Below, piece after piece: positions 1-64,000 of a stretch of DNA of 64,000 nucleotides. Positions within the stretch are counted from its first letter, which is position 1. Each line of letters opens with the position of its first letter. The notes below the pieces were generated by a model. That model saw only the letters and a list, made by a program, of their open reading frames with translations. It had not been told where the DNA came from and did no database searches. The position numbers were made by a program, and so were the translations under genes. The stretch is from positions 248,001 to 312,000 of the forward strand of contig NZ_CP045455.1 in assembly GCF_030060925.1 (NCBI RefSeq). Reading direction: 5' to 3'. Origin of the DNA: Spiroplasma sp. SV19 (GTDB lineage: Bacteria; Bacillota_I; Bacilli_A; Mycoplasmatales; Mycoplasmataceae).

Positions 1-888
1 AATTTATTAGAACAAAGAATGAAAATCTTTGGTGTATATGGTTCAATTTGAAGCCAATTAGGGACATATTTATATAATATTATGCCTTTTATTAAAAAGA
101 CAATTATTGTTAATAGTGCCTTTGATCCAGTAACTGGACAATTAGTGGGAGATAAAATTACAACATTCTTTTATTTAGGAGTAGTTTTCTCAACTGCTGT
201 TGCACAGCCAGGAGAATTAGTATCAGAAATTTTTGCCAGAGCAATTCCATATTCGTTTGCTTTTGGTTCAATTGCTGTTTTATTAGCATATTTTATTGGT
301 GTTCCATTAGGAATTATTTCTGCTAAAAATAAGGAACGTGGGGTTGATAATACCATCAACGCTGGCTCAATTATCTTTTTAGCAATTCCACCGGTCGTCT
401 TAGTGGTGGGTGTTTATTTAATTTCAATTAATGTTTTCTATGCCCATGGATTATTTAGTTCAGGAACTTTTGATACTAAGTTTTGGCCAGTTTTTGCGAT
501 TTTTCTAATGATTACCCCACCAATTGTGATTAATACAAGACGGTATGTTATTGATGAAATGACAGCTGATTATACCAAATTTGCTTTATCAAAAGGGATG
601 ACTAACCGTTATATTTTTTATATTCATATTTTCCGTAATGCTGGAATTCGAATCTTTCGATTATTACCAACTGCTTTTGTAACAACTATTTTTGGGGCAA
701 GTATTTTTGCCGAACAAAACTGAGCAATTCCCGGAATGAGTAAGTTTATTGTTTCTGGGGTAGGAAATAAAGACTCTTTTGTTGTAATGGGATATATTCT
801 TTTAACAGCAACTTCCGGAATTATTACGAGTTTATTAGCAGATATTATTATGGCGGTTTTAGACCCCCGTATAAAATTAACAAAATAA
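1..888 (+). CDS. oppB: Oligopeptide ABC transporter permease OppB (5' end outside window)
   Basis: This is the C-terminal 295 codons of an inner-membrane permease of the peptide ABC importer; the start lies upstream of the window. The reading frame is open from base 1 if TGA is read as Trp (for example at 49). Several hydrophobic helices are visible, as is the EAA-type cytoplasmic loop around 575-650 (ALSKGM, then an RNAGIR segment) that docks on the ATPases. The order oppB-C-D-F-A is the standard operon order, and oppC begins about 13 nt after the stop. Identity is supported by sequence and context; choosing oppB rather than dppB rests on the neighbours. Confidence 0.9.
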
Positions 889-901
889 AGAGAGGAACAT
901 G

Positions 902-1894
902 ATGATGAAAAGAATTACAGATGAAGAATTATTTGATTTTCAAAACTATGATGTTGATAACTTAGATTCAAGTTTATTTGAAATTGTCGGTCCTCAAATC
1001 GAAGAAAATGAACGAATTTCAATTAAATCATATAGTTATTGAAAAGTAGTTGGAAGAATTTTAATTGCTAAAAAAACATTTATTGTTTGTTTATTATTAT
1101 TAATTGCCATTATCTTATTAACAGCAATTGTCCCAATTGGGAAAGTTGCTAATCCATTACCAACTGATTTACCAATTCCAAATTATCAACAACCATTAGC
1201 ACCAAGTGCAACTTATTTATTTGGGTTAGGAATGAATGGGGAAAATTATTGAGATAAAATTTGAATTGGAATGCGTACTACCTTATTATTTACGTTAATT
1301 ATTGCTTTAATTCAAATTTTATTAGGAATTATCATTGGTTCAATTTGAGGATTTTATAAAAAATTTGATATTTTATTTATTGAAATTACTAGATTTTTAA
1401 ATTTAGTACCAACATTAATTTTATGGTTAATTATCATTTTTGCCTTAGGGAAATCAATGATTGTAATTATCTTTGCTGTATCCTTGACGAGTTGGATCAC
1501 TTTAGCTGAAGTTATTCGTGTTCAAATTATCTTAGTTCGTAATACTGAGTATAATATTGCTTCAAAGATGCTAGGAACATCAGGCCCAAAAATTGTTACA
1601 AAAAATATTATGCCGCGTATTTTACCATTAATTATTCAAACTGCATCATTTGCTGTTCCAATGGCAATTGCTATTGATTCAACTTTAAATTATTTTAACT
1701 TTGGCTTTATTCAAGGACGTGAAAATACAACATTAGGGTTTATTCTAAACGAGGTATTAGCGTCAAGTAAGTGACAAGATTTCCCTCATTTATTAATTAT
1801 TCCTGTTTGTTTCATTGCTGGAACATCTGTTTTATTCTTCTTATTTGGGAAAGTATTTGCTGATTCACTAGATCCAAAAAACCATTATAAATAA
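902..1894 (+). CDS. oppC: Oligopeptide ABC transporter permease OppC
   Basis: Second transmembrane subunit of the peptide importer, about 330 aa, the usual OppC length. An N-terminal cytoplasmic segment is followed by a first helix near residues 55-80, a periplasmic-type loop rich in Pro and Asn, and a five-helix permease core. The EAA-type loop lies near 1560-1620 (ASKMLGTSGPK). Three ATG codons stand in tandem at 899, 902 and 905. The AGAGAGGA ribosome site at 888-895 fits 902 or 905 best. Internal TGA codons (for example around 1040 and 1250) code for Trp. Translation is probably coupled to oppB. Confidence 0.92.
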
Positions 1895-1920
1895 AAAAGT
1901 ATTAAAGGAGATATCGCGTT

Positions 1921-3624
1921 ATGAAAAAAGAAATTGTAATTTCAATTAAAAAATTAGTTATAAAATTTAAAACTCGAGCAAATGTTTTAACAGCAATTCG
2001 TAACATTTCATTTGATATTTATGATGGTGAAACATTAGCAATTGTTGGAGAATCAGGAAGCGGAAAGTCAGTAATGACAAAAACTTTTACAAATATGTTA
2101 GAAAATAATGGTTGAATTAGCAATGGTTCAATTGTTTATTCACCATCAACTAATATTCTAACTGATGAGTTAACTTACTTTAAAAAACCTGTTCACTTAG
2201 TTGATTTTCATAAAATTTTATTAGATAGTAGTTTACGAAAAAGTATTGTCAAATATAATAAAAAATTAATTATTAAAACAGAGCAAAAAATTAAAATAAT
2301 CAATAATTTACAATTAGAGACAGTTAAAACAACAATAGCACAATTAAAAGCAAAAGAACAAGAATTAAAACAGCAAATTAATTTTACGCATTCAAATCGT
2401 TTAAATAATAAATTAGTAAAAATTAGTGACCAAATTAAAAAACTTATGAAACAACAAGCAATGTTACTAGATTCAGATCTTAAAGCAAAAAATATTGAAT
2501 TATTACAAAGTCGAATTACTGATTATACTAATGAAATTAATAAAATGAAAAATTTAACATGAGCAGAAAAGTATTTATTAAATAAAAATATGTTGTTTTT
2601 AAAAAAATATTTTGAAACACAAATCATTCCAACTGATGAAGAATTTAAAAAAATTGCAACTTATTTTAAGAAGACAACTTTTACTGATGGGGTTCGTTAT
2701 CGGATTAATAAAATGAATCTTTTAATGCTACAACAACAGCCATTAAATGATCGTGATTTTAACAATTTGTGAGAGGAATGAAATTTAATTAAAAACTTTT
2801 GTTTTATTAATAAATTAAAAGCTGCAAAACAAATTAGTAAATTACGAGGTCAAACAATTGCAACGATTTTTCAAGACCCAATGACATCTTTAAATCCATT
2901 ATTATCTGTTGGGTTTCAAATATCAGAAGTATTACGAAAACATCGTAAGTTTTCTCGCTCAGCAGCAAAGAAACTTGCGATTGAATTATTAGAAAAAGTT
3001 GGAATTCCAAATGCGAAAAAACGTTACCATGATATTCCTGGGATGTATTCTGGTGGAATGCGTCAGCGAGTTGTTATTGCGATTGCGTTAGCTTGTCAAC
3101 CAAAGGTGCTAATTTGTGATGAACCAACAACAGCCCTGGATGTTACAATTCAAGCGCAAATTTTAGATTTAATTAAAGAATTACAAAAAGAGTATAAATT
3201 TACGATAATTTTTATTACTCATGACTTAGGTGTTGTCGCTAATATCGCAGATCGTGTCGCTGTAATGTATGCGGGGCAAATTATTGAATATGGAACTGTT
3301 AATGAAATCTTTTTCAATCCAAAGCATCCTTATACATGAGCGTTATTATCTTCGTTACCACAATTTGGAGAAAAGGGCGAAGAACTTTATTCAATTCCTG
3401 GTTCACCACCATCGTTATACGCGAAAGTTTATGGTGACCCTTTTGCACCACGAAATCAATATGCGATGAAAATTGATTATTTGTTAGAACCACCAATGTT
3501 TAAAGTAACTGAAACTCATTATGCAAAAACATGATTATTAGATCCACGAGCAACGAAAGTGGAAAAACCAAAACAATTGCGCCAGTTGGAAGAACTTAAA
3601 AATGATGCAAAGGTAGGTGATTAA
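1921..3624 (+). CDS. oppD: Oligopeptide ABC transporter ATPase OppD with large insertion
   Basis: First ATPase of the importer. Walker A GESGSGKS is at residues 43-50, the Q-loop FQDP near 318, the signature SGGMRQR near 376, Walker B LICDEPTTALD near 398-408 and the switch His in ITHDLG near 434. The protein is about 567 aa, whereas family members are usually 330-360. The excess is a Lys/Gln/Ile-rich, probably coiled-coil insertion of roughly 200 residues between Walker A and the Q-loop. AAGGAG precedes the ATG. The C-terminal part carries the oligopeptide-transporter tail with HPYTW. Similar insertions are known in mollicute Opp ATPases; their role is not settled. Confidence 0.93.
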
Positions 3625-3625
3625 A

Positions 3626-5845
3626 ATGAATCAGAACGAACAAGAGCAATTTATTATGGTTCGCGATTTGTTAATTCAATTTCGCCAAAAAAATAAGAAA
3701 GTAAATGCCGTTAAAAGAGCAAATTTTGATATTTATCGGGGAGAAATTTTTAGTATTGTTGGAGAATCAGGAAGTGGTAAAACAACAATTGGTCGTGCGA
3801 TTGCGGGAGTTCAAGCTATTAAAGATGGAACTGTCTATATGGAACGACGAGTAATACAGGGAAAACCACCACAATTGTATAAAATTAATTTACATATTAA
3901 TGAACAATTTCGTCTTTTAAAAAATAATAATATGTTATTAAATAAAAATCTGAGTAATTATATTAATAATTTAAAAATTAGTTATTATCGCTATTTTGAG
4001 AATAAACACTATATGATTAGTACAAAGGAATTAATTCCTTATGAAACAAATAAGCATTTAATTACAAGTGATGCTACTTTAAGTAACATTGATTTATTAA
4101 ATTTTAATCATAGTAAACATCAATTTGCATTAGTAAAAGAAATGTATGAAAATAATCTAATTTTATTAAAAGAAATTTTAAAAAATTACCAACGAATTTT
4201 ACGATTTGTGAACAATTTACACGAATGAATTCCATCCCTGTCGTTGGAATTAGAAATCGAAATTAAAATGCGGGTACAAGAAAATATTGAAATTATTGAA
4301 GGATGTATTTTATTAGGACATCAAATTTATAAAATTCTTTTAAAATTAGATCAAATTCGAAATGAATTAAAAACTAACTTTGTTCTTACACAAACAAAAA
4401 AGTATTATGATCAATCGTTTCAAGAATTAGCAAAATTATTACCAGTCCATGATGAATTATTAACTAATGTTAAAAATATTGCTAAAAACCAGCGAAAAGC
4501 TTTTATTCTTTTTGTGCCAATATCAAAACGAGTGAAATATATTTTTGCTTATAACAAACGTTATAATGTTTTTAAAAAAGATTTTGAAAAGGAATACTTG
4601 AAGCAGTTAAAAAAGTTGCAATTAGATCCAATAGCAAATGGTCAAGCAATTATTACTTTGCAAGAAAAATATGCTAATAGTTTATTAAAAACATCAATTT
4701 CAGCAACTGCTTGTGCTAACTTATTAGCAGCAACTGATTTTAAAGCAACATTAATTGCTTTATCCGATGCTGAGTGTAGTCCGGTATTAAAAGATAGTTT
4801 AACAGCAATAACAGATAAGACGCAATTACAAACAACATTACGTGATTTATCTTATTTGGCAAGACATGGGGTTTTTCGTGACCAAGAAACAATTAAGTTG
4901 TATTATTCATGAATTCAAAAAGAATACAAATATTCAAGAGCTGAGATTAATGATTCAAATCGGTTATTAGATTTATTGGATTTACCATTAATTGATGAAA
5001 TTGTTAAAGAGGCTGAACTTTTTAAATTACCAACTCATCGCGAAAATCGTCAACAGAAGAAAAAGATTCAAATGATTTTTCAAGATCCATCTTCATCATT
5101 AAATGACCGCATTTCTGTTGCCGAAATTGTTGGAGAAGGGTTAACTAATTTTCCTGAATTATATAAAAATGATGAAGCGCGAAATTTATACTTAAGTTAT
5201 TATAATAGTAATTTAGGCAAAAATGAAACACCATTAACACTAGAAAAAGTTAATGATAAAAATGTAAAGAATTTTTTAATTTTAAATATTTTAAAAGAAG
5301 TTGGTTTATTACCAGAACACTTATCACGTTATTCTCATGAGTTTTCAGGAGGACAACGTCAACGGATTGGGATTGCACGGGCTTTAATTATGAAACCACA
5401 ATTTATTATTGCTGATGAACCAATTTCAGCGTTAGATGTTTCTATTCGTGCACAAGTTTTAAATTTATTAAAAAAATTTCAGCAAAAATATAATTTAACT
5501 TATATTTTTGTTGCCCATGATTTATCTGTTGTGCGTTTTATTGCTGATCGAATTGCTGTGATTTATCATGGTCAATTAGTAGAATTAGCTCCAGCAGAAG
5601 AATTATTTGCTAATCCATTGCATCCTTATACGCGTGCGTTATTATCAGCAATTCCGCTACCTAATCCAAATTATGAAAAAGAAAAAGTTCATTTTATTTA
5701 TGAACCAGAAAAAGAACATTGAGATTATTTATTTGATTTACCAGAGTTTACTGAAATTAAAACAGGGCATTATTTATTTGGTAATTCCCGTGAAGTTGCG
5801 GCAGCAAAAGTTAAAATTGCTGGAGCAAAAAGTAAGGAGGCATAA
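3626..5845 (+). CDS. oppF: Oligopeptide ABC transporter ATPase OppF with very large insertion
   Basis: Second ATPase of the importer. Walker A GESGSGKT is near residue 46, the Q-loop [10 protein letters not shown] near 486, the signature SGGQRQR near 573, Walker [12 protein letters not shown] near 594-604 and the switch His in VAHDLS near 630. Total length is about 739 aa, more than twice the usual 310-330. About 400 helix-rich residues separate Walker A from the Q-loop. The ATG at 3626 follows the oppD stop by one base, so translation is probably coupled. GTG at 3617 is an alternative start. The frame stays open only with TGA as Trp (4226, 4910, 5719). Confidence 0.93.
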
Positions 5846-5848
5846 ACT

Positions 5849-8023
5849 ATGTTAAAGAAGAAATTAGCGCTTTTTGCAAGTTTAACGACAATTACAACTG
5901 TGACCCCTTTGGTCGTATCATGTGGAATTAGTTTAGATCGCTTAGCGAATCGTTTAAATTATGATAATGTTTTTCGTTCTATTTTTAAATTTCCTTTAAC
6001 ATCATGATCAAACGGAACAACAATTCAAGGAGAAGACAACAAAATTTTAGCAGATTTAGTGGGAACATTAGTGGCAACTGATAAATATAATCGGAGTTTT
6101 GGTGATATTGCTGTTCAAGCCGATAAAACATCAAAATATGTTGGTCAGCCAAATGCTGATCAGAGTGAATGAAAATATAAAATTTCACCACAAGCAAAAT
6201 GATTTGATTATCGTGGTAATTTTCAACGCCAAATTAAGGCAAGTGATATGATTAATACAGCTAAGTTTGTTTTATTTCCAAAGAACTTATCATCAACAGC
6301 AGGAATCTGACGAACTTTCATTGCGGGAGCGCAAGAAATTTGAGAGCATTTTCAAACTGGTAGTTATAAACCAGATTATTATAATGATCCAATTTGAAGC
6401 AAATTAGGAATGAGTGTTAATTCAGCTGATGATGAAATTACAATTAAATTAACAAAATCAGCCGAGTATTTTGATACTTTAATGACTTATTTGGCTTTTG
6501 CCCCAATGCCAGAAAAAGCAGTCTTGCAAGGCTATAATTATGGGACAAACTTTAAAAATATTTGATATTCAGGAGCATATTTAGTTGAAAAATATGGCTC
6601 AACTTCACAAATTTTATTACGTAAAAATCCCGAATATCGTTATGCTAAATTAACGTATATTGATAAATTAAATTATACATATTTAGCAAATAATGATGTT
6701 TCTCGTGAACGGGTATTATTTGAATCAGGAGATGTTAATGATTTTATTGTTCAACCAACTGATACCAATGGGTGAGGAAAATATGTTGGTCCTAATCCAG
6801 CTAATCCAACTTTTAGTGGTGCTTCAAGTATTATTAATCCTGATCCAATAACTTTCACAATAACGTTTAATTATGCTAATACTGATATCTTAAAAAATAA
6901 TAATAGTTTGGCGAAACAAGCGCTGAATGCTAGTAAAGCATTACAATATGATAAACTTCGAAAATATTTAGTCACACATTTAGACCGCAGTAAGTTTGTT
7001 AAATACTATTCAGAAGCCTTAGATGATTCGCCAACATCAAAATTTTTGCGAAATGTTTATACGGCTCGTTATTTTATTAAAAATGGGAATGTTGATTATG
7101 CGAACTATGTAGAAGCAGAATATGCTAATAAATATTTAAATGGTGATGTGCAAGCAAGTAGCCAATTATTAAAAGATGGTAGTGATGCCTTGTATCTTAA
7201 CCAAGATTTATTAAAAAATGATAAAAATATTTTAGATGAGATTCGAGCTTGGTTACAACAAAACATTGGTTCATCAAGTGTTGAACTACGCTTTTTGATG
7301 AATGGGGCCGGAACTTTAACAAATAATCGTTTTTTATTAAATATGATTGATTCGTTTAATGCGGAAAATAATGTAATTAAAATTATTCCTGACATTACTG
7401 TTGATGCAACTGAATATATTAGTCGAACAAAAAAAGCCGATTGAGATATCTTTGTTGGTGGATGATCACCAGACTATGTTGATCCATATAGCTATTTACA
7501 TACATTTTCCCTTGGCGGTGATTTACAATATTATTCAGGAACATCACGAATCTTTAGTGATTTAAAATTAGAAAATAATCGTGCTCCTGAGTTTGCTGAC
7601 ATTGTCAATAAATTAAATAATCCATACTGAAATCATTTAAAATCAACAAACGCAATTGAAAGTTTTTATAATATTTTTAAAAATTATACAAACCAAATTG
7701 CAGATGCTGATCATATTACTGACCCAAAATTATTAACTAAGCGATATGAAAGTTTTGCCAAAGCAGAGTTTAATTCAATTTATACTGATTTTATGTTTAT
7801 TCCTACTTATGTTCCTAATGGTTCATATCAAATTCGGATTTCATATGTTACACCACGAACACAAATTACTGTTGGCTATGGAAGCTCAAAATATAAGCAC
7901 TGAGGGATGGAATTAAATCCGTACTTATTAACAAAACGTGAACGACAAATTATTGAAACACGATATCAACAACAATTAGCAATTATTCAAACTGATTATG
8001 CTGCTTTTAGGGAGGATTATTAG
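5849..8023 (+). CDS. oppA: Oligopeptide-binding lipoprotein OppA
   Basis: Substrate-binding lipoprotein of the Opp importer, about 724 aa. A strong AAGGAGG sits 8 nt before the ATG. The N-terminus is Lys-rich, then hydrophobic, with lipobox VVSC at residues 25-28 followed by GIS, so it should be anchored by a lipidated Cys. The mature part has the length and aromatic-rich character of family 5 solute-binding proteins, with many TGA-encoded Trp. It follows oppF directly and ends one base before the next lipoprotein ATG. It is longer than most bacterial OppA (about 540-600 aa), which fits mollicute versions. Confidence 0.85.
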
Positions 8024-8024
8024 A

Positions 8025-8675
8025 ATGAAAAAGTTATTAACAATGTTTAGTGCTTTAACAATGATTAGTGCTCCAATAACAGCTGTTAGTTGTGGTAATT
8101 TTGAAACGCGTGATCGTAGTAAAATTTCATTAGCGCTCTTTAAGACACAACTAGCATTAGTTCCTGTCTTTGATCCTCAAAATACTATCACAACCGTAAC
8201 TGAAACAATTTTTCAAAATGCAATTTATGGGGCGTTAGAAACAAATGAGTATCGTGGGGAAGTGGCTAGTAAGGAATTAGAATTTACTTATTATCAACAA
8301 GGAACAACACCAAGTAGTTGAACTGATTTAAAGTGACAACCAACAACGGGTGGTGGTGAAAAAACATCCTTAATTAAGGTCAAGATTGCTGCGAGTGCTA
8401 CCAGTATCCATTTTGCTGATGCAACAGAAATTATTACAACGGCATTGTATCGGACACAACCAGTTTATTTAGCAACAATTAAGTTTAATTATGAAGAAAA
8501 GACTTTAAAGCCTTTACCAGCAACAGCAATGATGCAATATTTTGCTATTTTAAATCCAACATTTTATTTTACAACGCGTCATTTTGACATTAAAAAAACA
8601 GCAACGGAAGTTGAAATTGCGGCAGTTCCAAGTTCAGAACGTTATGTTGGTAAAAATGTTATTACTTTCAGTTAA
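8025..8675 (+). CDS. Second, short lipoprotein of the opp operon
   Basis: About 216 aa with a clear lipoprotein signal (MKKLLTMFSALT, then lipobox TAVSC). It starts one base after the oppA stop, with a GGGAGGA ribosome site inside oppA. The segment after the Cys (LALFKTQLALVPVFDPQN) resembles the start of a family 5 binding protein, but the protein is less than a third of the expected length and ends before a terminator-like hairpin. It may be a truncated OppA duplicate or an accessory lipoprotein. I infer surface location; its function is unknown. Confidence 0.75.
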
Positions 8676-8685
8676 CAAAGTAAAC

Positions 8686-8720
8686 GGTGCACTTCAAACC
8701 ATGAATTAGCACCTTTTTCT
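8686..8720 (+). terminator. Probable terminator of the opp operon
   Basis: GGTGC (8686-8690) pairs with GCACC (8709-8713) around an 18-nt loop and is followed by a T-rich run. The stem is short, so this is a moderate call. Confidence 0.45.
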
Positions 8721-8845
8721 TTTTTAAAATATAAAGTGTAACAAATAGACAAAAGAAAATTTTAGCAAATTTTCTTGCTGTCTTTATTTCTTGCTAAAAT
8801 TAGGTTATAATTATGGAAACAATAAAATAGAGAAGGAAGAATAAA

Positions 8846-9403
8846 ATGATTAGTGTAAATGATTTTCGACCAGGATTAACGTTTCAATATGAAGGTAATA
8901 TTTATGCGGTAATTGAAGCACAACATTCAAAGTCAGGGCGTGGGCAAGCGCATGTCAAAGCAAAAGTAAAAAATCTGCGGAGTAATGCGACAACTACAAT
9001 TACCTTTACGGGAGGCGATAAGGTTGAAAAAGCAATGATTGATAAGGTTGAGATGCAATATTTATATGATGATGGAGCAAATATTATTTTTATGGATACC
9101 CAGAGTTATGAACAATTAGAAGTTCCATCAAACAGTTTGATATGAGAAAAAAACTTTTTAAAAGAAGGCGTAATGGCTTCTGTAACAAAATATGATGGCG
9201 AAGTTTTAGGAATTATTTTACCAGATAAAGTTGATTTAACAATCACTGAAGCTGAAGCAGCAGTGAAGGGAGATACTAGTTCTGGTGCTATGAAAAAAGC
9301 GGTTTTAGAAACTGGTTTAGAGTTACAAGTACCATTATTTATTAAAGAGGGAGAATTAATTACTGTTTCAACAAGTGATGGTAAATATTCTGGTCGTGCA
9401 TAA
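8846..9403 (+). CDS. efp: Translation elongation factor P
   Basis: EF-P relieves ribosome stalling at polyproline stretches. The protein is 185 aa, normal length, with KOW-like domain I, OB domains II and III and the C-terminal SDGKYSGRA tail. A TATAAT -10 at 8806-8811 and an AGAAGGA ribosome site precede it. The domain I loop tip reads SKSGRGQAH, so an Arg stands where most bacteria carry the modified Lys. The neighbour downstream is an Asp23/Gls24-like gene, as in Firmicutes. One TGA (near 9143) codes for Trp. Confidence 0.95.
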
Positions 9404-9434
9404 AAACTAAAACAAATATAAGGAGCGATTAAAA

Positions 9435-9740
9435 ATGACTAATAATTTTAATGAATTAACAATTGATAGTAATCACCGTGGTAGTATTATTGTGAGTTTA
9501 TTAACAATTAAAAAAATTATTTTATATTCAATTCGAGAGATTACACACCAATATTTTATTGATAAAGTTGAATGTCGAATGATTGATAATTCAATTTTAC
9601 ATATTTATATTAGTGGAAAAATATTACATGAAGAGGGATTAAATCAGTTAACAGAAGAAATTAATGAAGCAATTATGAAAGAATTAAGTTATTCCTTACA
9701 AATTAAACCAAAAAACATTAGTATTGCTTATCATCATTAA
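9435..9740 (+). CDS. Asp23/Gls24 family small protein
   Basis: 101 aa, starting 31 nt after efp with its own AAGGAGCG ribosome site. The pattern fits Asp23/Gls24 (YqhY-like) proteins: an N-terminal NHRGSIIVS strand, a middle VECRMIDNSILHIYI strand and a C-terminal helix. In Firmicutes such a gene lies just downstream of efp, which supports the call. It is probably cytoplasmic and may be linked to membrane lipid homeostasis; that role is inferred from relatives, not seen here. Confidence 0.6.
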   Translation: MTNNFNELTIDSNHRGSIIVSLLTIKKIILYSIREITHQYFIDKVECRMIDNSILHIYISGKILHEEGLNQLTEEINEAIMKELSYSLQIKPKNISIAYHH

Positions 9741-9787
9741 TATTTAATAATTTTTGTTAATGGGGGAAAAGTAGACTTATTATTTAT

Positions 9788-9812
9788 GAAAATCTTTGAA
9801 TTTTCTTTTTTT
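9788..9812 (+). terminator. Weak terminator after the Gls24-like gene
   Basis: GAAAAT (9788-9793) and ATTTTC (9800-9805) form a short stem followed by seven T. The intergenic stretch 9741-10023 otherwise holds only the permease promoter. Confidence 0.45.
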
Positions 9813-9871
9813 ATTATTAAGATAATATTTTTTAAGCGATCTAACGGTTTAATTTTTTTTCTGGTCCTTGC

Positions 9872-9899
9872 TTGCATTTTCATTTCAGATGGTTATAAT
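9872..9899 (+). promoter_or_regulatory. Promoter of the amino-acid permease
   Basis: TTGCAT (9872-9877), a 16-nt spacer and TATAAT (9894-9899) match a vegetative promoter. A second TATAAT at 9947-9952 may give a shorter leader. Confidence 0.6.
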
Positions 9900-10023
9900 T
9901 ACACTTAAATTATTTAATTTAGAAAAAACTTAAATAATTTGAATGTTATAATTTAATTTTTATGTAAATATCATCAATTAAATATTAACACTGTTTTTTA
10001 ACTAGAAAGGAAAAAACTATTTT

Positions 10024-11808
10024 ATGCTTAAAAAAGAACAAAACAAAAAATTTAGTTTGGCGGATTTTGTTTGATTAGGCTTTAATTATACTGTTGGAAT
10101 TAGTTTTATCGGTAATTTTGCTATTTTAGCAAATATTTCAGAACCTGATTCAATTGGTATTCATACTGTATGGTTATTTGCAGTGGAAGGACTAATTGCT
10201 GGAATATGTGCCTGGGCATTTGCTAAAATGGCACGAGTTCATCATTCAAACAATAATGGAGCCTCGTACATTTATGTTCGAACAACTTTCGGAAAATTTT
10301 GAGGAATTTTTGTTGCTTTTATGCAATATGTTTCATTACCATTTTTAATTACAATTCAAGTAATGATGTTGATTCGTGGTTCATTTGGAGCAGATTGAAT
10401 TTCACAAGTTAATCCTGATGGAAGTGTTAGCGTTCCGTGATATGCTGCTGATTGAGGGTCATTTGGGGACTTATGATTAGATTTTATTGGAATTGCCATT
10501 TATATGTCAGCAGCAGCAATTATCTTTGGGGGAATTAAATTATATAAAAAATTAGCGAATGGAACAGGAATTATTAAATGAATTACCGCTGGTTTTTTAA
10601 TTCTTGCGGGTTTAGTTTTAGCTGTTCAACATGGTGGGGAAAACTTAAGTTATTGAGGACACAATACTAAGTTTTCGTTACCAGGATTTGTGAAAGCGTT
10701 TAATTTTTGCTTTTTCTTCTTTGCTGGTTTTGAAGTTTTCTCAACCGCAGGACGAAATATTAGTAATCCAGAAAAAAATATTGGACGAGGTATTATTTTA
10801 ATTATGTTAATTAGTACCATTTTCTATATTGTTATCTCAATTATTTTCTTTGCTGGTTTTACAAAATTTGTCCAAAATATGAATATGGGGACGTGAAGTT
10901 TAGGCTTTAGTAATAAAATCATTTTATACGGAGGTCCCATTATTATGATTATTAGTGCGCTGGCGTTAAAAGTTAATGTTGCAATGCAGAATGCCCTGTA
11001 TGGTGGAACTTCGTTACAGCCATTATCAACGGAAGGATATTTACCAGATCGATTACGGAAACTAAATAAAGATGGTTTACCAGTACGTGCTTCAATTTTA
11101 AATCTGGTAATTACTAGTTTAATGATTTTTATTTGATTAGCAATTCCTGATATTATTAAAGGAGTTAGTTTAACAAAAGATTTTGGGTTTATGGCAACGC
11201 CAGCTCAAGCAATGACATATAAACAGCCGTTTGATATTTCATCATTAACAGAAGCTTCTTCAGCGATTACGATTTTTATTTATGCAATGGTAATTGCGGT
11301 TGCGTTAAAATTAGCATATCAACAAAAAATTAAAATGCGGATATGAGAACATATTGCTTTTCCAATTGTATTTATTATTTTATGCTTTGTCTTTGTGTGA
11401 CATTATTATAGTTTAATTAATAATATTGTTTCAACAACAGGAACTAAACATGAAAGTGCAATTATTGGTACAGCAATTGAATTAGCCTTTGTTGGCTTCT
11501 CGATTAGTTTTGCTACGGTTTGATATTTTACCTATTATCGTCAAAAATATTTACGCCGGATGAAAGAACGCCCTGAATTACAAGCAAAATTGGATGCTGA
11601 ATTTGAAGTAACAGATGATTGAAAATATGTTTCATTAGAAATTCGTAATGAAATTAAGTATTATTTAAAGCGGAATCAGGCCTTATATCAAAATCACAAC
11701 AATCCTAATTACCAAGATGCTAAACATATGCTAAGTGAATTAGACAATGTTTTTGATAAATATAGGCAACTTGAAGCTGCTGAAGATGCCGAAGAACATG
11801 ATCAATAA
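10024..11808 (+). CDS. APC-superfamily amino-acid permease
   Basis: Integral membrane amino-acid transporter of about 594 aa with roughly 12-14 hydrophobic helices. The N-terminal segment FNYTVGISFIGNF matches the unwound helix 1 of APC permeases. The FFAGFEVFSTAGRNISNPEKN segment near residues 235-255 is the typical helix 6 region with the following PEKN loop. A long charged cytoplasmic tail starts near residue 510 and contains DDWKYVSLEIRNEIKYY. AGAAAGGAA precedes the ATG. It stands alone between its promoter and a terminator. Substrate cannot be read from sequence. Confidence 0.85.
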
Positions 11809-11810
11809 AA

Positions 11811-11840
11811 CAATTTAACAATAGTTAAGTTGTTTTTCTT
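11811..11840 (+). terminator. Terminator of the permease gene
   Basis: CAATTTAAC (11811-11819), loop AATA, GTTAAGTTG (11824-11832) with one G-T pair, then TTTTTCTT. It overlaps the upstream region of udk, whose -10 is probably TATACT at 11846-11851. Confidence 0.75.
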
Positions 11841-11882
11841 TGTGTTATACTAACATTAGAGCACCATTGGAGGGTTTAAATC

Positions 11883-12533
11883 ATGGCACTAAACAAAGTA
11901 AATAACGTTCAGTTAGTAACAATTGCTGGAGGTACAGCCAGTGGTAAGACAACAGTTGCCACTAAAATTGCTGAAATTTTACAGGGTAAAAAAATTACTT
12001 ACTTAAAAATGGATCATTATTATAAAAAGTTAGATTATTTAACTTTAGCAGAACGCAAACAAATTAATTTTGATCATCCGAATGCGCTTGATTTAACCTT
12101 ATTAGTAGATCATTTAACATTATTAAAACAACACCAATCAATTCAGACCCCAATTTATGATTTTACTGTTTATAATCGGTTGGAAACAACAAATCATGTT
12201 ATGGCGGGAGATGTTATTATTTTGGATGGGATCTTAGGATTAGCCTTAGAAGAAATTCGTCAATTATCAGACATTAAAATTTTTATTAAAACTGAAGATG
12301 ACATTCGTTTTATTCGTCGGTTAACGCGAGATTTAAATGAACGGGGACGAACAATTGATAGTATTATTACCCAATACTTAACAACGGTTAAACCAATGTA
12401 TGAATATTTTGTTGAACCAAGTATTAAATATGCCGATATTATTGTGCCATATTATGAGGGCAACGAAATTGCAATTGATATGATTGCAACTAAGATTAAA
12501 ACTTTATTAACAGAACAACCAGATAAAAAGTAA
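11883..12533 (+). CDS. udk: Uridine kinase
   Basis: Phosphorylates uridine and cytidine in pyrimidine salvage, in the cytoplasm. 216 aa, usual length. The P-loop GGTASGKT is at residues 16-23. DHYYK near 43, NFDHPNALD near 60, the PIYDFTVYNR substrate loop and the RDLNERGR lid all match the family. TTGGAGGG precedes the ATG. Salvage of nucleosides is essential in mollicutes, which cannot make them de novo. The gene is monocistronic or leads into greA 88 nt later. Confidence 0.95.
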   Translation: MALNKVNNVQLVTIAGGTASGKTTVATKIAEILQGKKITYLKMDHYYKKLDYLTLAERKQINFDHPNALDLTLLVDHLTLLKQHQSIQTPIYDFTVYNRLETTNHVMAGDVIILDGILGLALEEIRQLSDIKIFIKTEDDIRFIRRLTRDLNERGRTIDSIITQYLTTVKPMYEYFVEPSIKYADIIVPYYEGNEIAIDMIATKIKTLLTEQPDKK

Positions 12534-12621
12534 AAAAAGTTGAAAAAACCTTAACTATTTTATTTTTTAAGGTATAATAATCATTGTTGTAATTAAAAGT
12601 AGAGAGGAATGCGAAGATCAA

Positions 12622-13092
12622 ATGAATGAAGAAATTTTATTGACCAAAGAGGGAATTAAGGATTTACAAGAAGAATTAGATAATTTAATTAACGTGGTTC
12701 GACCAGAAGTTATTGAAGAATTAAAAGAAGCCCGTGCACAAGGGGACTTATCAGAAAATGCTGATTATGATGCAGCACGTAATCGCCAAGCTGAAGTTGA
12801 AGGGCGAATTAAAGAAATTGAATCATTATTAACAAAAGCAAAAGAAATTAAAGAAGTAAAATCAAAAACAGGAATTATTAAATTAGGAAGTAAAGTTATG
12901 TTCACTAATTTATTAATTAATAAAAATTTTGAAATTAAAATTGTGGGTGCTGTTGAAGCAAATCCATTTGAAAATACAATTTCAAATGAATCACCCATTG
13001 CTAAAGCTATTATTGGCCAAAAAGTAGGTGATTTGGTTGAAATTAAGGGTATCCAAGTTCCTTATAAGGTTAAAATTATAACTGTGGAGTAA
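12622..13092 (+). CDS. greA: Transcription elongation factor GreA
   Basis: Stimulates transcript cleavage by backtracked RNA polymerase. 156 aa, normal length. The N-terminal coiled coil carries the acidic tip segment GDLSENADYDAARNRQ, and the C-terminal FKBP-like domain ends with VGDLVEIKG. AGAGAGGAATG lies upstream. The likely -10 (TATAAT, 12573-12578) overlaps the right arm of an ACCTTAA/TTAAGGT inverted repeat (12548-12573), which may terminate udk transcripts or bind a regulator. Confidence 0.95.
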   Translation: MNEEILLTKEGIKDLQEELDNLINVVRPEVIEELKEARAQGDLSENADYDAARNRQAEVEGRIKEIESLLTKAKEIKEVKSKTGIIKLGSKVMFTNLLINKNFEIKIVGAVEANPFENTISNESPIAKAIIGQKVGDLVEIKGIQVPYKVKIITVE

Positions 13093-13106
13093 AATATAAT
13101 TATAGA

Positions 13107-13143
13107 GTAATTATTTAATTACTTTTTTTTTTTTTTTTTTTTT
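13107..13143 (+). terminator. greA terminator with a 21-T run
   Basis: GTAATTA (13107-13113), a two-base loop and TAATTAC (13116-13122) are followed by 21 consecutive T (13123-13143). The hairpin makes this a terminator. The tract is as long as the homopolymers found before lipoprotein genes elsewhere in the window, but no conserved -10 region follows it. Confidence 0.7.
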
Positions 13144-13192
13144 CAAGGAATTATTGCAACAAGCGGTTAAGTATTAATAAGGAGGAAACCAA

Positions 13193-13459
13193 ATGACAAA
13201 ATTAACGATAAAACAAACTAAGCAACTATCTGGTGGTAAAGTTTCTGGTGCCTTTTTAACAGGTATTGCTGCAATTATTAATGCTTGTAGCAATTCATTA
13301 ACAAATTTAATTTCAACTGGTTTTTCAACTTATTTTGCAACGCAACAAATGAATCGTACCGAAGGGGGTTATAAGACCACAAATGGAGCTCATCTAACTT
13401 GATCAGATAAACATAATAATTTGAATCATCCTAATTATGCTCAAGTCTTGTTTGTATAA
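13193..13459 (+). CDS. Double-glycine leader peptide 1 (bacteriocin-like)
   Basis: 88 aa, preceded by a strong AAGGAGG. The N-terminus MTKLTIKQTKQLSGG has the spacing of double-glycine leaders: hydrophobic residues at -12 and -4, Gly-Gly at -2 and -1. Cleavage would leave a peptide starting KVSGAFLTGIAAIINA that is small-residue-rich and amphipathic, with a polar C-terminal half. TGA codes for Trp near residue 70. The next gene has a nearly identical leader 6 nt downstream, as in two-peptide class II bacteriocins. No C39-peptidase transporter or immunity gene is in the window. Function is inferred. Confidence 0.6.
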
Positions 13460-13465
13460 TTTTTG

Positions 13466-13690
13466 ATGAAATTATTAACAATAAAACAACAAAAAGAAGT
13501 AATAGGTGGAGCTGCTTGAATTATTGGGGCGTTGGTAGTAATTAGTTTTTTTGATATTGTTAAAATTAGTTTAGATAGTTATCAGATTAATCAGCATTCA
13601 ACTCAATCCAAACAAAACGAAATCATTACGACAGGTGAGCAAGCAGAGAATGCAAGCTTACTGCAGCAATGTGATATTTTATATGTTTAG
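13466..13690 (+). CDS. Double-glycine leader peptide 2 (bacteriocin-like)
   Basis: 74 aa, 6 nt after the previous stop and without its own strong ribosome site, so translation is likely coupled. The leader MKLLTIKQQKEVIGG aligns with peptide 1 without gaps (LTIKQ, GG). The predicted mature peptide begins AAWIIGALVVISFFD, a hydrophobic membrane-active type segment, then a polar Gln/Asn/Ser-rich tail with one Cys near the end. A TGA (Trp) just after the GG hides this gene from standard-code searches. A bacteriocin or signalling peptide is likely; no partner genes are visible. Confidence 0.55.
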
Positions 13691-13820
13691 TGCCAAATGT
13701 TTAATAAAAATAATTATGATTTTAATAATATTTCCAGAAAATAATTTTTATTTATTTTAAAAATAAAAAACAAAATAATTTTTATTATTTTGACAATTTT
13801 TAACATTTTAAGATTATCCA

Positions 13821-13849
13821 TTGCTAATTTGCTGAAAATACGATACAAT
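13821..13849 (+). promoter_or_regulatory. Promoter of fib
   Basis: TTGCTA (13821-13826), a 17-nt spacer and TACAAT (13844-13849). Another TATAAT follows at 13870-13875. The 13691-13955 gap holds nothing else that I can support. The leader ends with AGAGGTGG before the fib ATG. Confidence 0.55.
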
Positions 13850-13955
13850 ATTTTTAGTTGTATTTTGCATATAATCAAATATTAATTATAGTAAGATGCA
13901 CTAAAAATAATCAATTTTGGAAATTAATTATTAAGAAAATAGAGGTGGAAATTAA

Positions 13956-15494
13956 ATGATCGGTGTTATTTCAACGGCATATTTTACAATGAAAGATAAG
14001 CACAGTATCAAAACAGTAAAAAAATATTGATGAAAAAACTGTGTTATCCAACATGTTAAGTACCATGGAAAAACTTTCATTATCGCAACAGTAGGTTATG
14101 GTAAAGCAAATGCTGCAATGGCTATTACTTACTTATTAGAAAAATATCCAGGTTTACAAACAATTTTAAACATAGATTTAGCCTTGTCGACAAATGACAA
14201 ACATGATACAGGAGATACAACAATTTCAACAAAATTTATTTATCGTGATGCAGACTTAACAGTTTTCAAAGATATTAAATATGGACAAATTGTTAATGAA
14301 CCAGAATCATTCCAATTCGATGGCGAATTTGCTAAAGTTGTTAAAGACTTTAAATTGGGATTAACTGAAGGAGTTACTGGAACAGCAGATATGTTGATTT
14401 ATAACTCAAAACAATTTAAGGAAATGGTTGACAAATATGGTCACACAATTGATGTTATTGATACTGAAGCTGGGGCAATTGCTCAAGTTGCTAAAAAATC
14501 AAGCATTAATTATATTGCTTTAAAAATTATTTACAATAATGCATTATCACCATGAGATAATGATCCAATTCATAAATTCAAAATGTATGAAACAGTAAAT
14601 ACTTTAAAATACTTATTAAGAAGATTATTTAACTTATTAAGTTCAAATTACATTATTGATTTATCACAATCATCACAAGATGATTTAGATTCAATTAATG
14701 AATTATTTGAAATCAAACATGACCAATGAGTTAAATTATTTAAGCCAAATACTCATAAAGTATTATCAGGATTTGGACCTTCATTAATGTTAGTTGATAA
14801 ACAAGAAAGAACTCCTGTCGCATTAGATATCATTCAAGTAATGAGATCAAAAACGAAGGAAAACGAAGGACCAAGTAAAGTAATTTTAGGAGAAGATGAA
14901 TGAAAAAATGCTCCTAAAAAATGATTACGTAAATTATTATTCTTAGAACAAGTTCGTGTTAACGATGATGAATTATTATGAAATAAATCAGCAAAATATG
15001 ATTTAAATAATGAAAAATTATATAAAATTGAAACAGTTGCTAATGAAATTGCAGCAGCTATTGCAGAAAAATGTCAAGATAAATCATCATATACATACAA
15101 TGGTGCAACAGTACCAGAAAAATACTTATTGGTAAATTGTGATGCTAGAATTTCATTTTACATTACACATAACCAATCACATGAATTTGTTGAAGATACA
15201 AAATTTGGTGCACACTTAGTAAGCAATGAATTTATTAAGTATTTAAATGAAGCATTAAAAGATGTTGATTCACCATATCAACAAATTGTAGTTTACATGA
15301 CAATCCCAGCTTTAGACTATCGTAAAATTCCAGTGTTTATTCCTTCAAATAAAGGAGCAAATAGAGGTGTTAAATTTGGAAACTTAAACCAAAAATTACA
15401 AAAAGATTATACAGTTGTGGATATTACAAGAAACGATTATGATCCAATTAAAGTTGGTTCATTCAAAGTTACAGTTCGTTTAAGAAGTGAATAA
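13956..15494 (+). CDS. fib: Fibril protein Fib
   Basis: Cytoskeletal ribbon protein unique to spiroplasmas, forming the internal flat ribbon linked to helical shape. 512 aa, like the known S. citri protein of about 515 aa. I recognise it from the N-terminus MIGVISTAYFTMKDKHSIKT onward. The N-terminal half has the fold of methylthioadenosine/S-adenosylhomocysteine nucleosidase (ATVGYGKANAA, then DTEAGAIAQVA). The C-terminal half (LSGFGPSLMLVDK, VPEKYLLVNCDARISFYI) is Fib-specific. It is monocistronic between a good promoter and a strong terminator. Six or more TGA codons are Trp. Confidence 0.97.
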
Positions 15495-15511
15495 TTATTA
15501 ATTTTATTAAA

Positions 15512-15533
15512 AAAACAACCTTTGGGTTGTTTT
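15512..15533 (+). terminator. Terminator of fib
   Basis: AAAACAACC (15512-15520), loop TTTG, GGTTGTTTT (15525-15533): a 9-bp perfect stem whose 3' arm supplies the T run. Confidence 0.85.
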
Positions 15534-15599
15534 TATTTTGTAAGATAGTGTTATACTTATTTGTAATTAAGGTTAAGAAAGGGCAAGGAAACAACAAGT

Positions 15600-16871
15600 A
15601 TGGCGCATGATGAAGAAACATATGAAAAACAAGATAATAATACTTCAGGAGTTGGTCCTGAAGATGTAGAAAGTAAAACAATTGACGCTTATAAAGAAGG
15701 GCATCGGAAAACAAGAAGTCGAGAACGGATTTCTCGAAAAGAATTTAATTTACGATTTAAAAGTTATTTTAAATCACGACTATTTCGTGATTATGGATAT
15801 ATTACTTTTGCGGCATTTTTAGCAATGGTTAGTTATGATTATTTTATTGTCGCAACAACCAGTTATGGAATTATGCCAAGTGGAATTGGAGCGATTGCTA
15901 GGGGAGTCGCGGTTGCGATTTGGCCAAACCAAGATCAACTGGCTTTTCAAACAAGTATGTATTGGGTTTTTTTCTTTATTTTTAATTTACCATTATTTAT
16001 TTTTGGAGTAATTAAAGTTGGAATTCGTTTTTCAATTCGAACAATTGTTTATATTGCGTTACAAAATGGTTTTCACTTTGCGTTTGCTTATATTCCACTT
16101 ATTAATCCCCAAGAACTATTTTTTATCACTAATTATAGCAGTTTAAACGTTTTTAGTAATTATGGTGGAATGTATCAAATTTGATTATTTGTTTTTGCTG
16201 CTGTGGCCGGTATTTTAAACGGGATTGCTTGTGGTTTAGTTTATAAGGGTGGTGCTTCAACAGCAGGAACTGATTTTGTCTTAGCTTATTATTCTGTGAA
16301 AAAGAAAACATCAATTGCTAATTATAATCGTATTGTTAATTATATTATTGTAATTGTTATGTTAGCAATTCATACTGCCCTTTTAACACGTAGTGAAATT
16401 ACGGGAGTATATTTTGGGACTGATTGAGAAAAACATATTGATGCAATTCAAAAACTTGGTTTTAAAATTGATTCAAATGGTTTATATGGAATTGATTTAG
16501 CAACTCATAAGGCAAAATATTTCTTTGGACCAGTCTTATTTGCTTCATATTTATTTGTGGTAGTGCAATCAATTACAATTGATATTATTTTCCCAAAATT
16601 TAAATATCGTAGTTTGATGGTTATTACTTCAAAAGGGGATACTGTTGTATCAGGATTGCAATATGTCCATTATCCAAATGATATTATTCGTATTCCTGTT
16701 CGTGATTATTATGAAGGCACTGATATTAACAATGAATTAATTATTGTTTCCACGTCCTTGCTAGAATATAAGTGGATTAAAGCCGCGATTGTTGTTTCAG
16801 ACCCTGATGCTAAAATTTTATCTTATAAATTAGATAAGATTATTACAAATTATAAGGTTGAAAAATATTAA
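15600..16871 (+). CDS. YitT-family membrane protein (DUF161 and DUF2179)
   Basis: 423 aa. A charged N-terminal extension of about 60 residues precedes five or six helices with the family motif GGASTAGTDF (near residue 217). A soluble C-terminal DUF2179-like domain follows (MVITSKGDTVVSG and ending SYKLDKII). This matches YitT-type proteins of Firmicutes, whose transport role is not established. An AAGAAAGGG stretch precedes the ATG. The stop overlaps the stop of the convergent gene by three bases, leaving no room for a separate terminator. Confidence 0.8.
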
Positions 16872-17848
16872 TTATTTTTTAGAATTAAATTTAATCAGAC
16901 AAAGCTTTTTTGTAAAGTTCGATAGTCATGTTTGATCATTTCTGTTATATTGTCAAGCATGACATTTTTATTTAAACTAATATTAAAGTTCAAAAAACTG
17001 TCATAGTTATCAATTCAACTATTTGTTGATATTGTTACTAATTGCAGCGATAATGTTTGTTCAGTAACTTTAATATTTGGAATTAAGTTAGTAGCAACCA
17101 TGTTATCAAGGATAAGTTTTTTGAGAGCTGTGGTAATATTTGGGTTAGTGTGGTCATAGCAGAAAAAATTATCAAATGTTAAGTTATTTTTATGGTATTT
17201 GTTTTTTCGATTAATTTCAAAATCATTATTATGAAGTTGCGAAGATGTAATTGTTAAAAATAAATAGCGGTAGTATTGGGTGTTGTATGGTTTTGGTATT
17301 AAATTTGGTTGTAAGTTATCAATAACTGTTGTTGTTGCTTGACTAATAGAACCAATATTAAAGTTTATATTTTGATATTGCCCAACCATAATACTATCAT
17401 TAACTTTAAATTCGTTAATGGGATAATGATTAGTAGGGGCAATTGTTCATTTTGTTGTAATATCGGTAATTGTTAAGTTGGGCATTATTTTCCCAAGAAT
17501 ATCATTATATAAGTTAATTAATAATTTAATGTTAATATTATTTTTAATTTGTTGTATTAAGTACTTTTGATGCTTTTTAATAAAAATAATAAGAATAATA
17601 GTTGTTATTGAAGAAAGCAAGGCAACAATTGCTAGGGGTAAAAAAATTGTTTTGTTTAGTTGAAAATGAAAATCATATGTCACAACAAAACTAAAAATAG
17701 TAAGAAATAAACTAACCATAATGAAAAGATAACAAAATAAGTTAATTCATTGTCAAGTAACAATTTTATCTTTTTTCGTTATAATTACTTTTTGATAAAG
17801 ATGATTAATTGTAGTTTCAATTTGTTTAAGATGTTCTTCGTTAATCAT
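16868..17848 (-). CDS. DUF3137-like membrane protein
   Basis: 326 aa with two adjacent transmembrane helices at about residues 40-62 and 70-95, then a soluble domain of about 230 residues. The pattern DSIMVGQYQNINF ... YRYLFLTI ... LTFDNFFCYDHTNPNI resembles DUF3137 proteins, common in mollicutes and of unknown function. AAAGGATTAATAATG gives a good start. It overlaps the YitT gene end to end by 3 nt on the opposite strand. Four TGA codons code for Trp, which splits the gene under the standard code. Confidence 0.55.
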
Positions 17849-17935
17849 TATTAATCCTTTCATTAATAAATTATTTTTTCTTGTCTTTATATATGATATT
17901 ATAAAACTAATGAGAAAGAAAGGGGAAATTAAAAA

Positions 17936-18862
17936 ATGAAAGATTATAATTTAATTATTGGAAGTCATGTTAGTATGAACAAGCAGCAAGACTATCTGTT
18001 GGGAGCATTAGCAGAAAGTTTAAATAATGATGCTAATGCAATGATGATTTATACGGGGCCACCACAAAACACGATTCGAGTTAATACTGATCATTTTTTT
18101 ATTTCGGAATTTTATCAAAAATTAGCAGCACAGCATTTTTCAATTGATAATGTTATTATTCATGCGCCTTATATTATTAATTTAGCTAATACAACAAATC
18201 CTAGTACGTTTGAAATTGCGGTTGAATTTTTAAGAAAAGAAATTATTCGTGCTGATGAAATTGGTATTAAAACAATCGTTTTACATCCAGGAAGTGCTGT
18301 CGGTGCACCAGAACAAGTTGGTTTGGATCGAATCATTGAGGGTTTAAATTTAGTTTTAACTCCAAACCAAAAGGCAAAAATTGCACTAGAGACAATGGCT
18401 GGAAAGGGTAGTGAATTAGGAACAAACTTTGAACAATTAAAATATATTATTGATAATGTAACATTAAAGGATAAAATAGGGGTTTGTTGAGATACTTGTC
18501 ATATGCATGATGCTGGTTATCAGTTTAAAGAAAATTTAGAAGATATTATTGCGGAATTTAGCCAATTAATTGGTTTAGATCGTTTGTTATGTTTACATAT
18601 TAATGATAGTAAAAATCCTTTGAATGCGCATAAGGATCGCCATGAAAACATTGGTTATGGTTATTTAGGATTTGAAACAATTTTAAAAATTATTTATCAT
18701 CCAAAGTTAAATGGGATGATAAAAATTTTAGAAACACCATATGTTGGTGAAAAAGGAAAAGCTTTTGCACCATATAAAGCGGAAATTGCAATGATAAAGG
18801 CCAAAACTTTTACTAATCCGTTTCAAGCAAATGGTAAGGAAAAAATAGATGTAGGAGAATAA
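17936..18862 (+). CDS. nfo: Endonuclease IV (apurinic/apyrimidinic endonuclease)
   Basis: Zn-dependent AP endonuclease of base-excision repair. 308 aa, slightly longer than E. coli Nfo (285). Visible family motifs: GSHVSM at the N-terminus, [11 protein letters not shown] near 162, [14 protein letters not shown] around residue 185 and LHINDSKN near 221, which hold the metal ligands. The Trp of WDTCH is a TGA. GAAAGGGG precedes the ATG. The gene leads into a phosphatase gene whose ATG is 2 nt after the stop, so the two form an operon. Confidence 0.95.
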
Positions 18863-18864
18863 AA

Positions 18865-19338
18865 ATGTCAGCTAAAAAAATTATCACCAATTTATATCTT
18901 GGTGACCGTCATAGTATTCCAAGTGATGCTAACTTAGTAATTAGTTGTGCAGCTGAAATTTATCGTGAACAAATTCAAAAGCATAAAATTAAAAATGATA
19001 ATCAAGAATATGTTTGAATTGATGAGCAACATGTTTATTTTAATTTTAAAGATTATCCAACGTTACAGGAATTAGATATTAATGTTGTGATTCAAGCATT
19101 AAAAATTATTGACAATAATATTAAAACTAAAAAAATTTATGTTCATTGTATTTGGGGTGTTAATCGTAGTGCTTCAATTGTTTTTATGTATTTAGTTGCA
19201 AAGGGGTATATTAACGATGATGATTTTGATAGTGCATTAGAACAGTTTGAACGAATTTATCCGTATATAAATCCTAATCCCGGATGATTTGATTTTTTAA
19301 TTAACGAATTTCCTTATACGCATTTAATTTCAAATTAA
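18865..19338 (+). CDS. Dual-specificity protein phosphatase (first of two)
   Basis: 157 aa, full length for the compact DSP fold. The catalytic P-loop HCIWGVNRSAS puts the nucleophile Cys at residue 95 and the Arg at 101. The general acid is probably the Asp in NFKDYP. The N-terminus KIITNLYLGDRHS is the usual DSP start. It lies 2 nt after nfo with a TAGGAGA site inside nfo. A paralogue sits at 61393. Substrate is unknown; it could act on phosphoproteins, phosphoinositides or sugar phosphates. Confidence 0.85.
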
Positions 19339-19380
19339 TAAAATAAAAATCTAAGTGCTCACTTAGATTTTTATTTTATT
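19337..19380. terminator. Perfect bidirectional terminator
   Basis: A 20-bp perfect stem, left arm 19337-19356 and right arm 19361-19380, with loop GCTC. A-rich and T-rich flanks let it stop both the phosphatase gene and the convergent cysteine-rich gene. Confidence 0.9.
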
Positions 19381-19528
19381 AACGTTTGTCTTTACAACAC
19401 GCACATTTCTTGTTAACACAATCTGTGCAAGAAATACAAATTAGACAAGAACGACATCCTACTTTTGGTTTACTGCAGGTACGACATGCCATACAGTCAT
19501 GGTTTTTTGTGGGACAACATACATCCAT
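19379..19528 (-). CDS. 49-residue cysteine-rich peptide
   Basis: Thirteen of 49 residues are Cys. From residue 25 they run as C-x2-C-x2-C-x2-C-x2-C (25, 28, 31, 34, 37), after an earlier C12-x2-C15-x2-C18. The peptide begins MDVCCPTKNHDCMACRTC and ends KKCACCKDKR. It has a strong AGAGGTGA ribosome site 6 nt before the ATG and lies 47 nt downstream of ispG on the same strand. No signal peptide is seen, so it is probably cytoplasmic. It resembles a metal- or Fe-S-binding small protein in general composition; I recognise no family. Confidence 0.7.
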   Translation of the reverse strand: MDVCCPTKNHDCMACRTCSKPKVGCRSCLICISCTDCVNKKCACCKDKR

Positions 19529-19575
19529 TACTCTTCACCTCTATTTTCTTTATTACTTGTTAATTGTATCATAAA

Positions 19576-20670
19576 TTATAAGTTAGTTTTATTAGCGACC
19601 TTTTTTTCTTGTCAGTCACGATGATATTCATCAATAAGTAATTTTAATTCAGGAACAAGTTCTTCTTGTTTACATGATTTATAAATTTTGCCTTTTTTAA
19701 AAATAATGCCACCATTTTTTCCACCGGCAATACCAAGATCAGCTTGTTTTGCCTCACCAGGACCGTTAACAACACAACCAAGGATGGCAATTTTTAATGG
19801 GAATTTCATATCCTTAGTGTATTCTTCAATTTCTTTCACAACGGGGAAAAGATCATATTCAAGACGTCCACAAGTTGGACAAGCAATAACATCAACAACA
19901 TTATCATAAAGCCCAAGTGCATTTAACATTCGTTTTGCAACCTCTACTTCAGCAATTGGATCTGTTGATAAACTAATTCGAATTGTGTCGCCAATCCCAT
20001 TAAAGAGCAGGGGAGATAGGCCACTACATGATTTAATTGTTCCTGTATGATAACTACCAGCTTCAGTGATTCCCAGATGAAGAGGGTAATTTCATTCTTG
20101 ACTAGCTAAAGTGTAAGCTTCAATTGCCATTAGTGCCTCGGTTGCTTTTAGTGATAAGATAATATCATAAAATCCTAAGTTCTCTAAAATTTCAATATGA
20201 CGACGAGCACTTTCAATCATTGCCTTTGGGGTTCATCCATATTTGTTAACTAGATCTAAGGGCAGACTTCCTGAGTTAACACCAATTCGAATTGGAATTT
20301 TTTTTTCTTGACATTTTGCAACAACTTTTTTGGTATTTTCAATACTACCAATATTGCCGGGATTAATTCGAATTTTACTAATACCAGCATCAGCGGCAAT
20401 TAAAGCAAATTCATGGTTAAAGTGAATATCAGCAACTAAAGGGCACGGTGCCTGTTCGACAATTGTTTTTAAGGCTGCTGCGTCATCTTTTCCTAATACT
20501 GCTACTCGGACAATTTCACATCCTTCTTGATATAATTGGTTAATTTGAGCCAAAGTGGCTTTAATATCATGTGTTTTTGTATTGGTCATTGACTGAATAA
20601 CAACTTTATTTTGGCCACCAATTTGGATGTTACCAACCATTACTTTTCTTGTGTTATTTCGTTTATTCAT
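19576..20670 (-). CDS. ispG: 4-hydroxy-3-methylbut-2-en-1-yl diphosphate synthase IspG
   Basis: Penultimate enzyme of the MEP isoprenoid pathway, a [4Fe-4S] enzyme converting MEcPP to HMBPP. 364 aa, the normal length of the bacterial single-module type. The N-terminal TIM-barrel segment is clear (VVIQSMTNTKTHD, KIRINPGNIG). The C-terminal Fe-S domain has CPTC at 264-267, C299 in ILGC and E306 in VVNGPGE. AAGGAA precedes the ATG. A MEP gene is notable in a mollicute but known from spiroplasmas. The other MEP genes are not in this window. Confidence 0.96.
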
Positions 20671-21084
20671 TGTTTAAACATTCCTTATCTTTGCAATAGA
20701 TATATCTATGTAAAAGTAGAGCGGTAGGGGAGTTCAACGTATCGGTAGGGGAGTTGAAAAAACCCAATAGAATCAAGGGTTTTTCGGATTTACATAGATT
20801 ATAATTATTGGATTATCTTTCAGATAATTTCACACTAATCATACGACTAAAATAAGATAAATTCAATATTAAAGTTAATTTTTGTTGTATGTGCTGTATT
20901 ATTTTTGATCTTATTATTAATATATTATTCATAATTAGTCATAATAAAACTGTTATTAGTTATTTTTAATATTGCTAAAGTACCCAATAGAATCAAGGGT
21001 TTTATTTTTGTTCCATTTTCATTCCAAATATATTCCAATTTTGTTCCAAATATGAAAAAAATATAAAAAGTTAATTAAATATTG
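20671..21084. other. Gene-free structured stretch
   Basis: No coding region is supported here. It holds the inverted/direct repeat block at 20704-20799 and a second copy of the 19-mer ACCCAATAGAATCAAGGGT (20982-21000; first copy 20762-20780). A small ATTATCT/AGATAAT hairpin lies near 20812-20828. Everything else is AT-rich filler. Confidence 0.6.
20704..20799. repeat. Inverted repeat enclosing two 13-bp direct repeats and a hairpin
   Basis: ATCTATGTAAA (20704-20714) is the inverse of TTTACATAGAT (20789-20799). Between them CGGTAGGGGAGTT occurs twice (20722-20734 and 20743-20755, period 21). An AAAAACCC/GGGTTTTT stem (20758-20784) follows. It may be a phage or plasmid relic, or an operator/terminator block for ispG. 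I see no coding use. Confidence 0.6.
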
Positions 21085-21112
21085 TTGAATTTTATTTTTT
21101 GAACTATATAAT
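21085..21112 (+). promoter_or_regulatory. Promoter of the intergenic RNA
   Basis: TTGAAT (21085-21090), a 16-nt spacer and TATAAT (21107-21112). No start codon with a ribosome site follows before the next terminator. Confidence 0.6.
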
Positions 21113-21118
21113 TATAAA

Positions 21119-21265
21119 TGTCTAGGGAAGTATAAGAATTGTACATTTATTAATTATAATAAATAGCACAAGTTTAGCCCTATCAATATGACCATACTTT
21201 GTATTATATTTATCTTATACTTCATGGATACCCTAAAAAAACAATCTCACCCGGATTGTTTTTTT
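21119..21265 (+). ncRNA. Candidate stand-alone small RNA, about 147 nt
   Basis: It lies between its own promoter and a strong terminator and has no open frame. AGGG plus GAAGTATAAGA (21124-21137) pairs with TCTTATACTTC (21213-21223) and a later CCCT (21231-21234), giving a long interrupted stem around an AT-rich centre. The shape, a long hairpin with internal loops, is loosely like 6S RNA. No SRP, RNase P or tmRNA motifs were found. The terminator forms the 3' end. Confidence 0.5.
21235..21265 (+). terminator. Terminator of the small RNA
   Basis: AAAAAAACAATC (21235-21246), loop TCACCCG, GATTGTTTTTTT (21254-21265): a perfect 12-bp stem. Confidence 0.85.
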
Positions 21266-21317
21266 CATTTCTGTTTTAATTTTAAAATTTTTGGGCTTAT
21301 AATTTTTATTTTTTAAA

Positions 21318-21346
21318 TTGCTTTTTCGAAAAAAAAGAGTTATGAT
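21318..21346 (+). promoter_or_regulatory. Promoter of the riboswitch-controlled gene
   Basis: TTGCTT (21318-21323), a 17-nt spacer and TATGAT (21341-21346), placed about 20 nt before the aptamer. Confidence 0.6.
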
Positions 21347-21368
21347 GTAAACATAAAATAAATAATAT

Positions 21369-21435
21369 ACCTGTATATGCTAGTAATATGGTCTAGCGTT
21401 TCTACGTCTTACCATGGGAAAAAGACTCTATAGGT
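21369..21435 (+). promoter_or_regulatory. Purine riboswitch aptamer, guanine type
   Basis: P1 is ACCTGTA (21369-21375) with TATAGGT (21429-21435). P2 is GCTAG/CTAGC enclosing the conserved L2 AATATGG. J2/3 reads GTTTCTAC, identical to the family core. P3 is GTCTT/AAGAC, with CC in L3 able to pair with GG of L2. The last base before the P1 3' strand is C (21428), the position that sets guanine rather than adenine specificity. The preceding base is T instead of the usual A, so tuning may differ. It controls a nucleoside-binding lipoprotein gene. Confidence 0.85.
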
Positions 21436-21503
21436 TAATGCTTTTGCTTTTTAAACATTAACCCTTCAAATTTTAATTGGAAGTATCGGGTTAATGTTTT
21501 TTA
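21433..21503 (+). terminator. Riboswitch expression platform: antiterminator and terminator
   Basis: AACATTAACCC (21454-21464) pairs with GGGTTAATGTT (21488-21498), followed by T residues, to form the terminator. Alternatively CATTAACC pairs with GGTTAATG (21433-21440), which overlaps the P1 3' strand. Ligand-bound P1 therefore frees the terminator: an OFF switch by attenuation. Confidence 0.85.
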
Positions 21504-21539
21504 TTTTTATAAATATTAAATTTAAAAAGGAGCAGAGAA

Positions 21540-22940
21540 ATGAAAAAGCTTTTACAGATTTTTACCACAATTAGTGTTGTTGGAACTTCAGTTGGTAGTG
21601 TTGTTGCTTGTGCGAAAAAATATACTTTTGATAGTAGTATTTGAGTTATTACTGATGGTGGAACAACAAGTGATCTTGCTTTTAATCAATCAGCGTGAGA
21701 AGGTGCTAGTAAATATGTTGTTTCAACAGTAAATCCATCGGTACCGTTACCACAATGAAAAAAATCAAAATGGCGATCAAGTTATTTTGAACCAGTCAGT
21801 CAAACACCAGGAGATTTTAAAAGTGCTTATATAACTTCATCAATTGCTGGGGCAAAGACATTAGTATTACCTGGTTTTAATCATGGTAATACAATTGGTT
21901 GAGCAGCAGGGTTAGTTGATAATATTATTTATATTGATGGAAGTGGGCAAGGTATCCATCTTAATATGAATCCAAGTGCACCATTAGCAAAAAATATTAT
22001 TGGAATTACTTATCAAGCAGAAGCCTCTGGATTTTATGCTAGTTTAGCAGCAAGTATTTATTTAAATGCACATCAAAAAGAGTATGATAACGAATTAAAA
22101 ATTGGTAGTTATGGTGGAATGGATAATCCAATTGCAGTTTCAAATTATATGTGAGGGTTTTTGGTGGGAGCTGATCTTTTTAATGTTATTATTAATTCTT
22201 TGCCCGGACAAAAAATGAATTATTTAAAAAATGAAATTTTAAAACAAGTTCAAACTATTAATAGTAAGATAACTACGTTGCAACCAATTATTAAAGTGCA
22301 AAATGTTTTGAATAAAAATGAATCATGATTTTCACAATCATTTCAAGCTGGTGATGGAAAAATTATTAGTGATGAATTGTTATCACGTGGTGCTAAAATT
22401 ATTTTTCCTGTTGCTGGAGCACAAGTTCAAGATACGGTTAATCAAATTAGAACTAATAATGTTAATACAAAAATTGTTGGTGTTGATACTGAACAATCAA
22501 AAATTTATGGTGAAGACATAGTTGTAACAAGTGCTTTAAAACAAATTTCAACTTCAACTTTTGATGCACTAAAAAATATTTATTCTTCACAATGTGGTTA
22601 TGATGTAAAAAATAATAATTGAAATGAAAATAATAAGACAACAACTTGTTGGATCAACACTGATCAAACTTCAGTTGATCATCCATCATGAACAGGAATT
22701 GAAACAACAAAGTGAATTAAAGCAGATTTAGTTAATTTTTTACACAATACAACAGATGAACACACAAAAGATACGCCGTTTGATAAGATGGTAAAAGTAT
22801 TACAATATGCTTATAAAGATGGCATTGATAATCATCCTCCGATTGCTATGAATGCTTTTTCTAGTACACTTCAAAATACTTATGAAAATCAAACAACATT
22901 AAAACAATATTTGTTAACAGCAGTTGAAAATGCCTTGTAA
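21540..22940 (+). CDS. BMP/PnrA-family nucleoside-binding lipoprotein
   Basis: 466 aa. Lys-rich start, hydrophobic stretch, and lipobox VVAC at residues 21-24. The mature part begins WVITDGGTTSDLAFNQSAWEG, the typical opening of the BMP/PnrA family (periplasmic-binding fold type I). Further family marks are GAKIIFPVAGAQ and KIVGVDTEQS. The family binds purine nucleosides for ABC import. The guanine riboswitch upstream supports guanosine or related nucleosides. Transporter ATPase and permease genes are not in the window. AAGGAG precedes the ATG, which lies 37 nt after the attenuator. Confidence 0.88.
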
Positions 22941-22970
22941 GTTTATCAAAAAAATAAGTTATTAATTAAT

Positions 22971-22999
22971 AAAAAAGTGGAATACTATTCCACTTTTTT
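22971..22999 (+). terminator. Terminator of the BMP lipoprotein gene
   Basis: AAAAAAGTGGAAT (22971-22983), loop ACT, ATTCCACTTTTTT (22987-22999): a perfect 13-bp stem. Confidence 0.9.
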
Positions 23000-23006
23000 A
23001 CTGTGG

Positions 23007-23066
23007 TTTAATGATATTTTCGGTGCTATATATAATAAAAGTGAAACTATGAAGATATGAAACTAT
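23007..23066 (+). promoter_or_regulatory. Promoter and direct-repeat operator of the mannoside PTS operon
   Basis: TTTAAT (23007-23012), an 18-nt spacer and TATAAT (23031-23036). Just downstream GAAACTATG occurs twice, at about 23043 and 23059 (period 16), in the position of an operator. A second TATAAT lies at 23109-23114. Confidence 0.45.
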
Positions 23067-23174
23067 GGAAAAAATAAAACCAGAGAAAGGTTAACGGAAA
23101 AGTATTAATATAATTTTTGTAAAATCAACAGTTAATTTTGCTTTACTTTAAATTTATAGAGAGGGTGCATAATT

Positions 23175-23507
23175 TTGAAAAACATACGAATTTTATTATC
23201 ATGTAGTTTCGGTTTTTCAACTTCAATTTTGGTTAAAAAAATGGAGAACTACTTTAAAACAAAATCATATCCATTTACTGTTGAAGCTTTAAATGAAACA
23301 AGTGCAATATCAGTAATTGAAAATTATGATGTTATTTTAATTGGACCACAAGTTAGTTATTTGTTAAAAAAATTTAAAGCAGCAGCAAACGAGCAAATTC
23401 CTGTTTATATTATGGAAACAAGATCATATGGTTTACAAAAAGTGGATTTAATTATTGAAAAAATGTTGGCAGATATGAAGGAAGATGGATTTTTAAATGA
23501 AGCCTAA
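23175..23507 (+). CDS. PTS EIIB, lactose/cellobiose type
   Basis: 110 aa, the usual length of this single-domain phosphocarrier. It begins NIRILLSCSFGFSTSILVKKM, so the phosphorylated Cys is residue 10 in the P-loop. The start is TTG at 23175, behind AGAGAGGG; no ATG is available in frame nearby. It passes phosphate to the sugar bound by EIIC, presumably the 24534 product. It is the first gene of an eight-gene operon ending in an alpha-mannosidase. No lactose-type EIIA gene is seen beside it. Confidence 0.85.
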   Translation: MKNIRILLSCSFGFSTSILVKKMENYFKTKSYPFTVEALNETSAISVIENYDVILIGPQVSYLLKKFKAAANEQIPVYIMETRSYGLQKVDLIIEKMLADMKEDGFLNEA

Positions 23508-23694
23508 TCAAGAATATAGTTTATTAGAAAGTTCATTGCCTCATGGTGGAATTAAAGTAAAACTAAATGGTAATACAGCCGCTCAGTTTCCAACTTTAGA
23601 AAAAGCAGTTGGATATTTGAAAGTAGTCTTGGGGTCTAATGTAGAAGTTAATTTTGTTGATAAGAATGGTATGACAAAAGTAATTTTAACTTAG
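23497..23694 (+). CDS. Small protein of the mannoside PTS operon
   Basis: 65 aa, overlapping the EIIB gene by 11 nt, with GAAGATGG upstream. It is soluble, with no signal or membrane segment. The middle SLPHGGIKVKLNGNTAAQFP and the end NFVDKNGMTKVILT look like beta strands of a small fold. I do not recognise a family. The overlap and the strict position in the operon suggest a role in sugar uptake or a phosphocarrier-like partner, which is inference only. Confidence 0.6.
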   Translation: MKPNQEYSLLESSLPHGGIKVKLNGNTAAQFPTLEKAVGYLKVVLGSNVEVNFVDKNGMTKVILT

Positions 23695-23719
23695 AGTTAA
23701 TAATTAGGATGTATTTTTT

Positions 23720-24316
23720 ATGTTAAAAAATCTTAAATATTTAGAAAAATATAATTCTGATCCAACATTTGCCGATTATTTAATGCCAAGATATCGTAAA
23801 TTTGAAATTGAGTATAATGATATTATTAAACCAAAGTATCAATCAATTGTTGATGAAGCAAAACGATATTATTGAATTAGTAAAAAAATTAAAATTAAAA
23901 ATTGAAAAATTTCTAAAGTTCATGATCGCTTAGTGAATTTAATATTTAGTGAAACAGATGTTGATTCTAGTAAAGTTAATCAAAATAACGAATGAAAAAT
24001 TAGATATTTTTACAATAATAAAACTAACCAATTGTTTAAACTTAAGTTAATCACATTAAACGATATTCAATACAGCACCCTAGGGCAAAATGCCATTATG
24101 CAAGTTGCTTTTAAATTAAAGATAAGTTTTTGAAATAAAAAAAATGTTATCTTAAAGTATTTAAATGGTTTTGTTGCTAAAGAATTATTTTCATATTTAG
24201 GATACGCTTCAAGTAAGCAACTTTTTCAAATAAAAGCTAATTTTATTAAAAATTATCAATTGGTTTTTAAAAAAATAGAAAATGTTTTTAATAATGAGGA
24301 AGAAGTATGTGAATAA
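23720..24316 (+). CDS. Hypothetical protein in the PTS operon
   Basis: 198 aa, basic and rich in Lys, Asn, Tyr and Phe, without signal peptide. TAGGATG lies before the ATG. Three TGA codons are Trp (near residues 53, 63 and 137), so the gene is invisible under the standard code. It contains DRLVNLIFSETDVDSSKVNQ and ends ENVFNNEEEVCE. No family recognised. It overlaps the next gene by 10 nt, consistent with coupled translation. Confidence 0.6.
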
Positions 24317-24504
24317 AGATTTGTATTGGTTTACTTGTAATGTTCCCATGAATATTTTTGCTATTTTTATTAGCAAAAAAATATCTTTATAAAAAAGTAG
24401 TAACTAATTTATGAAAAATGTTTTTTATAGCATTAGGAACATCTTATTTAGTTTTATTAATTCTTGGAATTGCTATTTTTATATGAGGGAATTATATTCG
24501 TTAA
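24307..24504 (+). CDS. Small two-helix membrane protein
   Basis: 65 aa, starting inside the preceding gene. Residues 4-20 and 38-60 are hydrophobic helices joined by a basic loop (KKYLYKKVVTN). Four TGA codons are Trp, so it needs code 4. No family recognised. Its overlap with the upstream gene and its place just before the EIIC gene suggest an accessory membrane component of the operon. Confidence 0.55.
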
Positions 24505-24533
24505 ATAATAAAAAAGAAAGGAAATGATTGTAT

Positions 24534-26117
24534 ATGAAATGAAGTAATAAAAACAAAAATTTATCAAAAGAAAAAGATACTCGTTCTTGAAAGCAAAAAT
24601 CATTGGATGGAATTATTAAAGCTGGTTCTGCTTTTGGAAATAATCGTTTTTTAGTTGCAATTCGGGATTCTTTTATGCTGCCATTTTCCTTAACAACAGG
24701 AGCAGCAATTCCATTAATTTTGGCAAACTTATTTTTTTCAAGTACATCTGTGATTACTGCCATTCCGGGAGTAAAAGATTCAGAAGGAATGATGTGAGTA
24801 AACTTAATTATTGGCCAGCCATTATCTGATGTCTTTTGAGCAGTTATGAGTGGTTTTTCAATTTATTTGTGTGCTGGAATGGGATATTTTTTAGCAAAGT
24901 CATATGGGAAAGATGGGATTATTGCTGCGGCATTAGCCATTGCTTGTTATTTTGCTTTAAAACCGTTAGAAAATATTGCCATTGTTGGTACTACTGATCA
25001 AACAATTAGTACTAACTATTTGGGAAACAATGGAATTTTAATTGCATTACTTTCTAGTATGTTAGCAACTTATGTTTATGTTAAATTAATGAATGTTAAA
25101 TGATTAATTCCCAAACTTCCTGATTCAGTGCCGCCAATGGTTGCTAAAGCTTTTGCTGCTATTTTTGTTTGTGGAATTGTTATTTTAATGTTTTCAATGA
25201 TTAATCAAATTTGGTTTATTATTGCCACAAAAGCAGGTGTTACTGGTGCAACTGATATTATTCAAGCTGACGGAACAATTATTCATCAAACTCGTTCATT
25301 ATCAACACTTTTTGTAGCCTTAGAATTTATTTTGTCTGGACCATTACAAAATTTATCACAAGGAATTGGAACAACAATTCTAATTTCGTTGTTAGTAGCA
25401 TTTTTTTGGTTTTTTGGGATTCATGGGACTAATGTCTTAACGCCAATTACATCAATTATTTGGGATGCTAATGTTTTAAAAAATACGGCATATTGGTCAA
25501 AATTTACCCAAGGAGTTGCAGATGGGACAATTCCTAATGATGCAAGTTATTGAAAATACCCAATTGAAATCCAAGGGCAATTACAGTATGGCTTAATGGC
25601 CATTCCAATGGCTGGTTTGGGTTATGTTGGGGGAACAGGAGCAACATTAGGATTCTTAATTGGAATTTTCATTTTTTCAAAAGTTAAAGTTCATCGTGAA
25701 ATTGCTAAATTAGCAATTGTCCCGGGAATTTTTGGTATTAATGAGCCTGTTAATTTTGGGGTTCCAATTGTTTTAAATCCAATTTATTTTATCCCATATG
25801 TTTTTGGTTTTTGTTTGGTTTACACTCTTGGCCATGTTTGAATTCTGATTCATTGGATTAGACCAGCTGTAATATGAACTCCAACCATGCCATATGGTCT
25901 AAATATCTTTTTTGCCACCGCCTATGATTGATGGAGTCTTCTTGTTGCCGTCATTCAGTTGGCTTTATCGTTTTTTGTTTGGTTACCATTTGTTTGAATT
26001 GGGCCAAAATTTGAAGAAAAAATGGCTAAAGCAATGGAAGAAAAAGCACAAAAGAAAGATAATTTATCAACAACATTAGAAAGTTCAAAACAATTAACAG
26101 AAGAAAAAGATAACTAG
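24534..26117 (+). CDS. PTS EIIC, lactose/cellobiose type
   Basis: Sugar-translocating membrane subunit, about 527 aa, somewhat longer than the usual 420-450. Helices span residues 45-440. Family marks include DSFMLPFSLTTGAAIPLIL near the start, WFFGIHGTNVLTP near 290, and FGINEPVNFGVPIVLNP near 400, the substrate-site region. The C-terminal tail is charged and Glu/Lys-rich. GAAAGGAA precedes the ATG. It pairs with the EIIB at 23175. The glycosidase downstream suggests a mannose-containing substrate. Confidence 0.88.
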
Positions 26118-26136
26118 GGGAGATTTTAAATTTAAA

Positions 26137-26670
26137 ATGGATAAGTCAATGTTAGTTTTGCTTCTTATTTTTGCTGGAATTGTATTATTTGGAACTATTT
26201 CTGCTATATATTATTTTTTCAAAAATAAAAAGGCATCGCCCAAGGAAGACACTAATAATCAAGAACCTAATCGAATTATTGAAAATACTAATCGACAATA
26301 TCTTTATTTTTTTGCAGTAGTAAAAGTTAATAAAGAATTACTTATGCAAAAAACAATGATTAATAGTACTAAATTTTTTAAAAAATATTTTGTTAAAATT
26401 ATTAACCAATATATTGAATCAATTGATTATTTCGCAAATCTGCATTTAAAAGAATACAATAAATTAATTGTAAATTATTGTCATTTGTTACAAGATAATT
26501 CGCCAATGATTTGAGCAAATAAATGTGCTGAACAGTTTATTTTATTACAATATAAAGTTGATACTTTATTAAATGTTAACAATAATTATGCCGATTATTT
26601 TAATCAGCAATTAAAAGAGATTACAACTGATTATGAAAGTAGGTTACTAAATGAAGAACAACATTATTAA
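26137..26670 (+). CDS. Membrane-anchored hypothetical protein
   Basis: 177 aa with one N-terminal hydrophobic helix (residues 4-30) ending in FFKNKK, then a polar, helix-rich domain rich in Asn, Tyr and Lys. The start lies 20 nt after the EIIC stop. The 3' end overlaps the next PTS gene by 20 nt. One TGA is Trp. No family recognised; the topology suggests a single-span protein with a cytoplasmic domain. Confidence 0.6.
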
Positions 26671-28600
26671 ACTTAATAATTGTATGATTTTAGCAAAAAC
26701 TTTTGATCAAAATAGTTTATTAAGATTTATTAGTGACTTTTGTTTAGAAAATAAGATTGCAAATCGTGAAATTGCTTCAATTTTACAAGCAAGAGAGGAT
26801 CAATCTTCAACAGGATTTGAACATGGGATTGCAATTCCACATTGTCGTTCACCTTATATTGAACAGACAAGTGTTCTTTTAATAAAATTAAAGCAAGCAA
26901 TTGATTGAAATGTTCTTGATCGGCAAAAAACAAATCTCTTTTTTGTCCTTTTAGTAGCTGAAAAAGAACAAGGTGATTATATTGATATTTTAGGGATGAT
27001 TTCATCGCTCTTATTGGATCAAAACTTTATTTTAACATTAAACAAATCAACTTCGCCAGTTGATTTGTTTCAAATATTTCAACAAAGATTACAAGATAGC
27101 AAACAGCAACAGTCAACTATGATGGAAAATGATAAGCCATTTTATGTTGCTATTATTGCTTGTACGTATGGTTTAGCGCATACTTATTTAGCAGAACAAC
27201 GGTTGATAACAATAGCAAAAAAAATGAATATTAACCTCAAAATTGAAACATATGGTGTTAAAGGTAATTTAAATAAAATTACAGAAGAAGATTTAGCACA
27301 GGCAAAAGGTGTTTTGATTGCCGTTGATAAGGAGCTAGATTTATCATATGTTAAACACAATAATATTGTTTATCAACGAACAATTGATGTTGTTAAAAAA
27401 CCAGAAAAAGGATTAAATGAACTAATTAATAATCAAGGTCAAAATAATTGAATTAAATTTAAAATTAATAGTTATCGGTATAGCAGTTATGCAAGTAGCA
27501 AAGCATTTAATTATTTACATATTTTTAGTATTTTATTTGGAATTTTAATTTATTTAAAAATAACGATCCCATCTTTACAAAATAATATTTTTATTAATAC
27601 TAATTTATTAATATTTCAGTGCGCTAGTATTATTGCGCCATGTCTTTTTGGAATGTTATTATCATATTTAATTTTAAATCGAAATGAATTAGTTGCTGGT
27701 TTAATTGGCGCAATTATTATTGGCTATAGTATTTATTATGTTATTTTTCAACAGCAAGGGGGAATTGGAATATTTGGAGCAGTTGTGATTACAATTGCTT
27801 TCAGTTATTTATATAAATTTTTATTATATTTTGATCATTTTCTTTTTAAAAAACATGATCTTTTATTTAACGGTTTCAAATTCTTTTTAAAACTATTATT
27901 AGGTTTTAGTTTATTAATTATTATGTATTTTGGAATGGATTATTTTATTATTAGTGATAAATGAATTTTTGATAATTTTTACTATTATAATAATCGTTAT
28001 TGATGGTTTCGTTGAATAATTGCTTTTCTGTTTTTAGTGGGAATGGTTTGAGATTTGGGTGGACCAATTAACAAATGAACATTAATGTTTTCGGGAATAA
28101 TTTTTTACAATTCAATTGCCCGCTTAAATGGTCTTGCCCAAAATTTAACGCAGATTTACTTTATTATCACACCTTTAACGGCAACAACTTTAGCAATTTC
28201 GTTACCACCAGCTTGTGCATGGATGCGAGGTATTTATGGTTTTAAGTTATTAGATGATAATGAAAAAAAAGCGTGAAAAGAAGCTTATGTGGGAATGCTG
28301 CGTTGTATTTCAGAAAAGTTTTATTTTTATAAAATACATTATAAAGTTAGAAGCCAAGTTGCAAATTGATTAACATGTCTTTTTTTAGCATTTTTAATTG
28401 CATTTTTTAATCTTCAATTTTTTGGTGGCTTTGGAAATATTTTAGGTGCTGTTTTTGGTTTTTCAATGTCAGATTATTTTGGTTTTGGAAATATTACTTT
28501 TTTAATAGTTATTTTAGCAACATTAATTGTTGGTGGTTTTATTCATTTAATATGTTATTGGCCACAAGCAAATTTACAACAAGGAGAAGGACGGAATTAA
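26651..28600 (+). CDS. PTS EIIABC, fructose/mannosylglycerate type
   Basis: 649 aa, three domains. The EIIA fructose-type domain has GIAIPHCRS with the phospho-His at residue 64. The EIIB fructose-type domain has ACTYGLAHTYLAEQRL with Cys 171; the usual form is CPTGIAHTYMA. EIIC helices run from about 280 to 640, with LPPACAWMRGIYG near 520. The EIIC is divergent from true fructose permeases. A GH38 mannosidase gene follows by 4 nt, as in the mngA-mngB pair of E. coli, so a mannosyl conjugate is the likely substrate. The EIIA might also serve the lactose-type EIIB/EIIC upstream. Confidence 0.8.
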
Positions 28601-28604
28601 AAAA

Positions 28605-31295
28605 ATGAAAAAATGAAAAATCTTTTTTGTACCACAAACACATTGAGATAAAGAATGGTATTTTACCAAAAATGTTTCTGATGTTTTTTTAATTGATAAC
28701 ATTAATAAAATTATTGAAATAGCAGAACGCGATGAAAATGAATTTAAAAGTTATGTATATGATGGACAATATTCTATTATTGATGATTATTTAGAATATT
28801 ACCCAGAACGTGCAAAAATTATTGATAAATTAATTAAAAAACAAAAGTTGATTGTTGGGCCATGATATACACAAACTGATACTTTTAATGCAATTGGAGA
28901 ATCAATTGTGCGTAATTTACTACTTGGAATTACTTTAAGCCAAAAGCGAGGACATTATTTACAAACAGCTTATATTCCTGATTCCTTTGGTTTTAATGCT
29001 AATTTACCTCAAATTTTTGCAAAGTTTAATTTAAAAGCAATGGTTTATTGACGGGGAATTGAACAATCACAAATTAAAGATAGTTTATTTAATAATTGAA
29101 TTGGGCTTGATCAGACAGTACTGCCATCATTTAATTTATTTAAGTGAGGATATGGCGTGGGAGTTAGTGCTTCACTTTCAACATTTATGGTGAATTGAAC
29201 ATTAGCTGAAATGCCACAGCAAGCAAAAATTTATCTTGAAAATGTACAAGATAAATTAACAGCATGAAAGCAGCGTTTATCAAATACAAATAATTTATTA
29301 TTATTTCCGTTTGGTTCTGACCAATTACCAATTTATGATTATTTGCAACAATGGATGGACGAGTTGAATAAAATTGATCAAGAACATGAATGAATTTTAG
29401 CAACATATGACGAATATTTTGATGCTGTTTTAGCACAAAAAAATTTATTGCTTCCAACAATAACAGGGGAGCTTCGATACGGGCAATTCTCTCGAGCACA
29501 TAAAACAATTACTTCATCACGATATGATATTAAACAATTATCAAAGCAATTGGAAACATTAATTTATCGCGAAGTAGAACCATTGGCAGTTATTTATCAA
29601 CATCTAGGTGGTGAATATCCCTTTAATATTATTCAAAATAGTTTAAAAAAATTATTATCTTCACAAGCGCATGACTCGTTAGGGGGATGTAATACTGATC
29701 TTACTAATAATACTATTTTAACTAGATTACAAATGGGGATTGATACAATGGAAAGTTTGATTACATTAATGAAAAAACGAATTCAAACTGAAGTAGGGTT
29801 AAAACCAAATGATGTGTTAATTTTTAATTTAGCTCCTTATGCTCGTAAACAAACTAAACGTATGAAGATTTTTACAAAAAAGCCAAGTTTTATTATTAAA
29901 GTTAGAGACAAAAAACTTGATTTTGTTGTTTTAAATCAAGAAAAAATTAATAAACAAACTTTTACAAAAATAAGTTGTCTTAATCAAGCAGAAATGACGG
30001 AACCGGTTGTTGGTGAAGAGATTACTTATTGAACTGAAATTTTAATAACAATTCCAAAAATAAATGGTCTTTCATATCAAATTATAACAATTTCTGAACA
30101 AGAATATTGTTATCAACTTCGTAGTACGCAGGAAAATAGTATTGAAAACAATTACTATAAGATCACAATTAATTTAAAAACAGGTATTTTAGATATCTTT
30201 GATAAAAAACACCAGAAAAATTATTATCAAGCAATAGCGTTGGTTGCTACTTTTAATGCGGGTGATACTTATGATTATTCCCCGTCATTAAAAAATGAAG
30301 GTCAAACAAATATTTTTAAAAAGGCGATTGTTAATACTTTTTTATTAGGGAAAGATTGCGCAAAATTAGTTATTAATTATGAATATGATGTTCCAATTGC
30401 TTTGGATAGTGATGAATATGTTGTTCAGAATCTAACATTTGAAGTTTTGTTAAATCAAACGTTAATTGATTTAAATTTAACAATGTTTAATCAAGCAGCA
30501 GATATTAAATGAGAAATAATCTTTAATACTAATTGTGAAAATGTTGTTAGTTATGCAGATACAGCATTTGGGACAATTAAAAGAAAGCCATCTGATTATC
30601 AGAATGTTTTAAAACGTTGAGAACAAGAAAAATGACATGATTATCCAATTGATATTGAAGCAATGGAGAATGTTTGTTATGTTAAAAACCAGAATAATTT
30701 TTTTAGTGTTTATACAATGGGAAATAACGAATATCAATTAAAAGGGGATAAGCATCAGTATTTAAGTGTTACTTTGTTTTATGGTTCATCTTATATTGGA
30801 AGAAGATATTTAAAATATCGTCCTGGTCGTGCAAGTGGTGTTGATGACTATCCTTGTTCAACACCATTAGCTAATTTACAAAAAGAATTATCATTTAGGT
30901 TACGATTAAATATGACTGATGATATTAATGTTGTTCGGAATGCTAAAGAATGAACAGAACATTTATCATATTATCAAAAACAAACAATTAACCAATTTCA
31001 TTGGAAAGGTGATACCTTTGTGATGACAAAAAATAAATTAAGTCATTTCCCAAAAGAATATGTTGCTCCAATTGCTAATTTAGTGTTAGAACCAGGGTTA
31101 GTTGTTAGTGCTGTTAAAAAAGCAGAAAAAAATGATGCATTTGTAATTCGGTTATATAATTCAACTGAAAAAGAAATTATTTTTCCATTACCAAATAATT
31201 TTTATGAAGTTAATTTATTAGAAGAATTATTAACAGATTATCATTCTGATATAATTAAACCAAACGAAGTTAAAACATATTTGATTAAGGAATAA
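28605..31295 (+). CDS. GH38 alpha-mannosidase (MngB-like)
   Basis: 896 aa, the usual size. The N-terminal catalytic domain starts IFFVPQTHWDKEWY, with the zinc ligands H13 and D15. The nucleophile Asp is D126 in AYIPDSFGFNANLPQIF. SSQAHDSLGGCNTD near 355-368 supplies the further His/Asp region of GH38. The C-terminal beta domains follow. No signal peptide, so it acts in the cytoplasm on phosphorylated mannosides delivered by the PTS, as MngB does on 6-phospho-mannosylglycerate. Last gene of the operon. Confidence 0.9.
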
Positions 31296-31320
31296 AGTTT
31301 TTAGTAAACTTTATTCTTTT
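31291..31320 (+). terminator. Terminator of the mannoside operon
   Basis: AATAAAGTTT (31291-31300), loop TTAGT, AAACTTTATT (31306-31315), then CTTTTT. The left arm overlaps the stop codon. Confidence 0.8.
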
Positions 31321-31389
31321 TACTTTATTATAAAAATAATTTTTATAATTTTATTTTTATTGCAAATTATTTGATAAAAATCACGAAAG

Positions 31390-31432
31390 TTGTTTTTTTT
31401 TTTTTTTTTTTTTGTCACAATTAAATTATAAA
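31390..31432 (+). promoter_or_regulatory. Poly-T promoter of the metalloprotease gene
   Basis: TTG is followed by 21 consecutive T (31393-31413), then the segment CACAATTAAATTATAAA with TATAAA at 31427-31432 as -10. The same segment with few changes follows T21-22 tracts before two lipoprotein genes (35459, 47577). The tract lies over the -35 region, 13 nt before the -10, where its length could set promoter activity. Confidence 0.6.
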
Positions 31433-31469
31433 AATGATGGCAATAAAAATGAAGGTAGCAGAATATTGT

Positions 31470-33122
31470 ATGAAAAAATTAATCAAAATATCAATAAAAC
31501 TAAAGTCAATGCTTTTAAGTTTAATTTTTAGTACAATAATAATCTTTCCTAACATAGTTATTATCAACAATGTTTCGCCTTATTATGTAAATAATTTTGA
31601 AATTAATCAAAATTTTAATCAAAATATTACTAGTAATATAAACCAATTTATGTATTCTGGTGAAATATTAGGGTATTTTATTTACAAATCGTCAAATATT
31701 AGTGAAAATGAAACGGTTGAAAAATTAGAAGAAAATATTATTAAAAACAAAACCATAATTTATTCTATGGCAGGTAATACAGATAATGTTACAATGCAGA
31801 ATACGGTTGCTTTTGAGACATCATTAATGGCATCAATTGTGAATATTAGTATTTATGGGATGACTAGTTGATCAGAGTTTTTTGCTGAAGCTTATTCAAA
31901 GTGAACAACAACGCCAACTGAAATGAAAAATAAGAGTTGAGAAATTTTAAATAACTTTTTTATTATCGTTTATCCAAAACTAAATCAACAATATTTTGGA
32001 TCACGAGATATGACATGACAAAATATTTTAAATTTTATTAATAATTATGTTAAAACGAATCCTATAATTTATGATACAGAATTAGCAGTTAAACCAACAA
32101 ATGCTGTTAATTTGAAATATGATGGCTTATTTGGTTTTCAACAAATTATTTCTAATAATGCAATAGAAAGGAATAATTATACTTTTAATGCTTTTAAAAC
32201 AGCTTTAATAGAATGACAAAATAATAATGATGGTAATAGTTTATTTAGTCATCATATAATTAATCAATATATTATTAATTATAATAACAATAATTTAAGT
32301 AATAATCTAGCAATGATGATGAATGATTCATATACTAAAGCATCAGATGAATCAATTAATAAATATAACACTTTGGTAAGTAAACTTCGAACAAAATATT
32401 ATTCATCTTTTGAAAATTTAGATCAAACCTTAAAACAACTTACTAATTTGTCCCAGAAAAATACGACAGATGTTAGTAGCATTATGTTAAAAGATGCTAT
32501 TGATGCAATGGGAAATCATTATAATTGAGCAGACAATAAAACAATCGCTTTTGCTGAACAAATTCTAAATTTATTTAATTTAACAAGTTATATAACAGAT
32601 AACAATTTTAAATATTATTTAAGGGCTTTTATTTTTACACCAGATTATCCAATCAGAGGCCAACTCGAAAATACACTGGGAGTTACTGCAACATATGGAC
32701 AAGTTATAGGCAATGATTATTTTCAATATTTTCTTTCAGTAGAATTTTCAACTGTCATCTTTACAGGTCTGGCATTTAATCAAAATAATATTGGTGATAT
32801 TAATCTTGATTATAAAAGTGGTTGATGAAGTTCACCAAGCATTTTTGCTACGTTAAATCATGAAATGGGGCACGTAATTGATGGTTATCATGGAACAGAA
32901 GCTGAATATCGAGCAGATTTAAAGAACAATTTTAATAATTATATGAAACAGCAAAAATTAGATAATTTTTATAATGGTAAGATTTTTGGATATCATCAAA
33001 TTGAAAGTGAAACAACCAAGAATTTAAAATTAATTTTAATAATAATTTTTACTGTTATTGCTTTTCCAATTTTAATTGTAAGTATTATTTTTTTATCAAA
33101 AAAAATTAAGAAGAGACATTAG
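31470..33122 (+). CDS. Membrane-anchored HExxH metalloprotease-like protein
   Basis: About 550 aa from ATG 31470; ATG 31434 is also in frame but lies at the predicted transcript start. An N-terminal hydrophobic signal-anchor (residues 13-33) and a C-terminal helix (about 520-543, followed by KKIKKRH) bracket a large extracellular domain. NHEMGHVIDGYHGTE holds HEMGH at residues 464-468, the zinc-protease signature, with a Glu 6 residues later as possible third ligand. Family not recognised beyond this. AAGGT precedes the chosen start. It stands alone after a poly-T promoter. Confidence 0.7.
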
Positions 33123-33195
33123 TTGTTTATGAAACTCAAAGTAATTGGGATTATTAGTTGGATGGTTAATTATGGTAGTAATATTAATTTAGTTT

Positions 33196-33224
33196 AAAAA
33201 AATAGGTAACAAACCTATTTTTTT
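33196..33224. terminator. Bidirectional terminator
   Basis: AAAAAAATAGGT (33196-33207), loop AACAA, ACCTATTTTTTT (33213-33224). It serves the metalloprotease gene and the convergent lipoprotein gene, whose stop codon lies within it. Confidence 0.9.
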
Positions 33225-33664
33225 ATTAATTGTAATTTGATAAAATCAGTTTTGCCTTTAAGCAATTGACTTTTTTCTTTTGCTGTTATGATAATATAAA
33301 TCAAGTGTTCTTTTTCTAAATTAATATCTATAAATGTATCTTTGATATCTTTAGTTTTAAAAATATTATATGTATAATCATTAGTTGGTGTAGCATATGG
33401 TTGAACTTTTTTGACTGCTTTATCAATGACTGCTTTATCAGGTTGATCTAATAATATTTTTATTTCTTTTCTATTTACTTTTGTAACATCAAAAACATCA
33501 TTAAGGTTTTTATCTTCAATATTATCACTATTAATTATTAATGGGTTAATTTCATTAATATTAGAAATATCTTTTATTTCTGGTAAATTATTACAACTAA
33601 CAATATTTGTAGTACTACCACAAATTACTGTTAAAATACTTACTAAACTTAATATCTTTTTCAT
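33215..33664 (-). CDS. Small lipoprotein
   Basis: 149 aa. The N-terminus MKKILSLVSILTVICG leads to lipobox NIVSC, so the mature protein starts at Cys 24. The rest is hydrophilic, Asp/Asn/Lys-rich, with VNRKEIKILLDQPDKAVIDK. No family recognised. AGAAAGGAA lies before the ATG. It follows the 33681 gene on the same strand after a gap of only 16 nt and probably shares its transcript. Confidence 0.7.
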   Translation of the reverse strand: MKKILSLVSILTVICGSTTNIVSCNNLPEIKDISNINEINPLIINSDNIEDKNLNDVFDVTKVNRKEIKILLDQPDKAVIDKAVKKVQPYATPTNDYTYNIFKTKDIKDTFIDINLEKEHLIYIIITAKEKSQLLKGKTDFIKLQLIKK

Positions 33665-33680
33665 TATTTTTATTTCCTTT

Positions 33681-35273
33681 CTAATAACAAATTATAAAAT
33701 CTTTAGTTTTTACAATAGTCTTAAATGTTAAATATCCTTCTCAAGTTTTTAGTTCTAAACTCGTAATAGTTATTGCATATTCTCAAGTTTTTGTAATTGT
33801 TATTTTTGTAGGATATAGTGGTCTTTGTTTGGGACAACTACCAGAAGTATTAATTAATTTTTTTTCCATGTCATTTGACCAGTAGTCAAAATCTTTTGGA
33901 TTTGTATTATCATATAGTGTTCTGTTTATGTTACTAATGATACGATGTGCTATATTAATATTTTCAATAGTATTTCATCTTTTTGTATTCATAATCTTGT
34001 TAAAGAAGTCTTCTCTAATTTCATATGTTATGTTTCCAACAAGATATGAATTAAACTGTTCTATATTTTTAATAAATGTTTGATTATTTACTACATAAGA
34101 AAAACCGTTATTATTGGTGTTAAAATTAATTTCAACTTTATACTTTTCAGTAATTTTTCTATATTCTCCATTTATCGATGATTTTTGTCATAAATATTGA
34201 ATTTTAGCATTATCTTTAATTTGATGCTCACTAAATAATCGCTTTCCTGGAAATTTTTGCGGGTTTGCTAAAATAATTTTATTTAGAAGATTAACGATTT
34301 CTGTTTTATTTAAATGTCTTTTTGATTTATCAAAATCAAATTTTCCTTCCATATCAAATGAATAAGCATCTGGGAAGATTTTAATTTTTCCTGTTAATTC
34401 AATTATTCGTGATTCAGAATTAATAACAATATTAACATTATTTTTAATTCGTAAAACAATGTTAATATTTTTATAAACATAATCATTTCAATGTTTAGCA
34501 TTGAGATTACCTTGTAAGTATTGAGGCATAATATTTTCATAATTATTATCTAATAATGCAATGTTAATATCATTTAAAGTAAAATGATAGTCTAATAATA
34601 ATTTGTTTAATTTATTAAGAATATTTTGTTTTGCCTGAATAATTAAATCCATAATATTTTTCGCACTGTTATTTTGATATTCTAAATTATCAATAGCTAA
34701 GTTTTTTCCTAAAAAGTAAACGATACTATTAGTTGTTACTACTTTACTTATAATTCCAACAGTGAAGGTAAAACTTGATCCAGGTAAAAAAATACTATTA
34801 TTTTCTCAATTATCATTAGTACTTATTTTTATTTGAATAATTCTTGTAAATGTTGTTATTTTTGGAACAAATTCTGTGAAATCAACTTTATTAATATTAA
34901 TTCCATTAATTGTAATTTGAATACTTGGCATACTTAAGATAAATTTATTAAAAAAGTAAATGGGGAGAATATTATTTTTACTATCTCCTTGTACATCTTT
35001 GCTCATTAAATCTTTGTTTAAAGCACTAATGATTTGTGTATAAATTTCATCACTGTCTTGATAATTATTAAAATTAATAGGAACTTTAAAATCTGGTTCT
35101 GTTATATCATTATGATAATATTTTTGTAATGTTGATAAGTCTATAATTTTACTAGTTCCATTTTTAATTTGAGGAACTAATGTCTGATTTGTATTATTAG
35201 TTTTTAAATTAACAATTTGTGTTGAAGCAATTGTTAAAGTCGCTGTTAATAAAACAGCTAGTAAGTGCTTCAT
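33681..35273 (-). CDS. Secreted protein with cleavable signal peptide
   Basis: 530 aa. MKHLLAVLLTATLTIASTQ is a signal peptide without a lipobox Cys, so export and cleavage by signal peptidase I is likely. The mature part is Asn/Lys/Ile-rich and beta-like, with repeated ITINGININ-type and LELKTWEGYLTF-type strands. It ends KDFIICY. Six TGA codons are Trp. AAAGGT precedes the ATG. No family is recognised; the overall character is that of a spiroplasma surface protein. Co-directional with the small lipoprotein downstream. Confidence 0.7.
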
Positions 35274-35369
35274 ACTGAAAGACCTTTTTCTATTTAGAGC
35301 CTCCTATTTTAATTTTATCATATTTTTAATAAATTCATATGTTTTAAATTTATATATTTAATTAAAAAA

Positions 35370-35432
35370 GGGATAATTGTTGTTATCTCAAATAAAATTT
35401 ATTGTTAAAAGTTCCAATTATTTCTTACCATC
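35370..35432 (+). repeat. 63-bp direct repeat, copy 1
   Basis: Begins GGGATAATTGTTGTTATC and ends TTTCTTACCATC. A copy in the same orientation lies at 57681-57743 with two differences by eye (61 of 63). It contains a small GGGATAA/TTATC dyad. It sits just upstream of the poly-T promoter of the first lipoprotein-family gene. Confidence 0.85.
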
Positions 35433-35458
35433 CGAAAACCCAACCTTAGGATATCCTC

Positions 35459-35518
35459 TTTTTTTTTTTTTTTTTTTTTTAAATACAATTAAAGTATAAA
35501 TCTTTTTTTTTTTTTTTT
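35459..35518 (+). promoter_or_regulatory. Double poly-T promoter of lipoprotein gene A
   Basis: T22 (35459-35480), then AAATACAATTAAAGTATAAA with TATAAA at 35495-35500, then a second run of 16 T (35503-35518) in the leader before AAAAGGGGGA. In the paralogue at 55903 the second run has only 6 T, and in the 47644 gene 5, so this tract has expanded. Confidence 0.65.
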
Positions 35519-35536
35519 GTAAAAGGGGGATCAAAA

Positions 35537-37113
35537 ATGAAAAATTGTTAACAGTTTTAACAAGTGTTAGTTTATTGGTACCAACGGTTAATATAATTAT
35601 TAGTTGCAATAGCAGACCAAAGTATGTTCCTGATGATGAGGATGATGCTGGACAAGGAGTAAACGATGTTGAAATTATCAATAAAATTATGACCAAGGTA
35701 TGAGAACGTTTTAAAGCATGATGAGATAAAAAAGCAACAATTGATATTAACATTTATCCTGATCAAATTACAAAATTTCAAGAATTAGTTACTCTTTTGA
35801 AAACAAATGATGGTGAAGTTTTAACTGGCAATGCAATTAATCAATATCGTTTTCTTGACCAATTAGTGACGGGATTTAAAGCAGAGTTTGACAATTTGAA
35901 TCGTGAAATTGCCAATGAATATTCTAATTTTTATATGGAAACTGTACCATTATCTGTAGAGCCAGATGATATTGCGTTTACGTTAAGTCATATTAATTTT
36001 GATAATTTGGCAAAATTAATGACTGTTAATGACAAGAGTATTATGGGAATTACAATTAAGTTTAAGATTTCATATCAAATTAAATTTAAAGATCTTGAAC
36101 AGCGTGATAGTACTGAAGGTTTCGTTGTCATTTGTAATGATGTTGAAGCTTTAAGTGGCATTCAAAAAAACCTTGAAAACTATTTTATTGCTTTTATTGA
36201 TGAGCTTTTTAAGAAGGAAAACTATCAAGTGATTGATAAAGTAAATCGTAGTTATAATAATATTGATTCATCAAATACTATTTGACCAGTTATTATAAAA
36301 GAATTAACAGAAAGAGGGATTTTATTTAAGGGATGATGCGTTTGAAGTTCTTTTTATAGTACTATGATTCTTACAGATGAGTTCTTCAAAGCCGATTCGG
36401 TCTTAAAATGAGCTGGTGAAGGTTACGATCCTAAAAAATTAACATCAGAAAAATTTCTGCAATTTTATAAAAATAAGTATTTTAATGCAAGAACTTTACC
36501 AGATTATTATGTGAAAGGAAATATTGCTTCTTTTGATCCAAGTAGTTTAACAATTGAAAATTTACCATTTAACAATAAGAAACCATATAAAAGTTTAAAA
36601 ACACCAATTAAAGTATTAATTGCAAAAGAATATGTTAATCAGGATTTAACTCAATTTGCTGAAATAACAATGAAGTTATGACAATATTATCAAATTGAAA
36701 CATATAATGATAAGCTTGTTTTTAAAGTAAACCAAGATGATTTTGATAATTTAATTAAAGTAACTGCTTCTTTTTCAGAAGATAAAAGTATTAGTGCTAA
36801 TTTATCACCAGTTTTTAGAAAAGTGTTTAATATATTTAAAGGTACATTAAGTTCAACGACAAATTGAAATACAAACATTTATTTTCCTACTTATATTGTT
36901 GAAAAACAAAAAGTTAATTTAGTAAAAGATCAAAAATCATTTGCTTTTCAATTGTTTAGAAAACAGGCTAAAAGTGGCTATTATCTACCAATGGATATTA
37001 ACTTTAGTTATAATAGTTTTGCTTATAGTTTTTTCTTTAAACCAAATGCGAATGAAACAAATACCGATAAGGGTGATGAATTTTTACAGACAATTGAATT
37101 TAAAGTTGTTTAA
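35537..37113 (+). pseudogene. Lipoprotein family member A, start frameshifted
   Basis: The ATG at 35537 is followed by five A, where the intact paralogue (55903) has six. The reading frame from this ATG stops at once (TAA). The body is open in the other frame from 35545 to 37113, about 522 codons: lipobox IISC, an acidic DDEDD segment, NREIANEYSNFYM, WAGEGYDPKKLTSEKF and a C-terminal EFLQTIEFKVV. TTG at 35545 could start translation but would lose the Lys residues of the signal peptide. Either a phase-off or dead copy, or an assembly indel. The body shows no other damage. Confidence 0.75.
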
Positions 37114-37162
37114 TTTTATTTATGGAATAATTAATTTTTTAATATTAAATTATTTTTATATA

Positions 37163-38320
37163 TGTAAGGTACCACACACATTTAAGACCAGTTAGTCTTT
37201 TAAATCTTTTAACACAGCTTCTGCCGGTGTTAAAAGATTTATACTTTTATGGCGTCGAACTTTGTTATAATAATCTAGAAAGATTACAATTTGTTTTCGA
37301 ATATCATCAATATCTTTAAGATATCTTGGTAAATATTCAAAAAACTTATTTCAATTACGATGAAATCTTTCAATTTTCCCATTTGACTGTGGGGAACGGA
37401 CAGGAGTTGTTTGATGGACAACTCCTTTTTTATTTACTGCTTTAGTAAACTCACTTTTATGATGTGCATAATTTGTTCGATGATTATAAACATATTCAAT
37501 CCCGTTATCTGTCCGAATTCTTTTCATTTTAATACCTATCTTATCAAATTCAAAATAAGCTTTTTGAAAAAGTCCTGCCGCAATATCTTGTGTTTTATTT
37601 TCCGTTATATAAGCTACTGCATACCGAGATTTGTCATCAATATAATCAAAAATATACAAATCTCTTTTATAACCTGTCATATTTTTAGTTAATACTTTAA
37701 CATCATGTGGGATATGCCCTAATTCATGCATTTCATAATGTTTATAAAATCTCTTTTTCCGTTTATTTTTAAAATATTGATTAAATGTTTTATCTCATTT
37801 CATTAATGTTTTAATATTATGTCTAATCGGCTTATTTTGATATGTAAAATAATTTGCCAATGTTAAATTATAAAACTCATAAATTCCTGTGCCATAATTT
37901 TCCCGATAATTTTTAATCATTTGTGCCACTTTCATTTTATAAGATTTATCATAAACATAATAAATAGTTTTTGGTTGTGTTGAATGTTTTTTAAATCACT
38001 CAAAACTATAAGAATTTTTTAAAAACTCTTTAATTTTGTTTGATCAATTGTAAAATGTTTGTTTTTCTCTATAAAATAATTTAATTAACTGATTTAATGA
38101 ATGGGTTTTAAGATAATATTTATGACATAAATTAAAATAATTCGATAAATTATTATAAATATAATTTGTTTCCTTAGTTGCTGCAACTTGCCCATATCAT
38201 TTTTTAAAACCACGATGTAATTTATATAATTCATTTTCACTAATAATACTTACTATCATTTTAAACCTCCTAATTTAATTTTAAAGATTTAGGTGGTCTT
38301 AAATGTGTATGGTTTTTACA
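37163..38320 (-). mobile_element. Complete IS element, IS481/IS3-like
   Basis: About 1158 bp. Terminal inverted repeats match 19 of 20: ACCACACACATTTAAGACCA (37171-37190) against the complement of 38294-38313. With one gap they extend to TGTAA/TTACA ends at 37163 and 38320. One intact transposase gene fills it. No clear target duplication is seen. It inserted between lipoprotein gene A and a small membrane-protein gene. Confidence 0.8.
37192..38259 (-). CDS. Transposase with DDE integrase core
   Basis: 355 aa, uninterrupted apart from TGA=Trp codons. The basic N-terminal half lacks an obvious family motif. The C-terminal rve core has the catalytic triad in IFDYIDDKSRYAV, RIRTDNGIEYV and SNGKIERFHRN, spaced as in the IS481/IS3 group. 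The end carries YYNKVRRHKSINLLTPAEAV, typical of the rve_3 tail. AGGAGG precedes the ATG. The first part of the core has MHELGHIPHDVK. Probably active. Confidence 0.85.
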
Positions 38321-38413
38321 ATTCTTCTAGTAAATAATATTTACTTTTATTAAAAAAAGAGTATAATATGTTTTGTATTTATTAAATTAGATAGAAAATA
38401 TATGAGGACTATG

Positions 38414-38914
38414 ATGCTACAGCAATTAAAGAAATCAATTATATTAGCCGATATTTTAAGTTTTACCTTTGGCTTTTTAGGTGTTACGTTTGGAATATTA
38501 AGTGTTTTAGCGTTAGAACCATTTTGAAGTATGGATAGTACTGTCCGTGATCATCAATCATTTGCTTTAACAGCCACAACAATTTGTTGTGATTTTTTAA
38601 GTGTTTTAAGTGCAATGATTGCTTATTATTATGGAGTAAAATTGTATAAAATAACTAAAAATGAAGACCGTTGTGATAAACCAGAAGTATTAAAATGTGA
38701 ACGTTATTCATTTTGTTGTGATTTTTGAAGCTTTATTTTTGGGATTGTTGGTTTAATTTTTGGGATTACTAGTTTTATAACATTATTTCCAGGTTTTTTA
38801 AATGAATATACATCATGATGAACAACAATAACTTCTGTTTGTTTTGATAGTGTGTCATGTGCTTTTGTGGGAGTAGCGATAGGATATTTTTGCAAAGGAA
38901 TTAAATTGTCATAA
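38414..38914 (+). CDS. Four-helix membrane protein
   Basis: 166 aa with hydrophobic segments at about 11-36, 52-75, 98-123 and 133-160, so probably four spans. Two halves look alike (FGFLGVTFGILSVL and FGIVGLIFGITSFI; TTICCDFLS and ERYSFCCDFWS), suggesting an internal duplication. GAGG lies 6 nt before ATG 38414; ATG 38402 and 38411 are in-frame alternatives. TATAAT at 38362-38367 is the likely -10, just outside the IS. No family recognised. Confidence 0.6.
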
Positions 38915-38954
38915 TTTAATTTAAAAACTATTTTTTTCATAATTATTTAGTTTA

Positions 38955-38978
38955 TAATAATAATAATAATAATAATAA
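38955..38978 (+). repeat. (TAA)8 microsatellite
   Basis: Eight perfect TAA units in the 38915-39423 gap, upstream of the decayed duplicate of the membrane-protein/GDSL locus. The rest of the gap is the remnant at 39015-39390 plus AT-rich sequence. Confidence 0.8.
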
Positions 38979-39014
38979 TTATGAAAATTTTAACTAAAAT
39001 AAAATAATTAAAAA

Positions 39015-39390
39015 AGTATTTAGTTTTTACTGATACTTGATTTAATAGTCGTTAAAAAGCAATAATTCTTAATTGCATAAACATTGATTAATATGATGAT
39101 AGACTTGATTTAATTGTATTTTATAAGAGTGCTACAGTTTAGTTTTATTCTTATGGTTGTTAGCACGCAAGTTCAGCAAGTGTTTAAGTGGGGCATTATC
39201 CAAATGTTTAATGCTGCTTTACATCATTATGTGCTTGTTCAATAAACAACTAATAATAAAAATAATTATCCTGATCAAATGGTGAAAATACAGGGGCCTA
39301 ATATTAATAGTTTAGTTGTAAATAAATCAATTAAAATATATTTTATCTTGTTAATAATTAATAAGGTTTAGTTTTTAAGTATGCAATTAT
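39015..39390 (+). pseudogene. Decayed copy of the membrane protein at 40766
   Basis: Nucleotide similarity to about 41080-41440 is visible by eye (ACATTGATTTATATAAT-like, TTTACATCATCATG-like and TTTAGTTGTAAATAAATCAAT segments), but the frame is full of stops and indels. It stands directly before a GDSL lipoprotein copy, as the intact gene does at 40766-42804. This is therefore the left half of a tandem duplication that has decayed. Confidence 0.75.
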
Positions 39391-39423
39391 AATTATTAAA
39401 AATTAATTAAGGAGGAAATCTAT

Positions 39424-40540
39424 ATGAAAAAAATTTTTAGATTATTAACTGCTTTTGTTTTAACAACAGTTAAGCAGTGTTACGGTAATTAGCTGTACAG
39501 TTCAAGATGTTCAGTTTGATTTAAATGATGCACTATTATTAATTGGAAAAGATATTGATACATCAAAAGCAATTGATGATGCTGAAAGTAATTTAGAATT
39601 TACAAATTATTATATTTTAGGGGATAGTTTAAGTGATTCTCACGGACTTGAAAAATTAATGAAAAAAGGCTTAGATGCTAATTTTAAATTGGGAACTGAT
39701 GATAAAACCAAGTTAGACGATTATCAATATGGAAGTTTTAGTAATGGTAAGACGGCTGGGGTTTTATTAAATGATAAATTAGGTTTTAAGGACATTAATC
39801 CAGGGATTCCACACGATACAGATCCTACTAAGTTTGGTCGTAATTATGCGATTGCTGGGGCTACTGCTGCTGATGTTATTGGAATAGAAGGTTTTTTATT
39901 AAACCAAGTTACGATTGAGAAGCAAGCTCGTGCTTTAGTTAGCCAACATAAATTACGAGAAACTGATTTAGTTTTTATGGAAATTGGTGGAAATGATTTA
40001 TTTCAATTAATTAAAACTCCTGATTCTCAAAAAGATGCAGAATTAATGAAACAAGGTGTTGAACGAATCCAAGAAGCACTATTTACATTGTTAAATAATG
40101 GGATTAGAAAAATTATTTTTTCTGATGCACCAAATGTTAGTTTAGTACCACGTTATGTTAATGGTGATGCTACGTTAAAACAACGGGCAAATGATTTTTC
40201 GACCCAATTTCATGGTCAGGTTAAAAATGTGATTGAAGTAGCTAATCGCTATTATAAGCATGCTGTTCGAAAATGAGGATATTATGATAATTTGCCAGTT
40301 TTAATGGAAGAATTTAAGGCTAAACATGCAAACGCTGAACTTAAGGTTAATTTTAATCTTTTAGATATAGATTTTAAAAATATTTTACAAACAGGTGTTT
40401 TACATGCAAAACGAAACTCTAATATTCCTGCTGATGCAGGTATTGATAATTATTTCTTTTTTGATGATTTTCATCCAACGCGTGAAGTTCATCAGTTAGC
40501 AATGGAACATTATTATGAGATAATAAAGGGATGAACGTAA
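39424..40540 (+). pseudogene. GDSL-hydrolase lipoprotein, copy 1, signal peptide frameshifted
   Basis: About 75-80 percent like the intact copy at 41689 by eye. The signal peptide starts normally (MKKIFRLLTAFVLTTV), but one extra base near 39470-39478 shifts the frame into a TAG before the lipobox. The body is open in the next frame to 40540. All GDSL blocks are kept: YILGDSLSDSHG, GRNYAIAGATAAD, MEIGGNDLF and DDFHPTREVH. ATG 39659 would give a protein lacking the catalytic Ser. AAGGAGGAA precedes the ATG. Confidence 0.75.
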
Positions 40541-40581
40541 GATAAAAAAGTTATCAGATATTGTAAAAAATAACGTGTCTT

Positions 40582-40614
40582 AAAAAAATGACAAAAAAAT
40601 AATGTCATTTTTTT
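40582..40614 (+). terminator. Terminator after GDSL copy 1
   Basis: AAAAAAATGACA (40582-40593), a 9-nt loop, TGTCATTTTTTT (40603-40614). Confidence 0.85.
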
Positions 40615-40765
40615 AATTTTTGTTTAATTAATTTTATGAGTTCTTTTATTAAATTTTAAAAACCACTTTCTTTTTATAATTATTTGGTTATAATAATGAT
40701 AACTAAATTTGATGGGTTTATCTTATCTTTAAAAATAATTATATAAAATGAGAAGGAAAAATAAG

Positions 40766-41671
40766 ATGTTAAGTAATCTTTCAAAGAAAATAAAATTTAT
40801 TTGACTAGGAATTTTAACTGGAATTCTTAGCATTTTTTTAATATTAGGAGTTGGTTTAACTATTCCGGGAATGGGATTAGAATCCTTAAAATTTATAAAT
40901 AGTTTAAAAACACAAATTCAACGTGCTTTTCCTCAAGGAAAGTTTGTTATAAATAGTAATGTTAAGATTTATGAGACGCTTGTCAATACTGTTTTAAAAT
41001 CATCATATGAAGCAGATATTTTATCATCGCTAAATTTTTATGAGAATCCTAACCAAAATGATGCAATTAAAAAAGAATATTTAGCATTTGCTGATACTTG
41101 GTTCAATAATCGTTGAGGGTCAACGATTACCAATCGGGAAAACATTGATTTATATAATGTTGGCCTTGATTTAATTGAATTTGATAAAAGTGTTGCAGTG
41201 AAGTTTCATTCTTATGGTTATGTTAACACGGGAATCCAGTGAATGTTTAAGAGTGGGGGCATTAATCAAATGTTTAGTAGTGCTTTACATCATCATGCGC
41301 TTGTTCAACAAACAATCAATAATCAAAATAATTATGATCAGATGGTTGATATTACAGGACCTAATATTAATGGTTTAGTTGTAAATAAATCAATTGGAAC
41401 ATATCTTGTCAATAATAAGATTTGATTCTTAAATATGCAATTAAAAAATTTGGCTTATGCAATGACAGCAATGGGTGGTGATACTATTTTTATTAATACC
41501 GCATTAACAGAAAAAGATATTATTGCGCCAATTACGGTTAATGATTTGTATCATCCAAATTTTGTTAGTGCATTAGATACAACAAGAGCTGGAACTGTTT
41601 TTGTTTTAATGTGACCATTTTTATTAGCTGCAATATTACCAGTGATTGTGATTATCATTATTAAAAATTAA
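40766..41671 (+). CDS. Bitopic membrane protein paired with the GDSL lipoprotein
   Basis: 301 aa with a hydrophobic segment near each end (about 12-32 and 277-299), leaving a large domain of about 240 residues, probably outside the cell. The domain has GSTITNRENIDLYNVGLDLIEF and a His-rich SSALHHHALVQQ. Five TGA codons are Trp. AGAAGGAA precedes the ATG. The GDSL lipoprotein follows after 17 nt, and the pair was duplicated as a unit, so the two probably act together. No family recognised. Confidence 0.65.
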
Positions 41672-41688
41672 TAAAGGAGAAAATATGA

Positions 41689-42804
41689 ATGAAAAAAATT
41701 TTTACATTGTTAACAGTCTTTACTTTAACAACAGTTAGTACAGTTACGGTAATTAGTTGTACAATTGCTCAAGATCGACGTCTCAAGCCCAATGATGCAG
41801 TATTATTAATTGGGAAAAATATTGATACATCAAAGGCAATTGATGATGCTGAAAGTAATTTAGAATTTACAAATTATTATATTTTAGGAGATAGTTTAAG
41901 TGATTCCCATGGGATTGAAAAATTAGTAAAAAATAACTTTAAGGTTGATTTTAAATTAGGAACTGATAATGAAACTGAGGTAGAAAATTATCAATATGGA
42001 AGTTTTAGTAATGGTAAGACAGCGGGTGTTTTATTAAATGATAAACTAGGTTTTAAACCCATTAAACCAGGGATTTCAAATGATAATGATTCTCAGTTTG
42101 GTCGTAATTACGCAATTGGTGGGGCTACTGCTGCTGATGTTGCTGGAATGGGGGGTTTACTATTAAATCAAGTTACGATTGAAAAGCAAGCTCGTGCTTT
42201 AGTTAGTCAACATAAATTACGAGGAACTGATTTAGTTTTTATGGAAATTGGGGGTAATGATTTATTTCAATTAGTTGATACTTCTGACCCTCAAACAGAG
42301 TTAGCATTAATGAAGCAGAGTGTTGAGCGAATCCAAGAAGCATTATTTACATTGTTAAATAATGGGATTAGAAAAATTATTTTTTCTGATGCACCAAATG
42401 TTAGTTTGGTACCACGTTATGTTAATAGTGATGCTAAGTTAAAACAACGAGCAAATGATCTTTCGACCGAATTTCATTTTCGAGTTAAAAATGTGATTGA
42501 AGAAGCTAATCGCTATTATGAACATGCTGTTCGAGAATGAGGATTATATGATAATTTACCAGTTTTAATGGAGGAATTTAAGGCTAAACACGCAAAGGCA
42601 GAACTTAAAGTTAATTTTAATACCTTAGATATGGATTTTATGAAAATTTTAGAAACAGGTGTTTTAAATGCAAAACGAAATCCTAATATTCCTGTTAATG
42701 CAGATATTAATGACTATTTCTTTTTTGATGATGTGCATCCAACTCGTGAAGTGCATCAGTTAGCAATGGAACATTATTATGCGACGGTAAAGGGGTGAAC
42801 ATAA
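41689..42804 (+). CDS. GDSL-family lipase/esterase lipoprotein, intact copy
   Basis: 371 aa. The signal peptide has lipobox VISC near residue 24. The SGNH/GDSL hydrolase blocks are all present: YILGDSLSDSHG with Ser 69, GRNYAIGGATAAD (Gly block), MEIGGNDLF with Asn 190, and FFFDDVHPTREVH with Asp 347 and His 350. It likely hydrolyses lipid or other esters at the cell surface, which could matter for host membrane lipids. That role is inference from the family. AAAGGAGAAAAT precedes the ATG. The next lipoprotein gene starts 1 nt after the stop. Confidence 0.88.
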
Positions 42805-42805
42805 A

Positions 42806-44783
42806 ATGAAAAAGTTATTAGCATATTTAGGAACAATTTCTTTATTAACAACTTCAACAGTACCAGTTGTTGCTTGCACAAATAACGGAATTATTAATTC
42901 AGATGTTCCACATTCACAAACTAGTTTGTTGGCTTTAAATAGTCAAATTGCTAAAATTGCTTATATCAGTAATGAAAATCAGTATGATTTTAATTATTTA
43001 ATGAATAATTTTGTCCAACTAATGTATTTAAAAGATTTACCACAACAACCTGATACAAATGAAAATCTATATGATTATAACCGTTATGCCGAGTTGTTTA
43101 ATCGGTATTATGGTGAAAGTTATTTGAAGCATGATTTAACAACTAATTTAGTTTTAACAAATACTATTAAACCAGAAAGTGCAAATAGTACAATTAATCA
43201 AATTGCATCTATGGGTTCAACGATGTTAGATATGATTGCTAACCAAGGACTAGCTGGTGTTTTATCATTAGTTATTGATGGAAACTTATTGTCAGAGTTT
43301 TTATCACCAACAATTTTAAGATTTGCAAACGATTTATTGGACCAAAGTACCTTAATTGCTTTTCGTGATGCTTTTGATGATTCAATTTACAAAAATATGA
43401 ATTATCAAGAGGTTTTAACGTCGGGCGTAATTGGTCTTGTTAACGCTGTTAATGAATTAACTGGTCAAACAGAACGTTTTGACTATAAAGATAAAGCAAA
43501 TCTGCAAGGAAATGCTAAAAAATTATCTTGATGCATTGAATCAATTTGGAACAACAATTGTTGATGTAATGAATAACAAAATTGCATTTAAATTTAATAT
43601 CTTGAATAATTTGACAGCAATTAGTGAAGTTATTCGTTTTGTTCGAATTATTTTAACTTACCTTGATCAATTTGATGCAACACAAAGTCCAACTTGAGCA
43701 GAAATTAATACTGTTCGTACGACAACTTATAAGTTAAATTCGAAAATTGATTTCAAAAAAATTTTTAATGATTTATCAGTTAGGTTAACTAGTACCAATG
43801 GTGAAGGAATCCGTAGTTTAATTGCAATTTTGTTTCAAAGTTCTGAACATCATCAAATTGAAGCAAGTCCTTTGGCTAATATTGCCTTCTTGTCAAAGGA
43901 AAATTTGACTCCAGCAGGATTATCAGCAATAGGGAAAGTTTTTATTAATAAATATATGCCACTTGAAATATTAGGATCTATTAAGATTTATCTTGGTAAT
44001 GTGGTATGAGATTTAATTAATACAATTTCAGCAAAAGAAACATTAGACGATATGGTTGCATTTTTAAGTAACGACTTAATAGCTAATCAACTTCCAGCAA
44101 ATATTAAGCCAGTAATTGATAAAATTAAAGCAGATTCTGCTGCAATTAAGGATTTGTTTTCAGCATTATATCAGGGCGATATTTTGGGCGATATTTTAAA
44201 AATGATAGTACCAGATTCACCGTTAGCTAATATTAAAAATTTAAGAACAATGCTAAATGATCCGTTACAAAAATGAATGCCAGCAAACCAGTTTACAAAC
44301 ATCATCGGAACAAAAAGTATTGTTGATGTTGTAACAGATTTGAATCAGGCAATTACCAAACCAGCATTTGTTAATGCTCAAGATGTTTATCAATTATTTG
44401 ATAGTTTTTTAACACCAACAAGTAATGACTCATATTTATTACAAGATGCATTATTAGATCCAGATAATTTATTTGCAATTTTAGGGTTTAAAAATAATGT
44501 AATTGTTGATAAAACACCAATATTTTATTTAAAAGATATTTTAGAAAATATTATAGGAATTGAAGGAGCATTTAAAACAATAAATCAATATATTAATGAT
44601 TTTAATGTTAGTCAACAACAATTACAAGTAACAATGCAGCAAACTTTTAATGCCTTACAAGTAGGGGTATTATCACAGACAATTGACAATGTTTTTGAAT
44701 ATGAAATTAATAATAAGATTATTAAAATTGTTGTTGAATTACAGCATGATAAGTATCTTATTAATGAAATTACAATCCATTAA
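42806..44783 (+). pseudogene. Large lipoprotein gene frameshifted at an A6 tract
   Basis: The signal peptide MKKLLAYLGTISLLTT with lipobox VVAC opens a reading frame that runs to about 43520. At six A (43517-43522) the frame shifts: with five A it would continue as KNYLDALNQFGTTIVDVM to 44783, about 658 aa in all. The second part is open, helix-rich, with repeated LANIKNLRTMLND-type segments. Single-base damage, so it is a recent pseudogene, a phase-variable gene, or an indel error. It is downstream of the GDSL pair in the same transcript. Confidence 0.7.
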
Positions 44784-44791
44784 ATTATTTG

Positions 44792-44830
44792 AAAAGTTAT
44801 TTTTAAGAGGAAAGGAATAACTTTTTTTTT
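44792..44830 (+). terminator. Terminator before yqeG
   Basis: AAAAGTTATT (44792-44801) pairs with AATAACTTTT (44816-44825) around a 14-nt loop, then a T run. TATAAT at 44840-44845 follows as the likely yqeG -10. Confidence 0.7.
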
Positions 44831-44876
44831 GAATCTTGGTATAATAGTAAAAGAAGGAAATGAGGGTTTTTAAATA

Positions 44877-45473
44877 ATGGCTAAAAAAATTTTTGGGAAA
44901 AAAAAGAATCAAAATTTATTATTAAATTATTTTAAACCATCAATTTATGTTCAAAATGTTAATAAAATTAATCTTGAATCATTAAAAAAACATGGAATTA
45001 AAGTTTTTATTTGTGATTTAGATAATACTTTAACGCCATTTTATCGTGGAATTCCAAATGCAGATAATTTAAATTTAATTCAAAAGGTCCAAGACTTAGG
45101 AATGAGATTTGTGTTAGTTTCAAATAATGCGCGAAAACGTGTAGAACGTTTTGCGTTAAAAGCAGGAATTAAACATTATTATTGGAATGCAAAAAAACCA
45201 TTATTAAAATATTTTCGTATTATTTCACGACAATTTAATGTTAATCCTCATGAAATGATTATGGTCGGTGATCAGTTAATTACTGATGTTTTATTTGCTA
45301 ACCGTGCGCATATGGAAAGTATTCTGGTTGTTCCTGTAACGGGAGTTGATGAGTCAAATCGATTTATCCGTTTACTAGAAAGTTTGGTTTACAAGCGATT
45401 AGCACAAAAAAACATTTTGCATAAAGGATTCTTTGATGAAGGAGAATATGGGTTAGATTATGATATCTTGTAA
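44877..45473 (+). CDS. yqeG: YqeG-type HAD IIIA phosphatase
   Basis: 198 aa. The HAD motif I ICDLDNTLTPF has catalytic Asp at 47 and 49. Motif II Ser is in LVSNN, and the Lys is in NAKKPLLKYF. Motif III is MIMVGDQLITDVLFAN. Length and sequence match YqeG of Firmicutes, whose substrate is uncertain. It overlaps yqeH by 14 nt, the conserved yqeG-yqeH order, which ties it to ribosome assembly. AGAAGGAAATGAGG stands upstream. Confidence 0.9.
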   Translation: MAKKIFGKKKNQNLLLNYFKPSIYVQNVNKINLESLKKHGIKVFICDLDNTLTPFYRGIPNADNLNLIQKVQDLGMRFVLVSNNARKRVERFALKAGIKHYYWNAKKPLLKYFRIISRQFNVNPHEMIMVGDQLITDVLFANRAHMESILVVPVTGVDESNRFIRLLESLVYKRLAQKNILHKGFFDEGEYGLDYDIL

Positions 45474-46536
45474 AAAATGTCAGGGTTGCGGTGTTATTTT
45501 GCAAAACATTAAGGAAGGGCAAATTGGATATGTTGAAAATTTAACACAAGATTATTGCTATCGTTGTTTTCGATTGACACATTATAATGAATTAATTGAT
45601 TATGATTTAAATGAAACTGATTTTTTAGCAAATCTTAATGATAATTTTGGTTTAAAGTACCATTATTTTTATGTTTTGGATATTTATGATTTAGATGGTT
45701 CACGAAACTTATCGTTAGAACAAATCTTGCAAAATAATAAAGTAACACTAATTATTAATAAAATTGATTTAATTCAAAAATTAATTAATAATAACCAAAT
45801 TCTTAGTTTTGTTGAAACACTTTTTATTAACTCACCTTTATTTGCAAGGATTGAGGACATTATTTTAGTTAGTGGGCTAAAAAATTATTCACTAGATGAA
45901 TTATACCGCTATATAAAGCATCAAACAGAGGACATTGTTTTTGTTGGTAGTTCAAATACAGGGAAAAGTACCTTGTTAAATAGTTTAATTAAATTAACAA
46001 ATTATCAACAAAAAATAACAGTTTCTAATAATATTGCAACAACACTTGGCAATATAGAAGTTAAATTAGGAACTAAACATAAAATTTATGATACCCCAGG
46101 AGTTGTTAATAACCATACGATTATGTCTTATCTAGAGCATAATGATAAGAAAATGATTACTAATAAATTATTAAAACCAATTACATTTCAATTAAATCCT
46201 GAGCAAACGATTTTTTATGAGGGTCTAGCAAGTTTTTCTTTTTTAAAAGGGTTAAGAACAAGCTTTCATTTTTATAAAAATAATAATATTACATTACATC
46301 GAACAAAACTGGCAAATAAAAAGCATTATTTTAAGCACCACTTGATGCACGCTTCGCTAAGATTAAAAGATTATCATACCTGAAAAGAACAAACAATTAT
46401 AATTAAAGAGCCAGGAGATTATTCTTTATTTATTGCAGGATTAGGATGAATTACTTTTAAAGGGATGTCAAAGCAAGAATTAATGGTTGAAACAGACCAA
46501 AACATTAAAATTAATTTACGAAAACGGTTCATTTAG
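45460..46536 (+). CDS. yqeH: Ribosome biogenesis GTPase YqeH
   Basis: 358 aa circularly permuted GTPase acting in 30S subunit assembly. The N-terminal zinc finger has Cys 4, 7, 33 and 36. Then the G motifs appear in permuted order: G4 NKIDL, G1 GSSNTGKS near 163-170, G3 DTPG near 210. The C-terminal part is the usual beta domain. TGA codes for Trp at 46381 and 46447. The start overlaps the end of yqeG, so the two are translationally coupled. Confidence 0.95.
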
Positions 46537-46578
46537 TTTTATAATTAAAGGTAGATAGTTAGAAAGGAAGAAGGTTAT

Positions 46579-47472
46579 ATGAATCTTTTTAAAAAATATC
46601 CTTATGTTATTACCGATTTAGATGGAACAATAGCCGGTGAAGGTTATGTAATTAATGAAGAAACTTATGAAGCTTTACAAACATACCAGTTAGTTAGTGA
46701 TTATCATTTGTTTTTAGCATCTGGTCGGTTGGACTTAATGGCAAAAGAATATTTTGCAAAATTAAAAATTAAAACACCAATTATTTCTTGTAATGGTGCT
46801 TTAATTCGAGATCCTATTAGCAATGAAGTTTTATATCAACAGACCTTATCGCAAGATTTAGCAATTAAAATTCTTACGATGGCATTAGAACATGATATTG
46901 ATCATATTGTTTATACAGCAAGTATGATTTATGGTCATCCTCATTCAAAACGAATTGCCTTGATGATGAAATATAATGAACAATTAGTTGATAATAATTA
47001 TCAGATCCCATTAGATACTGAAACAAATTATTTAGAATTATTAAAAAATAATGATATTCAAGTTTTAAAAATTTTATTTCCATTTAACTCGACAGCCGAA
47101 TTAGACCGTGTTCAGTTTATTAATGAACCATTTAAAGATCAAATTGAAGGAGTATTTTCACAAAAAGACTTGTTTGATATTCAAGCATTAAATATCAATA
47201 AAGGAAATGCTTTTAAAAAATTATGTGAATTAAAAGGATATGATCCTCATCAATTTATTTTTTATGGAGATAATTACAATGATATTGAACTTGCGAAAAG
47301 TGTTGGTTATACTGTGGCAATGGGGAATAGTGTCTTAGAATTAAAAAAAATTGCTAATTCAACAACAACTTCTGTTGTTGATAATGGTGTTCGTGAACAC
47401 CTTTTTACCGAAGTATTATCCAAAGAACAAATTGCTGAGTTTTTACCACAAGTTAAAAATGTTTTTAAGTAA
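46579..47472 (+). CDS. Cof-type HAD hydrolase
   Basis: 297 aa. Motif I TDLDGTIAG has Asp 13 and 15. LASGR holds motif II. NKGNAFKKLCELKG and IFYGDNYNDIELAKSVGYTVAMGN are motifs III and IV with the Cof-type cap between. The family dephosphorylates sugar phosphates, flavin or other small phosphates; the substrate cannot be read here. AGAAAGGAAG precedes the ATG. It follows yqeH by 42 nt and ends at a terminator. Confidence 0.85.
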   Translation: MNLFKKYPYVITDLDGTIAGEGYVINEETYEALQTYQLVSDYHLFLASGRLDLMAKEYFAKLKIKTPIISCNGALIRDPISNEVLYQQTLSQDLAIKILTMALEHDIDHIVYTASMIYGHPHSKRIALMMKYNEQLVDNNYQIPLDTETNYLELLKNNDIQVLKILFPFNSTAELDRVQFINEPFKDQIEGVFSQKDLFDIQALNINKGNAFKKLCELKGYDPHQFIFYGDNYNDIELAKSVGYTVAMGNSVLELKKIANSTTTSVVDNGVREHLFTEVLSKEQIAEFLPQVKNVFK

Positions 47473-47483
47473 AACATTTTTTT
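47456..47483 (+). terminator. Terminator of the yqeG-yqeH-HAD group
   Basis: AAAATGTTTT (47456-47465), loop TAAGT, AAAACATTTT (47471-47480), then T. The stop codon lies in the loop and right arm. Confidence 0.75.
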
Positions 47484-47576
47484 ATTTTTAAGAAATTATT
47501 TTTTTGTTCTCACTTAGAAGTACACATCCTCCCAAAATTAATAGTTTAATTCTACATAAAAACAAAGTATACCCAC

Positions 47577-47617
47577 TTTTTTTTTTTTTTTTTTTTTAAA
47601 TACAATTAAAGTATAAA
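47577..47617 (+). promoter_or_regulatory. Poly-T promoter of lipoprotein gene C
   Basis: T21 (47577-47597) followed by AAATACAATTAAAGTATAAA with TATAAA at 47612-47617. The segment is identical to the one after the T22 tract at 35459, with the same 14-nt spacing from tract to -10. The leader then has AGAGAGGG. Confidence 0.65.
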
Positions 47618-47643
47618 TAATTTTTACAAGAGAGGGTTAAAAT

Positions 47644-49245
47644 ATGAAAAAAGTATTGGCTTTATTAGGAACTTGTTCCTTGATAACAACGGGAGTTACA
47701 ACAGTTATTAGTTGCTCAACTAAACCAGATGTTAATCCTGCTGAAGATGATAATGATATTAGAAAAGATTTAGATGTGTTATTATCAATTATGAACGAAG
47801 CTCATACAGCATTTCTAAATTATGCAAATGAAAAAGCCGTTCTTAATATTGACGATTATAAAATTCCGGAGTTAAATCAATTATTTGGTTTAGTTAATTC
47901 AAGTAAAAAAGAAGATGACTTGGATTTAAAAACTGTTTTTGGTGAACAAATAAATAATTTTTTTGAAAATAATTTTAAATCAGTTTTTGACAATATTAAT
48001 CGACAAATTGCCAATGAATATTCTAATTATTATGTTGACTCAATGCCGTTTACTTTTAAAACTAGTCCTTCAACTCTAAAAGTGAATTATGTTGATTTAA
48101 CACAATTAGAAAAATTAACCACAGAACCAATTAAGGATTTAAAAGCAGTTGTGGTAAATTATAGTTTTGGTTATACGGGATCATTTAAAACATTAACTAA
48201 TCCAACAAGATTTAACATTAAATATGTTATTACAAATAATCCTAATTTGATTAAAACGTTAATGCTTGATTTAACTAATAAAATTGGAAAAGTTTTAATT
48301 GATTTTATTAATAAGAATCCTGAAATTATCATTGACCAAAATGTCGCTTTTAAAGAAACATATGAAAAGTTTAGTGTTTATTACAAACATGATACAACAT
48401 TAATTAATAAAAATATGTTAACTTTTTTAGATGCCATGTTTAAAGACAATGCTGTGACAAAGGAAATTATGGAATCAGTAAATTATGATTCTACTCAAGA
48501 TATTTTAGATTTACAAACTGCGACAATAAATAATGAAAATAGTATTAATGTAAATTTACCAGATTGACGAATGAAATATCAAACTCCAGCTGCATGAGCG
48601 GGATCAGGAAAACAGCCTGCTGGTTTAACGCCTGAGAATTTTGTTAAATTTTATCGATCAAATATGAAAATTTTTGAAGATACAAGTAAAGACTTAACTT
48701 TGGCAACTTTTAGTATTAATTTTAACAAAATAATTGTTGCTGGGTTGCCATTGTTAGCAAGTGGTTTTAATGATAATAAACCGTTAATGGTTCAAATCAA
48801 CATATCACAAAATGGTTTAACAACAAAATTAACTAACTTCGGAAATATTATTGTTGCACTTCTTAAATATTATAATGTTGATTTAAAAGTATTAGGTTGA
48901 ACTAGTTTTTATATTTCAAAAAGTTTATTTGATGAAGTTGAAACACGCTGAAAAGGTAAAAATCTTGTAAATCTTGCAGATGTTTATAATAGACTTTTAC
49001 AAGATTTTAAACAAAGTGATATTGCTAAAACTTTGCTAGATCTTGAATTATTTTCTATACAAAATTTTCGCTCTTATTGGATAAAACTAGATTTTAACTA
49101 TGCATCTACAGGAGCTCGTAGTTTTTCAATACAAAATGCTGCTATGTGATGAAGTTTAGGTTTTGGGTTTGGACATTCAAAGAATAGTGCTATCGTATAT
49201 ACTGCATGAACATTTTGACAACAGAAATTAGGTTTTGTTTCTTAA
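47644..49245 (+). CDS. Lipoprotein family member C
   Basis: 533 aa. Signal MKKVLALLGTCSLITTG with lipobox VISC. It shares NRQIANEYSNYYVDSMPF and the WAGSG ... LTPENFVKFY block with members A and B, so all belong to one paralogous family. The rest differs more, which is typical of diversified surface antigens. The last 224 codons are nearly identical to the truncated cassette at 54108. Nine or more TGA=Trp codons. Function unknown; surface exposure inferred from the signal. Confidence 0.8.
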
Positions 49246-49299
49246 CTTAAGTGAGAATTATTCAGAACCTATAACTTTCTTTAATAAAGAAAAATAGAA

Positions 49300-49328
49300 A
49301 AGAAATATTTTTAAAATATTTCTTTTTT
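49300..49328 (+). terminator. Terminator of lipoprotein gene C
   Basis: AAGAAATATT (49300-49309), loop TTTAA, AATATTTCTT (49315-49324), T run. Confidence 0.65.
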
Positions 49329-49418
49329 GTTATTACATATAGAATTTAAAAAACCTATAATCATAGGTATTTTATTTAAATTGAGTCTTGCTATTATTGA
49401 TGTGAAGGGGGGATTTAT

Positions 49419-51086
49419 ATCAAAAAAATTGATTGAAATAATTATCTTCAAGATTTCTATGAAGCAGTTGGTGGTAAAGAAAATATTAAAGAATGTTTTC
49501 ATTGTGCAACAAGATTTCGTTTTTATGTAAAAGATATCACTTTAGTAAATGTATCAAAATTAAAACAGATTGAACTTTTCAAAGGATACAATTGCGTTGA
49601 TAATCAACATCAATTGATAATTGGTACCGGTCTTGTTGATAAATTTTATAAGGTCTATAAATTAAATGAAACTAATATTTCAGATCCATTTGATAACAAA
49701 GTAAAAGAAAAATTATGAAGAAAGGAATTAAATTTTAAAACTAATATTTTTATGGTGACAAAAAAAGGGTTAAATTCATTTTCCACAATTTTTGTTCCTC
49801 TAATTCCTGTTTTTATTGCAGGGGGAATGTCGCTAGCGTTAATGTCTCTTGTTAAGTCCATAACACCTACTTCCGGGTTTATTAAATTATTTGATGTTAT
49901 TGGTGGAGCAATTTTAGGTTCGATTCCTGTGTTTGTGGGATATACGACCGCGAAAAAAATGGGGGCAAATCCATTTCTAGGAGTTGCGATGGGGTTAATA
50001 TTAATATCACCAGGATTATTAAATCGCTATGCAACTAATACGCCAATTTTATTAGAATTTAATATAAATGCTGATCAGGAGATTATTGATAAAGCAATTC
50101 ATAAGGCATGATTAAATTATTTATTAGAGATGGGAATTGATCCATTAAATCCTCCTACAAATATTATTATTCCGAAAGAAAACGAAATTGTTGGTATATA
50201 TTACACAATATTTACTGGCTTTTTTAAAATTAAATTAGTTGGATATCAGGCTCAAATTGTCCCAATTTTATTAGTGTTATTATTGTCGTGTTCATTAGAA
50301 AAATTAATGCGAAAATTTGTTCCTGATGTTATTGGAATAATTATTGTTCCATTGGGAACTGTAATAATTTCAACATGATTAGCATTTTGAGTAATAGGAC
50401 CATTAGGTGAGATTATTGGGAGAGGTCTTTCCATAGGATTACAAGCAATCTTTAAATATACCAATTGAAATATGATTGGTTTTGGGGGAGCATTATTTGC
50501 TGGGATTTATCCATTTCTAGTTGTAACTGGTTTACACCAAGGATTTTTACCAATAGAAACCCAACTAATTGTTGATTCACAATTACATTATGGTCATACA
50601 TTTACATTTATTACACCAATTGCATGTGTTTCTAATATTGCCCAAGGAACAGCTGCATTAATGTTTATCTTTTTTACTAAAGAAAAAAAAGAAAAATCAC
50701 AGGGGCTTTCAGGAGTTATTGGGGCATATACCGGAATAACCGAACCTGCAATGTTTGGAATAAATTTACAAGTTAAACCATTATTTATATCTGCAGCAAT
50801 TGGGGCAATGGTTGGTGGTTGATGACTTGGAATGAGTCATACCGTTGCAAATTCCTTAGGTAGTGCATCATGAATTGGTCTTGTTCAATTTGATTGAACA
50901 ACAACACATACAAGGCAATTTTTTGAGCAAAATAATATTAACTCTATTTTGCAAAATGTTCCTATGGGTGGACATGCTATTATTGCGATGAGCATTTCAA
51001 CAATTGTAACAGCAGGAACTGCATTTGGACTATTAAAAACAAAATGAGGTAAAGAAAGTTTAAAACAGCATTTAAAAAATAAGTAA
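49419..51086 (+). CDS. scrA: PTS EIIBC, sucrose/beta-glucoside family
   Basis: About 555 aa. The EIIB domain has YEAVGGKENIKECFHCATRF, with the phospho-Cys in CATRF. EIIC follows from about residue 110, with VPLIPVFIAGGM and the family motif GAYTGITEPAMFGINLQVKP. No EIIA is fused, as in ScrA and TreB. A GntR regulator and a GH32 hydrolase downstream make sucrose the likely sugar. No ATG, GTG or TTG start fits: behind GAAGGGGGG the in-frame candidate is ATC at 49419 (or ATT at 49428). The gene may have lost its ATG. Confidence 0.75.
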
Positions 51087-51111
51087 AATATATTTATCAG
51101 GAGGTAAATAT

Positions 51112-51811
51112 ATGACAACTAGCAAAAAATGAAATATTATATTTGATTATTTAATGTTATTAATTAGAGAAAATAGAGTTAAAAATGGTGAAACTTTACC
51201 AAGTCAGCAATTTTTAAAAACTAAATTTCATTTTTCTGAACAACCAATTAAAAGGGCATTTAATAAATTGATTGAACTACAACTTGTAAAAGCCGTCAAT
51301 GGGAAAGGATTTGTAGTTATGGATAAATTAACAAATAATAATTTATTTAGTTTTAGAGAATTATATCCAAACGCCATCAGTTCATATTATGCTTTTAAAA
51401 TTCATGAAATGAATTCAAAGTTTAAAAATTTATTTAATATCAAGACAAATCATAAATTCCTGCATTTTAAATGTAATAGAAAAATTGATGATAAAATTAT
51501 TGTTTATCAAGAAAGCTTTTTAAATTTAAATTATTTTCAAAGTTTTAATGAAAAATACTTAAAAGATAATGGTTTATTCAAATATATTGAAAATATTACA
51601 AAATTAAAAATAAGTCATGTTTCAAAAAAATTTTTTATATGGATGAAAAATGAATAAGGATTTATCAACATATTTTGATACAGCAAATATTTCATGTTCA
51701 ATAGTAGATGTTGGTAAAACATATGAAATATATGGTGATATTGTTGAATATAGAATTAGTTATTATAATCCATATTATTTTAAATGAAGTTTTATTGAAT
51801 GAAGACAATAA
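51112..51811 (+). pseudogene. GntR/UTRA-family regulator, frameshifted
   Basis: The N-terminal winged helix is intact (NGETLPSQQFLKTKFHFSEQPIKRAFNKL). The frame ends at 51657, in the middle of the UTRA effector domain. With one A fewer in the AAAAA at 51646-51650 the frame continues as MNKDLSTYFDTANIS to 51811, ending IVEYRISYYNPYYFKWSF, a normal UTRA end. The second part could also restart at ATG 51650. A strong AGGAGG precedes 51112. As the local sugar regulator, its loss would alter control of the sucrose genes. Confidence 0.75.
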
Positions 51812-51820
51812 AGGAGCACT

Positions 51821-53244
51821 ATGAAAAAGAAACCAACAAATTTTCTAAATGAAAATGATTTAATTTTATTTGAAGAAATGCATATTGAAAAAGAAAAGGA
51901 CTGATATACTAATCAATTTCACTTATCATCATTTTCAGGGCTTATCAATGACCCTAATGGTTTAATTAAAGTTAATGATATATATTATATTTTTATGCAA
52001 AATGTTCCATATTCATCAGAACATAAGAAAAAATCATGATGTTTATATACAACAAAAAATTTTATTGATTATAAATATGAAGGAATCGTAGTTACTCCAA
52101 GTTGTAAATTTGATCAAGATGGTACTTTTTCAGGGAGTGCAGAATATAATAATGGTTTTGAAATTTTTTATACAGGAAATGTTAAAATAGGAAATAAAAA
52201 AAGAACAGCATATACAATTAATGCAAAAATTGATTTCCTCAATAAAAGAACAATTAAAAAAATCCTTTTTGAAGAGGACCTGACAAAATATTCGGGACAT
52301 TTTCGGGACCCTATCATAATCAGAAAGGGGATTAATAAATTTATGCTAAATGGTGCTCAGACAAAAGATAATAATGGTGTTATAAGTATATATAAATTTA
52401 TAAAAGATAAATGATTATTTATTCGTAATGAAGAACTTAATTTAAAGGAAGAATTACCAAATTATATGCTTGAGTGTCCAAATTATTTAAATTATAATGG
52501 ATATGAAGCAATTATATTTTGTGCAGAAAGATATCATTCACTAAATGATGGAGGACATTTTGTCTATTATAAAACTTTAACAATTGATGAGCATTTTAAT
52601 CTTTCAAACTTGTCAAATCTTTCTAAATTAGATTATGGGTTTGATTTTTATGCTCCACAAATTTTTCAAAATTCAAATAAAAAAATGCTAATGGGATGAT
52701 TAGGAAATTCGGCTTCTAATTTAAAACATTCCAAAGTATGAAACTATCAGTTAACAATACCTAGAGAGATTTTTATCGCAAATAATAAAATTTATCAAAA
52801 TCCAATTGAAGAACTTGAACAACTAAGAGTTAGGGAAATTAAGAATAATCACTATAATAATGGATTATTTGAGATTATTGCAAATAATATTTTAGATAAT
52901 TTTGAAATTATAATTAAAAATCCCCAAACTAAAAAAATTATTATTAGTTATTCAAATAACATTTTTAAAATTGACAGAAGTAATTGTGATTATAATGATA
53001 TTAATAATTTACCTCCTGTAATTAAAAAGAAAATATAGTTATTAAAACGATTAGAATTTTGGTAGATCGAAGTTGCATGGAAATATTTATAAATAATGGC
53101 ATATTTGTTTTTAGTGTTAGATTTTTTATTATGAAGCATAATAAGATAATCCATAATCTGAAAAATTATAAAATATATCAATTAAAACCATATAATATTA
53201 TTTCTAAAAATAATATTATCTTTGATCAAATTTTGGAAAACTAA
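51821..53244 (+). pseudogene. scrB: GH32 sucrose-6-phosphate hydrolase, C-terminus frameshifted
   Basis: The five-bladed catalytic domain is complete: LINDPNG with nucleophile Asp 44, GHFRDP with Asp 163, and LECPNY with Glu 218 as acid/base. The frame stops at 53036-53038 (TAG) in an A-rich stretch. The conserved end of the beta-sandwich domain (LVDRSCMEIFINNG) continues in another frame to 53244. A one-base loss near 53024-53033 explains it. The catalytic part might still fold. AAAGGAG precedes the ATG. Product would cleave sucrose-6-phosphate made by the EIIBC. Confidence 0.78.
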
Positions 53245-53310
53245 TTTAAAAGGACACTTGTTAAATCTCCATATAAAAAAGGGGATAATAAATTATAAAT
53301 AAAGAGAATG

Positions 53311-53340
53311 AAATAGGATTAGTTTTAATCCTATTTTTTT
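53311..53340 (+). terminator. Terminator of the sucrose operon
   Basis: AAATAGGATTA (53311-53321), loop GTTT, TAATCCTATTT (53326-53336), then T. Confidence 0.85.
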
Positions 53341-53379
53341 AATTGTGATATTGTTGATATACATTATGTTTGTATCAAT

Positions 53380-53505
53380 AGTTATTTATTACCAACATTA
53401 ATTACTTTTAATGCAGGGAAATTAGTGTATGACACAAGAGACGATGTAATTGCAACTTTAGTAGGAGGAAACATTTTAAAATATTATATATTTCGGTATA
53501 ATTAA
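53380..53505 (+). pseudogene. PTS EIIC fragment, possibly mannitol type
   Basis: In one frame the sequence reads SYLLPTLITFNAGKLVYDTR followed by DDVIATLVGG. This resembles the region LLPLIIGYTGGK...RGGVVGAIAT of mannitol EIIC. There is no start, no upstream continuation, and a stop at 53503. A relic of a lost sugar transporter is the best reading, at modest confidence. Confidence 0.4.
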
Positions 53506-53529
53506 TTATATTAAAGAAGGATAAAAACT

Positions 53530-54045
53530 ATGGAAATTCGAACAATTAAAGAACACAAAAAAGAAGAGACAAGAGAACTTATTTTTGAAGCATTTAATAC
53601 TAATGATAAGAAAGATGTTATTGAACATATTTTAGTTGATAATTTAAGATTATTACCTGAGTATGATGCATCGTTTGATGTTGTTGCTATTATTAATAAT
53701 CAAATTGTTGGACATGCTTTTTTAAGCACTGTTACAATTAATGATAATAATAACTTACTTTGTTTAGCACCAATTGCAGTTAAGAAAGAATATCAAGGAC
53801 AAAAGATTGGAACTCAATTAATTAAATTTTTAGAAACTAAAGCAACTGAAAAGGGGTATCAAGCAATTTTTATTTTAGGAGACCCACAGTATTATTCAAA
53901 ATTTAATTATGTTCCTGCTGTTAATTATGAGATTAAAGCTCCTTTTGAAATTGATGATAAATATTTTATGGTGAAAGAGTTATATTTAAATAGTTTATCT
54001 AATATTACTGGAACGTTACAATATTCACCACCATTTCGAACTTAA
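53530..54045 (+). CDS. GNAT-family N-acetyltransferase
   Basis: 171 aa, complete. The acetyl-CoA loop is VKKEYQGQKIGTQLIKFLE near residues 97-115. GYQAIFILGDPQYYSKFNYVP near 125-145 is typical of the YhbS-like branch. AAAGAAGG stands 10 nt before the ATG. It lies between the sucrose operon and the truncated lipoprotein cassette without close partners. Substrate unknown. Confidence 0.85.
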   Translation: MEIRTIKEHKKEETRELIFEAFNTNDKKDVIEHILVDNLRLLPEYDASFDVVAIINNQIVGHAFLSTVTINDNNNLLCLAPIAVKKEYQGQKIGTQLIKFLETKATEKGYQAIFILGDPQYYSKFNYVPAVNYEIKAPFEIDDKYFMVKELYLNSLSNITGTLQYSPPFRT

Positions 54046-54107
54046 TTAAAATTGTTTTTAGGAAATCAATGGTTGTTGGATTTGAACTGTCTTAAAAGAT
54101 AGGATGA

Positions 54108-54778
54108 AATATCAGACTTCAGTTGCATGAGCAGGGTCAGGAAAACAACCTGTTGGTTTAACGCCGGAAAATTTTGTTAAGTTTTATCAATCAAATATGA
54201 AAATTTTTGAAGATACAAGTAAGGACTTAATTTTGGGAACTTTTAGTATTAATTTTAATAAAATAATTGTTGCTGGTTTACCACTGTTAGCAAGTGGTTT
54301 TAATGATAATAAACCATTAATGATTCAAATTAACATATCACAAAATGGTTTAACAACAAAATTAACTAGCTTCGGAAATATTATTGTTGCATTTCTTAAA
54401 TATTATAATGTTGATTTAAAATTATTAGGTTGAAGTACCTTTTATATTTCAAGAAGTTTATTTGATGAAGTCGAAAAACGCTGAAAAGGTAAAAATCTTG
54501 TAAATCTTGCAGATGTTTATAATAGACTTTTACAAGATTTTAAACAAAGTGATATTGCTAAAACTTTGCCAGATCTTGAATTATTTTCTCTGCAAAATTT
54601 TCGCTCTTATTGGGTAAAACTAGATTTTAACTATGCATCTACAGGAAGTCGTAGTTTTTCAATACAAAATGTTACTATGTGATGAAGTTTAGGCTTTAGT
54701 TTTGGACATTCAAAGCATAGTGCTATCGTATATACTGCATGAACATTCTGAAATCAAAAATTAGGTTTTTCTTCTTAA
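54108..54778 (+). pseudogene. Truncated 3' cassette of lipoprotein member C
   Basis: 224 codons matching the C-terminal end of the 47644 gene, from WAGSGKQPVGLTPENFVKFY to the stop, over 90 percent identical by eye. The similarity also extends about 50 nt past the stop. It has no promoter, ribosome site or signal peptide, and similarity ends sharply at about 54108. Changes include NFNKI retained, TSFYISKS to STFYISRS and GFVS to GFSS. It looks like a silent donor that could exchange sequence with the expressed gene. Confidence 0.8.
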
Positions 54779-54795
54779 ACTTAAGTAAGAATTGT

Positions 54796-55690
54796 TCAGA
54801 ACTTATAACTTTCTTTATTAAAGAAAAATAATTTGTTAATATTAGGATAGAGAAATTCACATTTAAATCGACTATGTTCGCTTTCTTTAACAGCATTATC
54901 TAATGGCGTTCCGACATTAGAGAAATCTAAGGTAATATTGTTATTGGCACAAAAATTTCTCATTTTTTGGCAGATATGTACGCTTGCTTGATCTAGGAGG
55001 AGGAGTAGACCATTTAGATCTTTTTTATTTTTCTTAATAGCTTTTTTAATTGTGTTTATTATTAAATTACTATCATTTTTTTGAATAAATAACTTGGCAT
55101 AATTTTCTATCATATAAATCCTGAATAGAACAGCGATAATAGATTTCCTTAGTAGTTTTTTGAATAATAAATGTTACATCTAATACTCATATTTTATTTT
55201 TTTTTGGTAAATTTTAAAATTACGATTTAATTGGTTTAATTCATAATTTTGTACAAAAATTGGTTGATCATTACTGGATTTAGATTTAATTTTTCTTTTT
55301 ATTTTGTAAAAACTTGGATATATATCATATTTTTGTTTAATTCGTTTGACAACTCCTTTGGACATATAGTTACCAGCAGGTTTTTCGGTAGTAGAAAACG
55401 AATTTAATTGTTCGTATTTTTGATGTTTTATTATTAAATTAGCACCTAGGGCATTGAAATTTTATTTTTGCATTTTTATTAGTTTTTGATATCTTGCTTC
55501 ATCTTTATACTCTAATTTTGTTGATTTTTTATATTGTAGTAATATGTTGATTTAGAAATATTGAGGAGTTTAAAAATCTTTCGTTTATTTAAAGAATATT
55601 TTTCAGTTAAGATTTTGATTGTTTTAATGGTTTCTTTTTGATTGATTTTAAACTCCGATATAGCTTTTTAATAAATCTATTTCCTCATCT
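54796..55690 (-). pseudogene. IS3-family transposase remnant
   Basis: On the minus strand, pieces of orfA/orfB survive in several frames. ETIKTIKILTEKYSLNKRKI (near 55560-55620) is the N-terminal part of orfB. SKGVVKRIKQKYDIYPSFYK follows. LLLLLDQASVHICQKMRNFC and GTPLDNAVKESEHSRFKCEF are the rve core. Stops and frameshifts break it. Its last codons run into the post-stop repeat of the lipoprotein cassette, so the IS 3' end is missing. Confidence 0.7.
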
Positions 55691-55816
55691 TTTTTAATTG
55701 ATTATGCAGTTTTATTTCAATTGATAATTTTTTTATATTTTATCATTATGAATAATGTGTCCGGATTTTTAGTAAGGAAGCACTTATATAAACATGATTA
55801 AACAAAGATGACCCTC

Positions 55817-55875
55817 TTGTTTTTTTTTTTTTTTTTTTTTAAATATAATAATAAATATAATAATTAAAATATAAA
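55817..55875 (+). promoter_or_regulatory. Poly-T promoter of lipoprotein gene B
   Basis: TTG, then T21 (55820-55840), then AAATATAATAATAAATATAA and ATAATTAAAATATAAA. Possible -10 boxes are TATAAT at 55844-55849 and TATAAA at 55870-55875. Compared with the promoters at 35459 and 47577 there is an extra AT-rich insert of about 15 nt. Confidence 0.6.
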
Positions 55876-55902
55876 TGTTTTTTACAAAAGGGGGATTTAA
55901 AA

Positions 55903-57468
55903 ATGAAAAAATTGTTAACGATTTTAACGAGTGCTGGTTTATTAGTACCAACGGTTAATAGCATTATTAGTTGTAATAGTCATCCAAAGCATGTTCCTGA
56001 TGATGATGCTGGAGAAGGTACAAATGATGTTGAAATTATCAATAAAATTATGAAAAAAGTAAAAGAAACTTTTAAAGCATGATGAGATAAAAAAGCAACA
56101 ATTGATATTAACACTTATCCTGATCAAATTACAAAATTTCAAGAATTAGTTGATAATGTAAAAAAACATGATAATTTAACCTTAGTAGGAAAAAAAATTA
56201 GTCAGTGACGTTTTCTTGATCAATTAGTAACTGGATTCAAAACAGAATTTGAAAATATTAATCGTGAAATTGCAAATGAATATTCTAATTTTTATTTGCA
56301 TACAATGCCATTATCAATTGAACCAAATGATATTATGTTTACGTTAAGTCATATTAATTTTGATAATTTAGCAAAATTACTTACCGTTAATAATAATAGT
56401 ATTATGGGAATTACAATTAATTTCAAGGTTTCATACCAAATTAAATTTAAAAACCTTGAACAACGTGATAGCATTGATGGTTTAGTTGTTATTTGCAATG
56501 ATATTGAAGCTTTAAACGGTATTCAGGAGGACCTTGAAAACTATTTTATTGCTTTTATTGATGAGCTTTTTAAAAAGAAAAACTATAATGCTGTTGCTAA
56601 ATCAAACATCAGTTTTGATAGAATATATGTTTCAAATACTGTTTGACCTCATATTGAGCAAGAATTAAGGGCAATAGGGATTGTATTTAAGGGTCGGATT
56701 GGGATGTGAAGAGTAGACTACAGTTATGATTATGATAGGGAGTTTCAACTCTATAATAGGATGCTTAAATCCAATTCGGTTTTACCGTGGGCTGGGGAAG
56801 GTTATAATGCTGAGAAATTAACACCCGAGAATTTTTTGGAATTTTATAAGCAAAATTATTTTAGCCCAAGGACTATACAAGATTATTATGTTAAGGGTAT
56901 TATGGCCTATTTTAGACCAGATACTTTAACAATTGAAAACCTACCATTTAAGAGCACAAGGATAGATTTAAAAAATAAGATTTATTTAATAAAAGAAAAA
57001 GCAAAAATTGATGAAGACTTAAATCAATTTGCGAAAACAACAATGCAGTTATGACAGTATTATCAAATTGAAACATACAATGACAAACTTGTTTTTAAAG
57101 TGAACCAAGATGATTTTGACAATTTAATAAAGACAGCTGTTTCTTTAAATAATACTGTCAGTTTTAATTTAAAACAAGTTTTTATAAAAGTTTTTAGTAT
57201 ATTTGTAAGTACATTAAACTCAACAGTGAATTTAAATAGTATTATTAGAATCGTTGATGGAAAAATCAATTTAATAAAAGAAACAAAATCATTTGCTTTT
57301 CAATTGTTTTGAAAACAAAGTAAAAGTGGATATTATTCAGAGGATAATGCAATCAATTTTGAATGAAGTAATTTTGCTTATAGTTTTTTCTTTGGACCAA
57401 GTTACAAAGAAACAAATACCGATAAAACTGATGAATTTTTACAAACAATTGAATTTAAAGTTGTTTAG
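55903..57468 (+). CDS. Lipoprotein family member B, intact
   Basis: 521 aa. MKKLLTILTSAGLLVPT leads to lipobox IISC near residue 24. Close paralogue of member A: DVEIINKIMKKVKETFKAWW, TLSHINFDNLAKL, LENYFIAFIDELFKKKN and the C-terminal EFLQTIEFKVV are shared. WAGEGYNAEKLTPENF links it also to member C. The segment after residue 245 differs most from A. AAAGGGGGA precedes the ATG, whose A6 tract keeps the frame. Probably an exposed surface lipoprotein; function unknown. Confidence 0.82.
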
Positions 57469-57524
57469 GTTGAAAGATAAATTGTAAAACATTTGGTACT
57501 TATGATTAAAATCATAAGACAATA

Positions 57525-57614
57525 ATTGATATTAAAGAATATGTTAAATTTTATAATTATGAAAGAATTCATTCAAAATGGGATAATAGTCCAATGCCAT
57601 TAATAATAAAATAA
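57525..57614 (+). pseudogene. IS3-type transposase C-terminal fragment
   Basis: Reads IDIKEYVKFYNYERIHSKWD then NSPMP before a stop. This is the characteristic rve_3 tail of IS3/IS150 transposases (YN..RIH). It is the segment missing from the remnant at 54796, but on the opposite strand. The 57469-57846 gap otherwise holds the repeat at 57681 and an AAAAGAC/GTCTTTT hairpin near 57654-57672. Confidence 0.6.
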
Positions 57615-57680
57615 TTGTGACAAAAATGGGAGCAGTGATCTTAAAAAAATAAGAAAAAGACGTTTAGTCTTTTGTTTGAG

Positions 57681-57743
57681 GGGATAATTGTTGTTATCCC
57701 GAATAAAATTTATTGTTAAAAGTTCCAATTATTTCTTACCATC
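57681..57743 (+). repeat. 63-bp direct repeat, copy 2
   Basis: Same orientation as 35370-35432, differing at two positions by eye. It lies just downstream of lipoprotein gene B, while copy 1 lies just upstream of lipoprotein gene A, so the two copies bracket about 22.3 kb. Confidence 0.85.
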
Positions 57744-57846
57744 TCTAAAAATTTTATATATCAAAGCGGTAGTTTTATTCCTTAATTTGTGATATAATTT
57801 ATTAGTAAATTAAATACATAGGTTATATTTATAGGGGAGCAATCGT

Positions 57847-58590
57847 ATGAAAAAAGATATGATAATTTTATCAGCTGAGGACTTCTTAGATTTAGAACCT
57901 GATGAGAATATTCGTAAAGTTCGTCATGATGCAGAATATCAATTTGATTATGAAAGTTGAAAAACAGTTCTTTATTCATCGGGAAAATTGAAATTTATTC
58001 TTCGTTATGTTCAAGCAATTTTTCGTTGAATGAATGATGTAACTGATTTATCAGGTATAACAATTAGTATTAGTGCTATTATTGTTGATAAATTTAATTT
58101 TTCATTATTTAAAAATCAACAACATTTATTTAATTGTAGTTTATCAACGAACTTTTATTTAATTTCTGAATCAGAGTGAGCTGAGAGAATTACAGAAGCA
58201 CATGCTTCAAATTATGATTTAGTAAAAAATCAATTAGTACATGATCCATTAGAAATGAATCATTGGGTTGGTGAAGAAGGTTTTGGAAAATTTATTAATA
58301 TGTTATTAATGTTAATTCGTAATTCCGAAAAAATTGATCCCTTAGCATTACCAATTCAATGAATAATTGAATTCAAAGATAATAATTTAACAATGTCGCG
58401 AATTAGAATGCAAATTTCATCATTACAAAACCGAACTGCACCAGAAAATGAATTTATTGTTGATCGAACAAAAGAAAGTATTGAAAATAAAAAGGTTGAT
58501 GGTGAAACTGAACCATCATTAAATGGAGCAAAGAAAGAAGATAGTGATGATATTGCTTCTTGAAATAAATATTATAAAGAAGATGCTTAA
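57847..58590 (+). CDS. Hypothetical cytoplasmic protein
   Basis: 247 aa, no signal or membrane helix. Acidic start (ILSAEDFLDLEPDENIRKV), a middle with ISISAIIVDKFNFSLF and HDPLEMNHWVGEEGFGKFIN, and a charged, probably disordered tail from about residue 205. Six TGA codons are Trp, so it is fragmented under the standard code. AGGGGAGC lies 8 nt before the ATG, and TATAAT at 57793-57798 is the likely -10. No family recognised. It is monocistronic. Confidence 0.7.
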
Positions 58591-58595
58591 TAATT

Positions 58596-58637
58596 AAAAC
58601 AGGTTTAAGTTGTTCCAACTTAAACCTGTTTTTTTAT
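58596..58637 (+). terminator. Strong terminator
   Basis: AAAACAGGTTTAAGTTG (58596-58612), loop TTC, CAACTTAAACCTGTTTT (58616-58632), then T: a perfect 17-bp stem. Confidence 0.9.
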
Positions 58638-58722
58638 TGTTTATATTATTTTAGTAAAAAATTTTTCAAATTTATATCTAAAAATCTTATTTTTTTGTTA
58701 AGAATCTTATTTAATTAAAAGA

Positions 58723-58748
58723 AGCAGATTAAAATCTGCTCAGGAGGA
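58723..58748 (+). promoter_or_regulatory. Leader hairpin abutting a ribosome site
   Basis: AGCAGAT (58723-58729), loop TAAA, ATCTGCT (58734-58740), directly followed by CAGGAGG. No T run follows, so it is not a terminator. It could be an operator dyad for RpiR or control translation. A repeated AATCTTATTT stands upstream (58683 and 58703). Confidence 0.5.
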
Positions 58749-58753
58749 CAAAT

Positions 58754-58888
58754 ATGAACAAATTATTAAACATTTTAGTTCAAACAATTGTTGCATTAGC
58801 CCCAGAAATAGTAGGTAGTAATAGTATATCAAGTCATATTTACCAAACTATAAAAATAATAATGAGGACCAACAATAATGCTACTTAA
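58754..58888 (+). CDS. Short leader-like peptide upstream of rpiR
   Basis: 44 aa (MNKLLNILVQTIVALAPEIV...), with the best ribosome site of the operon (AGGAGG, 5 nt before the ATG). It overlaps the rpiR start by 11 nt. The N-terminus looks like a truncated signal peptide. It is either a remnant of a lost secreted protein or a translated leader that couples translation into rpiR. Not recognised. Confidence 0.4.
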   Translation: MNKLLNILVQTIVALAPEIVGSNSISSHIYQTIKIIMRTNNNAT

Positions 58889-59717
58889 TAAATTGCGATT
58901 GCACTTTAATGAATTAACCAAAACAGAGCAACAAATTGCTGATTATATTTTAAATAATTTTACTGCTTTTAGTAATATGACATTAAAAGAGTTAGCAAGT
59001 AAATTTCATGTTAGTTTGTCAACAATTACCCGATTGTTTCAAAAAATAGGAATTAATGGTTTTAAGGCGGCAAAAAATGAGCTCTTTGCAATTGATAGTG
59101 ATTTTTTAGTAACAACTTTACAACCAGTTGCTCGTTTATACAAAAATACTTTATGTGAAGGAATTATTCATTCTTTAAATGCCTTGGATTTTAATAAAAT
59201 TAATGATGTAGCAATGACAATGTATGAAACTAAAAAAATAGTTATTTTTGCAACTGGCAATAGTAAAATCTTGGGACAGTTCTTTTACTTTCAACTATTA
59301 TATTTTCAGTTTGATGTTACGTTAATATCATCATTATATGATGAAAAAGGTTTTAATCTTGATCAAAATACCGTTGTCTTAATTTTAACAATTGGGGGCA
59401 GAAATATTAAGGTCCAGCGTTATTTAACATTAATTAAAAACAAACCTGTTATGTTAAAAATAATTGTTTCATCCTCAAATGTTTTTGTTGATAAGGATTC
59501 ATTAGATTATCACTTTCATGGCAAGGTGATTGATGAAACCCAATTAGATACTGATATTTTTCCAATGAATGGTAAATACATTGTGCAAATTATTTTAGAT
59601 CAAATTATTGAACAAATTGGGTTACAGGTTAAAGAGTTAGATAAAGAATATTGACAAAAGATTAAGACAAAACGAATTACTACTAAAACAAATATTAAGC
59701 AAAATAAAAACAATTAA
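58878..59717 (+). CDS. RpiR-family transcriptional regulator
   Basis: 279 aa. The N-terminal HTH_6 domain is typical: LTKTEQQIADYILNNF, then MTLKELASKFHVSLSTITRL. The SIS sugar-phosphate-binding domain follows (IVIFATGNSKILGQFF near 118). A basic Lys/Asn tail ends the protein. The start ATG 58878 follows AATGAGGACC. It stands directly before a PTS EIICB gene and probably senses its phosphosugar product. One TGA (59652) is Trp; the true stop is 59715-59717. Confidence 0.9.
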
Positions 59718-59738
59718 TTGCAAAATTAATTGTTTTTT
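59711..59738 (+). terminator. Terminator or attenuator between rpiR and the PTS gene
   Basis: CAATTAAT (59711-59718), loop TGCAAA, ATTAATTG (59725-59732), TTTTTT. The left arm overlaps the rpiR stop. It may reduce read-through into the EIICB gene. Confidence 0.6.
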
Positions 59739-59772
59739 AATTTACTAAAATAAGAATAGGAGGTATTAAAAA

Positions 59773-61392
59773 ATGAACACAATAAAAAATAAGGCAATTT
59801 GAAATATAACGAAGATGTTTCTTGGTAAAATAAGACGAAGTTTAGAAACTTTTGGCCGTGCCATTATTGTTCCGGTTTCGATCATTCCGTTATTGGCATT
59901 AATTGGTGCCATTGGTTATGCAATGCAATCAATTTCCTTACATTTTAATACGTATACAGGAACGTTAAAAACGGTTGCTGATGCGATTAAAGATATTGGA
60001 ATGATTGCCATTACCAATATTGATTTTTTAATTGCCGTTGGTCTAGCTGCGGGTTTAGCAAAAGAGGAAAAACTTGCAGCAGGATTATCAGGTTTATTAA
60101 GTTTAGCGGCATTATATTTTTCATCATCATTTATGATTGGATTATTAAATCCAACGTGATTAAAACAACCGCAAATGTATGGTTTAATAACTCGATTTGG
60201 TAAAATAGGTTTTAATTATAATGCATTTGGTGGTATGATTGCTGGGTTAATTGGTTATGTAATTCATAAGTATACTTATCGAATTAAGTTTCCAATGTGA
60301 TTAAGTTTTTTTGGAGGGCCGCGATTTTCACCAGTTGCTGCAACACTTGTGGCATGATTGTTGGGAATGTTATTAGCCTTAATTTGAATTCCAATTTCAG
60401 CGGGTTTAGTCTCTGTGGGAAAATCATGAGCAGCAATGGGAGCAGGAGGCCCCTTCTTATATGGTTTTACTAATCGACTATTAATTCCGTTTGGTTTACA
60501 CCAAGTTGTTAATTATTTCTTATATTACACTGCTGTTGGAGCAGTATATCAAAATGTAGCAGGAGTTGAAATTCAAGGAATTTATAATGTAGCTTTAGCA
60601 AAATTAGGGGATGGGTTATTAATTACGGCAAAAGATACTTGAATTGTTAATGGTACATTTCCAACTAATATGTTTGCTTTACCAGCTGCCGCATTAGCAA
60701 TGTATTTTATGATTCCAAAACAAAATCGTAAGGTGGCAGGTTCAGTCCTAATTGCTGCGGCATTATCAAGTTTCTTAGCGGGAGTGACAGAACCAATTGA
60801 GTTTAGTTTTTTGTTTGCATCACCATGTTTATATTTGATTCATACAATATTTACTGGGATAACTTATTTAACAATGTATCTTGCTGGTTTTGCCCAAATT
60901 TCAACACGTGGAAGTGGTATTGTAACTTGAATTGTTGTTAATGCTTTAAATGTAACAAGAATCGAACGTGTGTGAGGATTATTTATTGTTGGTCCTTGTG
61001 TAGCAGGACTTTACTTTGGAACATTTTATGGGATGATTAAGTATTTTGATTTTAAAACACCTGGTCGTGAAGGAAAAGCCGTTACATTACCAACAAAAAA
61101 AGAAGCATTAAAACAAGATAATACTAATAATGGAAATGGATTACTGCCATTGTCGCAAGCAGAAATGATAATTAAAGCATATGGTGGTGTTGAAAATATT
61201 CTTACTTTTGCTAATTGTATTAGTCGATTAAGAGTGGTTGTGAAAGATAAAACATTATTTAATGAAGAGTTGGCAAAAGCGGCAGGGGCTTTTGGATTTA
61301 AATATAATGAAACTGAAATTCATAGTATTTTTGGACCGAAAGTTGTGAATATTGCTAGCGATGTTAAAAAAATTCTAGAAATTAAAGATTAA
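59773..61392 (+). CDS. PTS EIICB, glucose/N-acetylglucosamine family
   Basis: 539 aa. EIIC comes first (FGRAIIVPVSIIPLLALIGA at the start, RLLIPFGLHQVVNYF near 240, FLAGVTEPIEFSFLF near 335). A linker rich in Lys and Asn leads to EIIB near residue 455. FANCISRLRVVVKD holds the phospho-Cys. The NRLLIPFGLHQ and GVTEPIEFSF motifs are those of the Glc/GlcNAc branch. Sugar specificity cannot be fixed, though the RpiR neighbour is compatible with an amino sugar. AGGAGGT precedes the ATG. Confidence 0.88.
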
Positions 61393-61899
61393 ATGAAAAT
61401 CATTGATAATTTATATCTTGGTGATCAATTTTCACAACCAAATAACATTGATTATGTTTTAAAAGCAACAGATATCTCTTACAATTTTTCGTATTATGAT
61501 GAAATTAAGTATCCAAATTTTAAAAAAACTCCAACTACTTTAATTTTAAATTTAGATGATGGTTATTTTATTGATGATATTAATAAATATGCAATTATTG
61601 CAGGTTTAAAATTTATTAATTACAATATTAATAAAGGAAAAATATATGTTCATTGTCAACGTGGTGTTTCGCGCAGTGCTAGTTTAGTTTTTATGTATTT
61701 AGTTCTAAACAATAAATTATCACAAGATAACTTTTTTAAAGCAATAACTTTATATTTACAAAATTTTTATCCGAATATGAGTGTGAATGAAGGAATATAT
61801 CAATTTATTTTTCAGAACTATCCTTATTTGCATTTTCGTGAACAAATGAATTGATCTTGAGAAACTCTTGGTAATTTCCGAGGAAAAGAAAATGAATAA
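61393..61899 (+). CDS. Dual-specificity protein phosphatase (second of two)
   Basis: 168 aa. The ATG follows the EIICB stop without a gap. P-loop HCQRGVSRSAS has Cys 88 and Arg 94; the acid loop is likely NLDDGY. The N-terminus KIIDNLYLGDQFS matches that of the paralogue at 18865, and both share IYVHC, RSAS and FMYLV. Two TGA codons near the end code for Trp, giving a tail WSWETLGNFRGKENE. Its place in a PTS operon and just before an MreB-like gene is unusual. Confidence 0.85.
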
Positions 61900-62713
61900 A
61901 TTAGAGGCAATAATTATTAATGATACTTTAACGGTTTTTATTAAACATAAAGTATTATTTAAAATCCCATTATATGTTATTTATGATTTAAAAACAAATG
62001 AAGTGCTTGGAGTGGGTGATACTAGTCAACAATTTCTACGACAGAAGGGATATAATGTTCGGATTGTTAAAATTATGGATGATTCAAGAATAGCCGATGA
62101 AACTGTTTGCTTATTATATTTTCAATATGTTTTAAAAAAATATATTAAGAATAATCATTTAGTATTTTGATATCCATTTTTGTTAGAAGACAAAATTAAA
62201 GCATTAATGTTGAAAATTCCAGAAATTGATTTTTGTAAAAATGACAATTTAATTACACCAATTTGAGATAATCATTATCAAGCAATGATTTGGTGACAAG
62301 AACAAAAATCTTATTTATTTATCCGTCAAGAGAAAAAAATAATAATGGAAAAATTTTTCTGTGGAGAAGATTGATTGTTTAAACATTTAAGTAAAACTTT
62401 AATGCAAAAATATCAAATCTTATTAAGCACCAAAGCAATCAATGATATTATTTGTCAATTAATTAATTTTAATATATTACAGCAAATTAAAATTATTGGG
62501 AAAAATAACCTTAATTTTAAGAAAACAATTATTTTAACTAATTATGTTGAAATTTATCAAATATTTGTGTCACCATTACATGAAATAGTGAATGATTTAA
62601 AATGCCAAAAAAATGATTTTTTTGTTGTAACTACTAATAGTAAATTTAATGTTATTATACAAAGGTTTTTCGGTGAAAAAGGAATTACAGTAAAACAGAT
62701 TGGAGGAGAATAA
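61892..62713 (+). CDS. Degenerate MreB-like (actin-fold) protein
   Basis: 273 aa against about 345 for MreB. The segment YVIYDLKTNEVLGVGDTSQQ continuing to DDSRIADETVCLLYFQYVLK aligns with MreB subdomain IB (GKVLAVGDEA ... DGVIADFDVTEAMLKYFI). LSKTLMQKYQILLSTKAIND aligns with the MreB segment around IRRKYNLLIGERTAE. The phosphate-1 loop (DLGTANT) is replaced by IINDTLT, and the phosphate-2 DxGGGT region is missing, so ATP binding is probably lost. The start ATG 61892 overlaps the phosphatase gene by 8 nt. Family call is my alignment by eye. Confidence 0.6.
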
Positions 62714-62714
62714 A

Positions 62715-62933
62715 GTGATAGTGTTTATTATTGTTTGGACAATTTTAATAGTTATTTGTTGTTTGATTGGTGCTTTACTGCTTTATTTTAAAAATAAGAA
62801 TAAAAATTTAATTATCAACAATTCATCAACAATTTTCGGAACATTAAAAAGTAATTTACACTGAGTATTTTTTGGAACAGCAATGGTTTTATTTTTAATA
62901 TTAAGTTGAAGAATTATTACTTCTTTATTTTAA
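62715..62933 (+). CDS. Small two-helix membrane protein, SecG-like
   Basis: 72 aa starting at GTG 62715, with GGAGGAG 6 nt upstream. Helices at about 2-24 and 50-71 flank a polar loop with NNSSTIFGTLKSN. This resembles the SecG pattern (loop with LFG, then second helix), the small subunit of the Sec translocon. Two TGA codons are Trp. Size, topology and the loop support SecG, but the similarity is weak. It directly follows the MreB-like gene. Confidence 0.45.
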
Positions 62934-62936
62934 AAG

Positions 62937-62967
62937 AAAAAATTAAGTAAATTTACTTAATTTTTTT
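62937..62967 (+). terminator. Terminator of the PTS/MreB-like operon
   Basis: AAAAAATTAAGTAAA (62937-62951) and its complement 62952-62966 form a near-perfect palindrome ending in a T run. Confidence 0.8.
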
Positions 62968-63088
62968 ATTTTGTTTAATTGTCAACAAATCTAGTATTAT
63001 GCTAATTAACTAAAAGCCACTTTAACAAAATTTAAGATTTTGTTTATTTAAATTTTAGGCCAAATAATTATTTTATAGTTTTTTAATA

Positions 63089-63145
63089 AAATATCTATAA
63101 ATAAAGTTATAGTTTTATTGAACCTTTCCTTATTTATAGATATTT
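63089..63145 (-). terminator. Hairpin downstream of the minus-strand gene
   Basis: AAATATCTATAAATAA (63089-63104) is the complement of 63130-63145, with a 25-nt loop. It lies just past the stop of the 63161 gene; only a weak T run follows on the minus strand. Confidence 0.5.
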
Positions 63146-63160
63146 CATTTTGATATTATT

Positions 63161-63653
63161 TTATACTGTTCCTCAAAAATGAGGGTAAGTTGCAGATCAA
63201 TCTGTTTTACTGTTAAATGCTGCGAATCTAAAATTATAAGTTCCATCATAACCTTTATAGTATTGTAAAGCTATTCGAGAAGTAGCTTGTGCCAATCCCA
63301 AGTGTCATTCATTATTGAAGATTGTAATTTCGTTATAATTTTTAAAATTATCGCTAACAGGAGCATCTGACATATCTCAGTGTTGTGTTTGTAATTTTGA
63401 GTTGTAAAAATGTTGTGAACCTCATACACCATTAATAGATGAATTAGTACGATTAAATTCAGTTAATGTTCCTTGATTTGTTCCTCCAAAATAGTAACTA
63501 TCATTGCTGTTTTCATCAAAATCATAATAATTAAGTTTTAAATTACTTGTTTTTACTAATTCATTTTGGTTTTTGTTAATAATATTTGCTATACTACTAG
63601 CTCCAGCACTTGCGCTGGCTGCTGTTAACATTTAATATTAATAGTTTTTTCAT
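63161..63653 (-). pseudogene. Secreted protein gene frameshifted in its signal peptide
   Basis: AAGGAGG and ATG 63653 start a signal peptide (MKKLLIL), but the frame then shifts by one base (an extra A in ATTAAATG) and ends early. The body is open from ATG 63631 (MLTAASASAGASSIANIINK) to the stop at 63161. The mature part of about 140 residues is aromatic- and Asn-rich (YYFGGTNQG, NEWHLGLAQATSRIALQYY). Internal start at 63631 is possible but has no ribosome site and a weak signal. No family recognised. Confidence 0.6.
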
Positions 63654-63794
63654 TTTTTTATTCCTCCTTAAATAAATTATATAAATAATCTCTTTTATTT
63701 TTTATTATAGATAAATAATTTTTAGAATAACATTTAAGTTTAAAATTTACAATGAAGAATTTGGGTTGTTAAAAAAGTTAAAATATTATAGGAG

Positions 63795-64000
63795 TTGGAG
63801 CCATATCAAAGATACAAATGGGAAATTGCAATATCCAAAAAAGGTACCAATGATGATTTTATGGAAGAGCTTGCTCATTGTTCTACAAGTTTTTATTTAG
63901 GATATATATGATATCAAGAAAATAGTAATTATTATTTACAAATTATTAATCATCAACGTGTACATGTGGATAATTCACTTTCACATGTCTATGGAACATT
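63795..64000 (+). other. Possible coding fragment running off the window
   Basis: One frame is open from TTG 63795 to the end: EPYQRYKWEIAISKKG, then DDFMEELAHCSTSFYLGYIW and NHQRVHVDNSLSHVYGT. It has no plausible start (AGGAG touches the TTG) and may be the 3' part of a broken gene. Not recognised. The 63654-63794 gap shows nothing else. Confidence 0.3.

What the first reader, a model, noticed from the sequence alone, without database searches (positions are those of the whole stretch)
13193..13690. Two tandem double-glycine leader peptides upstream of fib
Both peptides start with 15-residue leaders that align without gaps (LTIKQ...GG) and end in GG at the same place. One mature part is small-residue-rich, the other strongly hydrophobic. 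That is the plan of two-peptide class II bacteriocins or of peptide pheromones. The second gene needs TGA=Trp, so automatic annotation can miss it. No C39-peptidase ABC exporter or immunity protein is in the window.
Basis: partly seen in the sequence, partly recalled or inferred. Interest (0 to 1): 0.7.

Follow-up and report, generated by a model that had tools for sequence, protein, structure and literature searches.

The report
Missing cargo of mycoplasma peptide exporter
Two small spiroplasma genes make peptides with a cut-here tag that fits a peptide exporter encoded elsewhere in the same genome; the peptide family is inherited together with that exporter across mycoplasmas and is probably the exporter's cargo, which earlier studies looked for and did not find.

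Summary
In detail: two adjacent ORFs (88 and 74 aa) between greA and fib carry gap-free 15-residue double-glycine leaders. Both need TGA=Trp, not only the second. Pep1 belongs to an unnamed family found in 51 of 60 genomes of the taxonomic family. All 49 informative C39-positive genomes have it; only 2 of 10 C39-negative ones do. In three lineages that lost the exporter, the surviving peptide has lost its GG (GV, RG, EV), while all 42 scored peptides from genomes with an intact exporter keep [G/A]G. A sister family carries MPN313-family peptides (including the M. genitalium-sized genome), also with GG leaders. An eLife 2019 paper states that mycoplasma C39 proteins lack a known double-glycine substrate. 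Export by C39 is well supported by sequence. Bacteriocin is possible but unproven: vertical inheritance, purifying selection and no recognised immunity gene favour a conserved core secreted peptide. No expression, cleavage or activity has been shown.

The parts
13193..13459 (+). pep1: 88-aa double-glycine precursor (code 4, stop included)
   Evidence: ORF; 51 of 60 genomes of the taxonomic family have it; purifying selection
13193..13237 (+). pep1 leader MTKLTIKQTKQLSGG, inferred C39 cleavage after Gly15
   Evidence: leader pattern across 47 relatives
13238..13456 (+). pep1 mature part, 73 aa: small-residue hydrophobic segment, then a polar tail with YKxxNGxxLTWSDK
   Evidence: alignments A1 and A2; low-confidence helix 19-57
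13466..13690 (+). pep2: 74-aa double-glycine precursor (code 4, stop included), six bases after the pep1 stop
   Evidence: ORF; homologues in G010, G002, G012, G004, and damaged copies in G003 and G009
13466..13510 (+). pep2 leader MKLLTIKQQKEVIGG
   Evidence: leader profile match
13511..13687 (+). pep2 mature part, 59 aa: strongly hydrophobic start AAWIIGALVVISFF and a variable polar tail
   Evidence: low-confidence helix
13180..13185 (+). ribosome-binding site AGGAGG of pep1
   Evidence: read from sequence
13106..13143 (+). AT-rich inverted repeat and run of about 21 T between greA and pep1, possible terminator
   Evidence: read from sequence; not scored as a terminator by the scan
12622..13092 (+). 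greA, conserved upstream neighbour
   Evidence: NF001263 / TIGR01462
13956..15494 (+). fib, fibril cytoskeleton protein; neighbour in this genus, not thought to belong to the peptide system
   Evidence: NF033570; other genera have rplU-rpmA at or near this place instead

Best explanation
Pep1 and pep2 are precursors of secreted peptides and are the substrates of the genome's C39-peptidase ABC exporter (G000:C1:102221-104353). The C39 domain is inferred to cut after Gly15 and the ABC core to move the mature peptides (KVSGAF..., AAWIIG...) across the single membrane of this wall-less cell. Outside, their hydrophobic helices would sit at or in a membrane and expose the polar tails. Pep1 is a core, vertically inherited gene of this taxonomic family; its exporter is unlinked, in a ybeY neighbourhood. 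The MPN313 family plays the same part in the sister family that includes the M. genitalium-sized genome. Pep2 is a second peptide seen only in part of the genus. A conserved outward-facing role of the producer (surface, host- or community-directed peptide; about 0.45) is judged somewhat more likely than a classical bacteriocin (about 0.3). Shown by sequence: leaders, exporter, co-inheritance, leader decay after exporter loss, purifying selection. Inferred: cleavage, export, location and function. The confidence given is for the export step.
For: Intact C39-ABC gene in the own genome with C39, membrane and ATPase domains and their motifs, nearest solved relatives a bacteriocin transporter and ComA. 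Exporter and peptide co-occur: 49 of 49 informative C39+ genomes have pep1, 2 of 10 C39- genomes do (Fisher 2e-8, not corrected for kinship). Exporter losses lie on several branches. Retained peptides in three exporter-less lineages have lost the GG: G003 (GV, and pep2 with a stop in its leader), G009 (RG), G083 (EV), against 0 of 42 in genomes with an intact exporter (Fisher 6e-4). Leader positions -15, -12, -8, -4, -2, -1 are conserved. MPN313-family members have the same leader.
Against: Peptides and exporter are never linked in the loci read. G002 (exporter pseudogene) and G020 (no C39) keep GG. Nine of 42 leaders end in AG, not GG, and G104 of the sister family has VG with C39 present. 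No cleavage, export or expression data. Eight of 39 C39+ genomes of the sister family gave no peptide match at E 0.01, and other families were not profiled.
Confidence: 0.82

Rival explanations
1. A two-peptide (class IIb) bacteriocin: pep1 and pep2 are exported by C39, pair in the membrane of competing mollicutes and make it leak; the small membrane protein beside the exporter might give immunity.
For: Two adjacent hydrophobic GG peptides; a few pep1 relatives match lactococcin G-beta, cerein 7B and bacteriocin leader models weakly (E 0.006-0.009); an A/S-xxx-G helix motif near the start of mature pep1.
Against: No recognised immunity gene beside the peptides; outside part of the genus only one peptide was seen; loci and sequences are conserved and vertically inherited rather than strain-variable; the small membrane protein is missing in several genera that have peptide and exporter.
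Confidence: 0.3
2. A peptide pheromone: the exported peptide accumulates and is sensed by kin, as ComC-type peptides are in streptococci.
For: GG leader and C39 exporter nearest to ComA and bacteriocin exporters.
Against: Mature pep1 is 73 aa and conserved over whole genera; no sensor or regulator was seen beside peptides or exporter. The genome was not searched for sensor kinases.
Confidence: 0.12
3. The C39 protein does something else, such as the lipoyl-lysine import proposed for JCVI-syn3A gene 0401, and the peptides are small membrane proteins whose GG is not a cleavage site.
For: The proposal in PMC6609329; two exporter-less genomes keep GG (G002, G020).
Against: Co-inheritance, GG decay in three exporter-less lineages and the full leader pattern.
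Confidence: 0.07
4. Chance ORFs.
For: Short ORFs are common in AT-rich sequence: 41 of at least 30 aa overlap this 4.5-kb stretch.
Against: Conserved in 51 of 60 genomes, dN/dS well below 1 in the mature part, ribosome-binding site.
Confidence: 0.01

Closest known systems
MPN313 family (NCBIfam NF045747), uncharacterised mycoplasma protein
   Same: 15-residue GG leader, hydrophobic start of the mature part, polar tail; weak profile match to pep1 over residues 1-64 (E 0.002)
   Different: Conserved Trp after the GG and an RxSxxP-like tail not shared with pep1; pep1 is far below the family cut-off (18 against 100 bits); the family carries no export or function annotation
Class IIb bacteriocins (lactococcin G-beta, lactobin A/cerein 7B families)
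   Same: GG leader with L at -12, E/Q at -8, I/V/L at -4; short hydrophobic mature peptides; weak matches of a few relatives
   Different: No immunity gene, no linked exporter, usually one peptide, vertically inherited core locus
C39 bacteriocin and pheromone exporters (4ry2 group, ComA)
   Same: Same C39-membrane-ATPase order, aligned over residues 26-691 of the own exporter
   Different: Stands in a ybeY-era neighbourhood far from its presumed substrate genes
JCVI-syn3A gene 0401 (C39 protein of a minimal mycoplasma)
   Same: C39 transporter in a related mollicute (PMC6609329)
   Different: Published as lacking a GG substrate and modelled as a lipoyl-lysine importer; the gene itself was not examined here
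EbfG1-4 and PteB of Synechococcus elongatus
   Same: Small GG-motif proteins secreted with the help of a C39-type transporter, with a role other than killing (biofilm; PMC4997328)
   Different: No sequence relation was tested; cyanobacterium with a two-membrane envelope

Membership tests
Double-glycine (C39-exported) leader peptides | Leader of about 15 residues ending in GG/GA/AG with hydrophobic residues at -4 and -12 | tested here: met
   -1 Gly 42 of 42, -2 Gly or Ala 42 of 42, -12 hydrophobic 39 of 39, -4 hydrophobic 90%; position-shuffled leaders reach at most 24-25 of 45 against 45 and 40 observed
Double-glycine (C39-exported) leader peptides | C39-ABC exporter in the same genome | tested here: met
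   co-inheritance
Double-glycine (C39-exported) leader peptides | Cleavage after the second glycine and secretion | not testable with these tools
   Needs enzyme assay or mass spectrometry
Class IIb two-peptide bacteriocin | Two adjacent GG peptides | tested here: met
   In the window and in part of the genus; other genera have one peptide
Class IIb two-peptide bacteriocin | Linked immunity gene and usually linked exporter | tested here: not met
   Only greA and fib flank the pair; exporter 157 kb away. An unrecognised or distant immunity gene cannot be excluded
Class IIb two-peptide bacteriocin | Match to a bacteriocin family model | tested here: inconclusive
   None for pep1 or pep2 themselves; weak matches (E 0.006-0.05) for a few relatives
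Class IIb two-peptide bacteriocin | Antimicrobial activity of the pair | not testable with these tools
   Needs synthetic peptides and target strains
MPN313 family (NF045747) | Score above the curated cut-off | tested here: not met
   Pep1 18.4 bits against 100
Peptide pheromone (ComC type) | Cognate sensor or regulator, linked or known | tested here: inconclusive
   None seen beside the peptides or the exporter; the whole genome was not searched for sensor kinases

The most novel reading that the evidence does not exclude
Most Mollicutes carry one core, vertically inherited secreted-peptide system (a C39 exporter at ybeY-era plus an unlinked GG peptide) with a role other than killing competitors, kept even in the 580-kb genome; the peptides described here are the substrates of exporters reported to have none.
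Probability: 0.45. Interest if true: 0.85.

Novelty: new variant of a known kind. Interest (0 to 1): 0.72.

Why it matters
C39 domains occur in 131 of 148 sampled genomes of this order. One C39 transporter is retained in the minimal cell JCVI-syn3A, and its paper states that no double-glycine candidate is known there, in line with other mycoplasmas, and models the protein as a lipoyl importer (PMC6609329). A peptide family with the right leader, inherited with the exporter, makes the substrate question directly testable by cleavage assay, mass spectrometry and gene removal. If right, secreted peptides belong to the core biology of some of the smallest cells.

Tried and rejected
Single-sequence AlphaFold2 of pep1 and pep2 gave low-confidence helices (mean pLDDT 60 and 66) and was not used for fold searches. 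The promoter scan was no better than shuffles and no terminator was scored. Paper searches found no report of GG peptides in Spiroplasma or mycoplasmas. The apparent exception G053 (C39+ without peptide) was set aside: 504001-544001 of that genome reads N and rplU itself is not found there. The second C39-like protein (L002) was rejected as the exporter because it has no ABC domains. The match of pep2 to SURF1 (E 0.007) was dismissed as chance.

Full report
WHAT IS THERE. Between greA (12622-13092) and fib (13956-15494; NF033570, 1028 bits) lie two ORFs in code 4. Pep1, 13193-13459, reads MTKLTIKQTKQLSGG|KVSGAFLTGIAAII... (88 aa). Pep2, 13466-13690, reads MKLLTIKQQKEVIGG|AAWIIGALVVISFF... (74 aa). 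The leaders are 15 residues each and align without gaps. Both ORFs contain one TGA read as Trp, so the remark that only the second needs it is wrong. Pep1 has a good ribosome-binding site (13180-13185). Pep2 has none and starts six bases after the pep1 stop, a gap also seen in G002 and in the broken pep2 of G003, which suggests coupled translation (inference). An AT-rich inverted repeat with about 21 T separates greA from pep1.

THE EXPORTER. A search of the own genome with Peptidase_C39 gives a strong match at C1:102299-102709 (E 7e-29), 157 kb from the peptides. The gene (L003:10222-12354; 710 aa from the listed TTG, about 686 aa from the ATG used by relatives) has C39, ABC membrane and ABC ATPase domains and the motifs QEQSDDCGYAC, HYVV, ADP, GRSGSGKT, LSKGQ and LIDE. 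Its nearest solved relatives are a bacteriocin transporter (4ry2 group) and ComA. It is followed by a 126-aa one-TM protein and ybeY (gene names for these neighbours are from general knowledge of the sequences, not from a family search). The same order is seen in most relatives read, including a 580,076-bp genome whose C39 coordinates agree with those given for MG_390 of M. genitalium. The small membrane protein is missing in some genera. A second C39-like protein (L002) is not an ABC exporter.

THE PEPTIDE FAMILY. Pep1 homologues occur in 51 of 60 genomes of the taxonomic family at E below 1e-6, in many of them near greA and/or rplU-rpmA. Conserved features are the leader, an SGAxLxGI start of the mature part and a short tail around YKxGxxxxxWDD. 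The mature part of most close pairs has dN/dS of about 0.1-0.3. A generic leader profile finds only pep1 and pep2 in the own genome (its training set includes them). In 42 scored peptides from genomes with an intact exporter the -1 residue is always Gly and -2 is Gly (33) or Ala (9); Leu dominates at -12, Glu/Gln at -8 and Ile/Val/Leu at -4, the pattern of class II bacteriocin leaders (general knowledge).

CO-INHERITANCE. C39 is found in 50 of the 60 genomes, counting three broken genes (G002, G012, G083). Pep1 is found in 49 of these; the fiftieth, G053, has a stretch reading N and lacks even rplU in the held sequence. Of ten C39-negative genomes only G003 and G020 have pep1. Fisher gives 2e-8, not corrected for kinship; a greA tree suggests more than one loss within the genus, and other losses lie in different genera.

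DECAY AFTER EXPORTER LOSS. G003 has no C39; its pep1 ends GV and its pep2 leader has a stop codon. G009, on another branch, has no C39; pep1 is gone and pep2 ends RG, whereas its neighbour G004 has GG. G083, in another genus, has an exporter full of stops and a peptide ending EV where its sisters have GG. Counter-examples are G002, whose exporter is a pseudogene, and G020, both with GG intact. Three of five damaged against none of 42 gives Fisher 6e-4.

THE SISTER FAMILY. The weak match of pep1 to NCBIfam MPN313 (E 0.002) led to that family. Its members in the 580,076-bp genome and relatives also carry 15-residue leaders ending in GG or AG. A profile of them hits 31 of 39 C39-positive genomes of that taxonomic family at E 0.01 or better, some weakly. 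The order-wide sample has C39 in 131 of 148 genomes.

WHY IT WAS MISSED. A 2019 model of JCVI-syn3A states that no double-glycine candidate was identified for the C39 protein 0401, in line with an earlier screen of other mycoplasmas, and assigns it a tentative lipoyl-lysine import role (PMC6609329). Possible reasons visible here: the genes are short, some need code 4, they lie far from the exporter, and in 8 of 47 cases the codon at -15 is ATT, ATA or ATC. I did not examine syn3A or M. mycoides by name, so the link to 0401 is by family only.

FUNCTION. Export by C39 is the best-supported step. The role outside is open. For a bacteriocin: two hydrophobic peptides and weak matches of a few relatives to class IIb models. 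Against it: no recognised immunity gene beside them, mostly single peptides, fixed loci, purifying selection. GG peptides with other roles exist, such as EbfG and PteB in cyanobacterial biofilm (PMC4997328). I put a conserved core role at about 0.45, bacteriocin at 0.3 and pheromone at 0.12. No expression, cleavage or activity data were available.

Noticed in passing
pep1 homologues in G014 (L154), G024 (L164), G072 (L191), G105 (L151), G131 (L179), G154 (L184), G158 (L192), G159 (L193): The codon at -15 from the cleavage site is ATT, ATA or ATC, mostly with a Shine-Dalgarno sequence at the right distance; probable non-standard starts that annotation would miss or shorten.
   Followed up: partly
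L002:1465-2391 (own genome, near C1:424453): A 308-aa protein with an N-terminal membrane segment and a Peptidase_C39-like domain but no ABC domains; C39 matches of the same extent in G010, and other extra C39 matches in G012 and G166.
   Followed up: no
L003:12341-12721: A 126-aa one-TM protein overlapping the exporter end; similar small proteins follow the exporter in several genera and in the M. genitalium-sized genome but not in G014, G015, G017 or G021; no Pfam match. Exporter partner or immunity protein?
   Followed up: partly
window 13123-13143: Run of about 21 T after an AT-rich inverted repeat just upstream of pep1; could be a terminator tail or a length-variable tract.
   Followed up: no
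L113:1698-3526 and L111:2588-3323: Extra genes, one coding a long protein with coiled-coil-like repeats, inserted between greA and pep1 in G012 and G003.
   Followed up: no
L070 (G152), L072 (G132): Small ORFs with a leader-like start ending in VG (G152) or GG (G132) in a further taxonomic family suggest that the peptide type reaches more mollicutes; not profiled.
   Followed up: no

Follow-up and report, generated by a model that had tools for sequence, protein, structure and literature searches.

Long poly-T tracts as putative hypermutable promoter spacers throughout a Spiroplasma genome

Slippage in long poly-T tracts probably turns surface-protein and other genes of Spiroplasma sp. SV19 up and down at random. 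The genome holds 66 such tracts, 64 of T15–T25 plus one T34 and one T36; the same 66 are counted at thresholds of at least T12 and at least T15, so that T12–T14 tracts are absent from the genome. Geometric extrapolation from shorter runs, based on 222 kb of sequence, predicts 0.19 tracts of at least 15 nt per 222 kb, or about one when scaled to the whole genome; the tracts are real and far above chance. They are scattered over the chromosome, and for 40 of the 66 a gene starts no more than 150 nt away on the T side, for 5 on the A side. MutS_I has no match in any of 25 family genomes, this one among them.

Judging by their flanks, we consider it fairly probable that most of the tracts that face a gene are hypermutable spacers in promoters of the sigma-70 type, where slippage switches genes from high to low expression and back. 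The −35 element would be TTG(C) abutting the tract on its 5' side, the 15–25 T's would form the spacer, and the −10 element would be TATAAT or a similar hexamer no more than about 4 nt from the 3' edge. Replication slippage would add or remove T's in a cell without MutS; promoters with spacers near 17 nt would be strong, those with shorter or longer spacers weak, and each gene would flip on its own. Such elements would have promoter activity, their ON or OFF state would depend on length, and they would be used for phase variation. The main targets would be a large paralogous lipoprotein family, together with other envelope, transport, regulatory and DNA-modification genes.

For 35 of the 66 tracts a −10 hexamer is found no more than 4 nt from the 3' end, and TATAAT stands at a gap of −1 to 6 nt in 18, where three control positions give 3, 1 and 0 of 66; the −10 set and the gap window were picked after inspection of the sequences. 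TTG adjoins the 5' edge of 22 of the 35 tracts with a −10 but of only 3 of the 31 without (Fisher p = 9e-6; background 7%); in the −10-bearing set of this genome it sits at offsets 0–2, never at 3–9. Because TTG at one end of the tract goes with a −10 at the other, the tract appears to be the −35/−10 spacer, like known slipped-strand mycoplasma promoters, and the proposal of an earlier note on this DNA that the promoters are of one design holds in this form. The predicted spacers measure 13–26 nt here and 13–17 nt in two relatives, G010 and G004. As judged by sequence, a simple repeat would thus be placed between −35 and −10, as in promoters of the vlp, vmm and maa2 type. Against this model, 31 of the 66 tracts lack an adjacent −10, some of them with orthologous tracts in G010, and in this genome the presence of a −10 is not linked to a gene start within 150 nt (24/35 versus 16/31, p = 0.21).

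Within the window, the 64,000-nt stretch of DNA that was analysed, a scan of the whole length found six long T tracts (T21, T21, T22, T16, T21 and T21) and no other A or T run of at least 10. The earlier note had named four of these, all with the lengths confirmed here by run scan, and mentioned the T16 leader tract; it missed the one at 13123, which has no −10 at its 3' edge and is not promoter-like under our counting rules but has an orthologous T18 in G010 with both flanks aligned. The other coordinates are collected in the table below.

Features of the window around the long T tracts (all on the forward strand)
Feature	Position	Strand	Basis
T21 tract upstream of 88-aa ORF 13193–13459	13123–13143	+	run scan
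TTG, candidate −35 at 5' edge of 31393 tract	31390–31392	+	sequence; TTG enrichment
T21 tract, predicted spacer	31393–31413	+	run scan
CACAAT, candidate −10, 2 nt past tract; predicted spacer 20	31416–31421	+	sequence
562-aa membrane-type protein with HEMGH, metalloprotease-like; start possibly ATG 31470	31434–33122	+	ORF, motif
T22 tract, predicted spacer; flank CCTC without TTG	35459–35480	+	run scan, sequence
TACAAT, candidate −10, 3 nt past tract	35484–35489	+	sequence
T16 tract in predicted leader	35503–35518	+	run scan
Lipoprotein gene, frame broken four codons after ATG start (A5 run); open from TTG 35545	35537–37113	+	ORF, paralogue comparison
T21 tract, predicted spacer; flank CCAC without TTG	47577–47597	+	run scan, sequence
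TACAAT, candidate −10, 3 nt past tract	47601–47606	+	sequence
533-aa lipoprotein of the family	47644–49245	+	family comparison
TTG, candidate −35 at 5' edge of 55820 tract	55817–55819	+	sequence
T21 tract, predicted spacer	55820–55840	+	run scan
TATAAT, candidate −10, 3 nt past tract; predicted spacer 21	55844–55849	+	sequence
521-aa lipoprotein of the family	55903–57468	+	family comparison

The sequence that the first three promoters had been said to share, NACAATTAAAKTATAAA, is present at all three (31416–31432, 35484–35500 and 47601–47617). The −10 had been misplaced, as TATAAA at 13–14 nt; instead a near-fixed hexamer, TACAAT, TATAAT or CACAAT, stands 2–3 nt past all four tracts. The fourth copy does contain extra bases, but they lie downstream of its TATAAT, and its spacing is no exception. 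Three window promoters depart from the model: those at 35459 and 47577 have no TTG, and the one at 31393 has CACAAT, a hexamer that the −10 set behind the counts does not include, so that this tract was scored as having TTG only. A consensus promoter scan of 31200–36000 gave 61 sites against a chance mean of 45, with none at the two promoter tracts among the 60 sites listed.

The genes behind these tracts had been described as a membrane metalloprotease and three lipoproteins of one family. The HEMGH product remains metalloprotease-like, with hydrophobic segments close to both ends by eye and no match in Pfam. The lipoproteins do form one family, in which the product behind 55820 is 65% identical to that behind 35459 and 24% identical to that behind 47577. 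A sequence search of Pfam and NCBIfam found an LP_plasma signal peptide and weak MOLPALP/spiralin N-terminal matches; Pfam itself was uninformative on the lipoprotein products. An AlphaFold model of the product of 55903 (seven rows) has a mean pLDDT of 62 and no Foldseek match in the PDB at E ≤ 0.001. One lipoprotein family carries the tract in 14 of the 20 members listed in this genome; in the Drosophila symbiont S. poulsonii none of 10 does.

With the tract in 14 of 20 listed members of that family, surface lipoproteins appear to be targets, as in vlp, vmm and maa2. Of the tracts with both TTG and −10, however, only 12 of 22 precede lipoprotein genes, and the excess over the other tracts (12 of 44) reaches only p = 0.056. 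The prominence of lipoprotein genes agrees with the surface repertoire proposed earlier, but the class extends beyond surface genes: promoter-like tracts also stand before genes for ABC exporters, PTS, a GntR-type regulator and a DNA methyltransferase, and uvrC- and hpt-like genes stand behind tracts without promoter signals. Since each tract is a separate site, the suggestion of 'coordinated' variation is unsupported.

Tract length changes readily, as the earlier note had held, among paralogues, among orthologues and, in print, between near-identical isolates. It differs from that in G010, probably Spiroplasma sp. NBRC 100390, in 17 of 18 orthologues with both flanks aligned, and none of 19 paralogue pairs, which are non-independent, has equal lengths. 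In a further genome, G012, the tracts measure T18, T15, T15 and T14 in four copies whose 46-nt downstream flanks are identical. Repeat number therefore differs between otherwise alike copies or isolates, as in vlp, vmm and maa2. Between NBRC 100390 and the near-identical TU-14, all 15 one-bp indels fall in homopolymeric intergenic regions (PMC5347229). Two sequencings of S. turonicum differ by 12 SNPs and one homopolymer indel (excerpt of PMC5034139), and differences between isolates thus do not always lie in homopolymers.

The lengths range from 15 to 36 in this genome but are narrow in G004 (T15 in 5, T16 in 27 and T17 in 6) and G010 (T16 in 2, T17 in 28 and T18 in 10), where 57 kb of sequence contain no A or T run of at least 9 besides T16–T18. 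Such narrow species-wide lengths, T16–T18 in G010 for example, resemble a mutational set-point more than they do selected states. Orthologous tract positions are kept in G010 at about 80–96% flank identity. A −10 adjoins 35 tracts here, 20 in G010 and 20 in G004. The TTG/−10 link recurs in G010 (14/20 versus 4/20, p = 0.004) but is weaker after splitting by hairpin (p = 0.032 and 0.070); in G004 it is not significant (p = 0.058; split by hairpin, 0.42 and 0.10), and in G006, which has few promoter-like tracts, p = 0.024 rests on two tracts with both signals. Across 60 family genomes there are 66 sites at which T15 or longer is followed by TATAAT, whereas the reversed pattern has 7.

The tracts might instead be promoter parts that do not switch, stiff A-tract-like elements that replace the −35, with length drift barely affecting expression. 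We regard this as unlikely, even though set-point lengths stay within ±1 in G004 and G010, TTG is absent from 13 of the 35 tracts with a −10, and no OFF variants arose from the T-tract of vpma in M. agalactiae (excerpt of PMC2268961); a T hexamer inside a long tract may act as −35 at any length. On the contrary, the link between a TTG right at the 5' edge and the 3'-edge −10 suggests that both ends matter, and the wide spread of lengths here also speaks against this reading. It is more improbable still that the tracts are intrinsic-terminator T-runs of the preceding gene, over-expanded by slippage beside incidental promoters. A hairpin (MFE ≤ −6) does adjoin the 5' edge in 24 of 66 cases, where shuffled sequences give 6.8 and the A-strand side 1 of 66, and terminator T-runs may account for part of the set; but 42 of 66 have none, and the pairing persists among these, with TTG in 13 of 21 tracts with a −10 and 2 of 21 without (p = 0.0009). 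Moreover, in 13 of the 14 tract-bearing members of the lipoprotein family the tract begins 59–83 nt upstream of the start codon, a narrow range.

There is only a slim chance that the runs are neutral, functionless parts of AT-rich intergenic DNA that, once past about 10 T's, are pushed by slippage to a fixed length without mismatch repair. The lack of T12–T14 runs, the similar lengths (by eye) of promoter-like and other tracts, and the −10-less tracts likewise common to G010 fit this account; the direction bias, the −10 adjacency with TTG pairing, and the positions kept at the above flank identity do not. That the lengths are base-calling noise is hardly credible: homopolymer indels in another Spiroplasma were treated as likely assembly artefacts (excerpt of PMC12408004) and NBRC 100390 was called by mapping to TU-14, but long tracts stand at the same positions in a second species, and the comparison of NBRC 100390 with TU-14 drew on 301-bp Illumina reads, about 300- and 269-fold deep, and on visual inspection (PMC5347229), although exact tract lengths may be off by one or more.

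The maa2 repeat is a T-run, and the Mycoplasma mycoides cluster belongs to the Spiroplasma group. Among the closest known parallels to switching spacers is vlp of M. hyorhinis, in which homopolymer indels in the −35/−10 spacer switch transcription of a lipoprotein family (Citti and Wise 1995, cited in PMC10502178 and PMC2268961). Both have a homopolymer in the promoter spacer before a lipoprotein family, but vlp has an A-run, one gene family and demonstrated switching, whereas here there are a T-run, 66 dispersed tracts, many gene types and putative switching; the sense-strand A-run of strict vlp type is replaced by a sense-strand T-run, the A-side gene starts being the few given above. The poly-TA promoters of vmm and other lipoprotein genes in the M. 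mycoides cluster likewise have a repeat whose number differs between strains, but it is the dinucleotide TA, at five positions in PG1 and six in 95010 (excerpt of PMC3053259). Spacer indels switch the surface protein gene maa2 of M. arthritidis, a single gene unlike the tracts here (cited in the excerpt of PMC2268961). In vpma a homopolymeric T-tract also stands immediately upstream of the −10 of a lipoprotein gene, but at a single promoter and reportedly without causing switching, variation being due to Xer1 recombination (same excerpt). M. hyopneumoniae shares long A/T runs, of 8–25, in upstream regions; paired −35/−10 geometry is not reported in the excerpt of PMC5179023.

What is likely new is that a switch type known from a few mycoplasma genes would here be genome-wide and common to relatives; among the matches listed in the open-licence full-text literature, we found no description of genome-wide phase variation in Spiroplasma. 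More tentatively, the poly-T spacer might be a general contingency element of mismatch-repair-free spiroplasmas, with about 20–35 unlinked promoters in tract-rich species and a genome-specific set-point (about 16–17 T's in G004, G006 and G010, about 20 here), giving independent heritable variation of lipoproteins, ABC exporters, sugar uptake, a regulator and a DNA methyltransferase, and very many expression states per clone; it would have been largely lost from, or never have spread in, S. poulsonii. If tract length sets expression, Spiroplasma would have genome-wide phase variation, a possible explanation for variable surface phenotypes and for symbiont–host outcomes in insects. Insect hosts make no antibodies. 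Tract indels, sometimes dismissed as assembly noise (excerpt of PMC12408004), would then be the fastest functional changes in the genome.

Two smaller observations concern the paralogues. The gene behind 35459 has A5 after its ATG and reads ATG AAA AAT TGT TAA, where most paralogues listed have A6. The motif ACAATTAAAKTATAAA, put forward earlier for searching other genomes, fails as a general signature, with 7 sites here (reversed control, 1) and one in a far relative among 36 genomes. Six of the seven lie at tracts, and the seventh (L129) has none; the motif is the mark of one paralogue set in this genome.

Six T-runs of 12 or more occur in the window, among them all four of the T21-22 tracts that the earlier note had described, and apart from these six no homopolymer of A or T reaches 10 nt there. 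The single-contig SV19 chromosome (1,456,516 bp) carries 66 tracts of T12 or longer (44 forward, 22 reverse); the count for T15 or longer is also 66, so tracts of 12–14 are missing altogether. In a run-length census of the window plus the DNA round all 66 tracts (221,732 bases), runs of 9 occur five times, runs of 15–25 occur 64 times, and runs of 34 and 36 once each, with none of 10–14; extrapolation from the shorter runs predicts 0.19 tracts of T15 or longer.

Positions of T-tracts, candidate -10 hexamers and related copies
Feature	Position	Location
T21	13123-13143	window
T21	31393-31413	window
T22	35459-35480	window
T16	35503-35518	window; in leader of gene behind 35459
T21	47577-47597	window
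T21	55820-55840	window
CACAAT, candidate -10	31416	2 nt past tract 31393
TACAAT, candidate -10	35484	3 nt past tract 35459
TACAAT, candidate -10	47601	3 nt past tract 47577
TATAAT, candidate -10	55844	3 nt past tract 55820
Tracts directly behind terminator-like hairpins (examples)	81316, 523724, 1041138, 1084971, 928471	SV19 genome
CxxC family L004, L037	70828, 706456	SV19 genome
CxxC family L160, L161		relative G004
CxxC family L175-L177		relative G006

Gene starts (RBS 4 of 6, ORF >=80, at most 150 nt from the tract) lie on the T-strand side of 40/66 tracts and on the A-strand side of 5/66. TATAAT stands at a gap of -1 to 6 from the tract 3' end in 18/66, compared with 3 (gap 30–37), 1 (gap 60–67) and 0 (upstream) of 66 at control positions; with one mismatch allowed, the counts are 36 versus 8, 2 and 4. 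A wider set of -10 hexamers at gaps of -1 to 4, both set and gap window having been chosen post hoc with the sequences already seen, is represented at 35/66 tracts. TTG, scored independently 0–2 bases from the 5' end, accompanies 22 of these 35 and 3 of the 31 tracts without a -10 (p = 9e-6), with a background of 7% in upstream DNA, and is never found at offsets 3–9 among the SV19 tracts with a -10. On its own, the -10 is no predictor in SV19 of whether a gene begins in the next 150 nt (24/35 versus 16/31; p = 0.21). Among relatives, the TTG/-10 test gave p = 0.004 over the 40 tracts of G010, with 0.032 and 0.070 for the two hairpin classes taken separately; over the 38 tracts of G004 it gave p = 0.058, with 0.42 and 0.10 for those classes, and over the 23 tracts of G006, just two of which bear both signals, p = 0.024. 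The natural reading is an architecture TTG(C)-Tn-TATAAT, in which the tract would act as spacer. Predicted spacers measure 13–26 nt in SV19 (15–18 nt in 11/22, 16–18 nt in 10/22) and 13–17 nt in G010 and G004; SV19 tract 757156 has a spacer of 13 or 18 nt, by choice of hexamer.

The earlier note had set the 55820 promoter apart for an insert, but the hexamer lies 2–3 nt past the tract in all four window promoters, so this copy is regular and its additional bases are downstream. TTG adjoins tracts 31393 and 55820, with predicted spacers of 20 and 21 nt, both away from the 17-nt optimum; 35459 and 47577 lack TTG. Because paralogue flanks read CCCTC-TTG-Tn (genome positions 303820, which is window 55820, 472467 and 757156), the G at 35459 may have been absorbed into the T-run. 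The gene behind 35459 has its frame broken directly past the start codon, and its leader holds an additional T16 tract; this may be decay or a second switch. Two lipoprotein copies are broken a few codons past the ATG, at window 35537-35551 and behind the 1455053 promoter. The upstream half 'aaacaaagA..taccctc(TTG)' of 1328422, which precedes an unrelated gene, is common to the lipoprotein promoters at 182774, 303820 and 472467, as if promoter halves had been shuffled at the poly-T.

Of 18 tracts aligned at both flanks to G010, 17 differ in length, and none of 19 SV19 paralogue pairs, which overlap and may include a few chance matches, has equal lengths. Four promoters of relative G012 with an identical 46-nt flank carry T18, T15, T15 and T14. 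G010 (1,199,621 bp) is probably Spiroplasma sp. NBRC 100390, which differs from TU-14 (the comparison strain; PMC5256206) at 18 sites, 15 of them 1-bp indels and every one of these in homopolymeric intergenic regions (PMC5347229). Since 57 kb of G010, in stretches chosen round tracts, holds no other A/T run of 9 or more, we infer that the 15 indel sites, unnamed in that paper, are its T16-T18 tracts. MutS_I is absent from 25/25 family genomes searched, and mutS and mutL are reported to be missing throughout Spiroplasma (PMC8208695). Counting against such length change, two sequencings of S. turonicum differ by 12 SNPs plus a single homopolymer indel (PMC5034139).

Gene-facing tracts are probably, for the most part, hypermutable -35/-10 spacers whose length would influence expression. 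Spacer slippage in the manner of vlp and vmm, which the tracts resemble in sequence layout, fits best and would act on expression; 'coordinated' variation, as the earlier note had it, found no support. The mechanism is already known from mycoplasmas; our search of the open-licence literature found no description of a genome-wide poly-T promoter set in Spiroplasma. It is unlikely that the tracts are promoter parts that do not switch; what weighs most in favour of this reading, and against slippage, is the vpma T-tract of M. agalactiae, reported not to switch (PMC2268961). More improbable still, the tracts would be terminator tails of the preceding gene, over-expanded by slippage. In favour of this, hairpins lie directly 5' of 24/66 (6.8 when shuffled); against it, the TTG/-10 link is still seen in SV19 tracts without a hairpin (13/21 versus 2/21; p = 0.0009), and it is seen in those with one too (9/14 versus 1/10; p = 0.013). 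Because about one-third of tracts follow terminator-like hairpins, a single tract may be the terminator tail of one transcript and the spacer of the next promoter.

Lipoproteins, called by a signal-peptide rule, lie behind 12/22 tracts with TTG and -10 and 12/44 others (p = 0.056), paired tracts before one gene being counted twice and the frame-broken 283459 and 1455053 excluded. Searched with a lipoprotein alignment, the family occurs in 14/14 genus genomes. Members with a tract start less than 220 nt upstream, among listed matches with an N-terminus, number 14/20 in SV19, 2/10 in G004 (T15+ tracts only) and 1/6 in G005 (35 of the 40 tracts listed, contig C4 omitted); among matches and tracts listed, they number 12/23 in G010, 9/17 in G012 and 0/10 in G002. 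At least five window lipoproteins have no tract. Pfam-supported products behind tracts include ABC exporters, GntR-UTRA, PTS EIIA, N6 methylase, PTS IIB, SIS, phosphoribosyltransferase, DUF402 and another ABC ATPase; a further gene we take, by its sequence only, to be uvrC. Several of these non-lipoprotein products, uvrC included, sit behind tracts without promoter signals. DNA methyltransferase-like genes have upstream tracts in three species (SV19 1192341/1192361, with Pfam support; L186 of G006 and L144 of G004, called by eye), and phase-variable modification is possible. An N-terminal CxxC family, alike by eye, also has upstream tracts in three species; an SV19 copy has a propeller-type Pfam match.

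T15+ tracts occur in 41/60 genomes searched of the order, SV19 included. Across 60 family genomes, T15 followed closely by TATAAT was found at 66 sites, versus 7 for the reversed pattern, in 23/60 genomes and 4/12 genera. Lengths keep to a tight range in three relatives, T15-17 in G004 (38/38 tracts), T15-18 in G006 (23 counted of 26 T15+) and T16-18 in G010 (40 counted of 44); by eye, they are about T14-T19 in another genus (G035, G070, G077; G023 left out) and about T13 upward, one near T50, in G012 and G005. S. poulsonii MSRO_BK, as which we take G002 because its lipoprotein-family matches fall at the coordinates of L233 and L234, has at least five T11+ tracts and four of T15+; T7, T7, T8 and T8-G-T7 replace the relatives' tract at 4/6 S. 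poulsonii loci examined, and L232 and L233 lack a T-run of 9 or more. G005, G012 and S. poulsonii (1180634, 1190001) share a repeated cassette of T-tract, then GTTTTAATTAATTTGTGGTAATTG...ATTACCAC-TTTTT or near variants: by eye, a tract with a short hairpin after it that may be a small RNA. In G070 and G077 taken together, a tract with ATAATcattgATATCAATTTGAATTG or near variants after it recurs, by eye, more than 20 times, and there are repeated tract sites about 1.25 kb away; these would be tract promoters carried by a multicopy or mobile family.
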